Assembly: GCF_000238315.3 (NCBI RefSeq)
Contig: NZ_CP011924.1
Coordinates: 1,962,501-2,026,500 of the forward strand
Direction: 5' to 3'
DNA length: 64,000 bases
Source: Pseudoalteromonas piscicida
Lineage (GTDB): Bacteria; Pseudomonadota; Gammaproteobacteria; Enterobacterales; Alteromonadaceae
Shown here: piece by piece, positions 1 through 64,000 of the stretch
How the letters are laid out: every line of letters begins with the position of its first letter
How positions within the stretch are numbered: the stretch's first letter is position 1
Program-made: the position numbers and the translations under genes
Notes under the pieces: generated by a model
The model's database searches: none
Seen by the model: only the letters and a program-made list of their open reading frames with translations
What the model was told of the DNA's origin: nothing

Positions 1-912
1 TCTGCCTTTATTGGGGTTAATCACGTTTGGCAATTTTCACCAAACTGGCAAAGTGAATTAGGAATAGTGGGTGAATATTATGACTACAGTGATGAGACGA
101 TTGTCCATCCACGCCTTGCGCTCAATTACTTCTATAACGATGACACAGTGATCTCAGCCAAGGCTGGCACTTACACCCGCATTCAAGACCTTGAATACAT
201 ATTACCTGTTGTTGGTAACCCGGAACTTGAAGCTCAGCGTTCAACTCACTATACCTTAGGTTTTAAACAGGAGTTGGATAATGAGTGGTCATATTCCGTC
301 GAGACCTATTATAAAACCATGGATGACCTGCCAAAAAGTGCCCCCTTATCTCAAGTAAACTATATCAATGGGACTTCCGGTACAGCCTACGGTGTTGATT
401 TTATTGTTAACAAAAACAAAACCGATGACTGGTATGGTTGGATTGCTGTAAGCCTTGCAAAAAGTGAGCGTGAGGATGAGCTAACTGGCATTAAGCGTGA
501 CTATTATGCCGATACCCCTTTTATTCTGAATGCCGTGTTCCACTATGACTTTGGTGGAAAGTGGTCTGGAGGCTTTAACTTTACCGCTCGCAGCGGTCAA
601 GCCTATACCCCAATTGTGGGTGTAAAAGAGAATCCTGAATTTGCGAACCGCTACTTGCCTGTGTATGGCGACCCATTCTCAGAGCGTTTTGACACTTATC
701 ACCGCCTAGATATTCGTTTTGAACGCAAAACAGAATTATTTGGTCTCGATGGCAAGCTAATTTTGGAGCTAATGAATGCATATGGCCAAGACAATACTGC
801 CTATGTTGACCTTGACTACGATAGAGTCAAATCAATCAATGATTTATATATAGAAGAGGAAAGCGATGACTTTGAAATGCGTCCTTCTATTGGCTTCAGC
901 GTAACATTTTAA
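1..912 (+). CDS. TonB-dependent receptor, C-terminal part (5' end outside window)
   Basis: The frame is open from base 1, so the gene starts before the window; the GTG at 67 is internal. What is seen is the last ~303 residues of an outer-membrane beta-barrel: alternating aromatic strands such as YTLGFKQELDNEWSYSVETYYK, the stretch RSGQAYTP near residue 200, and a terminal strand ending in phenylalanine (IGFSVTF), the usual OMP insertion signal. The plug domain and signal peptide are not visible, so the substrate cannot be assigned. It belongs to the TonB-dependent transporter family, which imports siderophores, cobalamin, sugars or peptides across the outer membrane using the proton motive force. 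Confidence 0.85.
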   Translation, partial: SAFIGVNHVWQFSPNWQSELGIVGEYYDYSDETIVHPRLALNYFYNDDTVISAKAGTYTRIQDLEYILPVVGNPELEAQRSTHYTLGFKQELDNEWSYSVETYYKTMDDLPKSAPLSQVNYINGTSGTAYGVDFIVNKNKTDDWYGWIAVSLAKSEREDELTGIKRDYYADTPFILNAVFHYDFGGKWSGGFNFTARSGQAYTPIVGVKENPEFANRYLPVYGDPFSERFDTYHRLDIRFERKTELFGLDGKLILELMNAYGQDNTAYVDLDYDRVKSINDLYIEEESDDFEMRPSIGFSVTF

Positions 913-972
913 CTTGCCATAGGCGCGCAAGCTCTGCATGATCGCATTTATTTTTATAATGAGAGTCCCTTC

Positions 973-1251
973 ATGCCTAAAGCGTGCGCCTATCATATTT
1001 TAGTAAAAACCGAAAAAGAGTGTTTAGACATCAAAGCCAAACTAGCCAAAGGTGCTGACTTTGGCAAATTGGCTAAACAACATTCCCTTTGTCCTTCAAA
1101 AAAGCGCGGTGGCGACCTTGGTGAGTTCAATAAAGGGGATATGGTGAAGGCCTTTGACGATGTGGTATTCAAAAAGCCGTTATTTGAAGTGCACGGCCCT
1201 GTGAAAACCAAGTTCGGCTTCCACTTGATCAAAACCGTCTATCGGAGTTAA
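973..1251 (+). CDS. ppiC: Peptidyl-prolyl cis-trans isomerase C (parvulin)
   Basis: A 92-residue single-domain parvulin of the same length and almost the same sequence layout as E. coli Ppi[38 protein letters not shown], then [23 protein letters not shown], then [17 protein letters not shown]. It catalyses cis-trans isomerisation of prolyl bonds during protein folding. There is no signal peptide, so it is cytoplasmic, unlike SurA or PpiD. It stands alone 60 bp after the receptor gene. The identity is firm from the conserved parvulin core; the client proteins are unknown. Confidence 0.95.
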
Positions 1252-1288
1252 TCGCTTTTTTGGATTAATCTCATCATTTTAACTTAAT

Positions 1289-1315
1289 TTACCTTCATGA
1301 TTAATCCTCTATACT
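1289..1315 (+). promoter_or_regulatory. Possible sigma70 promoter of grxA
   Basis: TATACT at 1310-1315 is a good -10 box, about 30 bp before the grxA ATG. A weak -35-like TTACCT lies at 1289-1294 with 15-bp spacing. A purine-rich ribosome site (GAGGAG) precedes the start codon. No OxyR site was identified. Confidence 0.35.
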
Positions 1316-1345
1316 GAAGCTAACCGTTTAGAGGAGAAAAAGAAT

Positions 1346-1609
1346 ATGTTTACTGTTATTTTTGGTCGTGAAGGTTGCCCGTTTTGTGTTCGTGCAAAAG
1401 AAGTGGCTGAGCGTTTAACGCAAGAGCGCGATGACTTCAATTTTCGCTATGTTGACATTATCAAGGAAGGCGTAAGCAAAGCCGATCTTGAAAAGTCAGC
1501 GGGTAAACCTTGCCCTACCGTACCACAGATTTTTATCGACCAAGATCACATTGGCGGCTTTACTGAATTTGAAGCCTATGCAAAAGCAAATTTAGGCCTT
1601 TACCAGTAA
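1346..1609 (+). CDS. grxA: Glutaredoxin 1 (GrxA family)
   Basis: 87 residues, the size of E. coli GrxA (85). The dithiol active site CPFC is at residues 11-14, followed by the TVPQIFID cis-proline segment near residue 60 and the GGFTEF glutathione-binding turn. It reduces disulfides (for example in ribonucleotide reductase) with electrons from glutathione in the cytoplasm. The ATG is preceded by GAGGAG at 1331-1336, which fixes the start. It is monocistronic, between ppiC and deaD on the same strand. Identification rests on the full-length match to the GrxA subfamily rather than the GrxC type. Confidence 0.93.
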   Translation: MFTVIFGREGCPFCVRAKEVAERLTQERDDFNFRYVDIIKEGVSKADLEKSAGKPCPTVPQIFIDQDHIGGFTEFEAYAKANLGLYQ

Positions 1610-1738
1610 ATTAGCAAAATCACATAGATTAAATTTTAACCAATATCAGGCACATATAAAATAGTGTGATTTTATGCAAGCTTTTATTTTATCTTTCCTG
1701 TACAATGCGCGCCTCTTTAAAATAGTTGAGGCGCATTA

Positions 1739-3562
1739 ATGTCAGAACCAGTTACGTTTGAATCTTTAGACCTTTCTCCTGCAATCTTAAAAGCAGTCGA
1801 AGAGCTGGGATATAAAACACCTTCTGAGATCCAAGCTCAATGTATACCGTTATTGCTAGAAAGAAAAGACGTACTGGGACTAGCGCAGACGGGTACAGGT
1901 AAAACGGCAGCATTTGCACTGCCATTGTTAAACCAAGTAGACGCATCCGTTAAACAACCGCAAACTCTTGTGCTTACGCCAACGCGTGAGCTAGCTATTC
2001 AAGTTGCTGAAGCATTTCAGCAATATGCTAAATATACTAAAGGCGTTGAAGTACTAGCGCTTTATGGTGGTCAAAGCTACGGCATTCAGCTAAGTGCTCT
2101 ACGCCGTGGTGCCCAAATTATTGTGGCAACACCAGGTCGTTTGATTGACCACATCAACCGCAAGACGATTGACCTTTCTGGTCTAAACGCACTTGTACTT
2201 GATGAAGCAGATGAAATGCTACGCATGGGCTTTATCGATGATGTTGAAAGCATCATGGAGAAAACACCGGAAGAGAAGCAAACTTGTTTGTTCTCTGCGA
2301 CTATGCCTAAGCAGATCCAATCAATCTGTAATAAGTATTTAGACAACGCTGAACAAGTTAAGATCACACCGCGTAACTCTACAGTATCTACGATCGAGCA
2401 AGTTTACTGGCGTGCAACTGCACACAAAAACAAAGCGATCGTACGTTTCTTAGAAGCGGAAGATTACGACGGTGCTATCGTGTTCGTACGTACACGTAAT
2501 GACACTGTTCAGCTTGCAGAGCTACTAGAGCGTGAAGGCTTCTCAGCTGCACCGCTCAACGGCGACATGAACCAGCAGGCGCGTGAGCGCACAGTAGACC
2601 GTCTAAAGAGCGGCTTACTAGATATCGTTATCGCAACTGACGTTGCGGCACGTGGTCTTGACGTAGAGCGTCTAAGCCTGGTTGTTAACTACGATATCCC
2701 ACAAGACTGTGAAGCTTATGTTCACCGTATCGGTCGTACCGGCCGTGCTGGTCGTCAAGGTAAAGCAATCTTGTTCGTGAAGAACAACGAGCGTTATTTA
2801 CTTAAAAACATCATGCGCCATACGCGCTCTGATATTGCACAGGTTGAATTACCAAGTGCGAAAGTCGTTGAAGAAAAGCGTATTGGTGCATTAGAGACTA
2901 AGATCTCTACAGCGCTTGAGCACAAAGACATTGAGTTCTTCTCAAAAGTGGCATCAGGCCTTGCACAAAAGCTAGAGCTGAGCCAAGAAGACTTAGCAGC
3001 AGCGCTATTGTGTCTTGCACAGCAGCAAACGCCGCTGAAAGTTGAAGATATTCAAATTCAACAACGTGAGCGTAGAGAACGTGACGACCGTCGTGGCGAG
3101 CGTCGCGAAAGAGATGGTAGCCGTGGTGAACGTGGCGAGCGTGGTGAACGCAAATCTCGTAGCCGTGATCGTGCATCAGGTCCAATGGATACTTACCGCA
3201 TCGAAGTGGGTCGTGATCATGGTGTTCAGGTTAAGAACATCGTTGGTGCTATCGCAAACGAAGCGGATATCTCAAGCAAGTTCATCGGTGAAATCCGTCT
3301 GTTCAATGAACACAGCACGGTTCAATTGCCGCAGAATATGCCAAGTGATGTACTTAGCCACTTCAAGAGCGTTCACATCTGTCAACGCCCTATGAACATG
3401 ACTAAGAGCACTCACCCTGCTGACCAAGGTCAAGGCAGAGGCGAAGAGCAAAGAGACCGTAAGCGTAGCTTTAAAGACCCACGTAGTGGCGGTGGCGATA
3501 AACGCCGTCCTGAAGGTCAAAGAAGAGAAAAGCGCGAAAGAAAAGAAATTAGCTTTTCTTAA
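1739..3562 (+). CDS. deaD: ATP-dependent DEAD-box RNA helicase DeaD/CsdA
   Basis: 607 residues. Helicase core: Q-motif region at residues 5-35, Walker A AQTGTGKT at 49-56, PTRELA near 81, DEAD at 155-158, SAT at 186-188, and ARGLD plus HRIGRTGRAGR near 295-340. After a long linker come Arg/Gly/Glu-rich repeats (RRERDDRRGERRERD), then a DbpA/CsdA-type RNA-binding domain (DTYRIEVGRDHGVQVKNIVGAIANEADI, about 484-555) and a basic Gly-rich tail. DeaD unwinds structured RNA in ribosome assembly and mRNA decay and is cold-induced in E. coli. A TACAAT -10-like box lies about 35 bp upstream. The gene ends at a strong terminator. Confidence 0.96.
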   Translation: MSEPVTFESLDLSPAILKAVEELGYKTPSEIQAQCIPLLLERKDVLGLAQTGTGKTAAFALPLLNQVDASVKQPQTLVLTPTRELAIQVAEAFQQYAKYTKGVEVLALYGGQSYGIQLSALRRGAQIIVATPGRLIDHINRKTIDLSGLNALVLDEADEMLRMGFIDDVESIMEKTPEEKQTCLFSATMPKQIQSICNKYLDNAEQVKITPRNSTVSTIEQVYWRATAHKNKAIVRFLEAEDYDGAIVFVRTRNDTVQLAELLEREGFSAAPLNGDMNQQARERTVDRLKSGLLDIVIATDVAARGLDVERLSLVVNYDIPQDCEAYVHRIGRTGRAGRQGKAILFVKNNERYLLKNIMRHTRSDIAQVELPSAKVVEEKRIGALETKISTALEHKDIEFFSKVASGLAQKLELSQEDLAAALLCLAQQQTPLKVEDIQIQQRERRERDDRRGERRERDGSRGERGERGERKSRSRDRASGPMDTYRIEVGRDHGVQVKNIVGAIANEADISSKFIGEIRLFNEHSTVQLPQNMPSDVLSHFKSVHICQRPMNMTKSTHPADQGQGRGEEQRDRKRSFKDPRSGGGDKRRPEGQRREKRERKEISFS

Positions 3563-3574
3563 TCGACGCTCTTA

Positions 3575-3606
3575 AGAAAAAACCGCTCAATTGAGCGGTT
3601 TTTTTA
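3575..3606. terminator. Bidirectional rho-independent terminator between deaD and mtfA
   Basis: A perfect 20-bp palindrome AACCGCTCAA/TTGAGCGGTT at 3581-3600 is flanked by an A-run on the left and a T-run on the right. It can therefore stop both deaD (+) and the convergent mtfA (-). Confidence 0.92.
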
Positions 3607-3635
3607 TCTTAGCTAGTGTCAGTTATGCTTTAATG

Positions 3636-4460
3636 TTATTGCCAATCTCTTGGTTCAAACTGATAGTAGTCTTTTAACAAATTATATAGCTCTGGGTTTT
3701 CCTGTTTGAGTTCATGGGGCTTTTCAATAAAGGTTTCTGTGACCACGGCGAAAAACTCCGCTTCGTTTGTTGCGCCGTATGAATGAATAGCATGAGGCAT
3801 ATTGTAAGACAGCTGCATTTTTAAGTGCTTGTAGGCCTTTGATAGCACCCTCCCCCAGTCTTGGTAACTCATTCCTACAGGTAACGCAGGCGTTCCATTC
3901 GTCGCACCAGTTTGTTGGTCAAGTTGATGGGCGAACTCATGAAATACTAAGTTGTGACCATCCTCAGGCAATCGATTTCCCTCAAGTACATCGTGCCAAC
4001 TCAGTACTAAAGTACCTCCAGGCCAAGACTCTCCTTGACGAACGGTTTGGTGAAAACTAACCAAACCAGCACCATCTCTAGCAGTTTGTGGCGCGTAATA
4101 GCTACTGGGATACAGTAATATTTCTTTGACGTTGGGATAGAGTGGCCAAGCTTGCTTAAGAACCAGTAAACAGGCATCTGCAGCAATAATTAAGGTCATC
4201 GGTCGTGACACCGTTAACCCATCCCTACCCAATACCCGCTTCTCGCCAAGAAACCAGACAATATGTTTTTCTAACTGTGTGCGGTCAGCATCTGTCATCT
4301 TACGATAGATAGGCATGTATTTTAGCAATACTTGCTTATCTGACGCGCTAAGTGTTTGATCTCGGTATTTCCTTTGCCACTGCAGTCTTTGAATTTTTTC
4401 CCAGTTCCAATACAGAGAAACAAATAGAATAAGGCCGACAATAAGCAATATTTCTATCAT
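3636..4460 (-). CDS. mtfA: MtfA-type zinc metallopeptidase (DgsA/Mlc anti-repressor family)
   Basis: 274 residues, close to E. coli MtfA (265). The zinc-peptidase motif HEFAH is at residues 174-178 in LVFHEFAHQLDQQTG, and the glutamate of NEAEFFAV lies downstream, as in the MtfA family. In E. coli MtfA binds the repressor Mlc and has aminopeptidase activity, which affects glucose PTS expression. Whether Mlc is the partner here is unknown. A hydrophobic stretch at residues 3-17 looks like an N-terminal membrane anchor, which some longer family members have. Convergent with deaD. Confidence 0.88.
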   Translation of the reverse strand: MIEILLIVGLILFVSLYWNWEKIQRLQWQRKYRDQTLSASDKQVLLKYMPIYRKMTDADRTQLEKHIVWFLGEKRVLGRDGLTVSRPMTLIIAADACLLVLKQAWPLYPNVKEILLYPSSYYAPQTARDGAGLVSFHQTVRQGESWPGGTLVLSWHDVLEGNRLPEDGHNLVFHEFAHQLDQQTGATNGTPALPVGMSYQDWGRVLSKAYKHLKMQLSYNMPHAIHSYGATNEAEFFAVVTETFIEKPHELKQENPELYNLLKDYYQFEPRDWQ

Positions 4461-4534
4461 GGCTTTTGGCCTTTATAAAATAACCTAAACTAGGAATAAT
4501 AACTTGTTCTCTAGCAGTTGTTATTCCTGACTAC

Positions 4535-4585
4535 TGCGTTAAATTTGTTTGCAATAGGCTAGCTATTGACGCTCAAATTTGCCTT
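4535..4585. repeat. Imperfect palindromic intergenic sequence, possible dispersed repeat
   Basis: The 303-bp gap between mtfA and hrpB holds no gene. In its middle CAATAG-GCTAG-CTATTG forms a hairpin at 4552-4568, flanked by related AAATTTG-type arms (TAAATTTGTTTG on the left, CTCAAATTTGCC on the right). The layout is like a REP-type interspersed repeat. Only one copy was noticed in this window. Confidence 0.35.
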
Positions 4586-4763
4586 GTATTACGAAAGAAC
4601 ATCTGGCTAGAGTTGAATAATGTTAGAAAGCGTATTTTATATCAGTTCCCTAACTTCCTATTCCGAGTTCAGGTTGAATAATCTATCAAATATTAATTGG
4701 TACTGACTCCCACTTTTTCAAGCAAACTTTGGTACTATGGCGAAAAAATGCAAATGAACTGCT

Positions 4764-7100
4764 ATGTCTTTACCCATTGAATCTTTACAGCCTCAGTTTA
4801 CTCAAACACTAAACGAACAAAATGCGATTGTGGTATGTGCCACAACAGGCTCAGGCAAATCGACCCAACTTCCGCTTTGGGCCTCACAACATGGCAGAGT
4901 ATTAGTCATTGAGCCTCGGCGTATTGCTTGTACCTCTTTAGCTGAATATGTTGCGGCTCAAAGTGGCTCACCGCTTGGTGAAAAGGTGGGCTTTGCTATT
5001 CGGTTTGAGGGGAAGTTTTCACCAGACACTCAGGTAGTTTATGTGACGCCTGGTGTAGCACTAAGATGGTTTTTTGAGAGCAAACTTGCAGAATTCAGCG
5101 CCGTTATGTTGGATGAGTTTCATGAAAGACGCTGGGACATGGACTTATTATTAGCGCTCTTAAGGCAGGCTCAATCACACAAACTAATTGTTACCTCGGC
5201 GACGTTAAACAGCCAAAAATTAGCCTCTTATTTAGACGCCCCGATCTTAGAGTCAGAAGGGTTCATTTACCCCGTTGAAGAGTGTTTTCACGCCTCTGAT
5301 CCAAGAACTATGCCCCAGAAAGAGCAACTCGATACTCGCGTTTTTGCAGCTTGCCAATACGCATTGGAACATTGCCAAGGCGATATTTTAGTCTTTTTAC
5401 CTGGCAAGGCCGAGATCCAAGCAAGCTTAGCTAAAGTAAAAACGCTGCCAGCGACTATCGTTGGTTTATATAGTGGCTGCAGTCCAGAAGCTCAGCGCAT
5501 TGTATTAACCGCACAAAGTACACGTCGAATTATTCTCGCAACCAATGTTGCCGAAACCTCGCTCACTATTCCCAATGTCACTTGCGTGATTGACTCAGGG
5601 CTTGAGCGTCGTACTCATTTACGCCTTGGAAAAACCGTATTAGGCTTAGATGCGATTGCAAGAGATTCGGCAAAGCAACGTCTAGGACGTGCAGGACGCA
5701 CGCAACCGGGACTATGTATCCGGTTATATGGCCAGTATGCGCCTTTGATAGACAGCACCCCGCCTGAGATCCAAAGAGAATCATTGGCAGAACTCGTGCT
5801 TGCGGCGGGCTGTGCAACAACAGGCGTCTCGTCTATTGATTTTATCGACCCACTCCCAGAAAGCTCACTAAATAAAGCTAAACAACAGCTAATTACATTA
5901 GAAGCCATTGATGAACAAAATATAGCAACTCCGTTTGGCAAGCTGCTGTACCCGCTGCCCGTCGATTTTGAGTTTGGTTATGTGATCCATAAACTGACCT
6001 CAAACACGCTACGCCAAGCGGCTATTGACCTAATTTCGCTACTGTCTGTACCAGCACGAGTCTACCAGCTACCGAATGATGTGGAGCGCTTAACAAGATT
6101 AAATAACCGATTTACTCGAGGCTCAGATATAGAAATCGCTATCGCGGTGGTGAGAGGACAAACTGAAGAATTAATTGATATTACGCCTGAGGCGCTCACA
6201 GAAGCACAGCAATTTAGCACGCAATTGCGTGAAGCATTTGCACTACCTCCTTTGGATAAAGCAGCCAGTTTTGATCATGACAAACTGGTCATTGAGTTAG
6301 CTAAGCTAATGCCACATTGGGTTTATATCAATAAGCAAAACCGTCGTAATGGTTTTAATAATGGCTTAGCTGAAGTCATACCTTCAAACCATACTCGCGT
6401 ACCGGAACAGGCAGAAGCATTACTGGTATTAGATACTTTTTCACTCGCAAGTAAAGGTATCAAGCAAGCCAAGACACTCGCGATGTGTAATGCGCTACTA
6501 ACGAAAAAGCAATTACTTGAAATGGGCCTCGGCAGCCAAACATTACGCTCAGCCTATATTGATAATGATGAGCTTTGGGGTGAGTTTATTACACATTACA
6601 GTGACGAGGTTTTAGGCCAACAAACTAAGCGCCTTGATAACCCCAAGGATGTTGTTTATGCCTTAGTATTTCTTATCCAAAATAATACGCTGTTTTCAGG
6701 TTTGGCCAAGCAAGTAGAAGCCAGTATTGAGCAGACTGCATTATTCTATCAATTCTACGAATGCAGTGAACTTGTGCCCACACTCGACTCGTTTTTAAGT
6801 GAGAAGCTAACGGCGCTTGGTATAGAAAGCTATGACGATGTAGAGCTAATCAGCGAACAAGACTTGCTATTCAATGAAGTTGAAACGTGGAAGTTAACAC
6901 CATTTGTTGAAAAGTTCCCGCTAACCTGGTCAATTCCAGAGCTGACTATGGAAGTAAGCTATAACTTTAAAGGGAAAAGAATCGAAATTACTTATATCAG
7001 CGGTACAAGGAAAGAGGCACCAAAGAGGTGGGAACTGCCAGCCTGGAGTGGCTTCAAAATACGCTACCGTAAAGCGAGTAAAGTGGTCGATGTAAGTTAG
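4764..7100 (+). CDS. hrpB: ATP-dependent helicase HrpB (DEAH-box, SF2)
   Basis: 778 residues, somewhat shorter than E. coli HrpB (~809). Walker A TTGSGKST at 27-34; DEFHERRWDMDLLLALL near 117, where the DEFH/ERR form is typical of HrpB; SAT in VTSATLN; motif V/VI ILATNVAETSLTIP and RLGRAGR near 310. The C-terminal HrpB-specific region ends with NPKDV..LTWSIPELTMEVSYNFKGKRIEITYISG and a short basic tail. HrpB is an RNA-helicase-like protein of uncertain physiological role. The ATG start follows an A-rich leader; it is monocistronic and followed by a bidirectional terminator. Confidence 0.95.
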   Translation: MSLPIESLQPQFTQTLNEQNAIVVCATTGSGKSTQLPLWASQHGRVLVIEPRRIACTSLAEYVAAQSGSPLGEKVGFAIRFEGKFSPDTQVVYVTPGVALRWFFESKLAEFSAVMLDEFHERRWDMDLLLALLRQAQSHKLIVTSATLNSQKLASYLDAPILESEGFIYPVEECFHASDPRTMPQKEQLDTRVFAACQYALEHCQGDILVFLPGKAEIQASLAKVKTLPATIVGLYSGCSPEAQRIVLTAQSTRRIILATNVAETSLTIPNVTCVIDSGLERRTHLRLGKTVLGLDAIARDSAKQRLGRAGRTQPGLCIRLYGQYAPLIDSTPPEIQRESLAELVLAAGCATTGVSSIDFIDPLPESSLNKAKQQLITLEAIDEQNIATPFGKLLYPLPVDFEFGYVIHKLTSNTLRQAAIDLISLLSVPARVYQLPNDVERLTRLNNRFTRGSDIEIAIAVVRGQTEELIDITPEALTEAQQFSTQLREAFALPPLDKAASFDHDKLVIELAKLMPHWVYINKQNRRNGFNNGLAEVIPSNHTRVPEQAEALLVLDTFSLASKGIKQAKTLAMCNALLTKKQLLEMGLGSQTLRSAYIDNDELWGEFITHYSDEVLGQQTKRLDNPKDVVYALVFLIQNNTLFSGLAKQVEASIEQTALFYQFYECSELVPTLDSFLSEKLTALGIESYDDVELISEQDLLFNEVETWKLTPFVEKFPLTWSIPELTMEVSYNFKGKRIEITYISGTRKEAPKRWELPAWSGFKIRYRKASKVVDVS

Positions 7101-7129
7101 AAAAGCCGTGTATTGATTCTAATGAAAAT

Positions 7130-7166
7130 GAAAAGCGCCTAGAGTTACACTAGGCGCTTTGTTTTG
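7130..7166. terminator. Terminator after hrpB
   Basis: Stem AAAGCGCCTAG (7132-7142) pairs with CTAGGCGCTTT (7150-7160) and is followed by GTTTTGTT. The A-rich left flank means it could also act on transcripts leaving the convergent receptor gene. Confidence 0.85.
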
Positions 7167-7182
7167 TTCTCAGTACTAACCT

Positions 7183-7204
7183 GATGCTCTAGTTCTAGAG
7201 CATC
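7183..7204 (-). terminator. Hairpin just after the TonB receptor stop
   Basis: A perfect inverted repeat GATGCTCTAG-TT-CTAGAGCATC ends 6 bp from the stop codon of the minus-strand receptor. No long U-run follows it directly, so it may protect the mRNA 3' end or work together with the 7130-7166 terminator. Confidence 0.55.
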
Positions 7205-7209
7205 TCAAG

Positions 7210-10134
7210 TTAGAACGTGTAAGAAGCACTTAAAGACAAAGTACGTCCGTAGATGTCAAAGAATTCACCATCATCATATGTATCAGGAGTTCTTGGAGGC
7301 TTAACGTCAAACAAGTTCTTAACACGAGCCGTTACTGTGAAATCTTCAGTAATATCAACACCAGCACGCACTTCAACTCGAGTATACGAAGACACATCGT
7401 TATAATTATTTGTTTCAGGCGTCCAGTCATTACGATCATTTACAGTAGCAGAGCGGTAGTTAACTGTTGCACCTACGAAATAAGTATCAGCCTGATATTT
7501 AATGTTTAGTCGGCCTTTCACACGAGGTGTACCAACTTCACCTGTGTAAATACGATAGTCTTCTAAACGACCAGTTGTATTTTCATCAGATAAAATATTA
7601 TAAGTCGCAGTAAGTCCAGTAACAATCTCACCACCTAGTGCATCAAAGCGATATTGAGATTCAAAATCAACACCTTTTCTGTTGATTACTGCAGCATTCA
7701 GTGCTCTTTGATAGAATTCTGTGATTTCGCGAGTATTTGGGTCACGAATAACGTTAGGGCAGAACGGATTATCAAGTGATTCTGATTCATAGCAAAGTTC
7801 AATTACTTCTTCGTCGAAAGTTGCTAACGCACCAGAGATCTCAAATTCCCAATAATCTAGTGTAATATCAAAGCCTTCAATCTGGCTTGGTGAATAAGCA
7901 AAACCAACCGTTAAATCTTGAGACACTTCGTTCTCTAAATCTGGGTTACCATCAATATAACCTTTCAGTGAACCACCAGTTCTCCACTCTTGCGAAGGCT
8001 GGAAGTCGACTGGTACGCCATCAGCCGCACAGTTTTTCTTAATGTTATCGATATAACGAGATGTTGAGCTGCTAATTGACTCTGCGGTACATACGTCAGA
8101 TCTTGTACCATAAGTTGTTGACTTATTTGTAAACAACTGACCTAAGTCTGGAGCACGTACAGATTTAGAGCGTGTAGCACGGAATGATAATTCATCATTC
8201 ACAGTGTAGTTTACACCTAATTTCCAAGCGTTATCACTACCTGTTACAGAATAATCCATGTAACGATACGCAGTTTCGAGAGTCAGGTCTTGAATGTACT
8301 CCATATCTGTAATTAGTGGGATAGAGAATTCTACCGATGCTTCAGTTACAGAAATGTCTGCTTTAAAAGGCTGACTTGAATTGTTAAAGATCGTACCCGC
8401 TTGCATATTTTCGCTAGGAGTCGCTTCAGATTCGTTCTTTCTACGCTCTAGTGAGATTGCAGTTGAAAGTGGACCTGCAGGTAATTCGTATACAACACCA
8501 TCGACAGTCACACCTGCAGAATACATTTCAGCGCTACGTACGTTAGACGCTTCAGTAAGAATGTAGCTTGCTTGTTCTGCTGTCAGATCCTGAATGTTCA
8601 TTACATTCAATGGAGTACAACCTGCTAAAGCACCAACAACATTGCCATCTGCATCTCTGTCCGCACAAACAACATTGCCGTCAAGAAGTACAGCGTCAAC
8701 AGCATTTGCTAGGTTTTGAGTGTATACTTCACCTTTCCAAACTGATTCGTTTTCGTTTTTACCATATTGAACATAGGCATTGTAAGCCCAATCATCAGTA
8801 ATTAAACCATCAACACCAATACTGAAGTTCAATGACTCACGGTCTTGCGTAAACTCACGGTTACCTAGCTTATCTGACATTTGGTAAAGTGTTACGCTGG
8901 AAACAGGGCTAACTTCACCATCTGCGTTCTCATAGTTATCAAGCAAGTCTTTCATATCTTGCTTCATATAAGCATTGTCACGACGAATAGTATGTCTGTG
9001 GAAAGATGGTGATGACTCTGTTGCTGACTCTGACTTACCGTAGAAAACACCAGCAGTTAGTCTATGCTCATCAGCAAAGCGGTACTCGAAGTTTGTACCA
9101 AAAGTGATGCGCTCCAACGGCGTATTAAAGAATTCACGATAACCATGACGAATACCATCACCAGGGTTTTCATCTGTCTCGACGTAGTTTAATACTGGGT
9201 TTGCTGGATCAAAGTCAGGTAAACGTCCTTCGCCATAGTCAAAGCTTCTAATGTTGCCATTTGAATCGAATGTGTAGTTACGGTTATCAATCGTATCAGC
9301 ATTAAATGGGCCTAGTAAGAAGTTACCTTGACTTGCATATAGTGCATAACCTTCACGACGTTCGTGAGAAAGCATACGTGGAATGAAGTCTGTATCTGTC
9401 TTATTTGCTGGATTTCTAAATGTTTCTACAGGCGTTCTGAAGAAATCACGATCCATCTTAGCTAGCGATTTTGCGTCGTTGTATTCTAGTGTAGAGATAA
9501 AGCTGAAATCGCTTCCCTCGTAGCCACCAGTAATTGAGATACTATCACGCTCACCACCAGATTGTTGTGGACGACGCGTATCTAATTGAACTTTAACACC
9601 GTCGAAAGAATTCTTAGTAACGATGTTAACAACACCTGCAACAGCATCTGCACCATATACAGCAGATGCACCACCAGTTGTTACTTCAATTCTGTCGATC
9701 ATTGACGCTGGAATGTTATTTAAATCAACGGCATTATTTGTCGGACCTGAGCCAACAAAACGACGGCCATCAACCAAAACTAGTGTACGGCTAGACCCTA
9801 GGTTACGAAGGTTATAAGTGTTCAAACCACTCGCATAAATAGTATTTGTTGTTGTTTCTGGAGAGTTACCAACTTCACCAGCAGGTAAGTCGCGTAAAAG
9901 GTCATTTACGTTTGTAATACCTTGAGCAACTAATTGCTCGCCTGTAATTACTGTCACAGGTGTTGGAGATGTTAAGCCTTGACGCTTGATTTTTGAACCT
10001 GTTACTTGAATGCGCTCTACACCTGCTTCTGAATTTTCTTCAGCTAGCGCAGATGAACTTGCTACTGCAGCGGTAGCAGCTGCACCGAAAGCGATTGCTA
10101 AACGAACAGCTTTGCTTACTTTATTATTCAACAT
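7210..10134 (-). CDS. TonB-dependent receptor, ~974 residues
   Basis: Signal peptide at residues 1-31 (MLNNKVSKAVRLAIAFGAAA..SALAEE). It is followed by VERIQVTGSKIKRQG, the TonB-box/plug entry common in Alteromonadales receptors. The plug domain (~50-180) contains PTPVTVITGEQL, NLRNLGSSRTLVLVDGRR and GGASAVYGADAVAGVVNIVTK. The rest is a 22-strand barrel type sequence ending in LSLSASYTF. This subclass often takes up oligopeptides or glycans, but the substrate cannot be read from sequence. The ATG follows GGATCA. It is paralogous to the next receptor upstream, and the two lie in tandem on the minus strand but ~500 bp apart, so they are probably separate units. Confidence 0.9.
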   Translation of the reverse strand: MLNNKVSKAVRLAIAFGAAATAAVASSSALAEENSEAGVERIQVTGSKIKRQGLTSPTPVTVITGEQLVAQGITNVNDLLRDLPAGEVGNSPETTTNTIYASGLNTYNLRNLGSSRTLVLVDGRRFVGSGPTNNAVDLNNIPASMIDRIEVTTGGASAVYGADAVAGVVNIVTKNSFDGVKVQLDTRRPQQSGGERDSISITGGYEGSDFSFISTLEYNDAKSLAKMDRDFFRTPVETFRNPANKTDTDFIPRMLSHERREGYALYASQGNFLLGPFNADTIDNRNYTFDSNGNIRSFDYGEGRLPDFDPANPVLNYVETDENPGDGIRHGYREFFNTPLERITFGTNFEYRFADEHRLTAGVFYGKSESATESSPSFHRHTIRRDNAYMKQDMKDLLDNYENADGEVSPVSSVTLYQMSDKLGNREFTQDRESLNFSIGVDGLITDDWAYNAYVQYGKNENESVWKGEVYTQNLANAVDAVLLDGNVVCADRDADGNVVGALAGCTPLNVMNIQDLTAEQASYILTEASNVRSAEMYSAGVTVDGVVYELPAGPLSTAISLERRKNESEATPSENMQAGTIFNNSSQPFKADISVTEASVEFSIPLITDMEYIQDLTLETAYRYMDYSVTGSDNAWKLGVNYTVNDELSFRATRSKSVRAPDLGQLFTNKSTTYGTRSDVCTAESISSSTSRYIDNIKKNCAADGVPVDFQPSQEWRTGGSLKGYIDGNPDLENEVSQDLTVGFAYSPSQIEGFDITLDYWEFEISGALATFDEEVIELCYESESLDNPFCPNVIRDPNTREITEFYQRALNAAVINRKGVDFESQYRFDALGGEIVTGLTATYNILSDENTTGRLEDYRIYTGEVGTPRVKGRLNIKYQADTYFVGATVNYRSATVNDRNDWTPETNNYNDVSSYTRVEVRAGVDITEDFTVTARVKNLFDVKPPRTPDTYDDGEFFDIYGRTLSLSASYTF

Positions 10135-10582
10135 GATTGATCCCTGATTTTATTTTTATGTATAAAAAAACCTATTTAAAAACAACACCTTAAACACACT
10201 TAGATATCATTTTCAGAGTTGGTTAAGTTATCGTATCGATGGTTATACTACTTTTAGTACCAACATAGGGTCAACAATCATTTCATAAAATAAACCCAAA
10301 AAGGCATAATTTTAACATTAAATCCCACTTTTCCCTTTTGTTTTCATGGTGTTATAAATATAAAAATAAGTTCACTTTTTTTATCACTTTTGTAATTCAT
10401 CGCAAAAAAGCACACTTCACGCAACAATAAAAGCACAAACACTACATTTACACACAGTAATGAGTAACATTCGATAAACATAGAAAATTCATATCTACAA
10501 TAAAATAAACACGCATCAAAGAATTTGTTATAAATTGGGTGGGGTTACTACAAGAAGAGGCAAGCTCGAGTGGGAAATTAAA
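10135..10582. other. Intergenic region between the two receptors
   Basis: About 450 bp of AT-rich sequence holding the upstream control region of the 7210-10134 receptor. No ORF with coding character, no repeat and no confident operator was seen. A long 5' leader is possible. Confidence 0.4.
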
Positions 10583-10608
10583 AAATCGACCTCAACAGAG
10601 GCCGATTT
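10583..10608 (-). terminator. Terminator of the second TonB receptor
   Basis: Stem AAATCGACCTC / GAGGCCGATTT with loop AACA and one mismatch. On the minus strand it is followed by a T-rich run (the complement of the A-run at 10576-10585). It lies 24 bp beyond the receptor stop codon. Confidence 0.8.
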
Positions 10609-10631
10609 GGGTCAAAATTGCTAAATTTCGG

Positions 10632-13499
10632 TTAGAACTTCTGAGTTATACCTAAGAAGAACTGACGTCCGAATAGCTTGAAGTTACTTTCGTCAGTGTT
10701 CGCGTTGAACGCTGTTTCGATATAAGGAGGTAGTTCGTCTGTTAGGTTGCGAATACCTGCTTGCACCGTTGTGTTTGTATCAAATGAGTATTGTGCCGTT
10801 AAATCGTGGTACACGTACGAATCAACTTTAGCAACTAAACCTGCTAATGAATCATAGTTATCACGCTTAATGTAAGTTAGATCACCGTACTCAAGACCAG
10901 ACTGGTAGTTTGCAGCCCACACAACACGTAGGTTGTCTAGGTCATAACGTAAATTGAATAAGATTTTGTCTTCAAAGTAAGATGTATCATCTTCAAACCT
11001 ACCAACTAAATCTTCAACAATAAATGTACCCGTTTCACCATCAAAGTTTTCTTCGCCACGCTCTAGGAAGTGAGTCCATGATACGCTAGCTACAAATGCA
11101 CCGAAGTCTGTGTCAAATGAATAGTTCACATCAAGGTCGATACCACGAGCAGTCATGCTTTGTAAGTTTGTTGTACGACTGTCTACACGGTCAACTGAGC
11201 CATCAAAGCCACGTGAGATTTTTGCACACATATCTTCGATAAGACCGGCATAACAACCCTGCAGAATATCATCAGTTGCTAGAGAACCAATTTTACCGTC
11301 AATGTTGATATCCCAATAATCAATAGTAATACCTAAGTTTTCAACAAAGTCAGGAGCCCAAACAAAACCGATAGTGAATGTTTCACCTTCTTCAGATTGA
11401 ACACCTGTGTTGCCGCCTAAACGTGTACGAACTTGCGCATCAGCACTGTTGTGGCCGCCAGCTGGAGCACCCATTTCAAGACATTTAGCCTGACCCGCTG
11501 CAGATAAACCACCAATGTTTGCCGCAGAACACGGATCTGAAGCGCTTTCAAATGAATCAAGCTCTGGCGAATACAAATCGCTTAGTGTTGGTTCACGATA
11601 TACTTCGGAATAGTTTGCACGGAACTTTAAGCCATCAAAAATGTTTGACTCAATTTTAGCCATCCAAGAGAAGTTTGAACCCGTTGTGCTAAAGTCGTCA
11701 TAGCGTGCACCTAGCGTCAAATCTGCGGATTCAACACCTAAATCACGCACTAATGGGATTAAGAACTCTGCTGATGCAGCTGTGTAGTTCTTAGATAGAC
11801 CTGTTAGTGGCTTGCTGGTGTTACCAGTCACTGAATCAAAGAACTTACCGGAATCATTTACTTGTTCAAACTCAGTGGTGTAATACTCAAGGCCAAATGC
11901 ACTTGAAACATACCCTGCTGGAACTTCAAATAGCTCACCAAACACGTCTACACGAACTTGGTGGAATGAATCATTGTAGTGATCGCCTAGTGGTGCAGTA
12001 ATGTAATCAAGCATCTCTTGAGTCACAGTACCAGGGCCACCAAATACATTTAACGATACACAATCAGAAATAGGTGCGTCAGGCGTACCACATACCACAT
12101 TGCCAGCGTCATCTTTGAATGATGGACCTAAAGCTTTTGCTAGGTGTGGGCCGTAAAGCTGACCAAAGTCAGTATCTTGAAGGCTATTTGCACCATAGTT
12201 GTAGTAAGCATCGAACTGCCAGTTGTCGTTAATTGCGCCCTTTAGACCTGCAACTTGTTGGAAACGTACATAATCTTGTTCAAAGTAACGACCACCTTCA
12301 AGCATACGACGACGAGAGCGATAAACATCTTCACCGAATGGGTTGTAGTAGTTATCAGCTGATACACCGTTAGCCGTCGAACCATTTGAAAGAGTAACTA
12401 CATAGCCTGGATCATAGGCTGTGTCGAAAGGTACAGCCGCAAGTTCCTGTTTTGAAGTACGCTTATTGATGCGTGTTTCTGTATATACAACAAGGTCATC
12501 GTTTAATTCAAATGAAGTATCAACAAAGAAGTTAATCACTTCAAAAGGTGTTTGCATTAAGTTTACTGGGTTGTAGTTGTAAGTATCGTTTACTTCACCA
12601 CCGCCGACAAATGGACGCATGTCACTTAGAGAAGGCTTACCGTCGCCACCACTTGGGCATTTATCGTTAGTAAAGTTACCTTTACCTTCAACGTAGAAAT
12701 TACCACAAGGAGTAGAACCCGAACCTAAAATGAATACGTTCGCATTGTCACCATCTGGGATTAAACCGTTCTCGTAAAAACTCTTAGCACCTTCTTCTGA
12801 AAGCACCTGCCAAGGATACTGGAAGAAGTTAACGTCTTTCACATCACCCTGATAGATTGGATCCTGCTTGGTATAATCGAAACCTACTGTGATATGGCCT
12901 GCATCGAACTCTTTACCACCAACTAGTTGGAAGCTTTGCTCTTTACCACCACTAAACATGTCATACCAAGACGTTGTTGCTTTAACTTCAACACCAGTAA
13001 GTTCTTTTTTGGTGATGATGTTTACAACACCAGCCATTGCTGAAGAACCATATGCAACCGAAGCACCATCTTTTAGAATTTCGATACGGTCGATCATTGC
13101 AGCAGGAATATTCTGGAAGTCTGAGCTTACAGGCTTACGACCGTTGATAAGTACTAGCGTACGCTCTGAACCTAGACCACGTAGTTCTACGAATACACCA
13201 CCACTACCGCCGTTGTTACGCGTTGTTGTTGCTGGCGATCCAGACATAACTGGGTTTGATTGAACAAATTCACCAACGTTGCTGATACCCATATCGCCTA
13301 GCGCTTCGCCGCCGATAACTGTGATTGGAGCAGTAGATTCAAGGTCAGTGCGTTTTAAGCGAGAACCTGTAACTTCAATGCGCTCAACGCTTTTCGCGCC
13401 TTCTTCTTCAGCAACTGCATTGGTTGCAAACACGGCAGCGCTAGCGCCACCAAACGCGATCGCTAAGCGAACCGCCTTAGTTAACTTATTGTTTAGCAT
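10632..13499 (-). CDS. TonB-dependent receptor, ~955 residues
   Basis: The start is taken at the ATG giving MLNNKLTKAVRLAIAFGGAS, which matches the neighbouring paralogue; a GTG three codons upstream is the alternative. The signal peptide ends near AVAEE, followed by VERIEVTGSRLKRTDLES. The plug contains PITVIGGEAL, ELRGLGSERTLVLINGRK and YGSSAMAGVVNIITKK. The barrel carries the late segment EEGETFTIGFVWAPDF..DYWDINIDG shared with the paralogue, and it ends LFGRQFFLGITQKF. Outer-membrane active transporter; substrate unknown. Probably monocistronic, with its own terminator. Confidence 0.9.
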   Translation of the reverse strand: MLNNKLTKAVRLAIAFGGASAAVFATNAVAEEEGAKSVERIEVTGSRLKRTDLESTAPITVIGGEALGDMGISNVGEFVQSNPVMSGSPATTTRNNGGSGGVFVELRGLGSERTLVLINGRKPVSSDFQNIPAAMIDRIEILKDGASVAYGSSAMAGVVNIITKKELTGVEVKATTSWYDMFSGGKEQSFQLVGGKEFDAGHITVGFDYTKQDPIYQGDVKDVNFFQYPWQVLSEEGAKSFYENGLIPDGDNANVFILGSGSTPCGNFYVEGKGNFTNDKCPSGGDGKPSLSDMRPFVGGGEVNDTYNYNPVNLMQTPFEVINFFVDTSFELNDDLVVYTETRINKRTSKQELAAVPFDTAYDPGYVVTLSNGSTANGVSADNYYNPFGEDVYRSRRRMLEGGRYFEQDYVRFQQVAGLKGAINDNWQFDAYYNYGANSLQDTDFGQLYGPHLAKALGPSFKDDAGNVVCGTPDAPISDCVSLNVFGGPGTVTQEMLDYITAPLGDHYNDSFHQVRVDVFGELFEVPAGYVSSAFGLEYYTTEFEQVNDSGKFFDSVTGNTSKPLTGLSKNYTAASAEFLIPLVRDLGVESADLTLGARYDDFSTTGSNFSWMAKIESNIFDGLKFRANYSEVYREPTLSDLYSPELDSFESASDPCSAANIGGLSAAGQAKCLEMGAPAGGHNSADAQVRTRLGGNTGVQSEEGETFTIGFVWAPDFVENLGITIDYWDINIDGKIGSLATDDILQGCYAGLIEDMCAKISRGFDGSVDRVDSRTTNLQSMTARGIDLDVNYSFDTDFGAFVASVSWTHFLERGEENFDGETGTFIVEDLVGRFEDDTSYFEDKILFNLRYDLDNLRVVWAANYQSGLEYGDLTYIKRDNYDSLAGLVAKVDSYVYHDLTAQYSFDTNTTVQAGIRNLTDELPPYIETAFNANTDESNFKLFGRQFFLGITQKF

Positions 13500-13879
13500 G
13501 TGAATCACCCTGGATTGTTTTATTGTAAACAGCTTGTATTAATTATTATTTTGTTGCCTTGTTAATTTCTAAAATAGCAACATTAGGGGCAAGATATTAA
13601 ACAAACTCCAGACCAATGATCAAGGTTAATTATACTGTTTTTTGCAATTACCAATTTAAGGCACAACAAAAACAAACCACAACAAGCTGAATTAAAAGAA
13701 TAAAATATACTTTCAATTGAAATCAAAATCGAAAAATCCTCAAAAACGAAACAATAGAGCAATAAACGAGCAAAGGAGGGAGTTTTAGTTAACAAAAAGG
13801 GAACTTTATTTTAGTGTATTTAACTGACTAATTAATTTTAAGAGTGGAGGACGCAGAAAGTTTGATAGCACGATCTCAA
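13500..13879. other. Intergenic region between the receptor and the polB 3' fragment
   Basis: 380 bp, AT-rich. It contains the upstream region of the minus-strand receptor and the sequence downstream of polB. A 70-codon minus-strand frame at 13583-13795 has no start signal, no family resemblance and low-complexity composition, and was not called. Confidence 0.4.
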
Positions 13880-15538
13880 TTAAAGCAAATCGAAACTTTG
13901 CTGCCCATCTGAGCGAATTGATAGCTTAGAAGCATTGGGAAGCATCTGATATATAGGCAGAATTTGCTTTTCAACGTATTGATAATAATCAATATCTACG
14001 AGCTTGCCTTGCTGCGCAAACTTGGGTCCATCGGTACTTAAATAGTACGGTATTTGTGCCCCCTTTTTGGCGGTTTGCAACAATCCATCTTCGATAGCCT
14101 GTTTCGCCGTTTTTACTTGGGGAGGGATATTTTTTGTATATAGTTCAACAGACTTACCAAGCTTCTTTTTATAAACGAGTTTTTCGTCTACTTTTCCAGC
14201 GAAAATCTCATTTATGTATTGGTGGGTGATCTCAACGGTGTCGAGCCCATCAAACAGCGCGCGAATAATTGCTTGTTGATATTCCTTTGCAATTTCCGTC
14301 CAATCACTACGCACGGTCTCCATTCCTTTAAAAACCAGCTTTTGCTTACCAAGCTCGGTGATCTGCCCAACATATCGCTTTTTAGAGCCGACTTCTTGGC
14401 CACGAATGGTGGGCATAAAGAAAGGGCTATAATGTGTTTCAAACTCTATTTCTAAATGGCTGTGAAGGCCAAAGCTGTCCATCAGCAGTGCGCGCCAGCG
14501 CTCGTTGATTTCCATCATCAACTGCTTGCCGATTGTTTGGCACGCTTCGCTACTCAAAGGCTCAGGTAAACAGACGAAAGTTGAGTCGGTATCGCCGTAG
14601 ATCACTTCATATCCAAGCTGTTCAACCCAGGTTCGCGTTTGCTGCATAATCTGATGACCGCGCATCGTTATCGAGCTCGCAAGACGAGGGTCGTAAAACC
14701 GACACCCCTTAGACCCAAGTACGCCGTACAAACTGTTCATGATGATTTTTATCGCCTGCGAGAGCATCATGTCTTTGTCTAATTTAGCTTGTTCACGTGC
14801 GCTGGAAAGCGCTGCGACTAAACCCGGTAAATGATGTTCCGTGCGACTAAATTTACCTTTATTAAAGCCATCTATGGCATGTTCAGGATGCTGTAATCCT
14901 TCTATTAACCCCATCGGATCAATACAAAAAGTGCGAATAATTGAGGGGTAGAGGCTTTTGAAATCGAGTACCAAAATATTTTGGTAGAGGCCCGGCTTTG
15001 AGTCCATGACATAACCGCCGGGACTGTCAAAGTTAATGCCATGCTCAGATAAATTTGGTGCAATGTAACCACTACGGTGCAGTAACGGTAAATACAAGTT
15101 AGTAAACGCAGCGACTGAGCCGCCCATTTTCTCGAGTTCCAGTCCCGTCAACTGAGTTCGAGCGAGAGCAAAGTCAAGCAAGTTAAGTTTACTAAAAATG
15201 TCGAGCACCAATTGACAATCTTGTAAGTTGTAAGCTGCGAGCGCCGGTTTATCATGATGAAACTGCCTGATGATTTCCTCAAGCCTGTCATCCTGTGCGA
15301 TAAGCTTGGAAGTACCCAAAATCTTCTCAGCTACAAAGCTCAGTTTAAATGTTTCAAAATGATAGGTCGCATTTTTCATCATATCGATGCCATCTAGCAT
15401 CACTCTCCCCGGAATAAATACCCGGGTATAGTTACCTTTGAAGGTCGACATCGCTCCGCCATCTCGTCCTATCGCAAGTGCAACGCCGTTAGCCTGTGCG
15501 CGTTCCACAAGTATTGCGGCATCGAACTCAATCACGTT
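13880..15538 (-). pseudogene. polB: polB (DNA polymerase II), 3' fragment cut by the island
   Basis: Last ~550 codons of host DNA polymerase II. They carry the end of the exonuclease domain and the whole B-family polymerase domain: DFKSLYPSIIR (motif A), KIIMNSLYGVLG (motif B), YGDTDSTFV (motif C), and a C-terminal QQSFDLL that fits a beta-clamp-binding motif. The fragment starts at ..NV-IEFDAAILVE, exactly where the distal 5' fragment at 40002-40696 stops (LIGWNV), so one intact gene has been split by a ~24.5-kb insertion. A GTG at 15535 could in principle start translation, but the product would lack the N-terminal and most of the proofreading domain. Confidence 0.93.
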
Positions 15539-15729
15539 TTTATCTGTAGGGAATTTGTTGACTTTAGAATTATTAAAAAGAAAAATACCAAAATATACAT
15601 AAACTTAATTGCTCATCTCTAGGGTCGATGGTGCTAATACTGAGGAGTCAACGTTGACTTATTTATTACTAGGTAGAATGACTGCTAAAATTTGTAAACT
15701 AGATAAATTTAGAGAATTTGTTGACCTTA
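15534..15729. promoter_or_regulatory. Island left end with repeated GTTGAC boxes
   Basis: The core ACGTT (15534-15538) is followed by GAATTTGTTGACTTTA at 15551-15566, a perfect palindrome AGTCAACGTTGACT at 15646-15659, and a second near-identical direct copy GAATTTGTTGACCTTA at 15714-15729. The same box recurs near the other island end (39937-39948 and, inverted, 39963-39974). Spaced repeats at both termini are what recombinase-binding end sequences look like; the binding protein is inferred to be the island recombinase set. Confidence 0.6.
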
Positions 15730-15785
15730 ATTCAATTCATATTAAAAACTTATAGGACAGTAAAGTATTCACAAAAGTCTAGAAG

Positions 15786-15808
15786 GGCCAAGTTAGTTGA
15801 CCACTACA
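15786..15808. repeat. Solitary end of an IS3-type element
   Basis: GGCCAAGTTAGTTGACCACTACA is nearly the same as the right terminal inverted repeat of the complete IS at 30202-31466 (GGCCAAAATTAGTTGACCACTACA). No transposase frame is left beside it, so it is a relic. It lies ~100 bp upstream of the island polB and could affect its promoter. The rest of 15730-15910 shows nothing else. Confidence 0.6.
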
Positions 15809-15910
15809 TACCCTCTAATTACCCGATATTAAAATCCCCCCCTTTTGTCCAAGGATTTTTGATATCATCATCAAGGTAGAAATACATTTCAAAGTAATTC
15901 AGGTAGTCGA

Positions 15911-18271
15911 TTGAACATCAATGATGGTTTTATTTTAACCCAGCAAGCAAAAGACAAAGGCGACAGAACAGTTATCGAGCTTTGGATTTCAACTCTTCAC
16001 GGGCCCGTAAAGCTTGAGATTGAGGGAGAGCGCCCAACCTTTTTTATCGAAATTAGCGATGTCCAAAGAGCTAGGACATTATTCATCTATCAAAGCATCA
16101 AGTTTGAAATAAAACCTTTACCTCTGAAAACGTTTCAAAATTACTCTGTCGCAGCTTGTTACTTCTCGACTATTCGGGATGCTAATAAAGCTGTCAAAAT
16201 CCTTGAACAGAACAGCGTCGTTGTTTACGAAAGTGATATTCGCCTTTCTGACAGATATTTGATGGAAAGATTTATTAAAGGAAGTATTGAGTTTACAGGA
16301 CATCAAGTCATACATCGTGATCACAGCTTTATTTCTGCCTACAAATGTCGCCCTGGACATTTCAGACCAAGCTTGTGTGTAGTATCTCTTGATGTTGAGT
16401 GTTCAGAGAATGGGGCTCTCTATTCTGTTGGGCTGGATTGCGAAAGGGATAGCCGAGTAATTATGATTGGCCAACCTGAGCCAGCGGAGACACCGATACA
16501 ATGGGTAAAAGATGAATCATCTCTTTTGCTCGCGCTCAACAAATGGTTTCAGCTATTCGATCCTGATGTCATCATTGGCTGGAACATTATAGATTTCGAC
16601 TTTCGCCTGTTAGACCAACGCGCCTTAAATAATAAATTATCACTGGCCATTGGTCGTAAAAACAGTAATGCATTTTTTCGTTCAGGTAATAACCAAAAAG
16701 GCTTTATTACAATCCCAGGACGAGTTGTAATCGATGGTATAGATATGCTCAAAACAGCGACCTACCATTTCCGCTCTTGGTCTCTCGAATCCGTCTCACA
16801 AGACTTGTTAGGTGAAGGCAAAATTATTCGAAATAAAAATGACCAAATGGAAGAGATAAATGAAATGTTTCTCTCGGACAAGCCTTTACTCGCCACGTAC
16901 AATCTCCAAGACTGTATTTTAGTCAATAAAATCTTTGAAAAAACCCACCTGTTAGATTTTGCAATAGAACGTTCCTGCTTGACCGGCCTTGAATTAGATC
17001 GCGTCGGTGGCTCGGTCGCAGCATTCACTAACCTATACCTACCACAGCTACATCGTGCGGGTTATATAGCTCCCAATATGCACCCAGAAGATTGGACTGC
17101 TTCTCCGGGGGGGTATGTTATGGACTCCATTCCTGGACTATATGATTCAGTTATAGTTCTTGACTATAAGAGCCTTTATCCTGCAATTATTCGTTCATTC
17201 CTTATTGATCCGGTTGGACTCATAGAAGGGCTTAAACTGCCTGTGGGCAATACAAAAGATAGTGCTATCAAGGGGTTCCGTGGTGGACAGTTTCATAGAA
17301 CAAAGCATTTTTTACCTCAAATGGTAAAAGATATTTGGCAAGCTCGTGACCAAGCAAAGAAAAGTAATGAACATGCGTTTTCTCAAGCTTTAAAAATTAT
17401 TATGAACTCCTTCTATGGTGTGTTGGGCTCTTCAGGCTGCCGCTTCTTTGATACTCGTTTGGCTTCAAGTATTACTATGCGCGGGCACGAAATAATGAAA
17501 ACTACTAAGCGACTGATAGAAGAGCAAGGCTACGAGGTTATCTACGGCGATACTGACTCAATTTTTGTCGCTCTTAATAGAGCCCATTCTGATCGACAAG
17601 CTGATAATATTGGCAAGAAGCTCATTAAAAAAATAAATGTTTGGTGGAAACAAGAGCTAAAGCAACGTTTTGGGACTAACTCATTTTTGGAGTTAGAGTA
17701 TGAAACACATTACCGTAAATTTTTGATGCCAACGATTCGCGGCTCAGAAGCTGGGTCAAAAAAGCGCTATGCCGGATTAGTAAGTAAAGGAAACGGTGAG
17801 CAAATTGTCTTTAAAGGTCTTGAAAGTGCTCGTTCAGACTGGACGCTTCTCGCTCAAGAGTTTCAGAAAAACCTTTATATGATGGTATTTCATAACCAAA
17901 ATCCATGTGATTATGTGAGAAACATAGTTGAACGAACCCACATGGGCGAATTTGATCACATGTTGACTTATGAGAAGCGGTTACGGAGACGATTGCATGA
18001 GTACGAAAAAAATGTCCCACCTCAAGTTCGTGCGGCACGGATAGCTGATGAAAAAAACGCACAATTAGGACGACCGCTGCAGTACCAAAACCGAGGCCGT
18101 ATCGAGTATTTAATAACTATCAATGGTCCAGAACCAAAAGAGTTTTTGGAAAGCTCTATTGACTATCAACACTATGTAGATAAACAGCTTAAGCCTATTG
18201 CTGAGGCTATCTTACCTTTTGTTGGCTACAGCTTTAAGCAACTTATTGAGCCTCAATTAGGGCTTTTTTAA
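15911..18271 (+). CDS. polB: Island-borne complete DNA polymerase II (B family)
   Basis: 786 residues, the length of E. coli Pol II (783), and complete. N-terminal domain; exonuclease motif SLDVECSE with D161/E163; DVIIGWNIIDFDFRLL near 222; EVYG-type polymerase motifs DYKSLYP (from D418), KIIMNSFYGVLG, and YGDTDS (D547, D549); conserved late block YEKRLRRRLHEYEKNVPPQVRAAR; C-terminal QLGLF clamp-binding motif as in E. coli. No in-frame ATG precedes the open frame, so TTG at 15911, after a weak AGG, is the likely start. It runs opposite to the disrupted host gene and is clearly divergent from it, so it is an imported orthologue and not a duplicate. Pol II does translesion and repair synthesis, so it can replace the lost host function. 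Confidence 0.93.
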   Translation: MNINDGFILTQQAKDKGDRTVIELWISTLHGPVKLEIEGERPTFFIEISDVQRARTLFIYQSIKFEIKPLPLKTFQNYSVAACYFSTIRDANKAVKILEQNSVVVYESDIRLSDRYLMERFIKGSIEFTGHQVIHRDHSFISAYKCRPGHFRPSLCVVSLDVECSENGALYSVGLDCERDSRVIMIGQPEPAETPIQWVKDESSLLLALNKWFQLFDPDVIIGWNIIDFDFRLLDQRALNNKLSLAIGRKNSNAFFRSGNNQKGFITIPGRVVIDGIDMLKTATYHFRSWSLESVSQDLLGEGKIIRNKNDQMEEINEMFLSDKPLLATYNLQDCILVNKIFEKTHLLDFAIERSCLTGLELDRVGGSVAAFTNLYLPQLHRAGYIAPNMHPEDWTASPGGYVMDSIPGLYDSVIVLDYKSLYPAIIRSFLIDPVGLIEGLKLPVGNTKDSAIKGFRGGQFHRTKHFLPQMVKDIWQARDQAKKSNEHAFSQALKIIMNSFYGVLGSSGCRFFDTRLASSITMRGHEIMKTTKRLIEEQGYEVIYGDTDSIFVALNRAHSDRQADNIGKKLIKKINVWWKQELKQRFGTNSFLELEYETHYRKFLMPTIRGSEAGSKKRYAGLVSKGNGEQIVFKGLESARSDWTLLAQEFQKNLYMMVFHNQNPCDYVRNIVERTHMGEFDHMLTYEKRLRRRLHEYEKNVPPQVRAARIADEKNAQLGRPLQYQNRGRIEYLITINGPEPKEFLESSIDYQHYVDKQLKPIAEAILPFVGYSFKQLIEPQLGLF

Positions 18272-18375
18272 TTTTATAAAAACAACAAGTACCAGCTGTT
18301 ATATCAAGCATTTATCAATATTAAGTCGAATCAGTTCATATCTGTTCTAACAATAGATGAAAAGGTTTAGAGTTC

Positions 18376-18478
18376 ATCTAACAGGCAGCTATAAACTTAA
18401 ATCGGACGTTTTCTCTAACTCGTTTCTGGACAAAAACAATTTAGAGCCGGAAGTTGCCGCTGTGCCAAACTCCGTCGT
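18376..18478 (-). other. attC-like site (last of the array)
   Basis: Read on the minus strand it ends in GTTAGAT, a canonical attC R' core (18376-18382). Its arms pair imperfectly: GGCACAGCGGCAACTTCCGG on one side against the GGCAGC..AACTT..CGG segment on the other. It abuts the next attC with no gene between them. It marks the low-coordinate end of the cassette array, ~100 bp beyond the stop codon of the island polB. The remaining 18272-18375 has no recognised feature. Confidence 0.5.
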
Positions 18479-18479
18479 T

Positions 18480-18576
18480 GGTAACGCCCTAATAAGAGGC
18501 TGGAAATGCTTGGCTAAACTAGTGTAGCGAAGCGGAACTGAGCCAAGCTTTAGCAGTCCCGCGCTTAATTGGCTTG
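18480..18576 (-). other. attC site interrupted by the IS110-family element
   Basis: The R' side GGGCGTTACC (complement of 18480-18489) and long arms (GGGACTGCTAAAGCTTGGCT against AGCCAAGCATTTCCAGCC, with a GCTTCGC-containing central loop) are typical of attC. The R'' side reads ..CTTG and then leaves the attC consensus (CTTGTTA in neighbouring sites), which is where the IS element begins. IS1111-group elements are known to insert in attC sites. Confidence 0.65.
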
Positions 18577-18598
18577 ATACTTATTGAACCTTCTCCCC

Positions 18599-18623
18599 GA
18601 AGTTTAGCGAACAGCTAAACTTC
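18599..18623 (+). promoter_or_regulatory. Hairpin in the IS110 transposase leader
   Basis: GAAGTTTAGC-GAACA-GCTAAACTTC is a perfect 10-bp stem with a 5-base loop, ending ~18 bp before the AGGAGAAAGC ribosome-binding site of the transposase. It could limit transposase translation or terminate read-through from outside. It is a structural observation only. Confidence 0.5.
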
Positions 18624-18653
18624 AAGGCGACGAAACCCAAAGGAGAAAGCTCA

Positions 18654-19697
18654 ATGAAATTCTATACTACTTTTCATAAATATTATTGCGGAATTGACCT
18701 TCATGCACGCATTTTATACGTTTGCATTATTGATGAGCGTGGTAATAAAGTTGTTCATCAGAAAATAAAAGCTGATAAACATGAATTACTTAGACTGATT
18801 TCGCCCTATCTCGAAGATATCGTTATCGGTGTTGAATGCATGCATTGTTGGTATTGGGTGAGTGATTTATGTGCTGAACATGATATTGATTTTGTGCTTG
18901 GTCACGCGCTTTACATGAAAGCTATTCACGGTGGTAAAGCCAAAAACGATAAGATTGACTCTTATAAAATCGCTAGTCTATTGCGTGGTGGCAACTTCCC
19001 GCTGGCTTACAATTATCCTGCTAATATGCGTTCAACACGCGATTTACTTCGCAGACGAACGCGACTGGTTCAGCATGGCGCACAACTGAAAGCGCATATA
19101 GTTAACACAAATAGCCAGTACAACTACCCGCCACTCGAATTACACATGAAAAACAAATGTGTTCGACAAGAATTCCAAACGCGTTTTGACGACCAAGCCG
19201 TACAACGCAATGTTAACTTTGATTTAGCCATCCTCGATGCCTACGCAGAAGAGCTTAAAAAACTTGAATATTATTTAGAGAGCAAAGCTAAAAAGCATCA
19301 ACCAAACTATTACGCACAACTGCGAACCATACCAGGTATTGGTCTTATTCTAGCCATGACTATTTTGTATGAAATTGGTGATATTAACCGCTTCGAGTCT
19401 GTTCAAAAATTTGCATCTTATTGTCGACTAGTTAAGTGCAAAGCAGAATCTGCTGGCAAAACCTATGGCACCAGCGGCAATAAAATTGGAAATGGACACT
19501 TGAAATGGGCGTTCAGTGAAGCCGCTGTACTTTATTTACGTGGAAATGACAAAGCTCGGTGCTACTTAAACAAATTACAAAAACGCATGAGCAAAGCCAA
19601 AGCACTTTCAGTGCTCGCCCATAAGCTCGGTCGTTGTGTTTATTTTATGCTTAAGAACAAAACGGTATTCGACGATGAACGCTTTTTAAAAAGCTAA
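18654..19697 (+). CDS. IS110-family transposase (complete)
   Basis: 347 residues. The N-terminal RuvC-like DEDD domain is seen as YCGIDLHARIL (D near 15), VIGVECMHCWYW (E near 63) and AKNDKIDSYKIASLL (two Asp near 102-105). The C-terminal Tnp20 domain has LRTIPGIGLILAMTILYEIG and the serine segment YGTSGNKIGNGHLKWAF. Preceded by AGGAGAAAGC. IS110-family transposases recombine DNA with an element-encoded guide (bridge/seek) RNA. This copy is intact, in contrast to the 5'-truncated second copy directly downstream. Confidence 0.92.
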   Translation: MKFYTTFHKYYCGIDLHARILYVCIIDERGNKVVHQKIKADKHELLRLISPYLEDIVIGVECMHCWYWVSDLCAEHDIDFVLGHALYMKAIHGGKAKNDKIDSYKIASLLRGGNFPLAYNYPANMRSTRDLLRRRTRLVQHGAQLKAHIVNTNSQYNYPPLELHMKNKCVRQEFQTRFDDQAVQRNVNFDLAILDAYAEELKKLEYYLESKAKKHQPNYYAQLRTIPGIGLILAMTILYEIGDINRFESVQKFASYCRLVKCKAESAGKTYGTSGNKIGNGHLKWAFSEAAVLYLRGNDKARCYLNKLQKRMSKAKALSVLAHKLGRCVYFMLKNKTVFDDERFLKS

Positions 19698-19997
19698 GTC
19701 GCACAATGGGGTGAGCTCTACACCTAACTAGATAAGCACGAACAACCATGCATTATTTGTGTTTTTGTCAGTAATAGCTGAATTTTACAGGTAAGTGTTG
19801 TCGAAGTAATAAGCTATTTGGCCTTGATTAGACACCCCATTGGTGCGCATTTATTTAAGCAATGAATTGAATCGTTTACACCTTAGCTGAGCCTTTAACT
19901 AACTGGACGAATGAGCCATCCCCTTGAGTAGTGCAAGATTAAGGTTAACCGATGAATGTCTAGTGGCCCTAAACGATAAGTTGTATCGACTGATTTA
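19698..19997 (+). ncRNA. Candidate bridge/seek RNA region, copy 1
   Basis: A 300-bp non-coding segment 3' of the transposase, where IS1111-group elements are reported to encode their guide RNA. It contains long-range complementarity between GCACAATGGGGTG (19702-19714) and CACCCCATTGGTGC downstream, so it can fold. No RNA boundaries or guide loops were assigned. Confidence 0.4.
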
Positions 19998-20673
19998 TAA
20001 TATGCGTTCAACACGCGATTTACTTCGCAGACGAACGCGACTGGTTCAGCATGGCGCACAACTGAAAGCGCATATAGTTAACACAAATAGCCAGTACAAC
20101 TACCCGCCACTCGAATTACACATGAAAAACAAATGTGTTCGACAAGAATTCCAAACGCGTTTTGACGACCAAGCCGTACAACGCAATGTTAACTTTGATT
20201 TAGCCATCCTCGATGCCTACGCAGAAGAGCTTAAAAAACTTGAATATTATTTAGAGAGCAAAGCTAAAAAGCATCAACCAAACTATTACGCACAACTGCG
20301 AACCATACCAGGTATTGGTCTTATTCTAGCCATGACTATTTTGTATGAAATTGGTGATATTAACCGCTTCGAGTCTGTTCAAAAATTTGCATCTTATTGT
20401 CGACTAGTTAAGTGCAAAGCAGAATCTGCTGGCAAAACCTATGGCACCAGCGGCAATAAAATTGGAAATGGACACTTGAAATGGGCGTTCAGTGAAGCCG
20501 CTGTACTTTATTTACGTGGAAATGACAAAGCTCGGTGCTACTTAAACAAATTACAAAAACGCATGAGCAAAGCCAAAGCACTTTCAGTGCTCGCCCATAA
20601 GCTCGGTCGTTGTGTTTATTTTATGCTTAAGAACAAAACGGTATTCGACGATGAACGCTTTTTAAAAAGCTAA
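19998..20673 (+). pseudogene. 5'-truncated IS110 transposase (second copy)
   Basis: This repeats transposase residues ~124-347 (NMRSTRDLLRRRTRL.. to DERFLKS) without the DEDD catalytic half. The in-frame lead-in from ~19924 (SSARLRLTDECLVALNDKLYRLIY) is just the translated 3' non-coding tail of copy 1. It keeps the Tnp20/serine domain but should be inactive alone. Confidence 0.92.
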
Positions 20674-20973
20674 GTCGCACAATGGGGTGAGCTCTACACC
20701 TAACTAGATAAGCACGAACAACCATGCATTATTTGTGTTTTTGTCAGTAATAGCTGAATTTTACAGGTAAGTGTTGTCGAAGTAATAAGCTATTTGGCCT
20801 TGATTAGACACCCCATTGGTGCGCATTTATTTAAGCAATGAATTGAATCGTTTACACCTTAGCTGAGCCTTTAACTAACTGGACGAATGAGCCATCCCCT
20901 TGAGTAGTGCAAGATTAAGGTTAACCGATGAATGTCTAGTGGCCCTAAACGATAAGTTGTATCGACTGATTTA
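20674..20973 (+). ncRNA. Candidate bridge/seek RNA region, copy 2
   Basis: Same 300 bp as 19698-19997, including the GCACAATGGGGTG / CACCCCATTGGTGC complementarity, here followed by what is probably the true right end of the element (CAATAAG at 20990-20996). Confidence 0.4.
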
Positions 20974-21042
20974 GGCAGCGATGAGATCGCAATAAGAGAC
21001 CCTCTATATGTGTTTGCCGTAAACGATTTAACGGCTAACCGA

Positions 21043-21152
21043 CATAACGAAGTTGAACAGGTTTAAGCGTTGCCAATGCAAATTAGCTGCTTAAAAGCAG
21101 CTAAAAAGAATCGTTATGCTTACTTGACCGGATAAGGTTCATATGTGTTATA
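21043..21152 (-). other. attC site
   Basis: Between GTTATG (complement of 21043-21048) and the R''-like TATAAC (complement of 21147-21152, next to the stop of the 128-residue cassette gene). It has a strong central hairpin TTAGCTGCTT-AA-AAGCAGCTAA and related outer arms (ATAAC..GTTGAAC and ATAAC..ATGAAC). Longer than the other sites, at 110 bp. Confidence 0.65.
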
Positions 21153-21155
21153 TTT

Positions 21156-21542
21156 TCAATTTAATTCTACTGGCAGACTAACCGAAATACCGCAGTCTTG
21201 ACCATAGCTGAAGCTTAAAAAATAATGCTCTTTGGATTTAGCTATTGCAGTAAACCAAACTTTCAAAATGCCATTTTCGTTGACTGCTTGCATGGGTGTA
21301 AAAAAGGTTGGGTTACCCAAGCTACCCTTGAAAACAGCAGCATTTTGAAATTTTAAGCCATCGATAGTTTTCGGAAGCGAAGTAATAACGCTAAGATCAT
21401 TAGCTTTGTTCGTTTTTTCAATTTGAAATAAATGGGAATACTGTTGGTTCCATTTTTCAAACTGTTTGTTAGTGATATGGCATGACGTAGCGTTACTGAA
21501 AAACGATACAAAATAAAGTGCCAAAACTATTCGCAACTCCAT
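21156..21542 (-). CDS. Cassette gene: small secreted protein of unknown function
   Basis: 128 residues. Residues 1-20 (MELRIVLALYFVSFFSNATS) form a signal peptide, and a cysteine follows at once. This may be a lipoprotein-like or simple signal peptidase I cleavage; the lipobox is poor (NATSC). The mature part is rich in Phe/Ser with no family I recognise. It ends next to an attC and begins 14 bp from the preceding cassette boundary, a typical single-gene integron cassette. Function not assigned. Confidence 0.6.
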   Translation of the reverse strand: MELRIVLALYFVSFFSNATSCHITNKQFEKWNQQYSHLFQIEKTNKANDLSVITSLPKTIDGLKFQNAAVFKGSLGNPTFFTPMQAVNENGILKVWFTAIAKSKEHYFLSFSYGQDCGISVSLPVELN

Positions 21543-21555
21543 TCCTCCCAGAAAC

Positions 21556-21650
21556 TATAACGCTCACATTTGCGACGGCTTTGTAGCGAGGGAGGAGCGT
21601 AAAAGCCGTCCAAGCCACTTAATGGCTGATGCAACATGCGCTTGTTATAT
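21556..21650 (-). other. attC site
   Basis: Minus strand: R'' TATAACAAGCGC, overlapping the stop of the DUF2971-like gene, and R' GAGCGTTATAG at the other end. The arms GGACGGCTTTTACGCTCC and AAAGCCGTCGC pair. It separates two cassette genes. Confidence 0.85.
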
Positions 21651-22598
21651 TTGTTCGAATTCAATGCTGTAATAGTCCATATTCTTTGTGGCTTTCCAAG
21701 TATCTAAGTATCCAGTTGAAAGCGCATAACTACCTTGCACATCAGCTTTAGTTATTTCAGAATTTAAACCTATCAAACAATTATTTATTGAGCTTGATGA
21801 CAATTTCATCTGATAAATGACTTGTGGGTTCTGGCTAAGCTTAGCCAGCTCCATTGCCACAGCAGTTCTCTCAGCATCATCAGAAATCTCGTAAAGGTTT
21901 ACACAACATGAGTTGTTTTCAGGGTTTATAACGGAGTATGACGAAGCTCCTATTATATTTTTGATACGTTCATTACTAATGATATCAAGGTTGGGAATTT
22001 CTATTCTGTCAGATTGTTCTAACCTTAGGACAACACGGTGTTCTTGTTCATAAATCCACTCATCGCTCTTTTGTAAGAACACCTCATAAAGAATCCTATC
22101 AGCACCTTCTGCCGATATATTTGAATAGTCATAATCAAACTTGTCATTCCGGTATCGCAACCCTTTTCTGTATGAAACAGGCTTTGGCACACCATCAAAC
22201 TGCGACCACTCTTCACCCCAAGCGGAGTTTATAAAAGAGTCAGCTCTAAATAGGTTTTCAAAAATTGAACCGACTGCTGGTAAATGTGCAACACCAGCAA
22301 CAACTCCCTTATGTTCATCTGCGTAGTGCGCCCACATAAGAAGGTTTTCTTTGTTTTCGGTAAAGCTTATAACGCCAATATGGTGCATTCTAAAGTCGAC
22401 GTACTGAGAAAATGTCAACTCACCATATTCTGAATCCCAAGATGTAGATTCATCAAAGTGGCTAGCCAAGTCATCCAAACTTTCTCGGCAAAAAGCAGCC
22501 TCAAAAGGGTCATTTAGAGCACTTGGTTGTGAAAGACGAATAAAACCCTCTTCGAAAAAGTTTCGGGGTTTGCTCATATACTTAAAGAGCTGCTTCAA
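21645..22598 (-). CDS. Cassette gene: DUF2971-family protein
   Basis: 317 residues. The start MKQLFKYMSKPRNFFEEGFIRLSQPSALNDPFEAAF and the segment NLLMWAHYADEHKGVVAGV are hallmarks of DUF2971, a family without an established biochemical role that is frequent in defence and mobile regions. Later QEHRVVLRL also fits the family. The stop overlaps the attC R'' site, and the ATG lies just inside the next cassette boundary. The lack of its own promoter is usual for integron cassettes. Family call fairly sure, function unknown. Confidence 0.75.
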   Translation of the reverse strand: MKQLFKYMSKPRNFFEEGFIRLSQPSALNDPFEAAFCRESLDDLASHFDESTSWDSEYGELTFSQYVDFRMHHIGVISFTENKENLLMWAHYADEHKGVVAGVAHLPAVGSIFENLFRADSFINSAWGEEWSQFDGVPKPVSYRKGLRYRNDKFDYDYSNISAEGADRILYEVFLQKSDEWIYEQEHRVVLRLEQSDRIEIPNLDIISNERIKNIIGASSYSVINPENNSCCVNLYEISDDAERTAVAMELAKLSQNPQVIYQMKLSSSSINNCLIGLNSEITKADVQGSYALSTGYLDTWKATKNMDYYSIEFEQI

Positions 22599-22624
22599 AG
22601 GTTGCCTCTTCTTAGGATAAAAAA

Positions 22625-22732
22625 TATAACGCTTGCCTAACCGGCGTAAAATAGCAGGCTAAAATTAGCGACGAAGGAGCGCAAGCCTGCTGTTTTGCGT
22701 CCCTTGGTTTAGGCACTTGCTATAACTCAATT
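22625..22732 (-). other. attC site
   Basis: Minus strand from GTTATAGCAAGTGCCTAAACC to GGTTAGGCAAGCGTTATA. The outer arms pair well (GCCTAAACC/GGTTAGGC), as do the inner ones (ACAGCAGGCT/AGCCTGCTATT), leaving a ~30-base central part. The R'' reads TATAGC instead of the usual TATAAC. Confidence 0.85.
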
Positions 22733-22734
22733 AG

Positions 22735-22962
22735 TTACAAGCCACGTTCGTTAATGATAGTGGCTAACTTTAAACCTTTTCGAAACTCTGTAGCGTAACT
22801 TTCGTTACGGCCAATTGATAAAGCGAAATCAATTGGATCTATTTCTCTCAATTGCTCCGCATATTTAACAACAAGGTACATATTTACTGCATCTTTATTT
22901 TTATCCAATGCGGCTTGAGCAACTTCATTTTTAATATGTTCGATTAATTCACTTGTATTCAC
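22735..22962 (-). CDS. Cassette gene: 75-residue protein of unknown function
   Basis: A small helical, acidic protein (MNTSELIEHIKNEVAQAALDKNK.. ending SYATEFRKGLKLATIINERGL). No signal peptide or membrane segment. The order helix-helix-GRNESYATEFRKG suggests a compact DNA- or protein-binding fold, but I do not recognise a family. It is preceded by only a remnant cassette boundary (22986-22993) and followed by a full attC, so it may share a cassette with the 163-residue gene upstream. Start by ATG; no clear SD site. Confidence 0.55.
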   Translation of the reverse strand: MNTSELIEHIKNEVAQAALDKNKDAVNMYLVVKYAEQLREIDPIDFALSIGRNESYATEFRKGLKLATIINERGL

Positions 22963-22985
22963 GAATACTCTAAATTTTGCTATGA

Positions 22986-22993
22986 GTTATAAC
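22986..22993. other. Remnant cassette boundary (core GTTATAAC only)
   Basis: The 44-bp gap between two cassette genes contains the core GTTATAAC, identical to the boundary at 23512-23519, but no arms. Either the attC was deleted, or the two genes form one cassette and the match is chance. Confidence 0.35.
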
Positions 22994-23006
22994 AGCTTAT
23001 TATTAC

Positions 23007-23498
23007 TCACATTTCGATAAGTGATTTCCAATCAATAAAATCAGCCAAATTTTTAATTTGGCTGTAATCGACGAAACATCCTTTAAATGGAGTGTCTTCT
23101 ACAATTTCAGAGAAGATACTTTCAAACTTTTTCAAAACTGCTTCTGAATTTGTACAACTTTCAAAGGAAATCACATGATAACTACCATAGCACTTATCTG
23201 GAGGGATTAAATCAAAGTAACGCTTTGGGCTCCGAGGCTTTTCGGGATTAGATTTCGAAATAATAAAAGTGAAGCCCCCTTTTCCTTTACCTATTCTAAT
23301 CCAGCCTATCGCATGGTTTTCTCGCCAACTCCTTCCCATTTCCTTAGCTAATTGATCTTTCATCATAAGCTTCATTCTTGCACTAACATCTCCGCTTGTT
23401 TGATCTTCAAGTTCTGAGACTCTCTTAGTGAAAGCTTTTTCGTACCGCGCTTCAAATTGCTCTTTCGTCTCTTTATAAATCGGTAAGTAAAAGTACAC
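23007..23498 (-). CDS. Cassette gene: 163-residue protein of unknown function
   Basis: Basic N-terminal half (ETKEQFEARYEKAFTKRVSELEDQTSGD..MMKDQLAKEMGRSWRENHAIGWIRIGKGKGGFTFIISKSN) followed by a mixed domain ending NLADFIDWKSLIEM. GGAGGA just before the ATG is a good ribosome site. No signal peptide, no membrane segment, no catalytic motif recognised. It lies between the attC at 23512 and a residual boundary. Function not assigned. Confidence 0.6.
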   Translation of the reverse strand: MYFYLPIYKETKEQFEARYEKAFTKRVSELEDQTSGDVSARMKLMMKDQLAKEMGRSWRENHAIGWIRIGKGKGGFTFIISKSNPEKPRSPKRYFDLIPPDKCYGSYHVISFESCTNSEAVLKKFESIFSEIVEDTPFKGCFVDYSQIKNLADFIDWKSLIEM

Positions 23499-23511
23499 AG
23501 TTCCTCCATGA

Positions 23512-23612
23512 GTTATAACGCTGTTGTAACTGGCTAAAAATAGTTGGCTAAAATTTTTTGAGGCACGAACAAAGCCAACTGTTTTTTGTCCGAGTTTACA
23601 ACTTTGTTAGCT
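23512..23612 (-). other. attC site
   Basis: Minus strand from AGCTAACAAAGTTGTAAAC (overlapping the stop of the PIN gene) to GTTACAACAGCGTTATAAC. The arms TTGTAA/TTACAA and ACAGTTGGCT/AGCCAACTATT pair, and the central part is ~30 bases. R' core GTTATAAC at 23512-23519. Confidence 0.88.
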
Positions 23613-24710
23613 TCGAGCTGATAATTGCTCAATACTTAAATTTGAACATGTTTCAGACGTTGTATCATATTCAAAGCTTGCATCTATATATAACCTAAAT
23701 ATGAAAGAAAGGTTTACTGTATCCTCATCAATTTCAATATTATAAAGTGCCTTTATATTCTCAATATCATCTACATGCTGCTTAAATTCTACTAAGTCGA
23801 TAGATACTACTAGATCAACTCTTCTCACCTCATAAAAACAACTGATATAAACGCTTGAGCCTGATAATTCACTAACATAATTTACTTCAGGATCTTCTAG
23901 TCCTTCAAAAATATCTGATTTAATATCAATGACTTCAGTAAGCTTTTCTCCAAAAACTCTAGAGCCCAATAGATTACTGAGTTCAGAATTAGACATAGAG
24001 TTTAAGTAACTTTCTGTTTCCTCAATTAGGAAGTCCTCTTCATCATCTAGGATTTCATATTTATTTACTGCATTCGCTATTTGATCTACATTATCTTTAT
24101 TAAAATCAAAGACCTTAAGATAAGGCTTAATGGTTGCGCCAATTTTCAGAGATGTAATATCCTTCTGAAGATCTTCATTTAAAACTAAATTTGAACCTTT
24201 CTTTTCAAAAAAGTCACTTTTATTATCCGTAATAAATGCTACATCTCCTGTTATTGCATTGTCTTTTAGGTATTTTAGAAAAGATAACCAAATCAAAGTA
24301 TCTCTATATCCTTTTTCACCATCAGTAAATGGTTTAGTGACATTTAAAGCTCGCTGTACAACTTCTTTCTGCGATATCCCCTCATAGTCAATATTTTCTA
24401 TTGAATGTACTTTACCTTCCAAGATCGATCTAATATCGTACTCGGATGTGGAGATATCTTCTATTGATACCCCAATACTTCCACTATTTAACTTATGTAA
24501 GCGTTTAAAATGCTTTTTAATTTCCGACTTCGATGCATCAACTTCCCTGTTCCTGATGTTATTGACCTCTTGCACTACCAACTCAGATAAGAGCAAGTCT
24601 AAGTTTTCATTATTTAAGTAGTGAAACAGGAGTTTAAAATTAACATTACCTACAAACCAATTATTAAAAAAAGCGTTCGTATCAATAAAAACATTCATAA
24701 TAGATTTCAC
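23607..24710 (-). CDS. Cassette gene: PIN-domain (DUF4935-like) protein
   Basis: 367 residues (363 if the second Met is used). The N-terminal ~190 residues are a PIN nuclease fold: NVFIDTNAFFNNW (Asp 10), LLSELVVQEVNNIRNRE (Glu), KGYRDTLIWLSFLKYL (Asp) and AFITDNKSDFFEK (Asp), the four acidic residues that bind the metal. This resembles the DUF4935 subgroup of longer PIN proteins. The C-terminal ~170 residues are acidic and not recognised. PIN proteins are usually RNases, often in toxin or defence settings; no antitoxin partner is adjacent. The stop overlaps its attC. Confidence 0.75.
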   Translation of the reverse strand: MKSIMNVFIDTNAFFNNWFVGNVNFKLLFHYLNNENLDLLLSELVVQEVNNIRNREVDASKSEIKKHFKRLHKLNSGSIGVSIEDISTSEYDIRSILEGKVHSIENIDYEGISQKEVVQRALNVTKPFTDGEKGYRDTLIWLSFLKYLKDNAITGDVAFITDNKSDFFEKKGSNLVLNEDLQKDITSLKIGATIKPYLKVFDFNKDNVDQIANAVNKYEILDDEEDFLIEETESYLNSMSNSELSNLLGSRVFGEKLTEVIDIKSDIFEGLEDPEVNYVSELSGSSVYISCFYEVRRVDLVVSIDLVEFKQHVDDIENIKALYNIEIDEDTVNLSFIFRLYIDASFEYDTTSETCSNLSIEQLSARS

Positions 24711-24733
24711 TTTGATTGAGTGACCACTGAAGA

Positions 24734-24805
24734 AGCTAACGCCGCGCTCAGCGGCAAATTTGGAGCGCAGCGGAAAATTTGTCCGACAGCAGCGCCTTGT
24801 TATAC
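24734..24805 (-). other. attC site
   Basis: Classic 72-bp site. Minus strand R'' TATAACAAGGCGCTGCTGTCGG, arm GGACAAATTT pairing with AAATTTGCCGC, and R' GCGGCGTTAGCT. It overlaps the stop codon of the OLD-like gene. Confidence 0.92.
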
Positions 24806-26479
24806 ACCGACCAACTCCTTCACTATAGCTTCAAGATCGCTTTTCTTCTGCCCATCAATTAAACCATCCACGTGGTGTTTGATTATATTTATCGGCTTCA
24901 AATCATTGCGTCCTTGTGGCTTAGGTATTCCGAGGAACTCTTCAAGATCTTCTGTAAATTGATAAATTCCCGAAGTTAGTGGTGTCGATGCATCAGTCAC
25001 AATTCCATTCCACGTGGCATGATTGCCTCTATTATTATCCCCATCAAAAATCACAGAATGTGGAATGCCTAGCTCAGTTAGAAGATGAATAAACCTATGA
25101 AGATTGTACTTGCCAAGACAATCCAGCACATAAACTCTAGACTCCCTTAGAAAGTCCCACTCATTATCAGCCAAATAGTCAAAATATATTTTTTCAGAAG
25201 CACCTTCGCATAACAAAACATGACGAGCGAAGAACAGACTAGATCGTTCAGAATCTAGCCAGAGAAAATATCTTAACTCTTCATCTGCCATTCTAACTTC
25301 TTCATCAAAATTTGGATCTTGGTCTTCACCGAATTCTCTGGCAGCAACCAAGTTGTTATCTAAAACCTCTTGCATCGTCGATTCAGTTAGCTGATGGGCA
25401 ACAGAGTGCTTATCACTTCGATGCAAACGTAAGATAGAAGTTAAATCGCTTACTGATTTTCCAACGAATTGCGAGGAATGTGTAGATACAATTACCTGTT
25501 GCCCGTCGGAGTTACCCAGATCTTTTAGGCTTCTAAACAGCACATCTTGTTGTGAAGGGTGCAGGAATGCTTCAGGCTCTTCAAATAAAAGTAACGTATA
25601 ATCAGGGTTAAAATCCTTCTTTGATGGTTTGGATGGAGTATTGTACTGAGAAGACATCTTGATCAGAGTGTAAATCAGATGCCTTTGTAAGCCCTGTCCG
25701 AATGAAGATATATCGACACGCTGTCCGTTTAGCTTATGATCTTCAATGTGTGGTTTAAGCAGGGTTTTAACAATGTCATCTGATTTTATTGGAGAGACTT
25801 CAATATCAATTCCAACTCCCCACTGCGATAGCTCAGCGTTTACTCCTGATTTAATCCCATCTATTGATAACCCGCTAGCTTCCTCACCTTTAAACTCATC
25901 ATTAAACTTTGAGAAGGCACTATTTAGCTCTTCAAAGACATTGCTACTTGCAACTACCTTTTTCATAACCAAATTCACCAAATCACGAAATGGAGAAGGG
26001 CCGGAGGTTTTTAAAGTGTCCTCTACTTTGCTTACAGCGGGTATATATATTATTGAGCCGAGCTTTGATGAGGAAACATTCGCGGCTCCATAAAAGTTGC
26101 TTTCAGAAAGCACTCCATTTTCATACGCATAAATATTTGACTGCTTAGCCTTAACTTTTCCCTCATCAGAGAGAAAATACTTACGAACCTTGAGAAGGTT
26201 GTCTGGAGACTTATAGTCATCTTTCAATGAATCCTGCTCTTCGTCCGAAGTATGAAAGTGCAATTCCATCCATGATTCATTGTCAGCCGTGTCAATCTTC
26301 GGAAAATCCCTGTTCTTATCGAACTTCAGGCCATCATCCTCGTAAAATACCCTTAATGCGCTGAGCAGGTTTGTTTTCCCTGAATTGTTTTCACCAACAA
26401 TTAGGCTGTAGTTCGACACTTCAAATGTGGCGTCTAATACAGACCTAAAGTTATGGATGATTACCTTCCTTAGTTTCAT
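24800..26479 (-). CDS. Cassette gene: OLD-family ATPase/TOPRIM nuclease
   Basis: 559 residues. N-terminal ABC/SMC-like ATPase: RKVIIHNFRSV start, Walker A GENNSGKT at 29-36, SSFGQGLQRHLIYTLIKM signature region, Walker B LLLFEEPEAFLHP near 305, and VSTHSSQF His-loop. The C-terminal TOPRIM domain has HVLLCEGASEKIYFDYL near 430 and SVIFDGDNN (the DxD). This architecture is the OLD (overcoming lysogenization defect) family, shared by GajA and other anti-phage nucleases. No UvrD-like GajB or reverse transcriptase is beside it, so it is a stand-alone OLD type unless the next cassette (26572) is a partner. At ~1.7 kb it is large for an integron cassette. Confidence 0.85.
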   Translation of the reverse strand: MKLRKVIIHNFRSVLDATFEVSNYSLIVGENNSGKTNLLSALRVFYEDDGLKFDKNRDFPKIDTADNESWMELHFHTSDEEQDSLKDDYKSPDNLLKVRKYFLSDEGKVKAKQSNIYAYENGVLSESNFYGAANVSSSKLGSIIYIPAVSKVEDTLKTSGPSPFRDLVNLVMKKVVASSNVFEELNSAFSKFNDEFKGEEASGLSIDGIKSGVNAELSQWGVGIDIEVSPIKSDDIVKTLLKPHIEDHKLNGQRVDISSFGQGLQRHLIYTLIKMSSQYNTPSKPSKKDFNPDYTLLLFEEPEAFLHPSQQDVLFRSLKDLGNSDGQQVIVSTHSSQFVGKSVSDLTSILRLHRSDKHSVAHQLTESTMQEVLDNNLVAAREFGEDQDPNFDEEVRMADEELRYFLWLDSERSSLFFARHVLLCEGASEKIYFDYLADNEWDFLRESRVYVLDCLGKYNLHRFIHLLTELGIPHSVIFDGDNNRGNHATWNGIVTDASTPLTSGIYQFTEDLEEFLGIPKPQGRNDLKPINIIKHHVDGLIDGQKKSDLEAIVKELVGV

Positions 26480-26504
26480 GATCTCTCCAAAAGTAAATTA
26501 AGGT

Positions 26505-26577
26505 ATATAACGCCGCCAACACCGGAAATTTAGGAGCGACAGCGAGTAAATTTTCCGAGTGCTTGGCCTTGTTAGCT
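26505..26577 (-). other. attC site
   Basis: Classic 70-bp form. Minus strand AGCTAACAAGGCCAAGCAC.. with the arms GCCAAGCAC/GTGTTGGC and GGAAAATTT/AAATTTCC, a variable centre CTCGCTGTCGCTCC, and R' GCGTTATA. It overlaps the stop of the upstream cassette gene. Confidence 0.93.
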
Positions 26578-27390
26578 TTCTGTATCATCAGAGTTCGATG
26601 ACTCAAGGTAATAGTTAACTGCATTCCTTTTCATAACATCATTAATGAACTGAACGGACAAGCACGAATTTTGCACTAAATTTTCATAAGTTGATTCAGC
26701 AATTAACACTTGTTTCGGGTTAAGAGGAAGTACATGAAATCCTTCTAGGAAATTGGCACAAAAAGCATCTGATAGGATAAATTTATCATTGTCGCTTTGA
26801 TACAACCGCCATCTTTGATTTTTTATAGTTTCGCACCATTGTGCGAAGGCTTGATTCATTGCCATTTTCACAACTTGTCTCGCCATATGCTGACTATCAG
26901 GATCTATTGTGGCATTTACAATATGAGCGGGGCCATCCATTTCCAATTCATTATCTTCTAATTCAGATTTACTATATTCATGGGATATTGAAGAAAATTC
27001 TGATGGGTAGTGGGGACGCTCTTTATTAGCAACCCAAACCCTAACACACAGCAATACATAATAAGCCATAACATAATCGGGATCGGTAAAATCATTTCCA
27101 TTTTTCATAAGCCCGATCTGGCTTTGATAGTTATCTTCATTACTTTTCAACATCTTCGATTCAGTCCATTGATCCCACAACCTCATAACACAGAAGTATG
27201 GGCTTTTAGCAGGAAGTGTTTTTAACTTCTTACTTTCGATGTCGAATACCTCAACCATTTTCCCATCAGAAGACCACTCTAAAAGATGTTTGCTAGGAAT
27301 TACATGTTGATTAACAATTATTTTATTAGGGTTGCTTCCATGCTCATTAGTCTTAAGCAATGGCTTTTCGTGTCGGGATAATCGCGCCAT
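26572..27390 (-). CDS. Cassette gene: DUF4238-like protein
   Basis: 272 residues from the ATG giving MARLSRHEKPLLKTNEHG. The frame is open 12 codons further to a TTG that lies in the cassette boundary and is unlikely. The early segment IIVNQHVIPSKHLLEWSSDG resembles the (Q)HxIPxxxLxxF start of DUF4238 proteins, which have a mostly helical body and unknown function. Later WCETIKNQRWRLYQSDNDKFILSDAFC is compatible with that family. First gene of the array in the reading direction, directly before the OLD cassette. The family call is tentative. Confidence 0.55.
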   Translation of the reverse strand: MARLSRHEKPLLKTNEHGSNPNKIIVNQHVIPSKHLLEWSSDGKMVEVFDIESKKLKTLPAKSPYFCVMRLWDQWTESKMLKSNEDNYQSQIGLMKNGNDFTDPDYVMAYYVLLCVRVWVANKERPHYPSEFSSISHEYSKSELEDNELEMDGPAHIVNATIDPDSQHMARQVVKMAMNQAFAQWCETIKNQRWRLYQSDNDKFILSDAFCANFLEGFHVLPLNPKQVLIAESTYENLVQNSCLSVQFINDVMKRNAVNYYLESSNSDDTES

Positions 27391-27418
27391 GTAATATCTC
27401 TTTATTGAAGCAGGGAAA

Positions 27419-27737
27419 GCTAACAATTTAATATCGACCCAATGGGTCGTTTCTATACCGAGTCATGGGTCATTATTCTCATTGTACCAGTTTTATCACA
27501 ATAACTAACTTGTTGCTACAGATATATTTTTCATCATTTCTGCAATAATGGAAAGGATAAAAACGACTCAGTGGGTCGTTTTCTTGACTATAGGAGAAAT
27601 ACGCCACCACTGTATATAAATACAGTCAAATTTATGCTGACTAAGCAATATTCGGTCAGAACCGATGATACCCCGTTGAGCAAAGGTTTCTAGCTTGTTT
27701 TGGGGCAAAGGCAGCTTAAATTGCCGCCTTTTCTTAA
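27419..27737. other. Start of the cassette array and the gap to the recombinase
   Basis: GCTAAC at 27419-27424 (minus strand GTTAGC) is the outermost cassette core. No attC arms lie beyond it, so this may be an attI-like or broken end. Upstream are two copies of a quasi-palindrome, CGACCCAATGGGTCG (27435-27449) and CGACTCAGTGGGTCG (27564-27578), each followed by TTT, with a weaker AGTCATGGGTC at 27461. No integron integrase gene is present. GTTTTGGGGCA at 27697-27707 recurs at 32840. Confidence 0.5.
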
Positions 27738-28334
27738 TTAACAATCTGTTTCTCTGGATACCTTGATAGCATCTTCAATCTCAATTCCGAGATATCTAAT
27801 CGTGTTATCGATTTTTGTGTGACCAAGTAGTAATTGAACAGCGCGAATATTTTTGGTTCGTGCGTAAACCAAAGTCGCTTTGGTTCTGCGCATTGAGTGA
27901 GTACCATATAGATCAGAATCAAGCCCTAACTGCTCAGCCCAACTCCTGATTATAGACCTGTAATATGAATAGCTTATTGGTTGATTAGTGCGACGTAAAC
28001 TCCGAAACAAATATTCACTAGGTTTCAATTTACCTTCTTGAACCCAACGGCTAATACTTTGTTGTGTTCTCGGAGTTATCTCAAATTGAACTTCGATCCC
28101 TGTTTTCTTTTGTGTCCATTGAACCCTCTCGAAAACTTGATCTTGGGTTGCGACATCTTTAACCCTTAAAGACAGTAGATCACATGATCTTAGCTTGCTG
28201 TCTATCGCCAAGTTAAGTAACGCCAGTTGCATCAAGTTATTTTGAATTTCAATGCGAGTACGTATACGCCAAATCTCTTCAAGTTTGAAAGGACGTTTCA
28301 TCCCAGTAGCATTGTGGTTTAGTTTTTGTTTCAT
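27738..28334 (-). CDS. Small tyrosine recombinase (FimB/FimE-size)
   Basis: 198 residues, catalytic domain only. Arg in AIDSKLRSCDLLSL (R49), basic QKKTGIEVQFEITP for the beta-hairpin Lys, THSMRRTKATL (HxxR), LLLGHTKIDNTIRYLG (His and the Tyr nucleophile near 183). It lacks the N-terminal core-binding domain of phage integrases and the extra alpha-I2 patch of IntI, so it is not the integron integrase. FimB/FimE-like proteins of this size invert or move short DNA. It sits between the cassette array and the Sir2-HerA operon, divergent from the latter. The 276-bp gap to sir2 holds the two promoters and nothing else recognised. Confidence 0.88.
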   Translation of the reverse strand: MKQKLNHNATGMKRPFKLEEIWRIRTRIEIQNNLMQLALLNLAIDSKLRSCDLLSLRVKDVATQDQVFERVQWTQKKTGIEVQFEITPRTQQSISRWVQEGKLKPSEYLFRSLRRTNQPISYSYYRSIIRSWAEQLGLDSDLYGTHSMRRTKATLVYARTKNIRAVQLLLGHTKIDNTIRYLGIEIEDAIKVSRETDC

Positions 28335-28610
28335 AGTGACCTCCTAATTAAAAGTCACTATTGATAATAGATAGATTGCCAATGACTAAGGTTTGGACAT
28401 AGATGAGTCAGTGGCTTTGCTAATTTGGCAAAATTCAAATAAATCAACTATGGAAAAACCTAATAAACAAAGTAAAAGAACCCCCCTTCCACTCACTATG
28501 AAATCCTCACTACTTATCGGGAATTGACCGTCATTTCATTTCCCGATAATCTCAGTTGTAAAACAGTTGCTTATCAACAAATTTAATAATTATTCTGAGC
28601 ATTCGACCCT

Positions 28611-29750
28611 ATGACGACTTCCAAAATCGATCTGAACGACCTACACGACAAGAACATAAACTATTTGATTGGTGCAGGAGCATCGGCAGGTCTATTCCCT
28701 ACTCTTGCACTGGACATGCAAACTGAGGGGAAATGGGAGACGATTGAAACTTTGGCTACCGAGTTCGATTCTATTGACGCTAAACACCTCAAAGCCTTGC
28801 TATTCATGTATTACTACGAGGAATGCATTAAGCCTGTTAGTTCTGTTGATTTCACTTCCTTAAAAGACGATGAACAAACAGTCATCGATAATTATAAGAA
28901 GTTCATGAAATTGAACCTCGAAATTCTTCGTCGAAAACGAGGTTACGACAGAAAGATTAACTTCTTCACCACGAACTACGATTCCTGCCTAGCCTACGCA
29001 GCAGATGATCTCTACGAAGAAAAATCAATCCGATTTAACATCAACGATGGCTCTCGTGGTTTCCATAAGAAAATCGTTGAGGCTCGTAACTTCGATTGTA
29101 TGACCACTGAATCAGGTATCTTCGACAGAAACAAAGAAGTCCAACGACAAATCAATCTTATCCACCTTCACGGCTCTGCTTTCTGGCGTAAGCACAACGA
29201 TTCTATCCTCGTTGATTATTCTTCTGCGGATCAAATCGTTTCTGAGTCATCAATAGACAGCATGTACTACGGTGACTTCAAAGAGATGCTAGAAAGTGGC
29301 TCTCACACCGTGGATCAGTTGTGTTCAATGACTATCGATGATGAAAACAAAGCAGCATTCGAGAACATACAAAATGACTTCTACAAGGAATATAACCAGT
29401 TACCTATCGTGAACCCTACGAAATGGAAGTTCCACGAAACGGTATTTGAAGAACACTATTACCAAATGCTGCGGCACCTTAGTTATGAGTTAGAAAAGCC
29501 AAATAGCGTATTGATAGCCTTCGGGTTCTCATTTGCTGATGAGCATATCAGGAACTTGATTAAACGCTCTCTGACGAACCCTACTCTACAGGTATACATC
29601 TGTTGCTACAGAGAAACGATAATCCCCGAATTACAGAAGCATTTCTCTGACTTCAATAACATCAAGTATGTTGTCCATGAAGAAGGTAAGGCATTAGATT
29701 TCTCTTACTTCAACTCTCACGTCCTAACTCTTGGTGAGGATGACGCATGA
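28611..29750 (+). CDS. Sir2-domain protein of a Sir2-HerA defence pair
   Basis: 379 residues. SIR2-type NAD-binding core: NYLIGAGASAGLFPT (GAGAS 21-25), INFFTTNYDSCLAYAADD near 121, the catalytic-His region LIHLHGSAFW near 183, and IAFGFSFADEHIRNLI near 305. The stop overlaps the ATG of the following HerA gene (ATGA), so translation is coupled. In Sir2-HerA anti-phage systems the two proteins form a large complex in which Sir2 depletes NAD+ on infection. Here the partner gene is split by an insertion sequence, so this Sir2 is probably without its ring partner. Confidence 0.88.
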   Translation: MTTSKIDLNDLHDKNINYLIGAGASAGLFPTLALDMQTEGKWETIETLATEFDSIDAKHLKALLFMYYYEECIKPVSSVDFTSLKDDEQTVIDNYKKFMKLNLEILRRKRGYDRKINFFTTNYDSCLAYAADDLYEEKSIRFNINDGSRGFHKKIVEARNFDCMTTESGIFDRNKEVQRQINLIHLHGSAFWRKHNDSILVDYSSADQIVSESSIDSMYYGDFKEMLESGSHTVDQLCSMTIDDENKAAFENIQNDFYKEYNQLPIVNPTKWKFHETVFEEHYYQMLRHLSYELEKPNSVLIAFGFSFADEHIRNLIKRSLTNPTLQVYICCYRETIIPELQKHFSDFNNIKYVVHEEGKALDFSYFNSHVLTLGEDDA

Positions 29751-30277
29751 GCATCTTCATTGGTGAGGTAACAGCGGTAAATGGCATTCAAATTACGTTG
29801 ACCGTTGATGAGACATCGAACAAAGACACCATTTTCTATGAAGGTCAGCGATACAAAGGCATATCTATCAGAGAGTATGTTTCAATTCAGCGTGGCTTCC
29901 GTGACATTGTATGCATCGTTGAGGGTGAGTACTTAGATGAAAGGCGTTTCCAAGAGAACACGGATAAAATCGAGTACGTACGAAAAGTGCATATTCGCCC
30001 TATTGGCTACATTGAAAATGGTAACTTCTTTGAAGGCATCAAGTTCTTACCGTTGATCCGAGATCCTGCCTTCCTGTTACCTGAGCACGCCTTAAAGACA
30101 GTTTATTCATCTAGCGCTGAATCAGATTTCTGCATTGGATCGTTGTTAAAAGAAGGGATTGAGATATCTCTACCTTGGCAGAAGTTGTTTAATACTCACA
30201 TTGTAGTGGCATAGTTAATTTGGCCACCCATTAAGAAAGAAATGTTATGCTATTTGCATACAAATTTGGGTGAAAAA

Positions 30278-31458
<1,181 letters not shown>

Positions 31459-32862
31459 CCACTACACATTGGTATTTTTGGAAACACTGGTAGCGGTAAA
31501 TCAAATACTCTAACGAAACTCTTCACCACTTTGTTCGATGAAAAGCATGAGCAAATCAAACCTGTCAGTAAGTTCGTGCTGCTTGATTTCAATGGTGAGT
31601 ACATCAAAGATCAAATCGTATCACTGGAACATAAGCACGCTATAGATCTGAATACGAATACAGCAGTCGATCAATTCCCGTTAGCAGAAGACGAATTCTG
31701 GAATGCGGAGACGCTTTCAATTCTTTTCCAAGCCACGACCAATACACAGAAACCGTTTATTAATAGAGTCCTGCAAGGACGCTCAAAGTATGGCTCTGGT
31801 AAGGCGAGTGCTCTAAGTTACTTAAAGTATACTATTAAGTTCTGCTTAACTTCATCTTCTCAGAAGCCTGAAGTACTCGACCTCATCAAGAGTGCTCTAA
31901 AGAGCACTGATAGCGTAGATATCCTCAAAGATGTTAGTTGGCATGGAAGTAACTTTAAAATTCGTGTTGGGACAGGTTTTGAATTCTTTAATAGCGAAAG
32001 CAAATATAATCTCTACCTCAAAAATACTGTTGATAGCATTCAGATTAATGACCTTGACGCATTTCAGGAATTCAAAATTCTGTGCAAATTGAAGTTGATT
32101 AATGATTTGATGTTCAACTTTGTTCAATTCGATCACATACAGCCACTATTAAAACGTGCTGAATCCTCGCTAGGAGGGTTATCCAAGGTAATCAAAGTAG
32201 AGTCTAGTGTTTCTGCTGACGATAAGGCACTAACCGTCATTTCGCTGCGTAATTGCAACCAAGACGTGAAGAAAATCATTCCCCTTCTTGTAACGAAGCA
32301 CTATTACAATTCTCATAAGAATCAAATCAAGACAAGCCCACCAGAAAAGACACTGCACCTAATCATTGATGAAGCACATAACATCCTTTCTCAGCAATCA
32401 GTACGTGAACAGGCTAACTGGAAAGACTATCGTTTAGAGTTGTTTGAAGAATTGATTAAGGAAGGTCGCAAGTTCGGAATTTTCCTAACATTATCGAGTC
32501 AACGACCTGCGGATATATCTGCAACGATTATGTCCCAATTGCATAACTTCTTTATCCATCGTTTGGTTAATGACCGTGATTTGTTCTTACTAGATAACAC
32601 CATTAGTACATTAGATTCTGTTTCTCGATCATTGATTCCTAACCTATCAAGAGGCTCTTGCATTATTACAGGTACTTCGTTTGATCTGCCTATGCTGATC
32701 CAAGTGGATGAATTAAGCGACAACAGCAAACCAGACAGTAATGACGTTCTTTTAGGTAACCTCTGGGCAGTTAAAACCGAAGAAGAGTCTGATCGGCCCT
32801 GAATTAGTCCAGTATGGGGGGCTTCCTAGTTGTCAACACGTTTTGGGGCATTTTCGATTTAG

Positions 32863-32897
32863 AAATGGCAGCGTATCGACTGCGCTAGCTGCCATTT
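32863..32897 (+). terminator. Hairpin after the sir2-herA operon
   Basis: AAATGGCAGC (32863-32872) pairs with GCTGCCATTT (32888-32897), loop 15 bases, 60 bp after the herA stop. The U-tract is short, so its strength is uncertain. Confidence 0.6.
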
Positions 32898-32898
32898 T

Positions 32899-32978
32899 AG
32901 TATGATACTTTAATGCTTAGTATGATACTTTAATACTTAGTATGAATCTTTATTACTTGGTATGAGACTTTATTACTC
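32899..32978. repeat. Tandem repeat, 4 x 20 bp
   Basis: Four consecutive 20-bp units of the form AGTATGATACTTTAATGCTT. The first two differ at one base and the last two are more diverged (AGTATGAATCTTTATTACTT, GGTATGAGACTTTATTACTC). Iteron-like spacing of two helical turns. It stands 8 bp before a transposase remnant. Confidence 0.85.
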
Positions 32979-32985
32979 TCTCACA

Positions 32986-33111
32986 ATGGAAGCATCTGTT
33001 GTTAAACGTCTTAAAGAACTTGAAGAAGAAAATCGTAGGCTAAAAGATATGCTTGCCACGCTGAACTTAAAGCACTCGATGCTTGAGCATATCATCGCAA
33101 AAAAGCTATAA
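32986..33111 (+). pseudogene. IS3-family orfA remnant
   Basis: A 41-codon frame, MEASVVKRLKELEEENRRLK.. ending HIIAKKL, matching the leucine-zipper C-terminal half of IS2/IS911-like OrfA (usually ..LENEALKDLIAKKL). The HTH half and orfB are missing. The following 33112-33284 has no recognised feature. Confidence 0.7.
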
Positions 33112-33284
33112 AAACAAGTAGGCAGCTTCTGCCACAAAACAACTGTTCGCAATTATGTTTTATTCAAAAAAATCAACTGTGGCAGTTCAAGTTAATATTT
33201 ACTCAATTGAGCACGTGAAAACAAAGCAACCTAGATCCTTCAAACCAATTCCATAGCCTTTGTTCACGCTTCTAATCAAATATA

Positions 33285-33551
33285 TTAGTGAAGCTCTTTA
33301 GCAAATATTGACGCAGCTTTAATCAAAATATCTCGCTCTCTTGATAACTCTTCTAGACGTTTTTCAAGTGAATTAACAATCAAGCTATATTTCGAGTTTT
33401 CTAGTTGCTTCGCTGATTGTATCCAATGATACAAAGTGCTCTGACCTATGTTCAAATCTTTAGCAACATCTGCAACCCGCTCTCCTTCAGACAATACCCT
33501 TCTGGTCGCTGATAACTTTATTTCATCTGAGTAAGTCTTACTCACAATCAT
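33285..33551 (-). pseudogene. Orphan IS3-family OrfA (transposase remnant)
   Basis: 88 residues, MIVSKTYSDEIKLSATRRVLSEGERV: HTH (VADVAKDLNIGQSTLYHWIQ) and zipper (SLEKRLEELSRERDILIKAASIFAKELH), complete as an OrfA. No orfB follows it on the minus strand, so it is a fragment of an IS and is different in sequence from the remnant at 32986. The open frame extends upstream to ~33800 but that part overlaps the XRE gene and is not coding-like. Confidence 0.75.
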
Positions 33552-33641
33552 ATTCCTCGATAGTAGCTTAGGATTCCTAAGTATACATGATAGAGTAAAA
33601 CTTAGAGAATCTAAGTACCAGCTTTTTATTATGATTAACCT

Positions 33642-33980
33642 TTGGATTTTAGTAACCCCCTCCCGGCGCGGCTTAAAGAGGCTAGGACAAGAGAAAAAAT
33701 TTCTCAAAGAGACTTGGGAATTAGAATTGGTCTGGAGCCAAGTTCTGCGAGTGGGCGTATGAACCATTATGAAAAAGGCAGACATACACCAGATTTGCAA
33801 ACTTTAAAGCGAATAGCTGAAGAACTACATGTTCCACTAAACTATTTCTTTTGTGAAAATGATGATATGGCCAAGCTTGTTATGTTATTCGATCAGTTAT
33901 CTCAAGAAGAAAAGCTGAAGTTTTTAAATCAACTTGAACAAAATAAAAATTCAAAACATCGTCCAAAAGGAAGCACTTAG
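33642..33980 (+). CDS. XRE-family transcriptional regulator
   Basis: 112 residues with a TTG start (no in-frame ATG nearby). HTH_XRE at residues 8-68: LPARLKEARTREKISQRDLGIRIGLEPSSASGRMNHYEKGRHTPDLQTLKRIAEELHVPLNYFF, close to phage Cro/C1-type regulators such as those ending in ..LNYFFCENDDMAKLV. The C-terminal region is short and charged with no protease/LexA domain. It lies tail to tail with the recombinase module and could regulate the island; the target is unknown. TTG suggests low expression. Confidence 0.82.
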   Translation: MDFSNPLPARLKEARTREKISQRDLGIRIGLEPSSASGRMNHYEKGRHTPDLQTLKRIAEELHVPLNYFFCENDDMAKLVMLFDQLSQEEKLKFLNQLEQNKNSKHRPKGST

Positions 33981-34052
33981 CCAAGTTCAATACAGAGCTA
34001 AAGTAAGCAAACTATCGAACATTGACACATTCTGGGCTGAACACTACGGTTA

Positions 34053-34634
34053 TTAATTATGCTTCTGAGGTGAGATATTGATTGATTTTATTAGTTGCTT
34101 ATTAGTTTCACGTAATTCAGCAACTTGATTTTGTAGAGTTTGATTCTCACGTCGTAACTCAGCCAGTTCCGCTGATATGTTTTTGTGAGACTCAGTTAAT
34201 GTACTACTTAGCAAAGCCTCGGCAATCTTAGCGTAATCATGATTTCTATACTCCATTATCTGATGTCTGATTAATGCATTTTCTTTACGTACCTCTTCTG
34301 CTGTTTTCTTTCGGGAAACTCTAGAGCGAAGCTTTTCTTGAGCTAAAGCAATTAGCTCTTCCGTACGGTCTTTAATCCACTTATGGAGATCTGGGTTTTT
34401 TCGCTCACTAATATTACTTTTGTCACACCCAGCTGCCAAAGCGACTTGAGAAGCAACAATCTTACGACATTTCCCATCGGAAGCTTTCCCAGCTAGTATT
34501 TCAGCTTTCTTTGCTTCGAACTGTTTTTTAGCTTCTAAATAAAGCCTTCTCTGGAGTACAGTTGCATTGGTAATCCATTCTGGTTCATGGAGAGAGGAGC
34601 TAGCCGTTTTCTTATAATTTAAAAGTCTACTCAT
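34053..34634 (-). CDS. Small coiled-coil protein of the recombinase module
   Basis: 193 residues, basic and helical. An N-terminal region contains a possible HTH (VASQVALAAGCDKSNISERKNPDLHKWI), and the C-terminal coiled coil (ISAELAELRRENQTLQNQVAELRETNKQLIKSI) covers about residues 145-185. Its start overlaps the stop of the 649-residue recombinase by 8 bp, so it is the last gene of a four-gene operon. Position and shape recall TnpC of Tn554-type elements or GmtX of gamma-mobile-trio islands, accessory proteins of multi-recombinase modules. The family name was not verified. Confidence 0.6.
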   Translation of the reverse strand: MSRLLNYKKTASSSLHEPEWITNATVLQRRLYLEAKKQFEAKKAEILAGKASDGKCRKIVASQVALAAGCDKSNISERKNPDLHKWIKDRTEELIALAQEKLRSRVSRKKTAEEVRKENALIRHQIMEYRNHDYAKIAEALLSSTLTESHKNISAELAELRRENQTLQNQVAELRETNKQLIKSINISPQKHN

Positions 34635-36576
34635 TGTCCATTTCCTTTAACCGACTTTCACCAACCCTTATATGCTTTCTACTTGCATCAGCTAAGCGTG
34701 AAAGTTCTAGAGGTAGAGCCTCTATGAACTCCTCATGCGCTATTAACGAACGTTCAATCCCTACTCTTTGTAATTTTGTATTGCAACTATGAATACAGCT
34801 AGCACAGACCTCAAAAGAGCGCAGTTCTTCGACCATTGTCGTTCCTAAATCTTTATTGAAACATTTTGCGTATTGCTCCTCCCCTTTCCTGAGTAGACAG
34901 TAGCCCCACTCATCAACAGTAATAATAATACTCTCAGAAAGGTTTGCTATAGTTAGTTCAAAGTCGTCTGGGGAGATCACGCTGGCCTTATTCAGCTCCA
35001 TCCGAGCACGCTTTGCAGCTGGTCCGTATAATCTAATCATTGATTCATCACTTCCTCCGATACTACGTAAAATTTCTTCGATATAAGAGTTTTCAATAGC
35101 ATCGCGTTCGCGTTCTCTAAGAGCCTTCTCATAGTATGCTCTTATAAAGTTATCGGACAATCGGTGCCGAAAATGCTCTGAAATCCGCTCTACAACAGCG
35201 CCATCAAATCTACGTATACAATATTCAGCCCAAAGGTGCCTAGCCTGATGAGGACTAGTTTCACTATGAATACTGGCCAGTTCTGGGTGTTGGTTTATAA
35301 CTTTTCTGTAAAACTTTTGAAATGCTCCTCTAATAGTATTTTCAGGGTGCTCGCCCCAAATGCCAACCTTCAACAAATCGGAAAGAGTTGCTCGTTTACC
35401 GAGAGTACATAAATGGCTACACCTAAACGATCTAAGAAATACAGGAGCATTTTCTGACATTTTATCAACGTATGAGCATTCAATTAACGTATTCAAGGCA
35501 AAAGCTGTCATACCATGAAGATATCTAGGAGCTTTTATAGAATAATTCGTTTTATGGATCTGATTTCGAAACTCCCATGTCCCATCTTTGTGGTGAATAA
35601 AATCTCTTGTATTAAATGTCGTCCACTCACTGATACGAAAGCCGCTTAAAACTAAAAGAATGTATGTAGCAGCTGCATAGAGCTCTGCAACGAATGCACT
35701 AAAAGCTCCTTGCTTAAAAAAATCGACCGATTCTCCAGCTAACTCTTTGTTTAAGATTAATTTTAATTCAGCCCTCTTTGCAGAGAGCACTTTAAAATCA
35801 CTTCGTTCAGAGTTATATATTCTATTTTCTACAAACAAGTTATCTTTTGAAGATAAGACGTTTGCAGCGCTTATATCATGATTATCTCTGATGAATTTGA
35901 AATATGCTCTAGCTGCATTTGCATGGGGAGATTCTAGCAGTTGTATTGCACTTGCCAATACAACCATACCATTTTCGATAGGAATAGATCCCAAACTACC
36001 GCCTTTAAGCCAAGCGCCTAAACTCATACCAGATTTAGACAAATAAGGTTCAAGTAGACTCTCAGAAAAACGTTTACTTACCTCTACACGTAAGCCATCT
36101 ACAATTGATGCATCCATGAAATACTGATGACTTCGATACAATATATGCCTATACCCTTCTTCCTGCCCATGGTGTCGCACACATATATCACCCTCATCAT
36201 CGACATATAGCATGACGTATTTAAGGAAAGAAACAACATCGGTCTCAGTCCATCGTGACAAAGGAGTGCGGGAATGATTCAACTCCCAATATTCACAGAG
36301 ATCCCTCAACTTATTGATAATAGGGTTCCAAATACCTTGATCACTAACTACAATTTTTTGGTCATTATTAACATATCCATCAGCACGCCTTAAAATAAAT
36401 GATTGCGCCCAAATAGTTTTATCGTCACTACACTCCCACTCCGAAAAATCAATTCTTCGTATCTGTTTATCCTCATCATGGATGTACCAAGCTGGATCAC
36501 CCAAATTATTAGGATGTTTGTTGCCATTCTTTTCAAATAGTGAAGGACTGATCCCCTCGAGATTCTTGGCTCTCAT
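34627..36576 (-). CDS. Tyrosine recombinase of the island module (649 residues)
   Basis: The C-terminal half has the full tyrosine-recombinase set: Arg in YILLVLSGFRISEWTTF, a Lys-bearing strand (HKTNYSIKAPRYLHGM), SPHQARHLWAEYCIRRF (HxxR), SEHFRHRLSDNFIRAYYEKA (His and Tyr). The N-terminal ~270 residues are not recognised; near the C-terminus CASCIHSCNTK, with nearby Cys, may bind metal. It overlaps the upstream gene by 4 bp (ATGA). Size and position match the TnpB-like or GmtZ-like component of multi-recombinase mobile elements. Probably directs integration and excision together with its two neighbours. Confidence 0.82.
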   Translation of the reverse strand: MRAKNLEGISPSLFEKNGNKHPNNLGDPAWYIHDEDKQIRRIDFSEWECSDDKTIWAQSFILRRADGYVNNDQKIVVSDQGIWNPIINKLRDLCEYWELNHSRTPLSRWTETDVVSFLKYVMLYVDDEGDICVRHHGQEEGYRHILYRSHQYFMDASIVDGLRVEVSKRFSESLLEPYLSKSGMSLGAWLKGGSLGSIPIENGMVVLASAIQLLESPHANAARAYFKFIRDNHDISAANVLSSKDNLFVENRIYNSERSDFKVLSAKRAELKLILNKELAGESVDFFKQGAFSAFVAELYAAATYILLVLSGFRISEWTTFNTRDFIHHKDGTWEFRNQIHKTNYSIKAPRYLHGMTAFALNTLIECSYVDKMSENAPVFLRSFRCSHLCTLGKRATLSDLLKVGIWGEHPENTIRGAFQKFYRKVINQHPELASIHSETSPHQARHLWAEYCIRRFDGAVVERISEHFRHRLSDNFIRAYYEKALRERERDAIENSYIEEILRSIGGSDESMIRLYGPAAKRARMELNKASVISPDDFELTIANLSESIIITVDEWGYCLLRKGEEQYAKCFNKDLGTTMVEELRSFEVCASCIHSCNTKLQRVGIERSLIAHEEFIEALPLELSRLADASRKHIRVGESRLKEMDNE

Positions 36577-38729
36577 AACTTCTCCACAAAGATAGGTGGT
36601 GCAGGGATATCAAAGCACTTCATAAGCTCAATACCAGACTTAACTGTATGCGGCTCAAAGCTATTTAAAATTCCATCGATATAGATATATCGAGATAGAT
36701 AGTAAGCTTTTTGGCGATTGGATATAGCTATTTGCTCTTGAAATTTTTTCTTTAATTCCGCTTGATATGACAGCATTAAAGCAGCTGTGATTGGAAGCTC
36801 AACTATTAACTTTTCTGATCCTGTTTTGATATCACCAAAACAACCTACCTCAGTATCGTGTTTTTCGCACTCTTCAAGCAACTCAGAAAAAGCTACCATA
36901 TCTTCAGGTTCTTTTTGAAAGCTTTTAAGGCCCAGCACGTTTCTGGCCTCTGACAAAGAAACGACCTTAGTTTTTGAATTTGATAGAACTGCAATCAGGT
37001 TCTGAGCATCTTTGATCATCTCTTCAGTGACTACCTCTGAAAACCACTTACGTTCGTTGATTCTTGTCAGTGTCTCACTTCTATTAATATAGATATTCTG
37101 CCTCACATCTGGTGTATGAGCATTCAACGCAGCATTCACTTCAGATTGACTAAACATCTCATACGCACTTTGCTTTTCCCGAATTCCACGCTTATCGTTA
37201 ATAATTGCAACAGACTGCGCCACATATGAAAGTCCTAAAGATCTTAAGGCTAACTCTGTACTTCCTTTAGTTTGCCCTTTATCTTTCTCGAGATACCAAA
37301 GATCATTTTGGGTGCATATATCTGTTATAAGCTCAATAAATGGCTTCGTGATTGGGTAGTTTTTTAAGAGCCAACTTCTTAAATATGATCCTTTTAATGT
37401 TACAGATAGAATAGGATCTAAGTGGGAGCATCGTTCAAATGTTAGTCTTAGTTGAGTCGGTTGAGGATTTACTCCTGCTAAGCTCTTAGCATCATTATCA
37501 TTGCTAGCCAAAGCAATGTATTCTTTATATGCATTATGTACTGCTGAGCCTTTACTATACATTTGCGAAGTATACTCTGTGGCTGTGGATCTATTCTTAC
37601 CAAAGTCCCAAGATCCTGTTTCTCCTGAAATATAATAGTCTCCAACCTTTAGATCAATTTGGCCTGATAATTGTATTCGTTCACTTGCAAGAAGCCATGA
37701 AATCATAACCTTTTCTGCTTGAATTGGTTTGTCTAGTGATTCATATGAACACCTGTCAAACCTTGCTGAGCTTACAACTTTTCCCTTTTTCGCTTTATGT
37801 AGTAGATAGTTCCGATCTCGCCTCAAGAAGCCGTTTTTTGTTAGATGCAATTTCATAAGTTCCTTTTGCTCTTCTGGCGTAAAAGTAACTTTGCTATTTT
37901 GTATAAGCCGACGAGAGGAAGGACAATTCAATAATAAACGTTCTATTAGCAATGGGTTGTCAGATGAACTTATAGCATTCCATAGCGGTCTTATAAATGC
38001 CTCTACAACATCAGCTTTTACACTTCTTATAGATCCATGCCTAACTTGCTTAGCAGTCGCTCCAGTTAATTTGTTAAGATTGGCTCTTGCCTCTTTAACC
38101 TCGGCATTTGAAAGAAGGTAACTCCTTTGTTCTCTTAAGATTTTAAGCATGACAACACAAAACATACGTAATGATTTTATAAGTGTTTGATCGCCATACT
38201 CTAATTTACTCAGTTCTGATAATGCTTTTCGAGTGGTAGATGATTGGCGAGAAATTCTAGGAACTCTCTTCTGGGTTGCATTTACTCGAGCATGGGCAAT
38301 TGTAGCTCGCTTATTGCCTTTTTCTGTTGCCAAATACCATTTCAGCGCTGTATTTACAGTGGCAACATCACCCTGAATAGACACTTTTCGTTTCTTTAAA
38401 TAGCTGGTCCAGTCTGGGTGGAGTGCTGTCAAATCACACTCTCCTTCTTCTCCAAACTTTTCATCAAGAAAATTGAACAACTTTATGAAACATCGGTACT
38501 TCCCTTTCCGAGTGATACTAGCTTGACTAAGGAAAGGCTCTGACTTGCAGTAAGCTACTATAGCCAGACACAGAGGATCATTCTCAAGTCGATTAGGTAT
38601 ACGGAGTGTATGGTAAGAAGGAGTATGTCTCCTAGAGTTAGAAGCTGTAAATTTTGCAAATGTTGGATCACTGTTAATTGGTGCCACCTCACCCAAAGCA
38701 TAGGCGGCTAACCAACTTTTATCTTTCAC
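36573..38729 (-). CDS. Divergent recombinase-like protein of the island module (718 residues)
   Basis: Second gene of the operon, overlapping its neighbours on both sides. The N-terminal region KYRCFIKLFNFLDEKFGEEG resembles a core-binding domain. Later MISWLLASERIQLSGQIDL could hold the first Arg, and LNAHTPDVRQNIYINRSETLTR looks like the terminal His/Tyr block. I do not find an HxxR box between them, so catalysis may be lost or the motif is strongly diverged. A regulatory or structural partner of the two clear recombinases is plausible. The last ~100 residues include VGCFGDIK and hydrophobic helices of unknown role. Confidence 0.6.
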   Translation of the reverse strand: MKDKSWLAAYALGEVAPINSDPTFAKFTASNSRRHTPSYHTLRIPNRLENDPLCLAIVAYCKSEPFLSQASITRKGKYRCFIKLFNFLDEKFGEEGECDLTALHPDWTSYLKKRKVSIQGDVATVNTALKWYLATEKGNKRATIAHARVNATQKRVPRISRQSSTTRKALSELSKLEYGDQTLIKSLRMFCVVMLKILREQRSYLLSNAEVKEARANLNKLTGATAKQVRHGSIRSVKADVVEAFIRPLWNAISSSDNPLLIERLLLNCPSSRRLIQNSKVTFTPEEQKELMKLHLTKNGFLRRDRNYLLHKAKKGKVVSSARFDRCSYESLDKPIQAEKVMISWLLASERIQLSGQIDLKVGDYYISGETGSWDFGKNRSTATEYTSQMYSKGSAVHNAYKEYIALASNDNDAKSLAGVNPQPTQLRLTFERCSHLDPILSVTLKGSYLRSWLLKNYPITKPFIELITDICTQNDLWYLEKDKGQTKGSTELALRSLGLSYVAQSVAIINDKRGIREKQSAYEMFSQSEVNAALNAHTPDVRQNIYINRSETLTRINERKWFSEVVTEEMIKDAQNLIAVLSNSKTKVVSLSEARNVLGLKSFQKEPEDMVAFSELLEECEKHDTEVGCFGDIKTGSEKLIVELPITAALMLSYQAELKKKFQEQIAISNRQKAYYLSRYIYIDGILNSFEPHTVKSGIELMKCFDIPAPPIFVEKL

Positions 38730-39912
38730 TTACATCTTCCATTGAGATGTCAAGATCTGATCTATTTATCCTTCGACCAGATGTGAGTGCATCAATCGTA
38801 ATATAAGCAGCCAAGGTTTTTTTATCAACATGACCAAGACGGACCAATAAAAGCTCTTTTGGATCTGTACCATCCTCGTATGCCTCTCCAACTAGGTCAG
38901 TTGCATAACTATGCCTTCCTGAATGAAAGCTGATGTCTTTAAGGCATTTCTTCGCAAGAATAAACTTGCGCTTAGGGTTTGTGCAATAGTCACCGTAGTT
39001 AGCCAGCAATGATGGCATTGCCTTATTCCGTGCCTGTTTAAACCAAATAGTTGCAGGCGTGCTCTCGCTAGAAAAAGCAAGTCCATCGCTACGACACAGA
39101 AGTTCTCCTTCCGGAAGATTACTCCGAGGACCATTCAAAAAACGTTTAATAAACACAATATCCTTTTGTTTTATCACTATAGGCCTCTCCTTATTACCCT
39201 TTTCCGAACGAATATCCATTTCTATCTCCGATTCACCTCGGACACGCATCTCAGAAATTAGAGCTCGTAATCCCCTAGTTGTAAAATTTCCTTTAAGAGT
39301 TACTTCGTGGGCTCTGAGACCACTATTCCTACCAAGACGAATCCCGATAAGATTCCTCATTCGAATAAAAGCTGACTTACTTGTGACGTTATTTTCGATT
39401 TCATCAAAAAGCAATCTATCTATGTACTGTGATTTCACTCTTCTTGGAGTTATTGATCCTGAACGGTACTCTGTTACTGATACACCTTTATTAAAATAAA
39501 AAGAGAAATCTGTATATGACTCTAAAACTGGTAGTTGCTCTAGTGAAAATTTGTAGAATGCACTGAGTGTTGAGGCTGCCCGCTGTATAGTGGCATCAGA
39601 ATTACCACGCTCAACTTTTAAAAAAGACAAGTAGCCAGCGCGCTCTGCATCAGTCAGCCGCCGCCAATCTAGAGAGACCTTTTCGTGAAGTTTTTCTGGG
39701 AATTCGAGAGTGTTTAAAAACAAAGCCAGATCACTAGCTCTAGATTTCTGTGTACTGAGCTTTTGCCCTTTAGACGAACCGAGCAATAGAAAGAGGCAAG
39801 CAGGTACATGGAAATGCTCTTCACCAAAAGGCCTATCGTCACGAATCAAAAAGTATGTATCGATCAGACCAATTGGGCTATTAATTCCAGTAATTTTGAA
39901 CTTTTTCCACAT
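38719..39912 (-). CDS. Tyrosine recombinase, first gene of the island module (397 residues)
   Basis: Complete catalytic set: LGRNSGLRAHEVTL (Arg I), SEKGNKERPIVI (Lys), ISFHSGRHSYATDLV (HxxR), LVRLGHVDKKTLAAYITI (His/Tyr). The N-terminal core-binding domain includes LALFLNTLEFPEKLHEKVSLDWRRLTDAERAGYLSFLKVERGNSDATIQRAASTLSAFYKF. It starts 90 bp from the right island end and its promoter region contains two GTTGAC boxes, so it may regulate itself. The order (short recombinase, two long recombinase-like proteins, small coiled-coil protein) resembles Tn554 TnpABC and the GmtY-led gamma-mobile-trio; which of the two is closer was not tested. Confidence 0.88.
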   Translation of the reverse strand: MWKKFKITGINSPIGLIDTYFLIRDDRPFGEEHFHVPACLFLLLGSSKGQKLSTQKSRASDLALFLNTLEFPEKLHEKVSLDWRRLTDAERAGYLSFLKVERGNSDATIQRAASTLSAFYKFSLEQLPVLESYTDFSFYFNKGVSVTEYRSGSITPRRVKSQYIDRLLFDEIENNVTSKSAFIRMRNLIGIRLGRNSGLRAHEVTLKGNFTTRGLRALISEMRVRGESEIEMDIRSEKGNKERPIVIKQKDIVFIKRFLNGPRSNLPEGELLCRSDGLAFSSESTPATIWFKQARNKAMPSLLANYGDYCTNPKRKFILAKKCLKDISFHSGRHSYATDLVGEAYEDGTDPKELLLVRLGHVDKKTLAAYITIDALTSGRRINRSDLDISMEDVSER

Positions 39913-39936
39913 AAGAAAATATACGTAGGCGATTTA

Positions 39937-40006
39937 TGTTGACTTTAGTAGGTAATCAATATAAGTCAACAAATGAACTTAAAAAGTACTCATCTTGATA
40001 AACGTT
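39937..40006. promoter_or_regulatory. Island right end with GTTGAC boxes
   Basis: TGTTGACTTTAG at 39937-39948 and AAGTCAACAAAT at 39963-39974. The second is the exact inverse of ATTTGTTGACTT at the left end (15553-15564). The host junction core ACGTT is at 40002-40006. Also the probable promoter of the recombinase operon. Confidence 0.6.
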
Positions 40007-40696
40007 CCACCCAATTAACACATCTGGGTCTAAACGATTCACTTGTGTTACTAGCTCTTCTAATAACGCAATTTCATCTTCAACCCAAACGACATTGACG
40101 GCAGCATGCTGTGCCTCACCTATCATAATCACCAGCTTTTCCGTATCGGTCACTAAGCCCACCGAAAACAAGACCCCCTCGCCGTTACATTCTATATCGA
40201 TAGAGAGCATTTCAAGGTGTGGCCTATAATCATCACAAGCTTTAAATTGCGCCTGAGTAATTTCGATGTAGCCTGACTTTTGCATGGCTTTACCTTTGAC
40301 CCAAGCGGCTCCGCGAATAAAGCGCTCCATTAAATAGCGGTCGGAATGGCGAATATCTTCTTCATATAATGCGACTTTATTTTCAAGTAGCTGTTTTGCC
40401 TCATAGAAGTGATTCAAAGTACGAAATTTCACAACACCAACAGGGGCTTGATCGAAGTGCTTTAGTTGACTTGGCAAGATGCTAAACTGCAACTGAGCGC
40501 GACTTAGCAGCAGCTCTACTTCCGTTTTTTTATCTTGTTTAATGAAAAAAAGTGGCTGCTCATCCTCTACCCACACCTTGAGTAACTGATGTTGCGATTT
40601 GAGCCAATAACACAAGCGCAGTTGGCCATTTACCTGCATCTGCTGTCTCGATAAAACAAAGCCCTGATATATCGCTTGTGCCAACTCCAATACCAC
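40002..40696 (-). pseudogene. polB: polB (DNA polymerase II), 5' fragment cut by the island
   Basis: First ~231 codons of host Pol II: N-terminal domain, RHSDRYLMERFIRG, and the exonuclease motif MLSIDIECNGEG, up to DPDVLIGWNV. It then reads into island DNA for 14 foreign codons (YQDEYFLSSFVDLY) and stops at 39956. The start is a GTG after AGG. The product would lack the rest of the exonuclease and the whole polymerase domain. It is divergent from dinG; the 155-bp gap holds both promoters. I saw only a poor LexA-like CTGTTTATTGAACATA, although both genes are SOS-controlled in E. coli. Confidence 0.92.
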
Positions 40697-40851
40697 CCTA
40701 AAATAGACGAATCACTGTAATTATATCCACCTGTTTATTGAACATAAAGTCACAAACAGAATAAAACCTACCCATTAACGCAGTGATTAACTAAAAATCG
40801 AGACTCAAGTGGTAGGCTTGCTTCATATCAGAACTCTAGGCTAAATAGATT

Positions 40852-42921
40852 ATGCTCTCAGACAAACTAAAAAAAACCATCCGCCAAGCACATCAAAATG
40901 TCGCCTCCGCTTTAGATGGCTTTCGTCCTCGTCCGAGTCAAAATTATCTGGTCGCCGAAATTGCAAAAACACTTTCAGGTGATTATCACCGCTCTCAACG
41001 TATTTGCGTGATTGAAGCAGGAACAGGCACCGGAAAATCTTTAGCCTATCTACTCGGCGCGCTTCCTGTTGCACTCTCAAGTAAAAAGAAACTCGTCATT
41101 TCAACTGCAACCGTCGCTTTACAAGAACAGCTGATCAACAAAGAGTTGCCATTTTTAAAAGAACATTCAGGCATAGACTTTAAATTTGACCTCGTAAAAG
41201 GCCGTCAACGCTACATCTGTGTACAAAAACTGATGGCTGCTGTCAGTGATGATGAGATGCAAATGTCGATGATGCCGACAACCAGCAGTCCGCTTTCTCA
41301 AATGGAGCAAAAGTGCTTGAGAGAGTTAGCACTTGCATACCAGGAAAAGCGCTGGCAAGGTGACAGAGATAGCTGGGAAGACACAATTCCAGATAAAGTT
41401 TGGAATGTTATCGCTTGTGATAAACACGCCTGCCAACGGCAATTAAAATCTCATCACTTATGCCCTTTTCATTTGGCTCGACAAAAGATTGCACAAATGG
41501 ATGTGCTAGTGATTAATCACGCTTTGTTACTGGCCGACTTAGAACTAGGTGGCGGAACGATATTACCGGAACCAGAAGAAACATTTTACGTAATTGATGA
41601 AGCGCACCACCTGCCTCATATTACCAGAGATTTTTCTTCTGCTGCGGCGACGATTAAAGGCACTATCGAGTGGCTTGAAAAGCTACTTAAGTTTAGCGGA
41701 AAGATGGCAAACACTGTGGTTTCGCAAAAAGCCATTGGGCAGAATTTCAAACTGAATGATGCAGCCAATGACGCTGCGAAATATCTCAGAGCGGTAAGGG
41801 ATATACTCGATCAGAGCGACTTTACCTATAACGATGACGATACCTACCGCTTTAGTCATGGCGAAGTACCTGAAGCCCTCACCGTAAAAGCAAAAGATAT
41901 CGCAGATGCCACGCAAGATGCACTGCGTTGCCTTACCAAGATGCATGATGCACTATCGGGCGATGTTTCAGACGGCGATGTGCAAGCTTTTTTAGCCGAC
42001 CCGTTATTGGTTGAAAGCGGTCAATATATCAATCGGCTTGAGCAACTCAACAAACTCTGGTTTAGCTATGCGCGAAAAGGCGACAGCGTGCCACATGCGA
42101 GGTGGATAAAACGCTTAGAATACAAACACCATCACGACCATTTACTTTGCGATTGCCCGATCGAAGTCGGCTATTATTTGAAAGATAACCTCTGGCGAGA
42201 GTGTGCAGGCGCGGTGCTCTGCTCCGCAACCCTCAGCGCTTTAGGCACATTCGATCATTTCGCCCACGAAAGCGGGTTGGCAAAAGAGCCTGGTGTTAAA
42301 TATATCAAGGCTGATTCTCCGTTTGATTATCCCAATCAAGCAACATTGTATTTGCCAAAAACCCAAACAGATCCAACGGATAAAGCCTTTAGCGATTATT
42401 TAGCGGATGCCCTGCCAACCTACTTAGACACCAGTAAGGCCAACCTTGTACTGTTTGCTTCTTATTGGCAAATGAACCATGTGGTAGAAAAATTAAGAGG
42501 TAAAAATCTCAATATTTTGGTGCAGGGTGAGCTTTCCCGTGACGCCCTACTCACTCGTCACAAAGCAAATATCGACTTAGGTCGCGGCAGTATCTTATTT
42601 GGTACACAAAGCTTATCCGAGGGGCTAGATTTACCCGGAAAATACTTAGAAAACCTCGTGGTGACTAAGATCCCTTTTGCCGTGCCAACGTCCCCTATTG
42701 AAGAAGCCCAAGCGGAATTCGTGCAAAGTAAAGGGGGGAATCCATTTTTATCTATCACTGTACCCGATGCTGCAAAGAAATTAGTGCAAAGCTGTGGTAG
42801 ACTGCTGCGTAAAGAATCAGACTCCGGCCGTATCACCATCTTAGATAGACGTTTAGTTACAAAACGTTATGGCAAAGCCATGCTTGATACTCTGCCACCA
42901 TACAAAAGGCAAATTGATTAA
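40852..42921 (+). CDS. dinG: ATP-dependent DNA helicase DinG
   Basis: 689 residues (E. coli 716). FRPRPSQNYLVAEIAKTL start, Walker A EAGTGTGKS near 58, XPD-like iron-sulfur region with Cys spaced through RYICVQKL.. and CDKHACQRQLKSHHLCPF, VLVINHALLLADLELGGG, DEAHHLP near 244, LFGTQSLSEGLDLPG and the C-terminal SCGRLLRKESDSGRITILDRR. DinG is a 5'-3' SF2 helicase with a 4Fe-4S cluster that resolves R-loops and D-loops. First gene of a tight same-strand run with yfcA, priC, an HDAC-like gene, comFB-like and ybaM. Confidence 0.95.
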   Translation: MLSDKLKKTIRQAHQNVASALDGFRPRPSQNYLVAEIAKTLSGDYHRSQRICVIEAGTGTGKSLAYLLGALPVALSSKKKLVISTATVALQEQLINKELPFLKEHSGIDFKFDLVKGRQRYICVQKLMAAVSDDEMQMSMMPTTSSPLSQMEQKCLRELALAYQEKRWQGDRDSWEDTIPDKVWNVIACDKHACQRQLKSHHLCPFHLARQKIAQMDVLVINHALLLADLELGGGTILPEPEETFYVIDEAHHLPHITRDFSSAAATIKGTIEWLEKLLKFSGKMANTVVSQKAIGQNFKLNDAANDAAKYLRAVRDILDQSDFTYNDDDTYRFSHGEVPEALTVKAKDIADATQDALRCLTKMHDALSGDVSDGDVQAFLADPLLVESGQYINRLEQLNKLWFSYARKGDSVPHARWIKRLEYKHHHDHLLCDCPIEVGYYLKDNLWRECAGAVLCSATLSALGTFDHFAHESGLAKEPGVKYIKADSPFDYPNQATLYLPKTQTDPTDKAFSDYLADALPTYLDTSKANLVLFASYWQMNHVVEKLRGKNLNILVQGELSRDALLTRHKANIDLGRGSILFGTQSLSEGLDLPGKYLENLVVTKIPFAVPTSPIEEAQAEFVQSKGGNPFLSITVPDAAKKLVQSCGRLLRKESDSGRITILDRRLVTKRYGKAMLDTLPPYKRQID

Positions 42922-42923
42922 TA

Positions 42924-43703
42924 ATGTTTGAACTCGCTTTAGATCCCACAACTTGGGGGTTACTTTGCTTAGTCGCACTGGCTGCTGGATTTATTGATGC
43001 AATTGCAGGTGGTGGTGGGCTGCTTACCGTACCAGCTTTGCTTACTGCAGGCCTTCCTCCGCACTTAACCTTAGGTACCAACAAGCTTGCCGCGAGTTTT
43101 GGCTCTTTAACCGCGAGCTTTACCTACTACAAAAAGCAGTTATTCAAACCTAGCTTTTGGATTGGCTCTATTATTGCCACTGCGATAGGTGCTGTATTGG
43201 GCACATTGCTTGTCGACTTTCTCAGTATCGAGTTTTTAAATAAACTTATCCCCGTTATTATCATCGCTGTCGCAATTTATAGCTTAGTCGGTAGACTAAG
43301 CCCTACAGATTCCCATACTTTGCCTGAAGCGAATCGAGCACTCAAAATCAAGCAATGGGTGCAAGGTTTATCGTTGGGATTTTTTGATGGTATGGCAGGG
43401 CCTGGTACTGGCACGTTTTGGACTGCGTCTAACAGTATGCTCTATAAAATGAGCTTACTTTTAAACTGTGGTCTTGCTCGTTCAATGAACTTTGTTTCCA
43501 ACTTTATTTCGCTTATCACCTTTGTAGCCTTGGGCCATGTTAACTTTATGCTTGGTGTCACCATGGGCGCCTTTTTAATGTTTGGTGCTTGGCTTGGCGC
43601 GCATTCTGCGATTAAGTTTGGTAACAAACTGATCAAACCACTCTTTAACACTGTGGTTATTGTACTTGCGGGCAAGCTCATTTTTGAGGCTTATTTCTCG
43701 TGA
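42924..43703 (+). CDS. yfcA: TSUP (TauE/SafE) family membrane permease, YfcA-like
   Basis: 259 residues with about eight membrane segments. Typical TSUP repeats: AAGFIDAIAGGGGLLTVPALL at 14-35 with GTNKLAASFGSLTASFTYY, and the second half GLSLGFFDGMAGPGTGTFW, LNCGLARSMNFVSNFISLI. The best match in layout is E. coli YfcA. TSUP proteins are proposed exporters of sulfite or organosulfonates; the substrate is unknown here. Starts 2 bp after the dinG stop, and its TGA overlaps the GTG of priC. Confidence 0.9.
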   Translation: MFELALDPTTWGLLCLVALAAGFIDAIAGGGGLLTVPALLTAGLPPHLTLGTNKLAASFGSLTASFTYYKKQLFKPSFWIGSIIATAIGAVLGTLLVDFLSIEFLNKLIPVIIIAVAIYSLVGRLSPTDSHTLPEANRALKIKQWVQGLSLGFFDGMAGPGTGTFWTASNSMLYKMSLLLNCGLARSMNFVSNFISLITFVALGHVNFMLGVTMGAFLMFGAWLGAHSAIKFGNKLIKPLFNTVVIVLAGKLIFEAYFS

Positions 43704-44299
43704 GTACAGGACTTATCAAGCTTGAGCAACAAGTCAGCCGCTTAAAGCAACAAGCAGCGCAATTTGACTCTGCGAAATGGTTTGATAAGAATCGTTATAT
43801 GCAAGCACAGCCCAGCTTATTTGATGCCCGTGTATTTCGAACTAAAAGCTTAAAGCTCAGCGACTATGTTGAAGAAATAGCAGAAGCAATGTCTCACCTG
43901 CCGCCAAGTGAACAACGTCACGCCTTTACATTTGCCATCGAGCGGATAGGCTCGCAAATGGAAGCCGTGTTGAAGGTGTTAAAATCAACCCCGGTCTGGG
44001 CGAAAGAAAACAAACTAAATACACCAAAAAAAGCCAAAGTGTATAAGAAAGCAGTGCAGAAGATTATGCAGTCGTCCCATGAGTTATATCATGAACTGTC
44101 GCAAAATCATGAATTTGAGCGTCGACTGCAAGAAATGATTGATCTCAGAAGACTACAGATGGACAAAGCAGATCCCACTCAGGCTGCCAAACTCAATGCC
44201 GAAATATTAGCCCTTCATGCCCGCCTTGGCCGCTGCAGAAAGGCTATTTCCGCCACCGAGCAAAAAATTCAAGAAGTTGAGAAAAGTCAGAGCCGTTAA
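43700..44299 (+). CDS. priC: Primosomal replication protein PriC (N'')
   Basis: 199 residues, highly helical and basic. LEQQVSRLKQQAAQFDSAKWFDKNRYMQAQPSLFDARVFRTKSLKLSDYVEEI is typical of PriC, followed by IERIGSQMEAVLKVLKSTPVW and the C-terminal coiled region ELYHELSQNHEFERRLQEMI. PriC loads DnaB at stalled forks independently of PriA. The GTG start overlaps the preceding stop (GTGA), which supports it. priC near ybaM is also the E. coli arrangement. Confidence 0.9.
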   Translation: MSTGLIKLEQQVSRLKQQAAQFDSAKWFDKNRYMQAQPSLFDARVFRTKSLKLSDYVEEIAEAMSHLPPSEQRHAFTFAIERIGSQMEAVLKVLKSTPVWAKENKLNTPKKAKVYKKAVQKIMQSSHELYHELSQNHEFERRLQEMIDLRRLQMDKADPTQAAKLNAEILALHARLGRCRKAISATEQKIQEVEKSQSR

Positions 44300-45204
44300 T
44301 GCTTTACTACCACCCTATTTATAGCGAGCTAAATCTACCTGAAAAGCATCGCTTCCCTATCAGCAAGTATAAAAAATTATACCAACGAATAAACGCCAGT
44401 AAATTTGCTAAATTTATCAAAGAGCCCGAGCAAAAAATCACAGCTGATGCACTGCAACTTTGCCACGACAGTAATTACGTTGATGCCTTTCTAAACGGCA
44501 CGTTGAGCGAAAAAGCAATTAAGAAAATGGGCTTTCCTTGGAGTGAGCAACTCGTGCAGCGCACTTTGATTTCTCTAGGTGGCGGTTTAACAGCAGCACA
44601 GTCTGCGCTCGAATATGGATTTGGAGCAAACTTAAGCGGCGGCTATCATCACGCACATCGCGATTTTGGCAGCGGCTTTTGCATATTTAATGATTGGGCA
44701 GTGGTCGCAGCAACGCTCATTGCCCATCAACGGGTTGAGCGAGTGCTTATTTTTGATTGTGACGTGCATCAAGGCGATGGCACGGCAACGATCGTTGCAG
44801 ATAGAGACGATATCATTACCTGCTCCATCCACTGTGAAAGTAACTTTCCTCGCGTTAAACCGCAATCCGATTTGGACTTTGCCTTACCTGTGAATACACA
44901 GGACGCACAATATGTGGCAACCGTCCGCGAAGCCTTACAACTGGCGGTTCGATTATACCAGCCAGACATCATACTCTATAACGCCGGCGCAGATGTGTAT
45001 CAAGGTGATGAACTAGGACACTTTAGTGTTTCAAAGCAAGGCGTTAGGGCTCGAGATTCGATTGTTTTTGAGTATGCTCATCACCTCAATATTCCGTTAG
45101 CTTTTGCTCTTGGTGGGGGCTATCAGCGCGACGTTGATCGTCTTGTAGATATACATCAACAAACCTTTTTGGCTTTGTTCGATAACCCCGCTATTATGAT
45201 ATAA
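44299..45204 (+). CDS. Histone-deacetylase-fold hydrolase
   Basis: 301 residues, class II/bacterial HDAC-like. Start MLYYHPIYSELNLPEKHRFPISKY; SGGYHHAHRDFGSGFCIFNDWAVVA (catalytic His pair); RVLIFDCDVHQGDGTATI (zinc ligands D, H); NAGADVYQGDELG (third ligand D); LALGGGYQRD. It removes acyl groups from lysine or small amides (acetylpolyamine-type enzymes are relatives); substrate unknown. The ATG overlaps the priC TAA (TAATG), so translation is coupled. Confidence 0.92.
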   Translation: MLYYHPIYSELNLPEKHRFPISKYKKLYQRINASKFAKFIKEPEQKITADALQLCHDSNYVDAFLNGTLSEKAIKKMGFPWSEQLVQRTLISLGGGLTAAQSALEYGFGANLSGGYHHAHRDFGSGFCIFNDWAVVAATLIAHQRVERVLIFDCDVHQGDGTATIVADRDDIITCSIHCESNFPRVKPQSDLDFALPVNTQDAQYVATVREALQLAVRLYQPDIILYNAGADVYQGDELGHFSVSKQGVRARDSIVFEYAHHLNIPLAFALGGGYQRDVDRLVDIHQQTFLALFDNPAIMI

Positions 45205-45231
45205 ACTTAAAAGGAATGTGCAGGAGGCTGT

Positions 45232-45504
45232 ATGAAGTTACATGATGATATTCATAATTATTATGAAAAGCTGGTAGTCGAACATATCGTCCGTCGTAAG
45301 TTAGATAAAATCTATGATGAAGACGTAATGGCCGATTTTTGTTGTACTGTTTTGAACCAACTTCCATCGCGTTATATTCGCTACGATGTCGACATGGAGT
45401 TTTACCTGCCTCAGCCCGAGCGTGTAAAAATGGAACAAGCGGTAGAAAGTGCGATTGATTTTGCCATTTCACAAATCGCTAAAAAGGAACAATTTCAAGT
45501 ATGA
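45232..45504 (+). CDS. ComFB-like (late competence development) protein
   Basis: 90 residues, small and acidic. [60 protein letters not shown] fits the ComFB family, with a conserved DxxCxxLNxLPxRYxR block. In Bacillus comFB lies in a competence operon, and in cyanobacteria family members bind cyclic dinucleotides; the role in gammaproteobacteria is unknown. AGGAGG precedes the ATG, a strong ribosome site. The stop overlaps the ybaM start. Confidence 0.85.
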
Positions 45505-45662
45505 GCACCCCTCTAGAACAAGCGCCAACTCATGTAAAACTTGCCGTCGACCTTATTATGTTGTTAGAAGAGCATGATCTTCCAGCAGAAGAAGTCATGG
45601 CTGCACTTGAAATTGTCAGATCTGACTTTCAAAAAAAGTTAAATAACCAACAAAAAACTTAA
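45501..45662 (+). CDS. ybaM: YbaM (DUF2496) small protein
   Basis: 53 residues: [20 protein letters not shown].. then [21 protein letters not shown], matching the size and pattern of E. coli YbaM (53 aa: ..[16 protein letters not shown]..). The ATG overlaps the comFB-like stop (ATGA). Function unknown; the linkage to priC is conserved. Confidence 0.88.
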
Positions 45663-45762
45663 CATTAAATATACATTCAAGTCATACTTCTTTTTTAACC
45701 TTAGATTCTAATCGATAGCGGTTGTGCAAAACGGCACAACTGCATTTATTAAGGAAAGCAGT

Positions 45763-46557
45763 ATGACAACAACACAACTCCCTTTATTGTCCCTCGCAAT
45801 TGTTGCAGCGTGTACACAATACGCTTACGCCAATGACTTTGCGGCATTAGACGAAGCCCTACCAGCCCCCTACATTATCAATGGTACCGAACCTGTGTTC
45901 GATTTTGACGGTGATGGTTGCCTGCCTAGTGCAGGGATCAGTAGAACTGGTGTGCAAAATTCAGGGCTAAAAACATCGGGTCGCATCACTGGTGATTGCC
46001 GAGATAATCAATTTTTAAATACTTCTAATACTGTGCATCGCTACGCCTGTAAAACAACGACTAGCGGCGAGTATTGTGGACACTTCTATGCACTTTACTT
46101 CAAAAAAGACCAAGTGTTTGATTACTTTGGTGGTGGTCACCGCCATGACTGGGAGTATGCAGCGGTATGGACTCGAGATGGGATAGTTACACACGGTAGT
46201 TATAGCGCACATGGCGACTTATTCACTAAACCTGCTAATGAGCTACCATTCGAGAATGGCCATTTAAAAATTGTCTATCATAAAGACGGTATTTTGACCC
46301 ATGCACTGCGCTTCGCCAAATCAAACGAAATCGCTGAAAACAACTATTACCGCTTTGTCACACCCGCTATCATCAGTTGGTACAAAATGGCTGGAGATGG
46401 AATTTCGAACACGGAATTACGAGAAAAGCTCAATCAATATGACTATGGCTCCGCCACCTTGCCCGTTAAAGACAGTCGCTTCCTCAATAACCTTAATCGC
46501 TTTAAACCCAGTGACTACCCAGTGTACTCACAAAGTGATGTAGATAACGCTCAGTAA
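45763..46557 (+). CDS. Nep1-like protein (NPP1 family secreted toxin)
   Basis: 264 residues from the ATG preceded by AAGGAA; a GTG 13 codons upstream is unlikely because it would hide the signal peptide. Signal peptide at 1-24 (MTTTQLPLLSLAIVAACTQYAYA). The family's hallmark heptapeptide GHRHDWE is at 125-131, in FGGGHRHDWEYAAVW. Cysteines at ~53, 79, 96 and 105 can form disulfides. NLPs are pore-forming toxins binding plant sphingolipids, and the family also occurs in bacteria and fungi. For a marine bacterium the target could be algae, but this is a guess. Monocistronic, with a strong hairpin after it. Confidence 0.88.
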   Translation: MTTTQLPLLSLAIVAACTQYAYANDFAALDEALPAPYIINGTEPVFDFDGDGCLPSAGISRTGVQNSGLKTSGRITGDCRDNQFLNTSNTVHRYACKTTTSGEYCGHFYALYFKKDQVFDYFGGGHRHDWEYAAVWTRDGIVTHGSYSAHGDLFTKPANELPFENGHLKIVYHKDGILTHALRFAKSNEIAENNYYRFVTPAIISWYKMAGDGISNTELREKLNQYDYGSATLPVKDSRFLNNLNRFKPSDYPVYSQSDVDNAQ

Positions 46558-46569
46558 TTGCGAAGACAT

Positions 46570-46597
46570 ACTCACCTCACCCATCGGTGAGGTGAGT
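46570..46597 (+). terminator. Strong hairpin after the NLP gene
   Basis: ACTCACCTCACC-CATC-GGTGAGGTGAGT, a perfect 12-bp stem starting 13 bp after the stop. There is no T-run on either side, so termination would be inefficient unless assisted. Confidence 0.6.
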
Positions 46598-46620
46598 CGA
46601 TATGCTTATACCAATAGGTA

Positions 46621-47085
46621 TTAACCTGCGTCTTGCTTTTGCCTAAGCTGTCTTGCTCGCTCTAGCTTATATTGTGCAAAGAAAATACTATCCATTTCAC
46701 TTGTTTGCGGATCGATAAAATAAGCAACATCGCTTCGGTGTGGTTCAGGTGAAAAGTGTTTGCCGTCTTCCCAGTAGAGCACAGCGTGTTTTACTAATTC
46801 CCCCAGATAGGTGTGATCCCACGCATAGTGACAAAAGCCATGGTGCTCCCCCAAGTTAGGAGAGTATTTTTTTTCAATATGCGCCATTTGCCCAGTATTT
46901 TTGTAATCCGCAAATTGTTTAGCATCTTGCTCAGCAGATTGGGGATCGGTGAAATAGGCAATATCACGCCGAGGGGGTAAGGCTTGTGGCAATCCAAATT
47001 TGTCCGTTACGCCACTGCACTTTACGACGATCCACTGCACAAAATGTGCTCCGATAATATGGTCCCATTTTAACGCAACGTACAT
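46621..47085 (-). CDS. Hypothetical protein with a duplicated motif
   Basis: 154 residues, not recognised. It contains two tandem copies of a ~25-residue motif: RRDIAYFTDPQSAEQDAKQF and RSDVAYFIDPQTSEMDSIFF, each followed by AxYK. Before each copy is a Trp/His-rich part (DHIIGAHFVQWIVVKCSG; DHTYLGELVKHAVLYWEDGK). The repeat structure supports real coding. No signal peptide. Convergent with the NLP gene. Upstream, 47086-47370 is non-coding and holds the RND promoter. Confidence 0.65.
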   Translation of the reverse strand: MYVALKWDHIIGAHFVQWIVVKCSGVTDKFGLPQALPPRRDIAYFTDPQSAEQDAKQFADYKNTGQMAHIEKKYSPNLGEHHGFCHYAWDHTYLGELVKHAVLYWEDGKHFSPEPHRSDVAYFIDPQTSEMDSIFFAQYKLERARQLRQKQDAG

Positions 47086-47370
47086 ATAACCTCCTTATGA
47101 ACATCATTTATCAATTATTGCAAAGAGCTGATCATACTCGGCTAAGTTTAGCCACTTCTATTGATCTTACTAGTACAAGTTCAGTTGCCTTTAATTCAGA
47201 TCAAAAAGTTTTTCAAACTATAAAAAAGCGTTACAAGGTATTACAGAAATGCGCTTTGTCGCTTATTTTTGCCGATTTAGCGCTAACTTTAGCAAACGTG
47301 AATTTCACCTTACTGGCACTTTTTTTACATCCCACTACAATGCAGAAAAAGCAAGATTGGAATATACCAA

Positions 47371-50300
47371 ATGAACGTGACACGCGGTTCGCTAAAAAAT
47401 CCAGCGAGTGTAATTGTCATCTTGGTGTTGATTGTTTTATTTGGGCTGTTAAGTATATTTAAACTGCCCATTCAGTTGACGCCAGATATTGAGCAACCAC
47501 AGATCACGATTTTCTCGGGATGGCGCCAAGCCGCTCCAGAAGAAATAGAATCTGTAATCATCGAACCGCTAGAAAATGCGGTCAAAAACACACCCGGCGC
47601 ACTTGAAGTTAATACCAACATCAATCGTGGTAACGGCTCTATTACGCTAACATTTGCGGTGGGTGCAAATATGCAACAAGCAATGCTAGATGTGCTAACA
47701 AGCTTAAATCAGGCTCCGCCGTTGCCACTTGATGCGCTAGACCCAGTCGTATTCGCCGGCGGTAATAACGGTGAAGCTGCAGCCACTTTGCTGGTCACAC
47801 CTAAAGACTATCAATCAAATAGTCTCGACTTTGATATGGCGCAGTTTCAAAAGCAAATCGACGAGTTTATTGAACCAAGACTTGCACGTATTCCCGGCGT
47901 GGCACGTGTCGATCTCGCGAGTGAGCGGCCAAAAGAGCTGCGTATTACTTTCGACCCGCACAAAGCCGCCGCGCTTGGTATTAGTTTAGATCAAATCAGT
48001 AATGTACTTGCGAGCTCTCGCGATACCTCTGGAGGTCTTGCCAACGTTGGACGTCGTCAATATACCGTACGATTCACCGGCCAATACGACCTTTCCAGTA
48101 TGGCCCAAATGCGTGTCGGCTATTCAGGAGACAGGCCAATCTACTTAGGTGATATCGCAAGTGTGGAACGCACCTTCTCAGACCGTTTGGGCATGAGTGG
48201 CCGCAATGGTAAACCAGCCTACTATATTCGGATCTCACGGGCTAACGAGGCAAATACCGTTGCCTTACTTGATGAAATCAACCTTGCAATTGATGAATTA
48301 AACCAAGGGCCGCTGGCTGAGAACGGCTTATCGATTGAGCTCAGCTTTGATGCCTCCGTCCACATTCGTAATGCACTTTCTTTAGTAAAAAGTAATTTAG
48401 GCCTTGGGGTACTCTTATCTTGTTTAATCCTGTGGCTATTTTTTAGAGGCTTGAAAGCAACTTTGGTGATTGCAGCTACAATCCCCATTTCATTGATGGT
48501 CGCCTTTCTCGCACTGAATATCTTTGACCGTAGTCTGAATGTGATCTCGTTGGCGGGGTTGGCATTTGCAGTGGGCCTTGTACTAGACGCCGCTATCATA
48601 GTTCAAGAGAATATCTCACGCTTAAGAGCAGAAGGATTCGATAACAAAAAAGCCGCCTTAAAAGGCGCAGTACAAGTGACCGGAGCATTATTTGCTTCGA
48701 CAACCACCAGCGTCGCCATCTTTTTACCGATTCTCTTTATGGCGGGTACTGAGGGACAACTATTCTCCGATTTAGCACTGACACTCTCTATTGCCGTTAT
48801 TGCGTCAATGTTGTGTGCAATTACCCTTATTCCACTGGCAAACCATTTGTGGCCAGACTCTGAACTAAAACCAGATCCTTACCATCAATACTGGCAAAAA
48901 CTCACCAATTTCATCATGAAGTTAACCAATAATAGAGTAAAGCAACTTACTTGGATTGGCGTATTACTGGGTGGCTCGGTAGTTGCAACCTTGACCATGC
49001 TGCCAAAAACTGACTTTATGCCAAGAGCCCCCACCGACGGCTTTTTCTTTAACCTAGTGACACCACCTGGTGGCAATGTGCAGTTTATGGAAGAAGAACT
49101 ACTGCTGCGCGTGAAAAAGCGCTTAATGCCCTATTACCAAGGCGAAAAAGAGCCAGGTATTAAAGACTTTAATTTCTATGCGTTTGGTTCTAATGCTGGC
49201 GGTTTTATCTATTCAGCCGACCCTCAACGTGTTGAAGAACTGATGAAAGTAGCCAGAGAAGAAATCTTTGTTGACCTTCCCGATACACAAGTGTTTTTCT
49301 TTCGCGGCTCCATGATCCAAGTCGCCAATGGCGGCGATGGTCGCGATATTAATATTGACCTTACAGGTCCCAATATGGACGACTTAATCTCAGCTGCTCA
49401 AGTGGCTTTGCAGGCAGTACAAACGGCGCTACCAGAGGCAACTGCCAGACCTCAGCCACGATTGGATATGGCAGAGCCAGAGCTTAGATTAACGCCTAAC
49501 GATCGCAGGATCACCCAAGCGGGATTAACGCGTCGAGATGTATCTCAAGCGGTACAAGCTTATACCGGTGGATTATTCGTCAATGAGTATTTTGATGGTA
49601 ACGAGCGTATGAACGTTATTCTTCGTGGTATCCCTTGGCAAAGCCCTGAGGAACTAAAAGCCTTGCCTATCGTAACACCTCAGTCAGGAATTCAAACTCT
49701 CGGCGAGTTGGCAAATATAGAACGTACAGTTGGCCCGACGCAACTGCGGCGTGTGAACGGTCGCCGTACGGTCAGCATTGTTGTCACGCCTCCGGCTGAT
49801 ATGAGCCTGCAGCAAGTGCAAACCATCTTGAGTGAACAGGTAATGCCAAAAGTGCGCGCAAGCCTACCAGCCAGTGCGGGTGCTATTTTAGCGGGGAATG
49901 CGCAAAAGATGAATTCCGCAATGGAAGAAATGGCGTTGAATTTTGTCCTCGCGTTGTTCATTTTGTTTTTGTTGATGACCGCGCTGTTTAAGTCTGCCAA
50001 AGACAGCGCCTTGGTATTATTAGTGATGCCACTGGCTATCGCAGGTGGCGTGCTGGCTCTGTATATCTTAAACCTCTTTACCTTCCAGTCCTTGGATTTA
50101 CTGACCATGATAGGTTTTATCATCTTGCTTGGGCTGGTCGTTAATAATGCCATTTTGCTAGTGGATCAGACTCGCGTTGCGATGGCATCGGGCATGAACC
50201 GTGAAGCATCGGTCAGACAAGCGGTGTTACTAAGAGCAAGACCCGTTTACTTGAGTACCTTGACCAGCCTGTTTGGCATGCTGCCACTCATGCTCATGCC

Positions 50301-50481
50301 AGGCGTCGGCTCAGAAATCTACCGCGGCCTTGCGACCGTCATCGTCGGTGGCATGGCTATCAGTGCATTATTTACCTTAGTGTTGATGCCGAGTTTATTG
50401 CAACTTGGGCGGCAAACTCCGCCATCCGAAACAAACAAATCAACGGCCAAAGCCCCGCTCAGCCTAGTTGCCAATCAGTGA
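47371..50481 (+). CDS. RND-family efflux transporter permease
   Basis: 1036 residues, normal for HAE1/AcrB-type permeases. TM1 at ~10-28 (SVIVILVLIVLFGLLSIF), porter domain with GWRQAAPEEIESVIIEPLENAV, TM block from ~335 (NLGLGVLLSCLILWLFFRGLKATLVI), the proton-relay region FAVGLVLDAAIIVQENI with AspAla, and the C-terminal half LVVNNAILLVDQTR. Divergent from the well-known AcrB, closer to heavy/unknown-substrate RNDs. It overlaps the downstream fusion-protein frame. The permease precedes the adaptor, the reverse of the usual order, and no outer-membrane channel gene is adjacent, so a TolC-like partner elsewhere is implied. Confidence 0.93.
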   Translation: MNVTRGSLKNPASVIVILVLIVLFGLLSIFKLPIQLTPDIEQPQITIFSGWRQAAPEEIESVIIEPLENAVKNTPGALEVNTNINRGNGSITLTFAVGANMQQAMLDVLTSLNQAPPLPLDALDPVVFAGGNNGEAAATLLVTPKDYQSNSLDFDMAQFQKQIDEFIEPRLARIPGVARVDLASERPKELRITFDPHKAAALGISLDQISNVLASSRDTSGGLANVGRRQYTVRFTGQYDLSSMAQMRVGYSGDRPIYLGDIASVERTFSDRLGMSGRNGKPAYYIRISRANEANTVALLDEINLAIDELNQGPLAENGLSIELSFDASVHIRNALSLVKSNLGLGVLLSCLILWLFFRGLKATLVIAATIPISLMVAFLALNIFDRSLNVISLAGLAFAVGLVLDAAIIVQENISRLRAEGFDNKKAALKGAVQVTGALFASTTTSVAIFLPILFMAGTEGQLFSDLALTLSIAVIASMLCAITLIPLANHLWPDSELKPDPYHQYWQKLTNFIMKLTNNRVKQLTWIGVLLGGSVVATLTMLPKTDFMPRAPTDGFFFNLVTPPGGNVQFMEEELLLRVKKRLMPYYQGEKEPGIKDFNFYAFGSNAGGFIYSADPQRVEELMKVAREEIFVDLPDTQVFFFRGSMIQVANGGDGRDINIDLTGPNMDDLISAAQVALQAVQTALPEATARPQPRLDMAEPELRLTPNDRRITQAGLTRRDVSQAVQAYTGGLFVNEYFDGNERMNVILRGIPWQSPEELKALPIVTPQSGIQTLGELANIERTVGPTQLRRVNGRRTVSIVVTPPADMSLQQVQTILSEQVMPKVRASLPASAGAILAGNAQKMNSAMEEMALNFVLALFILFLLMTALFKSAKDSALVLLVMPLAIAGGVLALYILNLFTFQSLDLLTMIGFIILLGLVVNNAILLVDQTRVAMASGMNREASVRQAVLLRARPVYLSTLTSLFGMLPLMLMPGVGSEIYRGLATVIVGGMAISALFTLVLMPSLLQLGRQTPPSETNKSTAKAPLSLVANQ

Positions 50482-50495
50482 GTAGTGAGAACAGA

Positions 50496-51569
50496 ATGAA
50501 AAACCCAATAAAACAGACACTTCAGGCCCTAGCACTGTGTGCTGGGATCATTGCACCACAAGCCGTTGCCGTGGTGCCAGTCACCGTCGCTGAAGTGACA
50601 AAAGCCCCTCTCACGAGCGAAATTGAAGTTAGTGGCACACTGTATGGGAAAGACGATGTGACGCTGACCGCAGGGGTTAGTGGCCGTTTATTATACGTAG
50701 CAGAACCCGGTACCAGTGTCGCGAAAGACGAAATCTTAGTGCGGATGGACACGCTCCCGCTGGAACTCGATAAGGCCCGCCAAGCCGAATTATTAAATCG
50801 AGCCAAGATCAATTTACGCTTATATCAACAAGAATTGACTCGATTAAAAAAGCTCGCAAAAACCAGCAGTGCGGCAGAGAGCCAAGTCGATGAAATGCAA
50901 AATAAACATGACCTAGCGCTGTCAGATATCGCCTTAGCAGAAGTCGAACTTAAGGTTATTGACGATAAGTTGTCCCGCGCAACGGTCCGTGCTCCATTTG
51001 ATGGTGTTATCAGTGAACGTTTTAAACGCGCAGGGCGAGAAATAAATCGCGCCGATGAACTGCTCACCATATTAGATATCCATCATCTTGAGGTTCGCTT
51101 ATATGTGCCCGTTAAATACTTAAAGTTTTTGCAAAAAGGCATAGCGCTGCCAATCCGTTCTGGTGACTTATCGCAGCCAGATAATACGTCAGCAAAAGTC
51201 ACAGCGGTGATCCCCTCAACCGATCCGCGCTCACAAACCGTTGAAGTGCGTGCAGCACTGGCAGCAGATCAGACCCATAGGTGGGCAATTGGACAATTAG
51301 TTGATGTGGCAGTGCCGCTCACCAGCAAACAAGCCGTACTGCTGGTTGACCGTGATGCCTTGATATTACGCAAGCAAGGCACCCATATCGTCAAAATAGA
51401 TAAGCAAAATAAAGCCGAACAAATTCCTGTCACCGTCGGCAATGGCAAAGGCCAATGGGTTGAAATTACTCCCCGTACCAAAGATACCTTACATGCAGGT
51501 GATAAAGTCGCCGTTCGCGGCGCAGAGCGCCTACAAACCGGACAAGACGTAGAGGTGACAAACCCTTAA
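50496..51569 (+). CDS. RND efflux periplasmic adaptor (membrane fusion protein)
   Basis: 357 residues from the ATG MKNPIKQTLQALALCAGIIA; a GTG at 50478 overlapping the permease stop would add 6 residues. The signal peptide ends near AVAV. Lipoyl-type halves LTAGVSGRLLYVAEPGTSVAKDEILVRMD and ATVRAPFDGVISERFKRAGREINRADELLTI flank a helical hairpin (LDKARQAELLNRAKINLRLYQQELTRLKKLAKTSSAAESQVDE), followed by beta-barrel and membrane-proximal domains. It links the inner-membrane permease to an outer-membrane channel. Terminated by a possible hairpin at 51591. Confidence 0.9.
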   Translation: MKNPIKQTLQALALCAGIIAPQAVAVVPVTVAEVTKAPLTSEIEVSGTLYGKDDVTLTAGVSGRLLYVAEPGTSVAKDEILVRMDTLPLELDKARQAELLNRAKINLRLYQQELTRLKKLAKTSSAAESQVDEMQNKHDLALSDIALAEVELKVIDDKLSRATVRAPFDGVISERFKRAGREINRADELLTILDIHHLEVRLYVPVKYLKFLQKGIALPIRSGDLSQPDNTSAKVTAVIPSTDPRSQTVEVRAALAADQTHRWAIGQLVDVAVPLTSKQAVLLVDRDALILRKQGTHIVKIDKQNKAEQIPVTVGNGKGQWVEITPRTKDTLHAGDKVAVRGAERLQTGQDVEVTNP

Positions 51570-51590
51570 TAACAATCAGTTACTAGCCCA

Positions 51591-51624
51591 ATGAGCTCAC
51601 TCATGGACGAGCGGCTCATTTTTA
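51591..51624 (+). terminator. Possible terminator after the RND operon
   Basis: ATGAGC (51591-51596) pairs with GCTCAT (51614-51619), followed by TTTTT. The stem is short and the loop long, so the call is weak. Confidence 0.4.
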
Positions 51625-51654
51625 AAAGCATCACAGCTTCCGAAAGTAGTTGAA

Positions 51655-53688
51655 TTAATTTTTCACAGCTTTGCGCCTACCATTTTTTAGCTGCTTGGGT
51701 AAGGTCAACAAAAACTCCACCCCTTTATCATCTGAATATGCCTTAATACTGCCCTGAAGCACATGGCTCACACTGTTAAATACAATGGTTAAGCCAAGTC
51801 CTAATTGCGCCGCTAGATTTGTACTAAAAAAGGGATTAAACACTTGCTCTGTATTATGATCAGGCAGGCCTCGGCCATTATCTTTATAGCTTAGCTGCCA
51901 TGCATCATCGTATTCATTCACACGGATGGTAATTAGAGGTTGGTCTTCTACATGATTGTCGATAAATCCATGTTGCACTGAGTTGTGCATAAACTCCTTC
52001 AATACCTCAAGCAAGATATTGGGATAGGTTTGTACCTCAAGGCTATCGTTATCCAACATTAACTTAGCGTTTGGCGCTGTGCGGATCAGCATCTCACGAA
52101 TGTGCAAATTTAAAAAGTCTGATAATTCTATCGTTTTAAGTTCTGCACTACCAATTGAGGTATTAATTGCTTTAAACCGCTCGACTGTGGCATTGAGGCG
52201 ATTGGCACTACGGTCAACAATATCTGATGCCACTAAAGCATCTCCTATAAAGTGATTAAGTTGACTAGGCGACAGCGTTTTTTGTTCAAATTTGTCTTGA
52301 ACGTCGCGTAGCGAGCCATTAAGGGATGAGTTTGCGGTGATCACTAAACCTATTGGTGTATTGAGATGATGCGCCATCCCCGAAACCAATCCAGCTAGTG
52401 ACGACATTTTCTCCGCTTCAACGAGCATTTCTTGCGTGTTTGTTAACTCTTTTAATGTGGCCCGTAGCTTGCCATTTCGACGTCGAATTATTTGGATCAC
52501 TAAGATAGTTGATACGGCATAAATCAACATAAATATGATAATACTCAACAGCCACTTTTGTTGTGCGCTTGCCTCTGCAGCTTGAACCGCCTGCACTCGT
52601 TTAAGCGACTCTATTTCTAGCTCTTTTTCAACCATTTCAAGTTCGTAAGAAGCACGAGATAAGGTAATATTGCGCTGCTGAGCATAGATCTCTCGCTCCA
52701 CTTGGCTTAACTCCTGTGTTAAAGCCAGTGCGTGTTTGCTGTCCCCCTGAAGCTCGGCTATTTTCGCTAACACCGACAAAGCGCGTACCTGTTTATTTTT
52801 AGTGTTTGTTTGCTTCGCAGCTTCCAACACTTCTTCAGCCAGCTTTTTAGCTTCCGTGATATCTCCTTGTTTGATATCCAAGGTAATTAAATCGAGCTTA
52901 ACGTCATTGACTTCGCGAACATTACCAAGCCGTTGAAAAGTCATGATGGCTTTCCTGAAATAGGCCGATGCAGCACCCTGTTGACCTCTAGCAAGCGCGA
53001 CTTTTCCTCGAAACTGTGACGAATACGCTAGATGGTAGTCAGACTTGCTACTCTTTTGAATTTGCTGTGCTTTATCAATAAACTTTGTAGCATTATCGTA
53101 TTCACTTTTAGCTATGTAGACTTTAGCAATGTTGTTATAAAGCAATGATAATGACAGCTCATCTTTGTTTGAATTCAGAAAGTGCAGGTACTCGTTATAG
53201 TAATCTAACGCGACATCATATTGGCCGAGCAAAAAATAAACGTCAGCAATATTACTTTTTGTTTGGTATACCATGTCGTCGCCTCGTTGCTCCGCAACAA
53301 TCAATGCATCCTTGTACTGCACCAAAGCAAGCTCATACAGTCCTAGTTTAGAATAAACTCCCCCCGACAAATTATAGTAAGCATAAATCAGTGATTTATC
53401 TTGAGCGCCACTTATCAGTCGCTTGATTTCATTTATCGTGCGCATAGCAGCCGAAAATTGATTCAGCTCCATTTGAAACCAAGCTTTGTAATTCAGGATT
53501 TTGATTTTTTGATCTGCGCTCAAACGGCTAGTATTTAAGGCTTGTTCAGTGAGTTGAAGCGCAACTTTAGGGTCAACGGTATATTGCTCTCTAATTTGCA
53601 GCCGAAGAGACTCAAAATCCTCTTCATTCAGTTCTGCTTGAACGCAAAACGGACACAAAAGCAGCAGAAACACTGCAAACTTAAACAT
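51655..53688 (-). CDS. TPR-containing sensor histidine kinase
   Basis: 677 residues. Signal peptide (MFKFAVFLLLLCPFCVQA), periplasmic tetratricopeptide repeats at about 40-330 (for example KSLIYAYYNLSGGVYSKLGLYELALVQYKDAL, DMVYQTKSNIADVYFLLGQYDVALDYYNEYL), one membrane helix near 376-395 (WLLSIIIFMLIYAVSTILVIQII), a coiled linker, then a kinase: H-box LAGLVSGMAHHLNTPIG, N-box LKEFMHNSVQHGF, G-box YKDNGRGLP and GLGLTIVFNSV. No receiver domain or adjacent response regulator was seen, so it is an orphan kinase; the signal is unknown. It is followed by a gap of ~190 bp to ybgI. Confidence 0.9.
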   Translation of the reverse strand: MFKFAVFLLLLCPFCVQAELNEEDFESLRLQIREQYTVDPKVALQLTEQALNTSRLSADQKIKILNYKAWFQMELNQFSAAMRTINEIKRLISGAQDKSLIYAYYNLSGGVYSKLGLYELALVQYKDALIVAEQRGDDMVYQTKSNIADVYFLLGQYDVALDYYNEYLHFLNSNKDELSLSLLYNNIAKVYIAKSEYDNATKFIDKAQQIQKSSKSDYHLAYSSQFRGKVALARGQQGAASAYFRKAIMTFQRLGNVREVNDVKLDLITLDIKQGDITEAKKLAEEVLEAAKQTNTKNKQVRALSVLAKIAELQGDSKHALALTQELSQVEREIYAQQRNITLSRASYELEMVEKELEIESLKRVQAVQAAEASAQQKWLLSIIIFMLIYAVSTILVIQIIRRRNGKLRATLKELTNTQEMLVEAEKMSSLAGLVSGMAHHLNTPIGLVITANSSLNGSLRDVQDKFEQKTLSPSQLNHFIGDALVASDIVDRSANRLNATVERFKAINTSIGSAELKTIELSDFLNLHIREMLIRTAPNAKLMLDNDSLEVQTYPNILLEVLKEFMHNSVQHGFIDNHVEDQPLITIRVNEYDDAWQLSYKDNGRGLPDHNTEQVFNPFFSTNLAAQLGLGLTIVFNSVSHVLQGSIKAYSDDKGVEFLLTLPKQLKNGRRKAVKN

Positions 53689-53879
53689 GTATTTACCTTT
53701 ACTAATAATAAAGAACTACAAACATACAGTAATTCATTTTTATTTCGAATAAAAGAACAATCAGATCCGAGCTGTTTGTCTTTATTCCTTCATATTGCAT
53801 GTATCTATCGGTGTAATCTCCCTTTTTGATCTATCGTAAAACCAGTTAAACTAGCGCTATCTAAGAGTTAGGGGGTGTT

Positions 53880-54635
53880 ATGAAACGAACCAAATTAGTG
53901 AATCAATTAACGGAATTACTGAAGCCATTTCAAATTAACGATTACTGTCCAAATGGTCTGCAAGTGGAAGGAACAGACGAAATCCAAAAAATCGTCACGG
54001 GTGTTACCGCAAGCCAAGCTTTAATTGATGCCGCTATTGAACGAGGTGCAGATGCCATTTTGGTTCACCACGGCTATTTTTGGAAAGGGGAAGATCAATG
54101 TGTCACTGGCATGAAAAAGCGCCGCCTACAAGCCCTGCTTGCTAATGACATCAACTTAATCGCTTACCACCTTCCACTGGATGTTCATCCTGAACTCGGG
54201 AATAACGCACAGCTCGGTAAGTTACTTGGGCTTGAATATGAAAGGCCGCTTGAACCTTGGAATAAAAATAGCGTAGCGGTAAAAGGTAAATTAACGACGC
54301 CAATGACTGCTGTTGATTTTGCCGCTTTAGTTGAAGAAAAACTCGGTAGAAAACCGCTCTTAAATGTTGCAGGCGATCACCCAATCAGCACCATCGCTTG
54401 GTGTACCGGTGGCGGGCAAAGCTTTATTGATCTCGCGGCAAGCCAAGGCATTGATGCCTACCTAACGGGTGAAGCATCAGAGCAAACCATTCATTCATCA
54501 AACGAACAACAGATCCACTTTATCGCAGCGGGACATCATGCCACAGAGCGTTACGGCGCGAAGGCACTTGGTGAATATTTGGCTGCGCAATATGGTTTGG
54601 ATGTTGAATTCATTGATATCGACAACCCGGTTTAA
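53880..54635 (+). CDS. ybgI: Nif3-like dinuclear metal-centre protein, YbgI family
   Basis: 251 residues, same length and order as E. coli YbgI (247): NDYCPNGLQVEGTDEIQKIVTGVTASQALIDAAIERGADAILVHHGYFWKGE with metal-binding HH, AYHLPLDVHPELGNNAQLGKLLG, STIAWCTGGGQSFID, AYLTGEASEQTIH and FIAAGHHATERYGAKALGEYL. The hexameric family (NIF3/DUF34) binds two metal ions; it is associated with GTP cyclohydrolase I type activity or metal handling, with no settled role. Promoter probably shared with cmoM, 21 bp downstream. Confidence 0.93.
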   Translation: MKRTKLVNQLTELLKPFQINDYCPNGLQVEGTDEIQKIVTGVTASQALIDAAIERGADAILVHHGYFWKGEDQCVTGMKKRRLQALLANDINLIAYHLPLDVHPELGNNAQLGKLLGLEYERPLEPWNKNSVAVKGKLTTPMTAVDFAALVEEKLGRKPLLNVAGDHPISTIAWCTGGGQSFIDLAASQGIDAYLTGEASEQTIHSSNEQQIHFIAAGHHATERYGAKALGEYLAAQYGLDVEFIDIDNPV

Positions 54636-54656
54636 CCGTTTGGTGTGATCTCGCAT

Positions 54657-55460
54657 ATGGCTAGAAAAAAGCAGCAGCAAAAACCAGCACCGACAGATAG
54701 AAACTTTGCTGAACTAACGCACAAGTTTAAAAACAATATCTATGGCACCAATAAAGGTAAAATCAGAGAAGCGGTGCTCAAGCGTGACTTAAGCGCACAA
54801 GTTGACTGGCTAACGCAATCAAGTGGCAAACGCATATTAGATGTTGGCGGCGGACAAGGGCAATTGGCGCTCTATTTAGCTTCGCTAGGCCACCATGTCA
54901 CTGTGATTGATATTTCAGAAGAGATGCTTGAACTTGCCAAAACGCGCGCGCATGAAGCTGGACTAAATGACCAGCTTCATTTTATCCACGCGCCCCTGCA
55001 AGCGCTCGATACGCTGAACTTAGGACAATTCGACTTAGTATTGTGCCATGCGGTGCTTGAATGGCTGGTTGAGCAACAAAGTGCGCTTATGCTGCTAAAG
55101 TCGCAGCTAAGCGAAACTGGCTTGCTTTCGCTAATGTATTTCAACCATGAGGCGCATCTGATGGCCAATATGGTGTACGGTAACTTCGACTATGTGCAAA
55201 AAGGCCTTAAGGTAAAACAAAAAGTAGGTCTCAGTCCCAATAAACCAATTAGCCAAACTAATATGGCAACTTGGCTTGATAAAGCAAAACTCAGCGTTAT
55301 GCAAAAAACCGGTGTTCGCTGTTTTCATGACTACTTAAGGGAGTTGAATAAGGCGGATGAAGGTTTTGATGCTTTGCTCGCCTTAGAGCTTAAATACAAT
55401 CGTAAAGAGCCCTATGCGTCTCTAGGTCGTTACACCCACTTGATGTTAAAGCAAGCGTAA
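54657..55460 (+). CDS. cmoM: tRNA 5-carboxymethoxyuridine methyltransferase CmoM
   Basis: 267 residues from ATG 54657 (MARKKQQQKPAPTDRNFAEL); a GTG four codons upstream is less likely. DRNFAELTHKFKNNIYGTNKGKIREAVL and LDVGGGQGQLALYLASLGHHVTVIDISEEM (SAM-binding), LCHAVLEWLVEQQSA, LMANMVYGNFDYVQKGLKVKQK, KTGVRCFHDYLRE and EPYASLGRYTH all match E. coli CmoM in order. It methylates cmo5U to mcmo5U at tRNA wobble position 34. Likely in one transcript with ybgI. Confidence 0.93.
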   Translation: MARKKQQQKPAPTDRNFAELTHKFKNNIYGTNKGKIREAVLKRDLSAQVDWLTQSSGKRILDVGGGQGQLALYLASLGHHVTVIDISEEMLELAKTRAHEAGLNDQLHFIHAPLQALDTLNLGQFDLVLCHAVLEWLVEQQSALMLLKSQLSETGLLSLMYFNHEAHLMANMVYGNFDYVQKGLKVKQKVGLSPNKPISQTNMATWLDKAKLSVMQKTGVRCFHDYLRELNKADEGFDALLALELKYNRKEPYASLGRYTHLMLKQA

Positions 55461-55472
55461 GTACAGCACTGC

Positions 55473-56243
55473 TTACGCTTCTTCCGCTCTTAGGGTTAAC
55501 ACCTCAACACCGTCATCTGTTACCAGCACAGTATGCTCCCACTGCGCCGATAGCTTTTTATCTCGGGTTACTACAGTCCAGCCATCTTTTTTGGTTTTAA
55601 TTTTTGCGCTTCCCTGATTGATCATCGGCTCAATGGTAAAGGTCATCCCAGGCTTTAGCGTCATCCCGGTATTTGCTTTGCCATAGTGCAATACATTTGG
55701 CGCTTCATGCATTTCTCTACCGATCCCATGACCACAATACTCGCGTACCACACTGTAACCTGCTTTTTCCGCCACTTGTTGTACAGCCGCACCGATATCC
55801 CCAAGTTTTGCTCCCGGTTTAACCATTTTTATCCCAGCCCACATCGCTTGATAAGTCGTTGCCACTAACTTTTTGGCTGGGAGTAATGCGTCTGGCATCA
55901 CGTACATTTTGCTGGAGTCGCTGATAAAGCCATTTTTCTCAAGCGTAATATCGATGTTTACAATATCTGAAGACTTTAAGATTTGTGATTTACTCGGCAC
56001 ACCATGGCACACAACCTCGTTTACAGAGCTATTGAGGACGAACTGATAACCATATTGACCAAGGCTGGCAGGACGCGCTTTAAGCTCATCAACAATAAAG
56101 TTGTGCACTTTATCATTAATCTCTAGCGTAGAAATTCCGGGTTCAATCCAACTATCAATGTAGTCAAACACCTGCGTAAGCAATCGTCCACTTTCGCGCA
56201 TCAATTGGATCTCATCAGCGGTTTTGAAGGTAACCTCTTGCAT
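55473..56243 (-). CDS. map: Type I methionine aminopeptidase
   Basis: 256 residues (E. coli 264). Metal ligands in DIVNIDITLEKNGFISDSSKMYVM, GHGIGREMHEAPNVLHYG (His), TFTIEPMINQG (Glu) and TVVTRDKKLSAQWEHTVLV (Glu). It removes the N-terminal Met from nascent proteins. The usual NGVIADTT... and GC(G)IG forms are slightly changed (SDSSKM), typical of a second, divergent Map often paired with a ParD-like gene, as here: the small gene at 56245 ends 1 bp before its start. This may be an accessory copy and not the essential one. Confidence 0.92.
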   Translation of the reverse strand: MQEVTFKTADEIQLMRESGRLLTQVFDYIDSWIEPGISTLEINDKVHNFIVDELKARPASLGQYGYQFVLNSSVNEVVCHGVPSKSQILKSSDIVNIDITLEKNGFISDSSKMYVMPDALLPAKKLVATTYQAMWAGIKMVKPGAKLGDIGAAVQQVAEKAGYSVVREYCGHGIGREMHEAPNVLHYGKANTGMTLKPGMTFTIEPMINQGSAKIKTKKDGWTVVTRDKKLSAQWEHTVLVTDDGVEVLTLRAEEA

Positions 56244-56244
56244 C

Positions 56245-56445
56245 TCAATTTCCTTTTGGCTGTTGTGACTTCACTCGCGACATCTCTGCCGTAATGATCT
56301 CTGTAAATGTAAGCGTTGGATTGCGCTCGGCAAGTCGCCCAATTTTAATCCAGAACTCAGCCTGTGAATTGATTGAGCGCGACATCACAGTGCTCGCTTC
56401 ACGGATCTCATCGTGTAGTTCATCTGAAATTTTTACGATACCCAT
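56245..56445 (-). CDS. ParD-like family protein
   Basis: 66 residues: MGIVKISDELHDEIREASTVMSRSINSQAEFWIKIGRLAERNPTLTF matches the ParD_like (PF11903 type) ribbon-helix-helix family. It is directly upstream of map on the same strand with a 1-bp gap, so the two are co-transcribed. No ParE-type toxin is adjacent, so it is better seen as a DNA-binding partner of this map locus than as a classical antitoxin. Upstream 56446-56556 is AT-rich promoter sequence. Confidence 0.85.
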   Translation of the reverse strand: MGIVKISDELHDEIREASTVMSRSINSQAEFWIKIGRLAERNPTLTFTEIITAEMSRVKSQQPKGN

Positions 56446-56556
56446 TTATATAAACCATATACATATCATATATGCTTTATATAATAACGGAGTTGCGGAA
56501 CAATGCAAAATCTAATGCCAATTTGCTTATTATTTTGAAGCAAAAAAATTTAAGGC

Positions 56557-56583
56557 AAAAAAATGCACCGCCTCGGCGGTGCA
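56557..56583 (-). terminator. Terminator of the siderophore receptor gene
   Basis: TGCACCGCC-TC-GGCGGTGCA (56564-56583), followed on the minus strand by a 7-T run (complement of 56557-56563). It lies 44 bp after the receptor stop. Confidence 0.9.
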
Positions 56584-56626
56584 CTCCGTATTTTAAGCTT
56601 AAGTCACCCAAGCTTAGGTTGACTCA

Positions 56627-58891
56627 CTAAAAGCTATAGCGCATCCCTAATTGCCAATTGAACGGTTCGCCGTGCATTACATAGCCGTCCCAAGATGAAA
56701 TACTGTTGTAGTAACTTTCATCCAGTAGGTTGTTGAAGTTAAGCGACACACTAAGCTGTTCACTCACTTCATATCTTGCCATTAAATTAAGTAACGCTCC
56801 GGAAGATTGTGTGATCTTATACGCCTCGCTACCGCCGCCCGGCAATGGCCTTTGTGGTATTGCATAAAAGCTACCTTGCCAATTAATTCCAAGCCCCGCA
56901 GTCAAGCCGTCAACAAACTCGCTAAAGTCATAGGTTGTATACAGGTTTATGAGCTCTTTGGGCTGATCCGTTAACAGCTCTTTGCCATCTTTTGATTCAG
57001 TTTTGTGTTTTGATAGCCCTAAGCTGATATTCCACTGCTCATTGATAGAGCCCGTAAATTCAACTTCAAAGCCTTCTGTCGTATCGCCTTCACCGCGCTG
57101 AATATATGGCCTATTGCCCTGCGGAGTTAGATAGCTGTCTGGGTAGTTTGGATCGACAATCGCAAGCCCATTTTCAACATTACGATACACCGCCGCCGTA
57201 AAGTTCAAGGTGTCATCAAGTAACTCACCTTTTACCCCGAGCTCATAGCTTTCGCCGGTGCTTGGGTCGAGCATTTTATCATTGATATCAAAGTAGGCTT
57301 GCGGCTGAAATGCCTCTGTGTAGCTTGCGTAAACACTATATTGCTCATTAATATCAACCACGAGCCCGGCATAAGGCGTAACTTCTGTATCCACCTTTTC
57401 ATGATAGCGGTTACGAAGAAAGTTACCGTTATTAGGATCATAGAGGTCAATATCGTACTCCCAATTGGTGATCCTAGCGCCAACAATAAGCTTAACATCA
57501 TCATGCGGGTTAATACGCACGGCCACAAATCCACCATTAGAGTCTGTTACCGTCAAACTATCACGGCCTAAATCTTTAAACGGATAGCGCGGCACATCAC
57601 CTGTCCAATCGTGAAAATTTAATCCTTCCAATGAAATCGCGGTTTGGTCTGCTTCATTGCCAAATGAGGTACGCTCTCGCTTGAATTGGTTGTAGCTGAA
57701 AATAACATCGTGCGTACGACCAAATAGCTCTACTGGGCCTTGGAGTGACAAGTCTATTGTCTTTTGTTCATCTTCGGAGCTACTTATTACAGCACTGTAA
57801 CCGAATCCATTATCGCTGCTGCCATCAGGGTTGATAGGCCCATCTGGATAGACGAAAAACAGCTGCCCACCTTGCATCTCAATAGTATTGTAAGTCGCGA
57901 TGGCATGGAGTTGCCAATCGTTTTCAAACGCGTGATCAAGCCCAACAAAATAGGTGTACTCTTCGATTGGCCAGCTACTCCATTTTGCCGTCATCCCAGT
58001 GTCACCACGGCGTCCCTGATAGCGACTACCATCAGCATAAAAGTAAGGCTGAGAGTGGCTATTTATCGCCCCTTTTGAAGCGGTATCAGCATATTCCACA
58101 CCGAGTCGTAATAAGGTGTAGTCGGTCAGATCTGCCTCAATAGTAGAGTAGATTGACGTCTTCTCTTGGCTATAACGCTCAATATAAGAATCTCTTTCAT
58201 AATGTGCAGCAACAAAGCGGCCGCGAATACTGCCTTCTTGGTTTAACCCGCTCGCCACATCCACCTCTGCGCGGTAATTATCCCAACTACCAGCCGAAAC
58301 CGCCACACTGCCCTTAAACTCATCGCTTGTTGCACGTTTTCTTACTAAGTTTACGGTGGCGGTTGGGTCACCAACGCCAGTTAATAAACCATTTGAACCA
58401 CGTACAATCTCCACGCGCTCATAAGCAACCGCATCCCCGTTTACATTCGGTCTTCGGCCACCAGGAAACTGTTGCACACCATCTATTTGGATTAAATTGA
58501 CATCACCGCCACGTACAGAAAAACGTGTCCTATCGAGACTGGCCCCCCGCTTTGCATAAAAGCCCGTTGCATGTTCCAAGATCTCATCAATGTTAACCGT
58601 TTGCCAATCTTGCATCATTTGATTAGTGATAACGGTCACCGCTTGAGGCGTTTCACGCTGTGATAAAATCATTTTTAATGCTGCTTTGTTCGCGGACTCA
58701 GTGTAATTTTTTACACTCGTGCCAGTCACATAAATATGCTCTAGTTCTTGAGCCCTGCCATCACCCGCGGCATCAGCAGCTAGCGTATCATCAGCGGCAT
58801 GTGCATTGCCATGTAGTGAGAACAGCACAAAAGTGGCGCAAAGAGAGAGTTTTAAAGAATTGTTTCGTGTACGTGGAGATGAAGAGCGCAT
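56627..58891 (-). CDS. TonB-dependent siderophore receptor
   Basis: 754 residues. Signal peptide to about 32 (..LFSLHGNAHA), TonB-box-like region and plug: QELEHIYVTGTSVKN, SQRETPQAVTVITNQMMQDWQTVNIDEILEHATGFYAKRG, FSVRGGDVNLIQIDGVQQFPGG, YERVEIVRGSNGLLTGVGDPTATVNLVRK. These are the TIGR01783-type siderophore receptor signatures, close to FpvA/FoxA-like ferric-siderophore receptors. The barrel ends FNWQLGMRYSF. A Fur-box-like site lies 34 bp upstream, so iron repression is likely. No siderophore synthesis genes are beside it; it may use foreign siderophores. Confidence 0.93.
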   Translation of the reverse strand: MRSSSPRTRNNSLKLSLCATFVLFSLHGNAHAADDTLAADAAGDGRAQELEHIYVTGTSVKNYTESANKAALKMILSQRETPQAVTVITNQMMQDWQTVNIDEILEHATGFYAKRGASLDRTRFSVRGGDVNLIQIDGVQQFPGGRRPNVNGDAVAYERVEIVRGSNGLLTGVGDPTATVNLVRKRATSDEFKGSVAVSAGSWDNYRAEVDVASGLNQEGSIRGRFVAAHYERDSYIERYSQEKTSIYSTIEADLTDYTLLRLGVEYADTASKGAINSHSQPYFYADGSRYQGRRGDTGMTAKWSSWPIEEYTYFVGLDHAFENDWQLHAIATYNTIEMQGGQLFFVYPDGPINPDGSSDNGFGYSAVISSSEDEQKTIDLSLQGPVELFGRTHDVIFSYNQFKRERTSFGNEADQTAISLEGLNFHDWTGDVPRYPFKDLGRDSLTVTDSNGGFVAVRINPHDDVKLIVGARITNWEYDIDLYDPNNGNFLRNRYHEKVDTEVTPYAGLVVDINEQYSVYASYTEAFQPQAYFDINDKMLDPSTGESYELGVKGELLDDTLNFTAAVYRNVENGLAIVDPNYPDSYLTPQGNRPYIQRGEGDTTEGFEVEFTGSINEQWNISLGLSKHKTESKDGKELLTDQPKELINLYTTYDFSEFVDGLTAGLGINWQGSFYAIPQRPLPGGGSEAYKITQSSGALLNLMARYEVSEQLSVSLNFNNLLDESYYNSISSWDGYVMHGEPFNWQLGMRYSF

Positions 58892-58924
58892 CGTTTTTCC
58901 CTAAATTAACTTCATTTTGAAAAC

Positions 58925-58943
58925 GATAGTGATTATCATTTAT
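58925..58943 (-). promoter_or_regulatory. Fur-box-like site upstream of the siderophore receptor
   Basis: GATAGTGATTATCATTTAT matches the 19-bp Fur consensus (GATAATGATAATCATTATC) at 14 positions, with the best agreement in the central GAT-N-ATCATT core. Lies 34 bp before the start codon. Confidence 0.7.
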
Positions 58944-59088
58944 ATTAATAGTTCTTTCAAGTCCCTTTTTTAGTGATATGAAGTTATTTTAAGCGCTATT
59001 CAAACGTACCAGCGACCAAACCCTATTGAGCTTTGCCGTTTACCTTTTGTTTTTACCCTCTACTATTTACTCAAAAAGTAGGGAACCC

Positions 59089-59463
59089 CTACTTTTCCAC
59101 CACAGGTAAAGACTCCGCCAGCCACTTATTCATATCACCTTCTAGGTGTTTTAAGGTGTAACCTTTTGGCGCTAGTGCTTTAATGAAGATGCCAGCCCTA
59201 CGCCCTGAGCGGCAGTACACTACGAGTGGTGTATCAGTCAATTTAGTCAGCTCTTCCTGATGCATTTCAATCTCATTAAAAGGAATGTTTATTGCCCCTT
59301 TGATATGTCCTGCGGCAAACTCTTCAGGGCTTCGTACGTCCACTATGGTGTAAGCGTCTGCAGACATTTGATTTACCATCAGTGCTTGCTGTGTGATCGT
59401 TTCCGATTGGGCATAGCAAATACTGCTAACAAACCACATAAAGCTAATAATCAGTTTTCTCAT
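59089..59463 (-). CDS. Secreted rhodanese-like protein
   Basis: 124 residues. Signal peptide MRKLIISFMWFVSSICYA, then one rhodanese domain: YTIVDVRSPEEFAAGHIKGAINIPFNEI and VVYCRSGRRAGIFIKAL with the active-site Cys in CRSGRR, ending EGDMNKWL. Periplasmic single-domain sulfurtransferases of the PspE/GlpE type have this size; the acceptor is unknown. Its ATG overlaps the stop of the DUF1579-like gene upstream (ATGA), so the two are one operon. Confidence 0.9.
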   Translation of the reverse strand: MRKLIISFMWFVSSICYAQSETITQQALMVNQMSADAYTIVDVRSPEEFAAGHIKGAINIPFNEIEMHQEELTKLTDTPLVVYCRSGRRAGIFIKALAPKGYTLKHLEGDMNKWLAESLPVVEK

Positions 59464-59948
59464 TCTTTAGTCTCCTTTTTGTATAATCCATCAAATACTA
59501 TTTGCCACTCATCAGCCCCTTGCTTACTCTGCCAAACTTGACGTACCGTACCATCTGGATTCGCAGTCCATGTTATCTTATCCGTCACCTTAATACCTGC
59601 TGCATTTTTCCTATCCCCTTGTAATACCATTTTCCCTTCATGAAACTCACCATCCAACTGTAACAACAGCCCACTATTATCCACCCAAGTTTGATGCCAA
59701 CGATGAGTGGAAGCATCATAAATATTTATACTCTCACCACGATACCCAAGTTCAGTGGTATAACTTTCTTTAATAACACAGCCATCATACTCACGGGTAA
59801 TACGATTATGTCCAGACTCAAGGCCTCCTACGCTCGTTACCGACCAATCTCCAAGCCAAAAATCAAACTGTCTAAATACCTGGCCTTCACATTTAGCTAC
59901 GCTCTTGCAGCTAAAAAACAAAATACTAATAACCAACCATACCTTCAT
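59460..59948 (-). CDS. Secreted DUF1579-like protein
   Basis: 162 residues. Signal peptide (MKVWLVISILFFSCKSVA). FRQFDFWLGDWSVT is the typical (F)DFWxGxW start of lipocalin-fold DUF1579-type proteins, followed by WHQTWVDNSGLLLQLDGEFHEGKMVLQG and a closing strand WQIVFDGLYKK. The role is unknown; relatives occur as secreted hypothetical proteins in marine bacteria. It is cotranscribed with the rhodanese gene. Confidence 0.7.
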   Translation of the reverse strand: MKVWLVISILFFSCKSVAKCEGQVFRQFDFWLGDWSVTSVGGLESGHNRITREYDGCVIKESYTTELGYRGESINIYDASTHRWHQTWVDNSGLLLQLDGEFHEGKMVLQGDRKNAAGIKVTDKITWTANPDGTVRQVWQSKQGADEWQIVFDGLYKKETKE

Positions 59949-60061
59949 TTCACTGACTCCTTATAACCAACCTTGTTAGCTTAGCGGGGATTAACCAAAC
60001 AGCTAAAGAAATCAGGAAATACTCCGATACAGTTAGAAATAGAGATAACAAGGATAACGTT

Positions 60062-60580
60062 ATGGAAATTCAAACGAAGCTACATCACTTTGCCGACGCA
60101 CTAAACGCAAACAACGACACATCCACTGCCACAAGTAACTCCACAGAAGAAACGGAAGAAAAACCAGCAAATGAAACCATACTGACTGAGTTTATGGATA
60201 AAAAGGCAAAGAAATACAAAGGTAACAACCCTAATTTTAAGCAACAATATGAAATGTTAGAACAGTCTGAAGCCCTAATGAAAGAGCAAATCCAACATTT
60301 ACAACAGCTTATTAGCGAGTTAAAAAAGACACCTCTGCAGCGGGCCATAAAATTATCCACAGTAAGTGATATTGATGTCCCAACGACACAAGAAGATACC
60401 CTGAGATATGAACATACCGGCGCAAAACAGTACCGCGATAATGAAACAGAAAAAGAAATCGAGATTTTAACCCAACAACTTGATGAGCTTAAATCACAGC
60501 ATGCTGATATAAAGCAACAGATGATCCAAATGGTACTTGATGAAATGACTAGGCAACGAGATAAAAGGTATGAAGTCTAA
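60062..60580 (+). CDS. Hypothetical coiled-coil protein
   Basis: 172 residues, hydrophilic. A Ser/Thr/Glu-rich segment (~15-45) is followed by two predicted coiled coils: about 60-90 (QQYEMLEQSEALMKEQIQHLQQLISELKK) and 130-165 (ETEKEIEILTQQLDELKSQHADIKQQMIQMVLDEM). No signal peptide, no catalytic motif. AAGGATAACG precedes the ATG. I do not recognise a family; it stands alone. Confidence 0.6.
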   Translation: MEIQTKLHHFADALNANNDTSTATSNSTEETEEKPANETILTEFMDKKAKKYKGNNPNFKQQYEMLEQSEALMKEQIQHLQQLISELKKTPLQRAIKLSTVSDIDVPTTQEDTLRYEHTGAKQYRDNETEKEIEILTQQLDELKSQHADIKQQMIQMVLDEMTRQRDKRYEV

Positions 60581-60994
60581 ATAGTCCTAGCGCCTCTATT
60601 ACTTTATAACGACTTAACTAAATCAATATTATGCAGATTTCTACAACTAAAATTTAGGTGAATTTTAATTCACTTAGGCTACATACCTCAACTTTGTCCT
60701 TCAACGCTATTTATAAGTCTCCATAACGTAAAGGTTTTGAACAAAAAAGTAAGTGATGTGGCAAAGTTAAAAACCGGACATTTTTTAGAAAAGAAAATCA
60801 CAAAAAGAGGATAAAAAACCACACCACCTTTCAGCTAAAAAATCACAAATCTAAAACACAAAATATAATCAACAAATAATACAAACTGCAAACATTAGCA
60901 AAGAACATTTAATTATTAATATCACCTGCTTTTCAAATACAATACCGCCCCTTTAAATATCAATCATCATCCATGGATTCATTGAGCTTCAATA
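60581..60994. other. Intergenic region before the chemoreceptor
   Basis: 414 bp of very AT-rich DNA carrying the chemoreceptor promoter. No clear sigma28 (flagellar) promoter of the TAAA..GCCGATAA form, no repeat and no ORF were found. Confidence 0.4.
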
Positions 60995-62623
60995 ATGCAG
61001 TTAAAAAAACTATCTATTTCTAACCAAATAACGTTAAGTTTCACCTTACTTTTTGTCATTTTCATTGGAGTTGGCTTGATGAGCTACCAAGGAATGAAAG
61101 AAGTAAACGCCAATCTGAACGACATAGTCAGAACCAGTATTCCATCGATGGAAACCATCAAAGACATTAAAATTGACTTAGCAACGATACGTAAAGATGA
61201 GTTTAGTACTGCATTAAACCCTGAAGACTCAGAGGTACAAAACTGGCTCGCTATATTAAGAGATCTGAAGAAGTCATTAAATGACAAGATAGCATTTTAT
61301 CAATCATTACCGGTCAGCACAGAAGAAAAAGCGTTATTCGACGCATTTATTAAAGCTTGGCAGCGATACGTCAATGCGACCTATCATTATGAAAGCCTTA
61401 TCTTAAGTGGCAACGCAAAAGAAGCAAATCGTATTATTTTGGATAGCTACCCCCTGTTTGCCAACGCCATGTCTGAGCTTAGTGAACTGGAAGCACTAAA
61501 TGATAGCAGTGTTGAAAATTCTGAGCGCTCGGCTATATCAGCCGTTAATAGCACCCTATTTACTTTAGCGATTTCTGGATTACTCGTTGCAATAACCATA
61601 GTCATTATTTGTATGCTGTTGAGTAAAGCGATTAAGACACCGCTTGCTTTATCCGTGGATCTTGCGAGTAAAATCGCCCGTGGTGAGCTAAATCATGCGA
61701 TTACACTTGAAGATACAGGCAAGAACGAGCTCGGTTTATTGACCCAATCTTTAGAAAAAATGCGTTCACAGTTACACGCCTTGATCACCATGATCAATGA
61801 CTCAGCCATTCAATTAACTGCAGCGGTAGAAGAAGTAAATGCTATTTCTTACCAAAATGCCCAAGGCATGAATGTACAACAAAATGAGCTGCAATCCGTC
61901 GCATCCGCGATGACACAAATGCAAGCTGCGATTAGTGAAGTAGCTAAAAGTACAGAAATGGGCGCTGAGTCAGCAAATCAGGCAAGTGAAAAAGCCAGAG
62001 AAGGCAGCGACGCACTTAAATCAAATATTAATCATATTTCAGACGTTGCACAAACAGTCACATCTGCAGGCGAGCTTGCCAATAATCTCGAGAAAAACTC
62101 ACACAACATTAATGTGGTTGTTGACGTAATCAGAGAGATCGCGGAACAAACGAATCTATTGGCATTAAATGCCGCCATTGAAGCCGCTCGTGCAGGCGCG
62201 CAAGGTCGTGGTTTTGCCGTTGTTGCGGATGAAGTTCGCTCACTGGCCCAACGCACCCAAGATTCAACCACGCAAATTGTTGAAATCGTCAACGACCTAC
62301 AAACCAAGTCGAAGGAAACTGGCGTGGCAACCAAAAGCTGTGAACAAGGTATTGCACTTTGTGTTGAGCAATCGGAAGTCGCTGGCAATATGATCCATCA
62401 AATTGAATCTCAAATTGATAGCATCGCAGCCATGAGTACACAGATCGCGTCAGCTTGTCATCAGCAATCAGTGGTTTCAGAGGAGCTGAACAAAAATATC
62501 GAGACTATCAATTACTCAGCCGTTGAAATGACCGAAGGTGCCAACCAAACCGCGACGGCGTGTAATGAAATGAGTAAACTTGCCCATGACTTAAAGTCAC
62601 AAGTCGACAAGTTTACGCTCTAA
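60995..62623 (+). CDS. Methyl-accepting chemotaxis protein
   Basis: 542 residues. TM1 ~12-30 ([20 protein letters not shown]), periplasmic four-helix-bundle sensor (4HB_MCP) to ~185, TM2 ~190-210 ([22 protein letters not shown]), HAMP ([34 protein letters not shown]) and a signalling domain with the hairpin [40 protein letters not shown] near 380. There is no C-terminal NWETF-like CheR pentapeptide. A chemoreceptor sending signals to CheA-CheW; ligand unknown. Monocistronic. Confidence 0.95.
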
Positions 62624-62738
62624 GATAACCCGACGAAATTAATAGCGCTTAGGCTTAGCTAGGCGCTATATAATTGAAACACTCTATCATCAGAAAACTA
62701 TGCTCGGTAACAGACATAGCAAAAGTTGACTGCTGCGC

Positions 62739-64000
62739 TCACTTCAAGGTTGATTCTACAAACCTCTTAGCCGCTTCATGGCTACTATCTAATTGCAATA
62801 ACTGCCGATAAGTAACACGTGCATTGGTTTTATCTCCTTTAATTAGATACGCCTCAGCAAGACTGTCATAGGTATTCACGCTTTTTGGGTGTGCCGTAAC
62901 ATTCAATTTGAAAAATTCAATTGCGGCGTCGTAATAACCGACTTCCAATAATTGATACCCAAAGCGATTTAGCTGGCGCTCACTCAGCCCCTTCCCTTCG
63001 CGAACCTGTTGTTGATAGTTTTTAATCGCAACTTCAACGCCGTCAGATAGAATCGTTGCAAAAAGCAGCCGATATGGACTTAACTTAGGCGCTGCTACAG
63101 CCCTACCTGCAAGGATTTCAAGTATGCCATCAACCATCTGTGTCAATGGCGCACCACCTGTATTATCCAGCAAAATAATAACCGTTTTGTCCTCCAATAC
63201 TCTTGCAATCTTAGCCCCAAACCCTGGGATTCCACCGGCATGGTGAATCAGCGTTTTAGTTTGACTGGCATCTTCTTTGTTGGTGATTTCCCAGCCAAAC
63301 CCGTAATTTCTATGTTTAGAGGGGGTAAATAACAATGTCTTGGTCTCAGGCGTTAATAGTTTATCTGTGTATAATGCACGGTCCCACTTATACATATCTA
63401 GCACCGTTGAATACATTGCACCCGCGGAAAAAGGCACAGTCATGTCAATAAAATCGGCATGTTTGAACCCCTTTAACGTGGTATCGTAACCACTGGCTAA
63501 GCCTTTAATTACCTGCTCATCATCGGCAAATCCAGTTTCTTTCATATCTAACGGTACTAATATTTGCTTTTCAAGTAGTTGCCAGTAACTTTGTCCACTC
63601 ACAAGCTCAAGGATACGTCCAAGTATAGTGTAACCGGCATTGCTGTAACGAAACGCAGAGCCCGGCTCAAACAACAAGTCTCCTGAGCAGAAATGGTCGA
63701 TAAACTCATCATGGTTATAAGGGTTGTGACTCTGCACTTGGCGAAATTCGGGGTGTTGAAACACATCAGGTAGACCTGATGTGTGATTAAGTAATTGTCT
63801 TATGGTAATTTGGTCTCCCGTATCCTTTCGGTATTTAGGTAAATAACTGGAAATATTAGCATCAAGCTCAATCTTTCCTTTCTCAACCTGTTGTAATACC
63901 AAAAGCGCGGTAAACTGTTTGGTCACTGATGCTAGCTTAAATTTAGTATTGGGCTGATTTGCTATTTGCCACTCTACGTTGGCAAACCCATAACCTTGTT
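62739..64000 (-). CDS. Serine hydrolase (beta-lactamase/PBP class C fold) with TPR tail; 5' end outside window
   Basis: The frame is open through base 64000, adding GYGFANVEWQIANQPNTKFKLASVTKQF upstream of the GTG at 63926, so the gene starts beyond the window. The nucleophile SVTK (SxxK) lies in ..KLASVTKQFTALLVLQQVE, YSNAGY gives the YxN motif, and HHAGGIPGFGA replaces the KTG box. After the catalytic domain come TPR-like helices (QLLEVGYYDAAIEFFKLNVTAHP, VNTYDSLAEAYLIKGDKTNARVTYRQLLQLD). An esterase or peptidase of the class C family; substrate not known. Confidence 0.9.
   Translation of the reverse strand, partial: QGYGFANVEWQIANQPNTKFKLASVTKQFTALLVLQQVEKGKIELDANISSYLPKYRKDTGDQITIRQLLNHTSGLPDVFQHPEFRQVQSHNPYNHDEFIDHFCSGDLLFEPGSAFRYSNAGYTILGRILELVSGQSYWQLLEKQILVPLDMKETGFADDEQVIKGLASGYDTTLKGFKHADFIDMTVPFSAGAMYSTVLDMYKWDRALYTDKLLTPETKTLLFTPSKHRNYGFGWEITNKEDASQTKTLIHHAGGIPGFGAKIARVLEDKTVIILLDNTGGAPLTQMVDGILEILAGRAVAAPKLSPYRLLFATILSDGVEVAIKNYQQQVREGKGLSERQLNRFGYQLLEVGYYDAAIEFFKLNVTAHPKSVNTYDSLAEAYLIKGDKTNARVTYRQLLQLDSSHEAAKRFVESTLK

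Follow-up and report, generated by a model that had tools for sequence, protein, structure and literature searches.

An SE-type element within polB of Pseudoalteromonas piscicida carries a full-length polB as a probable replacement for the gene it interrupts

In Pseudoalteromonas piscicida, the DNA polymerase II gene polB is split by an insert that carries a complete, divergent polB of its own. Sequence comparisons across a 64,000-nucleotide stretch of contig NZ_CP011924.1 (the window, whose positions are used throughout; its genome is G000) make it likely, at roughly three chances in four, that the insert is an element of the SE type specific for a single GWNV codon of polB, and that the carried gene supplies DNA polymerase II after insertion. 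Elements entering conserved genes can be expected to need a means of limiting harm, and here one element type, found in different hosts and with different cargo, retains an entire substitute for the gene that it disrupts; at seemingly older loci, the replacement outlives the host copy. Compensation and addiction can here be tested directly by comparison. The case would also add a DNA polymerase to the precedents of bcp and recA, suggests one route for the exchange of a core repair gene between bacterial families, and is a natural example of a mobile element that apparently makes up for damage it causes.

The interrupted gene and the inserted element

Both parts of the host gene match Pol II models, and they read ...LIGWNV and IEFDAAI... 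where intact relatives run continuously through GWNVIEFD; the GWNV motif is one that we take to be exonuclease motif II. The C-terminal part, within an open reading frame at 13880-15535 (minus strand), is 97% identical in amino acids to the intact polB of seven relatives. The frame holding the N-terminal part (39956-40696, minus strand) continues for 14 codons within the element until it meets a stop, and 39956 therefore lies beyond the junction. Comparison with empty sites sets the element at 15540-40001, or 24,462 bp. The earlier note had placed the cut at GWNV|IEFD, and this was borne out: the halves lie 24.5 kb apart, their joined reading matches the intact relatives, and the search for empty sites that it proposed found the polB site uninterrupted in relatives at 97% identity. 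The features are as follows.

13880-15533, minus: C-terminal part of host polB, IEFD onward (Pol II model match; no stops)
15534-15544, minus: attR, comprising the 6-bp core at 15534-15539 (AAACGT on the minus strand; host site GAACGT) and the C' end GATAA at 15540-15544 (empty sites L047-L050)
15557-15801, no strand: subterminal GTTGAC/GTCAAC repeats on the attR side, at 15557, 15647, 15653, 15720 and 15796 (five in G000, three in G082)
15911-18271, plus: element polB, a 786-aa Pol II of Vibrio type (Pol II model match, tree, structure alignment)
18654-19697, plus: IS110-family transposase
19924-20673, plus: partial IS110-family transposase
21156-28334, minus: cargo block of five named open reading frames plus unknowns
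21645-22598, minus: DUF2971, cargo
23607-24710, minus: PIN_12, cargo
24800-26479, minus: OLD/GajA-like ATPase-TOPRIM, cargo
26572-27426, minus: DUF4238, cargo
27738-28334, minus: small tyrosine recombinase, cargo
28611-32802, plus: cargo block of SIR2 and split HerA
28611-29750, plus: SIR2, cargo
29747-30214 and 31531-32802, plus: HerA in two parts, cargo
30242-31458: IS3-type pair interrupting HerA
33285-33800, minus: IS3-type first-frame ORF (92-93% aa identity in G082)
34053-34634, minus: srap-like protein, 193 aa (weak coiled-coil matches)
34627-36576, minus: intB, large tyrosine recombinase, 649 aa (R-H-R-H-Y residues present)
36573-38729, minus: tfp-like protein, 718 aa (recombinase catalytic set not found)
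38719-39912, minus: intA, tyrosine recombinase, 397 aa
39997-40007, minus: attL, comprising the C end TTATC at 39997-40001 and the 6-bp core GAACGT at 40002-40007, identical to the host site (comparison with empty sites)
40002-40696, minus: N-terminal part of host polB, up to GWNV (Pol II model match; comparison with empty sites)

Mis-assembly is unlikely because G000 comprises two contigs at 100% completeness, and the same joint recurs in a second two-contig genome (G082). A chance split or pseudogene is ruled out, since elements with matching ends occupy this one codon in different hosts. Nor have the host halves undergone long decay: their dN/dS against the seven relatives is 0.03-0.08, similar to the 0.04-0.06 of intact pairs, and hence the insertion in G000 looks recent.

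The anatomy of the insert fits published descriptions of SEs, or strand-biased circularizing integrative elements. At one end stand intA, tfp, intB and srap in that order, on the same strand and overlapping, encoding 397, 718, 649 and 193 aa. The residues R200, R333, H361 and Y370 of IntA are invariant in seven sequences, as are R314, H443, R446, H471 and Y481 of IntB in six, while Tfp had no integrase among the matches listed at E<=10 and no catalytic set on inspection by eye; profiles of tfp and intB had no PDB match. The 6-bp core of G000 follows the SE rule, with attL (GAACGT) equal to attB and attR (AAACGT) one base off. The inverted end repeats, 13-19 bp and imperfect in SEs, are perfect only over TTATC/GATAA and weak beyond, with shared GTTGAC motifs further in; in the window these motifs occur not only on the attR side but also near the attL end, at 39938 and 39965. 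No conjugation or mobilization genes were named among the scanned island ORFs of at least 100 aa.

The carried polB and its distribution

Apart from its first four residues, the carried protein aligns over its whole length with the E. coli Pol II structures 1q8i and 3k57; its last residues are QLGLF. Alignment to 1q8i recovers DVE/DIE, GWN..FD, YNLQD/YNLKD, DYKSLYP, YGDTDS, KKRY and QLGLF, presumably the exonuclease, polymerase and clamp motifs, which confirms the complete 786-residue enzyme described in the earlier note. That description also proved right in placing the gene about 0.4 kb from a junction (371 bp) and opposite in orientation to host polB (plus versus minus strand), and the alignment it called for shows the copies to be divergent, the element protein being 52% identical to the host C-terminal part and 36% to the N-terminal part. 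Element polBs form one clade within Vibrio polBs (support 100/100) and have evolved under purifying selection (dN/dS 0.056-0.17). A promoter scan gave 9 sites, against 7.9 in shuffles. The replacement may have lost SOS control: a LexA-like palindrome on the side of dinG was seen at several native Pseudoalteromonas polBs and none above shuffle level at the element copies, but a score of 7 of 8 core matches also turns up in 17 of 300 shuffles.

The suggested search for other islands with polB cargo found the same element at this codon in a second, distantly related Pseudoalteromonas species (G082), where both ends, together with polB, are 95-96.5% identical in DNA. The host's own polB is only 45-60% identical to that of G000, and the dinG flanks are also far diverged. 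Cargo differs between the two elements, with no DNA match between window positions 18276 and 33127. Between G000 and G082, dS is 0.119 for polB, 0.120 for intA, 0.124 for intB, 0.083 for tfp and 0.025 for srap; the similarity of polB to intA and intB indicates that polB travels with the recombinases. These comparisons show polB to be a conserved component of the element. The G082 core is GAATGT at both attL and attR, hence uninformative on core origin. A third insertion at this codon occurs in Vibrio anguillarum, where intA (66%) and tfp (50%) adjoin the N-terminal part and attR adjoins the C-terminal part; its attL, GAGCGT, equals the core in 3 of 39 readable Vibrio natives, its attR is AAATGT, and its own empty site was not seen. 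Its element-type polB lies on a separate contig, unlinked to the insertion, and V. anguillarum probably has the same arrangement of insertion and carried polB.

Element-type polB was present in five of 108 Pseudoalteromonas genomes, in all five of which native polB is broken; 102 of the other 103 have a native match without stops, and the seven 97% relatives of G000 each have one polB match, the native gene. In G012 the recombinases were not found, and the element polB remains beside a decayed host polB. Two genomes, G079 and G077, have element-type polB at another locus, frameshifted in G077, where native polB is broken. The single polB of G078 contains two stops, and no replacement was found. 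Six further Vibrio genomes with at least two polB matches were checked as possible islands, and in all six the pieces adjoin: in four (G411, G459, G539, G570) polB looks locally broken with no replacement found, and G541 and G580 each have an open frame, 793 and 820 aa long respectively, across most of polB. Three of 196 Vibrio genomes had no polB match, two of them being about 1 Mb in size. These broken or missing genes in G077, G078 and Vibrio imply that loss of polB can be tolerated, unless they reflect draft errors.

A plasmid or phage vehicle found no support: a search of 72,556 plasmid and 50,697 phage records at 1e-5 gave nothing for tfp, intB had three weak matches in plasmid records, plasmid polB matches were all below 60% identity, and neither intA nor polB had a confirmed relative in viral contigs. 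In genome samples that did not include G082, tfp was found only in its own genome among 295 of the order (1/295), as was intA, by profile at 1e-25, among 369 of the class (1/369).

Replacement of the lost polymerase and other readings

By analogy with the SE literature, IntA and IntB, with Tfp and Srap, would insert a circular form at the 6-bp core in host polB, thereby destroying it. The carried gene, of Vibrio origin, would then be expressed from within the element and supply DNA polymerase II, a replacement that would lower the cost of insertion and make the element hard to lose. The foreign polB may even outlive the element as the sole intact copy; the decayed loci are observed, and this order of events would account for them. 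The compensation proposed in the earlier note thus stands in part, favoured by polB being a fixed part of the element in two insertions in different hosts, by purifying selection and by its retention in G012, and weakened by broken polBs without replacement (G078 and four of the six Vibrio genomes) and by the G077 frameshift.

That polB is chance cargo of a polB-targeting element, with no offsetting role, is improbable. What such elements carry does vary, and some lineages can do without polB, but the carried gene is exactly the one that is entered, it is kept at the same end of two elements whose intervening DNA does not match, with dS like that of the recombinases, and it persists in G012 without them. 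Selection for another trait, chiefly anti-phage cargo, with polB compensation a minor by-product, is a somewhat better prospect that we still consider unlikely: the window holds OLD/GajA and SIR2-HerA, and G082 holds Gabija and Septu, yet the window HerA is interrupted by an IS, and polB is common to both elements where the defence-like cargo is not. This reading and compensation are compatible. Far less credible is a pair of unrelated events, in which a foreign polB was gained earlier and the insertion later struck a redundant native gene. The relocated copies in G079 and G077 would suit such a history, but polB lies inside the element ends in both G000 and G082 and shares the dS of the recombinases, the host halves show no relaxed evolution, and the seven close relatives have the native polB alone.

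A more tentative extension of the compensation reading, possible though doubtful, is that the carried polB is a target-resistant allele, which would make good the lost enzyme and at the same time leave the element no second site to enter. GWNI, with a core ending AT, stands at the crossover codon in the element-type copies of G000, G082, G012, G079 and V. anguillarum, whereas Val and a core ending GT are found among natives in 38 of 39 readable Vibrio (of 193 with a match, 40 were fetched) and in 43 of 44 Pseudoalteromonas rows, which represent 43 genomes with one counted twice. Were this so, one insertion would immunise the cell, stop self-insertion and leave the cell dependent on the element, providing a selfish route for a foreign gene to displace a core repair gene across families. 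This reading is weakened by the frameshifted G077 copy, which lies at another locus and has GWNV, and by two Vibrio natives (L082, L083) that share GWNI; moreover, the GWNI copies are one clade, and therefore a single evolutionary observation.

Relation to known elements

The earlier note considered a full-length orthologue in the opposite orientation less usual, which was too strong. SE-6283 (Tn6283) and related Vibrio SEs are inserted in bcp and carry a bcp homolog (PMC9345347), a copy 54.8% identical to the E. coli product (PMC5991714), and the recA mobile element (RME) of Vibrio cholerae inserts in recA and carries recA (PMC4405046). As far as the accessible text describes it, SE-6283 resembles the window element in having four recombination genes at one end, a 6-bp core, insertion within one conserved gene and a divergent copy of that target as cargo. 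The differences are that target and copy here are polB, that the copy sits at the attR end, away from the recombination genes, and points inward, and that the polB case includes loci where the host copy has decayed and the element copy persists. RME, in the portions of its report available (PMC4405046), likewise enters a DNA-repair gene and has a full divergent copy at one end, which groups with other Vibrio, and an integrase at the other. It differs in its phage-type integrase and XerS, reported in place of a four-gene set, in inserting in both orientations, in excision that restores the site, and in a LexA box before recA. The RME combination of recA target, recA cargo and phage-type integrase was absent from the window element, which has polB as target and cargo and the four-gene set. 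No SE in polB was found reported in open-access text; a supplementary list of 33 further SEs (PMC10214605), outside that search, could hold one.

Assignment of the island to the GInt or Tn554 type rather than to SEs is a long shot, though a set of two or three recombinases and a core near 6 bp are common to all three. In the text available, GInt islands (ginABCD) share a four-gene recombination operon at one end, variable cargo and a 6-nt staggered core, but there ginA and ginB are catalytic and ginC lacks the residues, and a target-gene copy is not described (PMC5385486). That distribution of residues was not found in the window element, whose second gene lacks and third gene has them, the order described for SEs. 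Tn554, in the available account (PMC10214605), is similar in its two tyrosine recombinases, small auxiliary protein and 6-bp footprint, but has no counterpart of tfp, the second gene. The genus Pseudoalteromonas contains four further sets of these genes, of similar size and order. Two of the four seem to follow a truncated gene, and neither had a second copy of that gene in the stretch fetched, which reached about 17 and 26 kb into the element side; this weighs against the compensation reading.

The split host gene and the ends of the element

The earlier note held that host polB is split by an island bearing a divergent polB, and this is confirmed by two half ORFs and a full-length carried copy in the window (G000:C1:1962501-2026500, in a genome of two contigs and 5.49 Mb).

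Features of the window relevant to the insertion
13880-15535, minus strand: ORF of the C-terminal part of the split host polB
15911-18271, plus strand: element polB, aligning to E. coli Pol II structures from residue 5 to the end
28611-32802: defence pair of SIR2-HerA type; an IS3-type transposase pair (30242-31458) divides HerA in two
39956-40696, minus strand: ORF of the N-terminal part of the split host polB

The empty site that the note proposed seeking in related genomes is present: polB is uninterrupted in G071, G072, G018, G075, G083, G034 and G045, seven relatives that are 97% identical in the C-part, and their insertion site reads GGATGGAACGTGATTGAG or near variants. Set against these empty sites, the element comprises 15540-40001 plus one 6-bp core, with GGGTG-GAACGT-TTATC as attL and GATAA-AAACGT-GATTGAG as attR. 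Adjoining polB, at 7210-13508, is a tandem pair of large similar genes that by eye are TonB-dependent-receptor-like.

Recombination genes and cargo

Four overlapping genes, encoding 397, 718, 649 and 193 aa, lie at the element end adjoining the host N-part. Tyrosine-recombinase residues are kept in the first (seven sequences) and third (six sequences); they were not found in the second, for which no integrase was among the matches listed at E<=10, and the fourth has weak coiled-coil matches. Descriptions of strand-biased circularizing integrative elements (SEs) in sections of PMC10214605 and PMC9345347 give the same order, intA-tfp-intB-srap, with host letters in the attL core and others in that of attR; the window element shares both features, its attL keeping the host core. 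Unlike this, the recombination genes of GInts, islands with ginABCD, are differently ordered according to PMC5385486. Hence the element is best termed SE-type by anatomy, the likeness consisting of gene order and core; the long inverted end repeats of SEs are indistinct here. Among SE-type elements, it is a new polB-targeting variant. By extension from work on SEs, a circular copy arising from one-strand exchange would integrate at the 6-bp core.

Four more intA-tfp-intB-srap sets were seen in Pseudoalteromonas (L120, L122, L124 and L126), two of which come after an apparently truncated gene (ion-channel-like, SDR), and one of which has a RecD2-like helicase near srap (L124:9948-12104).

The cargo includes an OLD/GajA-like protein and SIR2-HerA in the window, and Gabija and Septu in the corresponding element of G082, a distantly related Pseudoalteromonas. 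Such defence cargo may be the trait selected by hosts, with polB keeping the insertion cheap. Also in the window's cargo is a further Phage_integrase protein, small at 198 aa (27738-28334); in G008, a 49% relative (L124:50-673) lies close to the SE-like set. An adjacent pair of IS110-family transposases lies at 18654-20673, the second partial.

Recurrence and origin of the carried polB

When element polB was searched against 108 genomes of the genus, all 108 had a polB match, and close relatives of the carried copy were present in five: G000, G082 (95%), G012 (86%), G079 (82%) and G077 (its copy lies in two frames, with 82% for residues 156-786 and 68% for the first 159). Native polB is broken in all five, and matches without stops in 102 of the 103 remaining genomes. 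The exception, G078, has two in-frame stops (G078:C11:11204-13348), and a replacement copy was not found in that genome.

In G082, the recombinase set (94-99% aa identity) and polB sit within the identical codon of host polB. This host gene shares only 45% (N) and 60% (C) identity with its counterpart in the window, and the cargo differs. The two elements match by blastn at 95% over window 15521-18276 and 96-96.5% over 33127-40030, with no match between these end regions. The polB, intA and intB genes have dS of 0.119, 0.120 and 0.124, tfp 0.083 and srap 0.025; in the dinG flank, dS is saturated. The pair represent one element inserted on separate occasions, with polB as part of its backbone.

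The other three loci are decayed. G012 (P. caenipelagi) has, in order, dinG, unrelated genes, an intact element-type polB, and host polB C-part fragments with stops; a short N-part remnant next to dinG was seen by eye and is absent from the tblastn results. In this genome tfp was not found, and intB had only a weak match, to a 925-aa frame on a different contig. Fragments of host polB adjoin dinG in both G079 and G077, whose element-type polB is at another chromosomal locus (L038 and L041), where surrounding ORFs lack matches to the window's recombinases; since this neighbourhood is common to both, they represent one history.

Of 196 Vibrio genomes searched, 193 had a polB match and seven had more than one, with the pieces on separate contigs only in Vibrio anguillarum DSM 21597. 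There the polB joint is identical in place: beyond the N-part come intA (66%) and the first portion of tfp (50%), and before the C-part stands an attR that shares the GATAA end and the GTTGAC motifs. A third contig bears a polB with 80% identity to the copy carried in the window, so the placement of this gene within the element is presumed. The other six (L106-L118: G411, G459, G539, G541, G570 and G580) have adjacent polB pieces and no island; four seem locally broken, and two are bridged by a single open frame, part of which matches poorly.

A PolB tree was built from 35 hand-picked full-length rows (five of element type, 12 natives of Vibrio, 17 natives of Pseudoalteromonas and one outgroup); G077, whose copy is in two frames, was not among the full-length rows. 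The element-type proteins cluster in a single clade (100/100), joined with two Vibrio natives (100/100) and apart from Pseudoalteromonas natives (99/99); a program warning flagged long branches in the outgroup and in some natives. Element copies have dN/dS of 0.056-0.17, with several dS above 1; where saturation is lowest, the pairs have 0.17 (dS 0.119) and 0.106 (dS 0.498).

Proposed compensation and possible target resistance

Site, ends, gene set, recurrence, origin and selection are matters of observation; compensation, in which the carried polB would substitute for the lost enzyme, is a hypothesis well supported by comparison of sequences. For SE-6283, a bcp-targeting Vibrio SE, a passage of PMC9345347 describes the carried bcp as looking "as if it complements" the disrupted host copy. 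According to PMC5991714, maximum growth rates were the same whether or not the element was present, and the bcp deletion had a deviating rate; its authors speculate on compensation, referring to RME, the recA mobile element of Vibrio cholerae, possession of which protected E. coli from DNA damage according to the abstract of PMC4405046. In several Pseudoalteromonas native loci, a LexA-like palindrome (CTGTAATTATATACAT type) lies between divergent dinG and polB; none was seen before element polB, and that of the window's clade is weaker (window 40697-40851).

The carried polB might also be a target-resistant copy, as is suggested by GWNI at the crossover codon in the element-type copies of G000, G082, G012, G079 and V. 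anguillarum; that of G077 has GWNV. Among Vibrio natives (40 fetched of 193 by hand-picked coordinates, 39 readable), one has GWNI, on the same contig as locus L083, as does L082, a native beyond that sample. GWNI occurs in one of 44 Pseudoalteromonas native rows (from 43 of 103 genomes, picked by search similarity). At the three occupied sites, the core ends in GT in both attL and attR.
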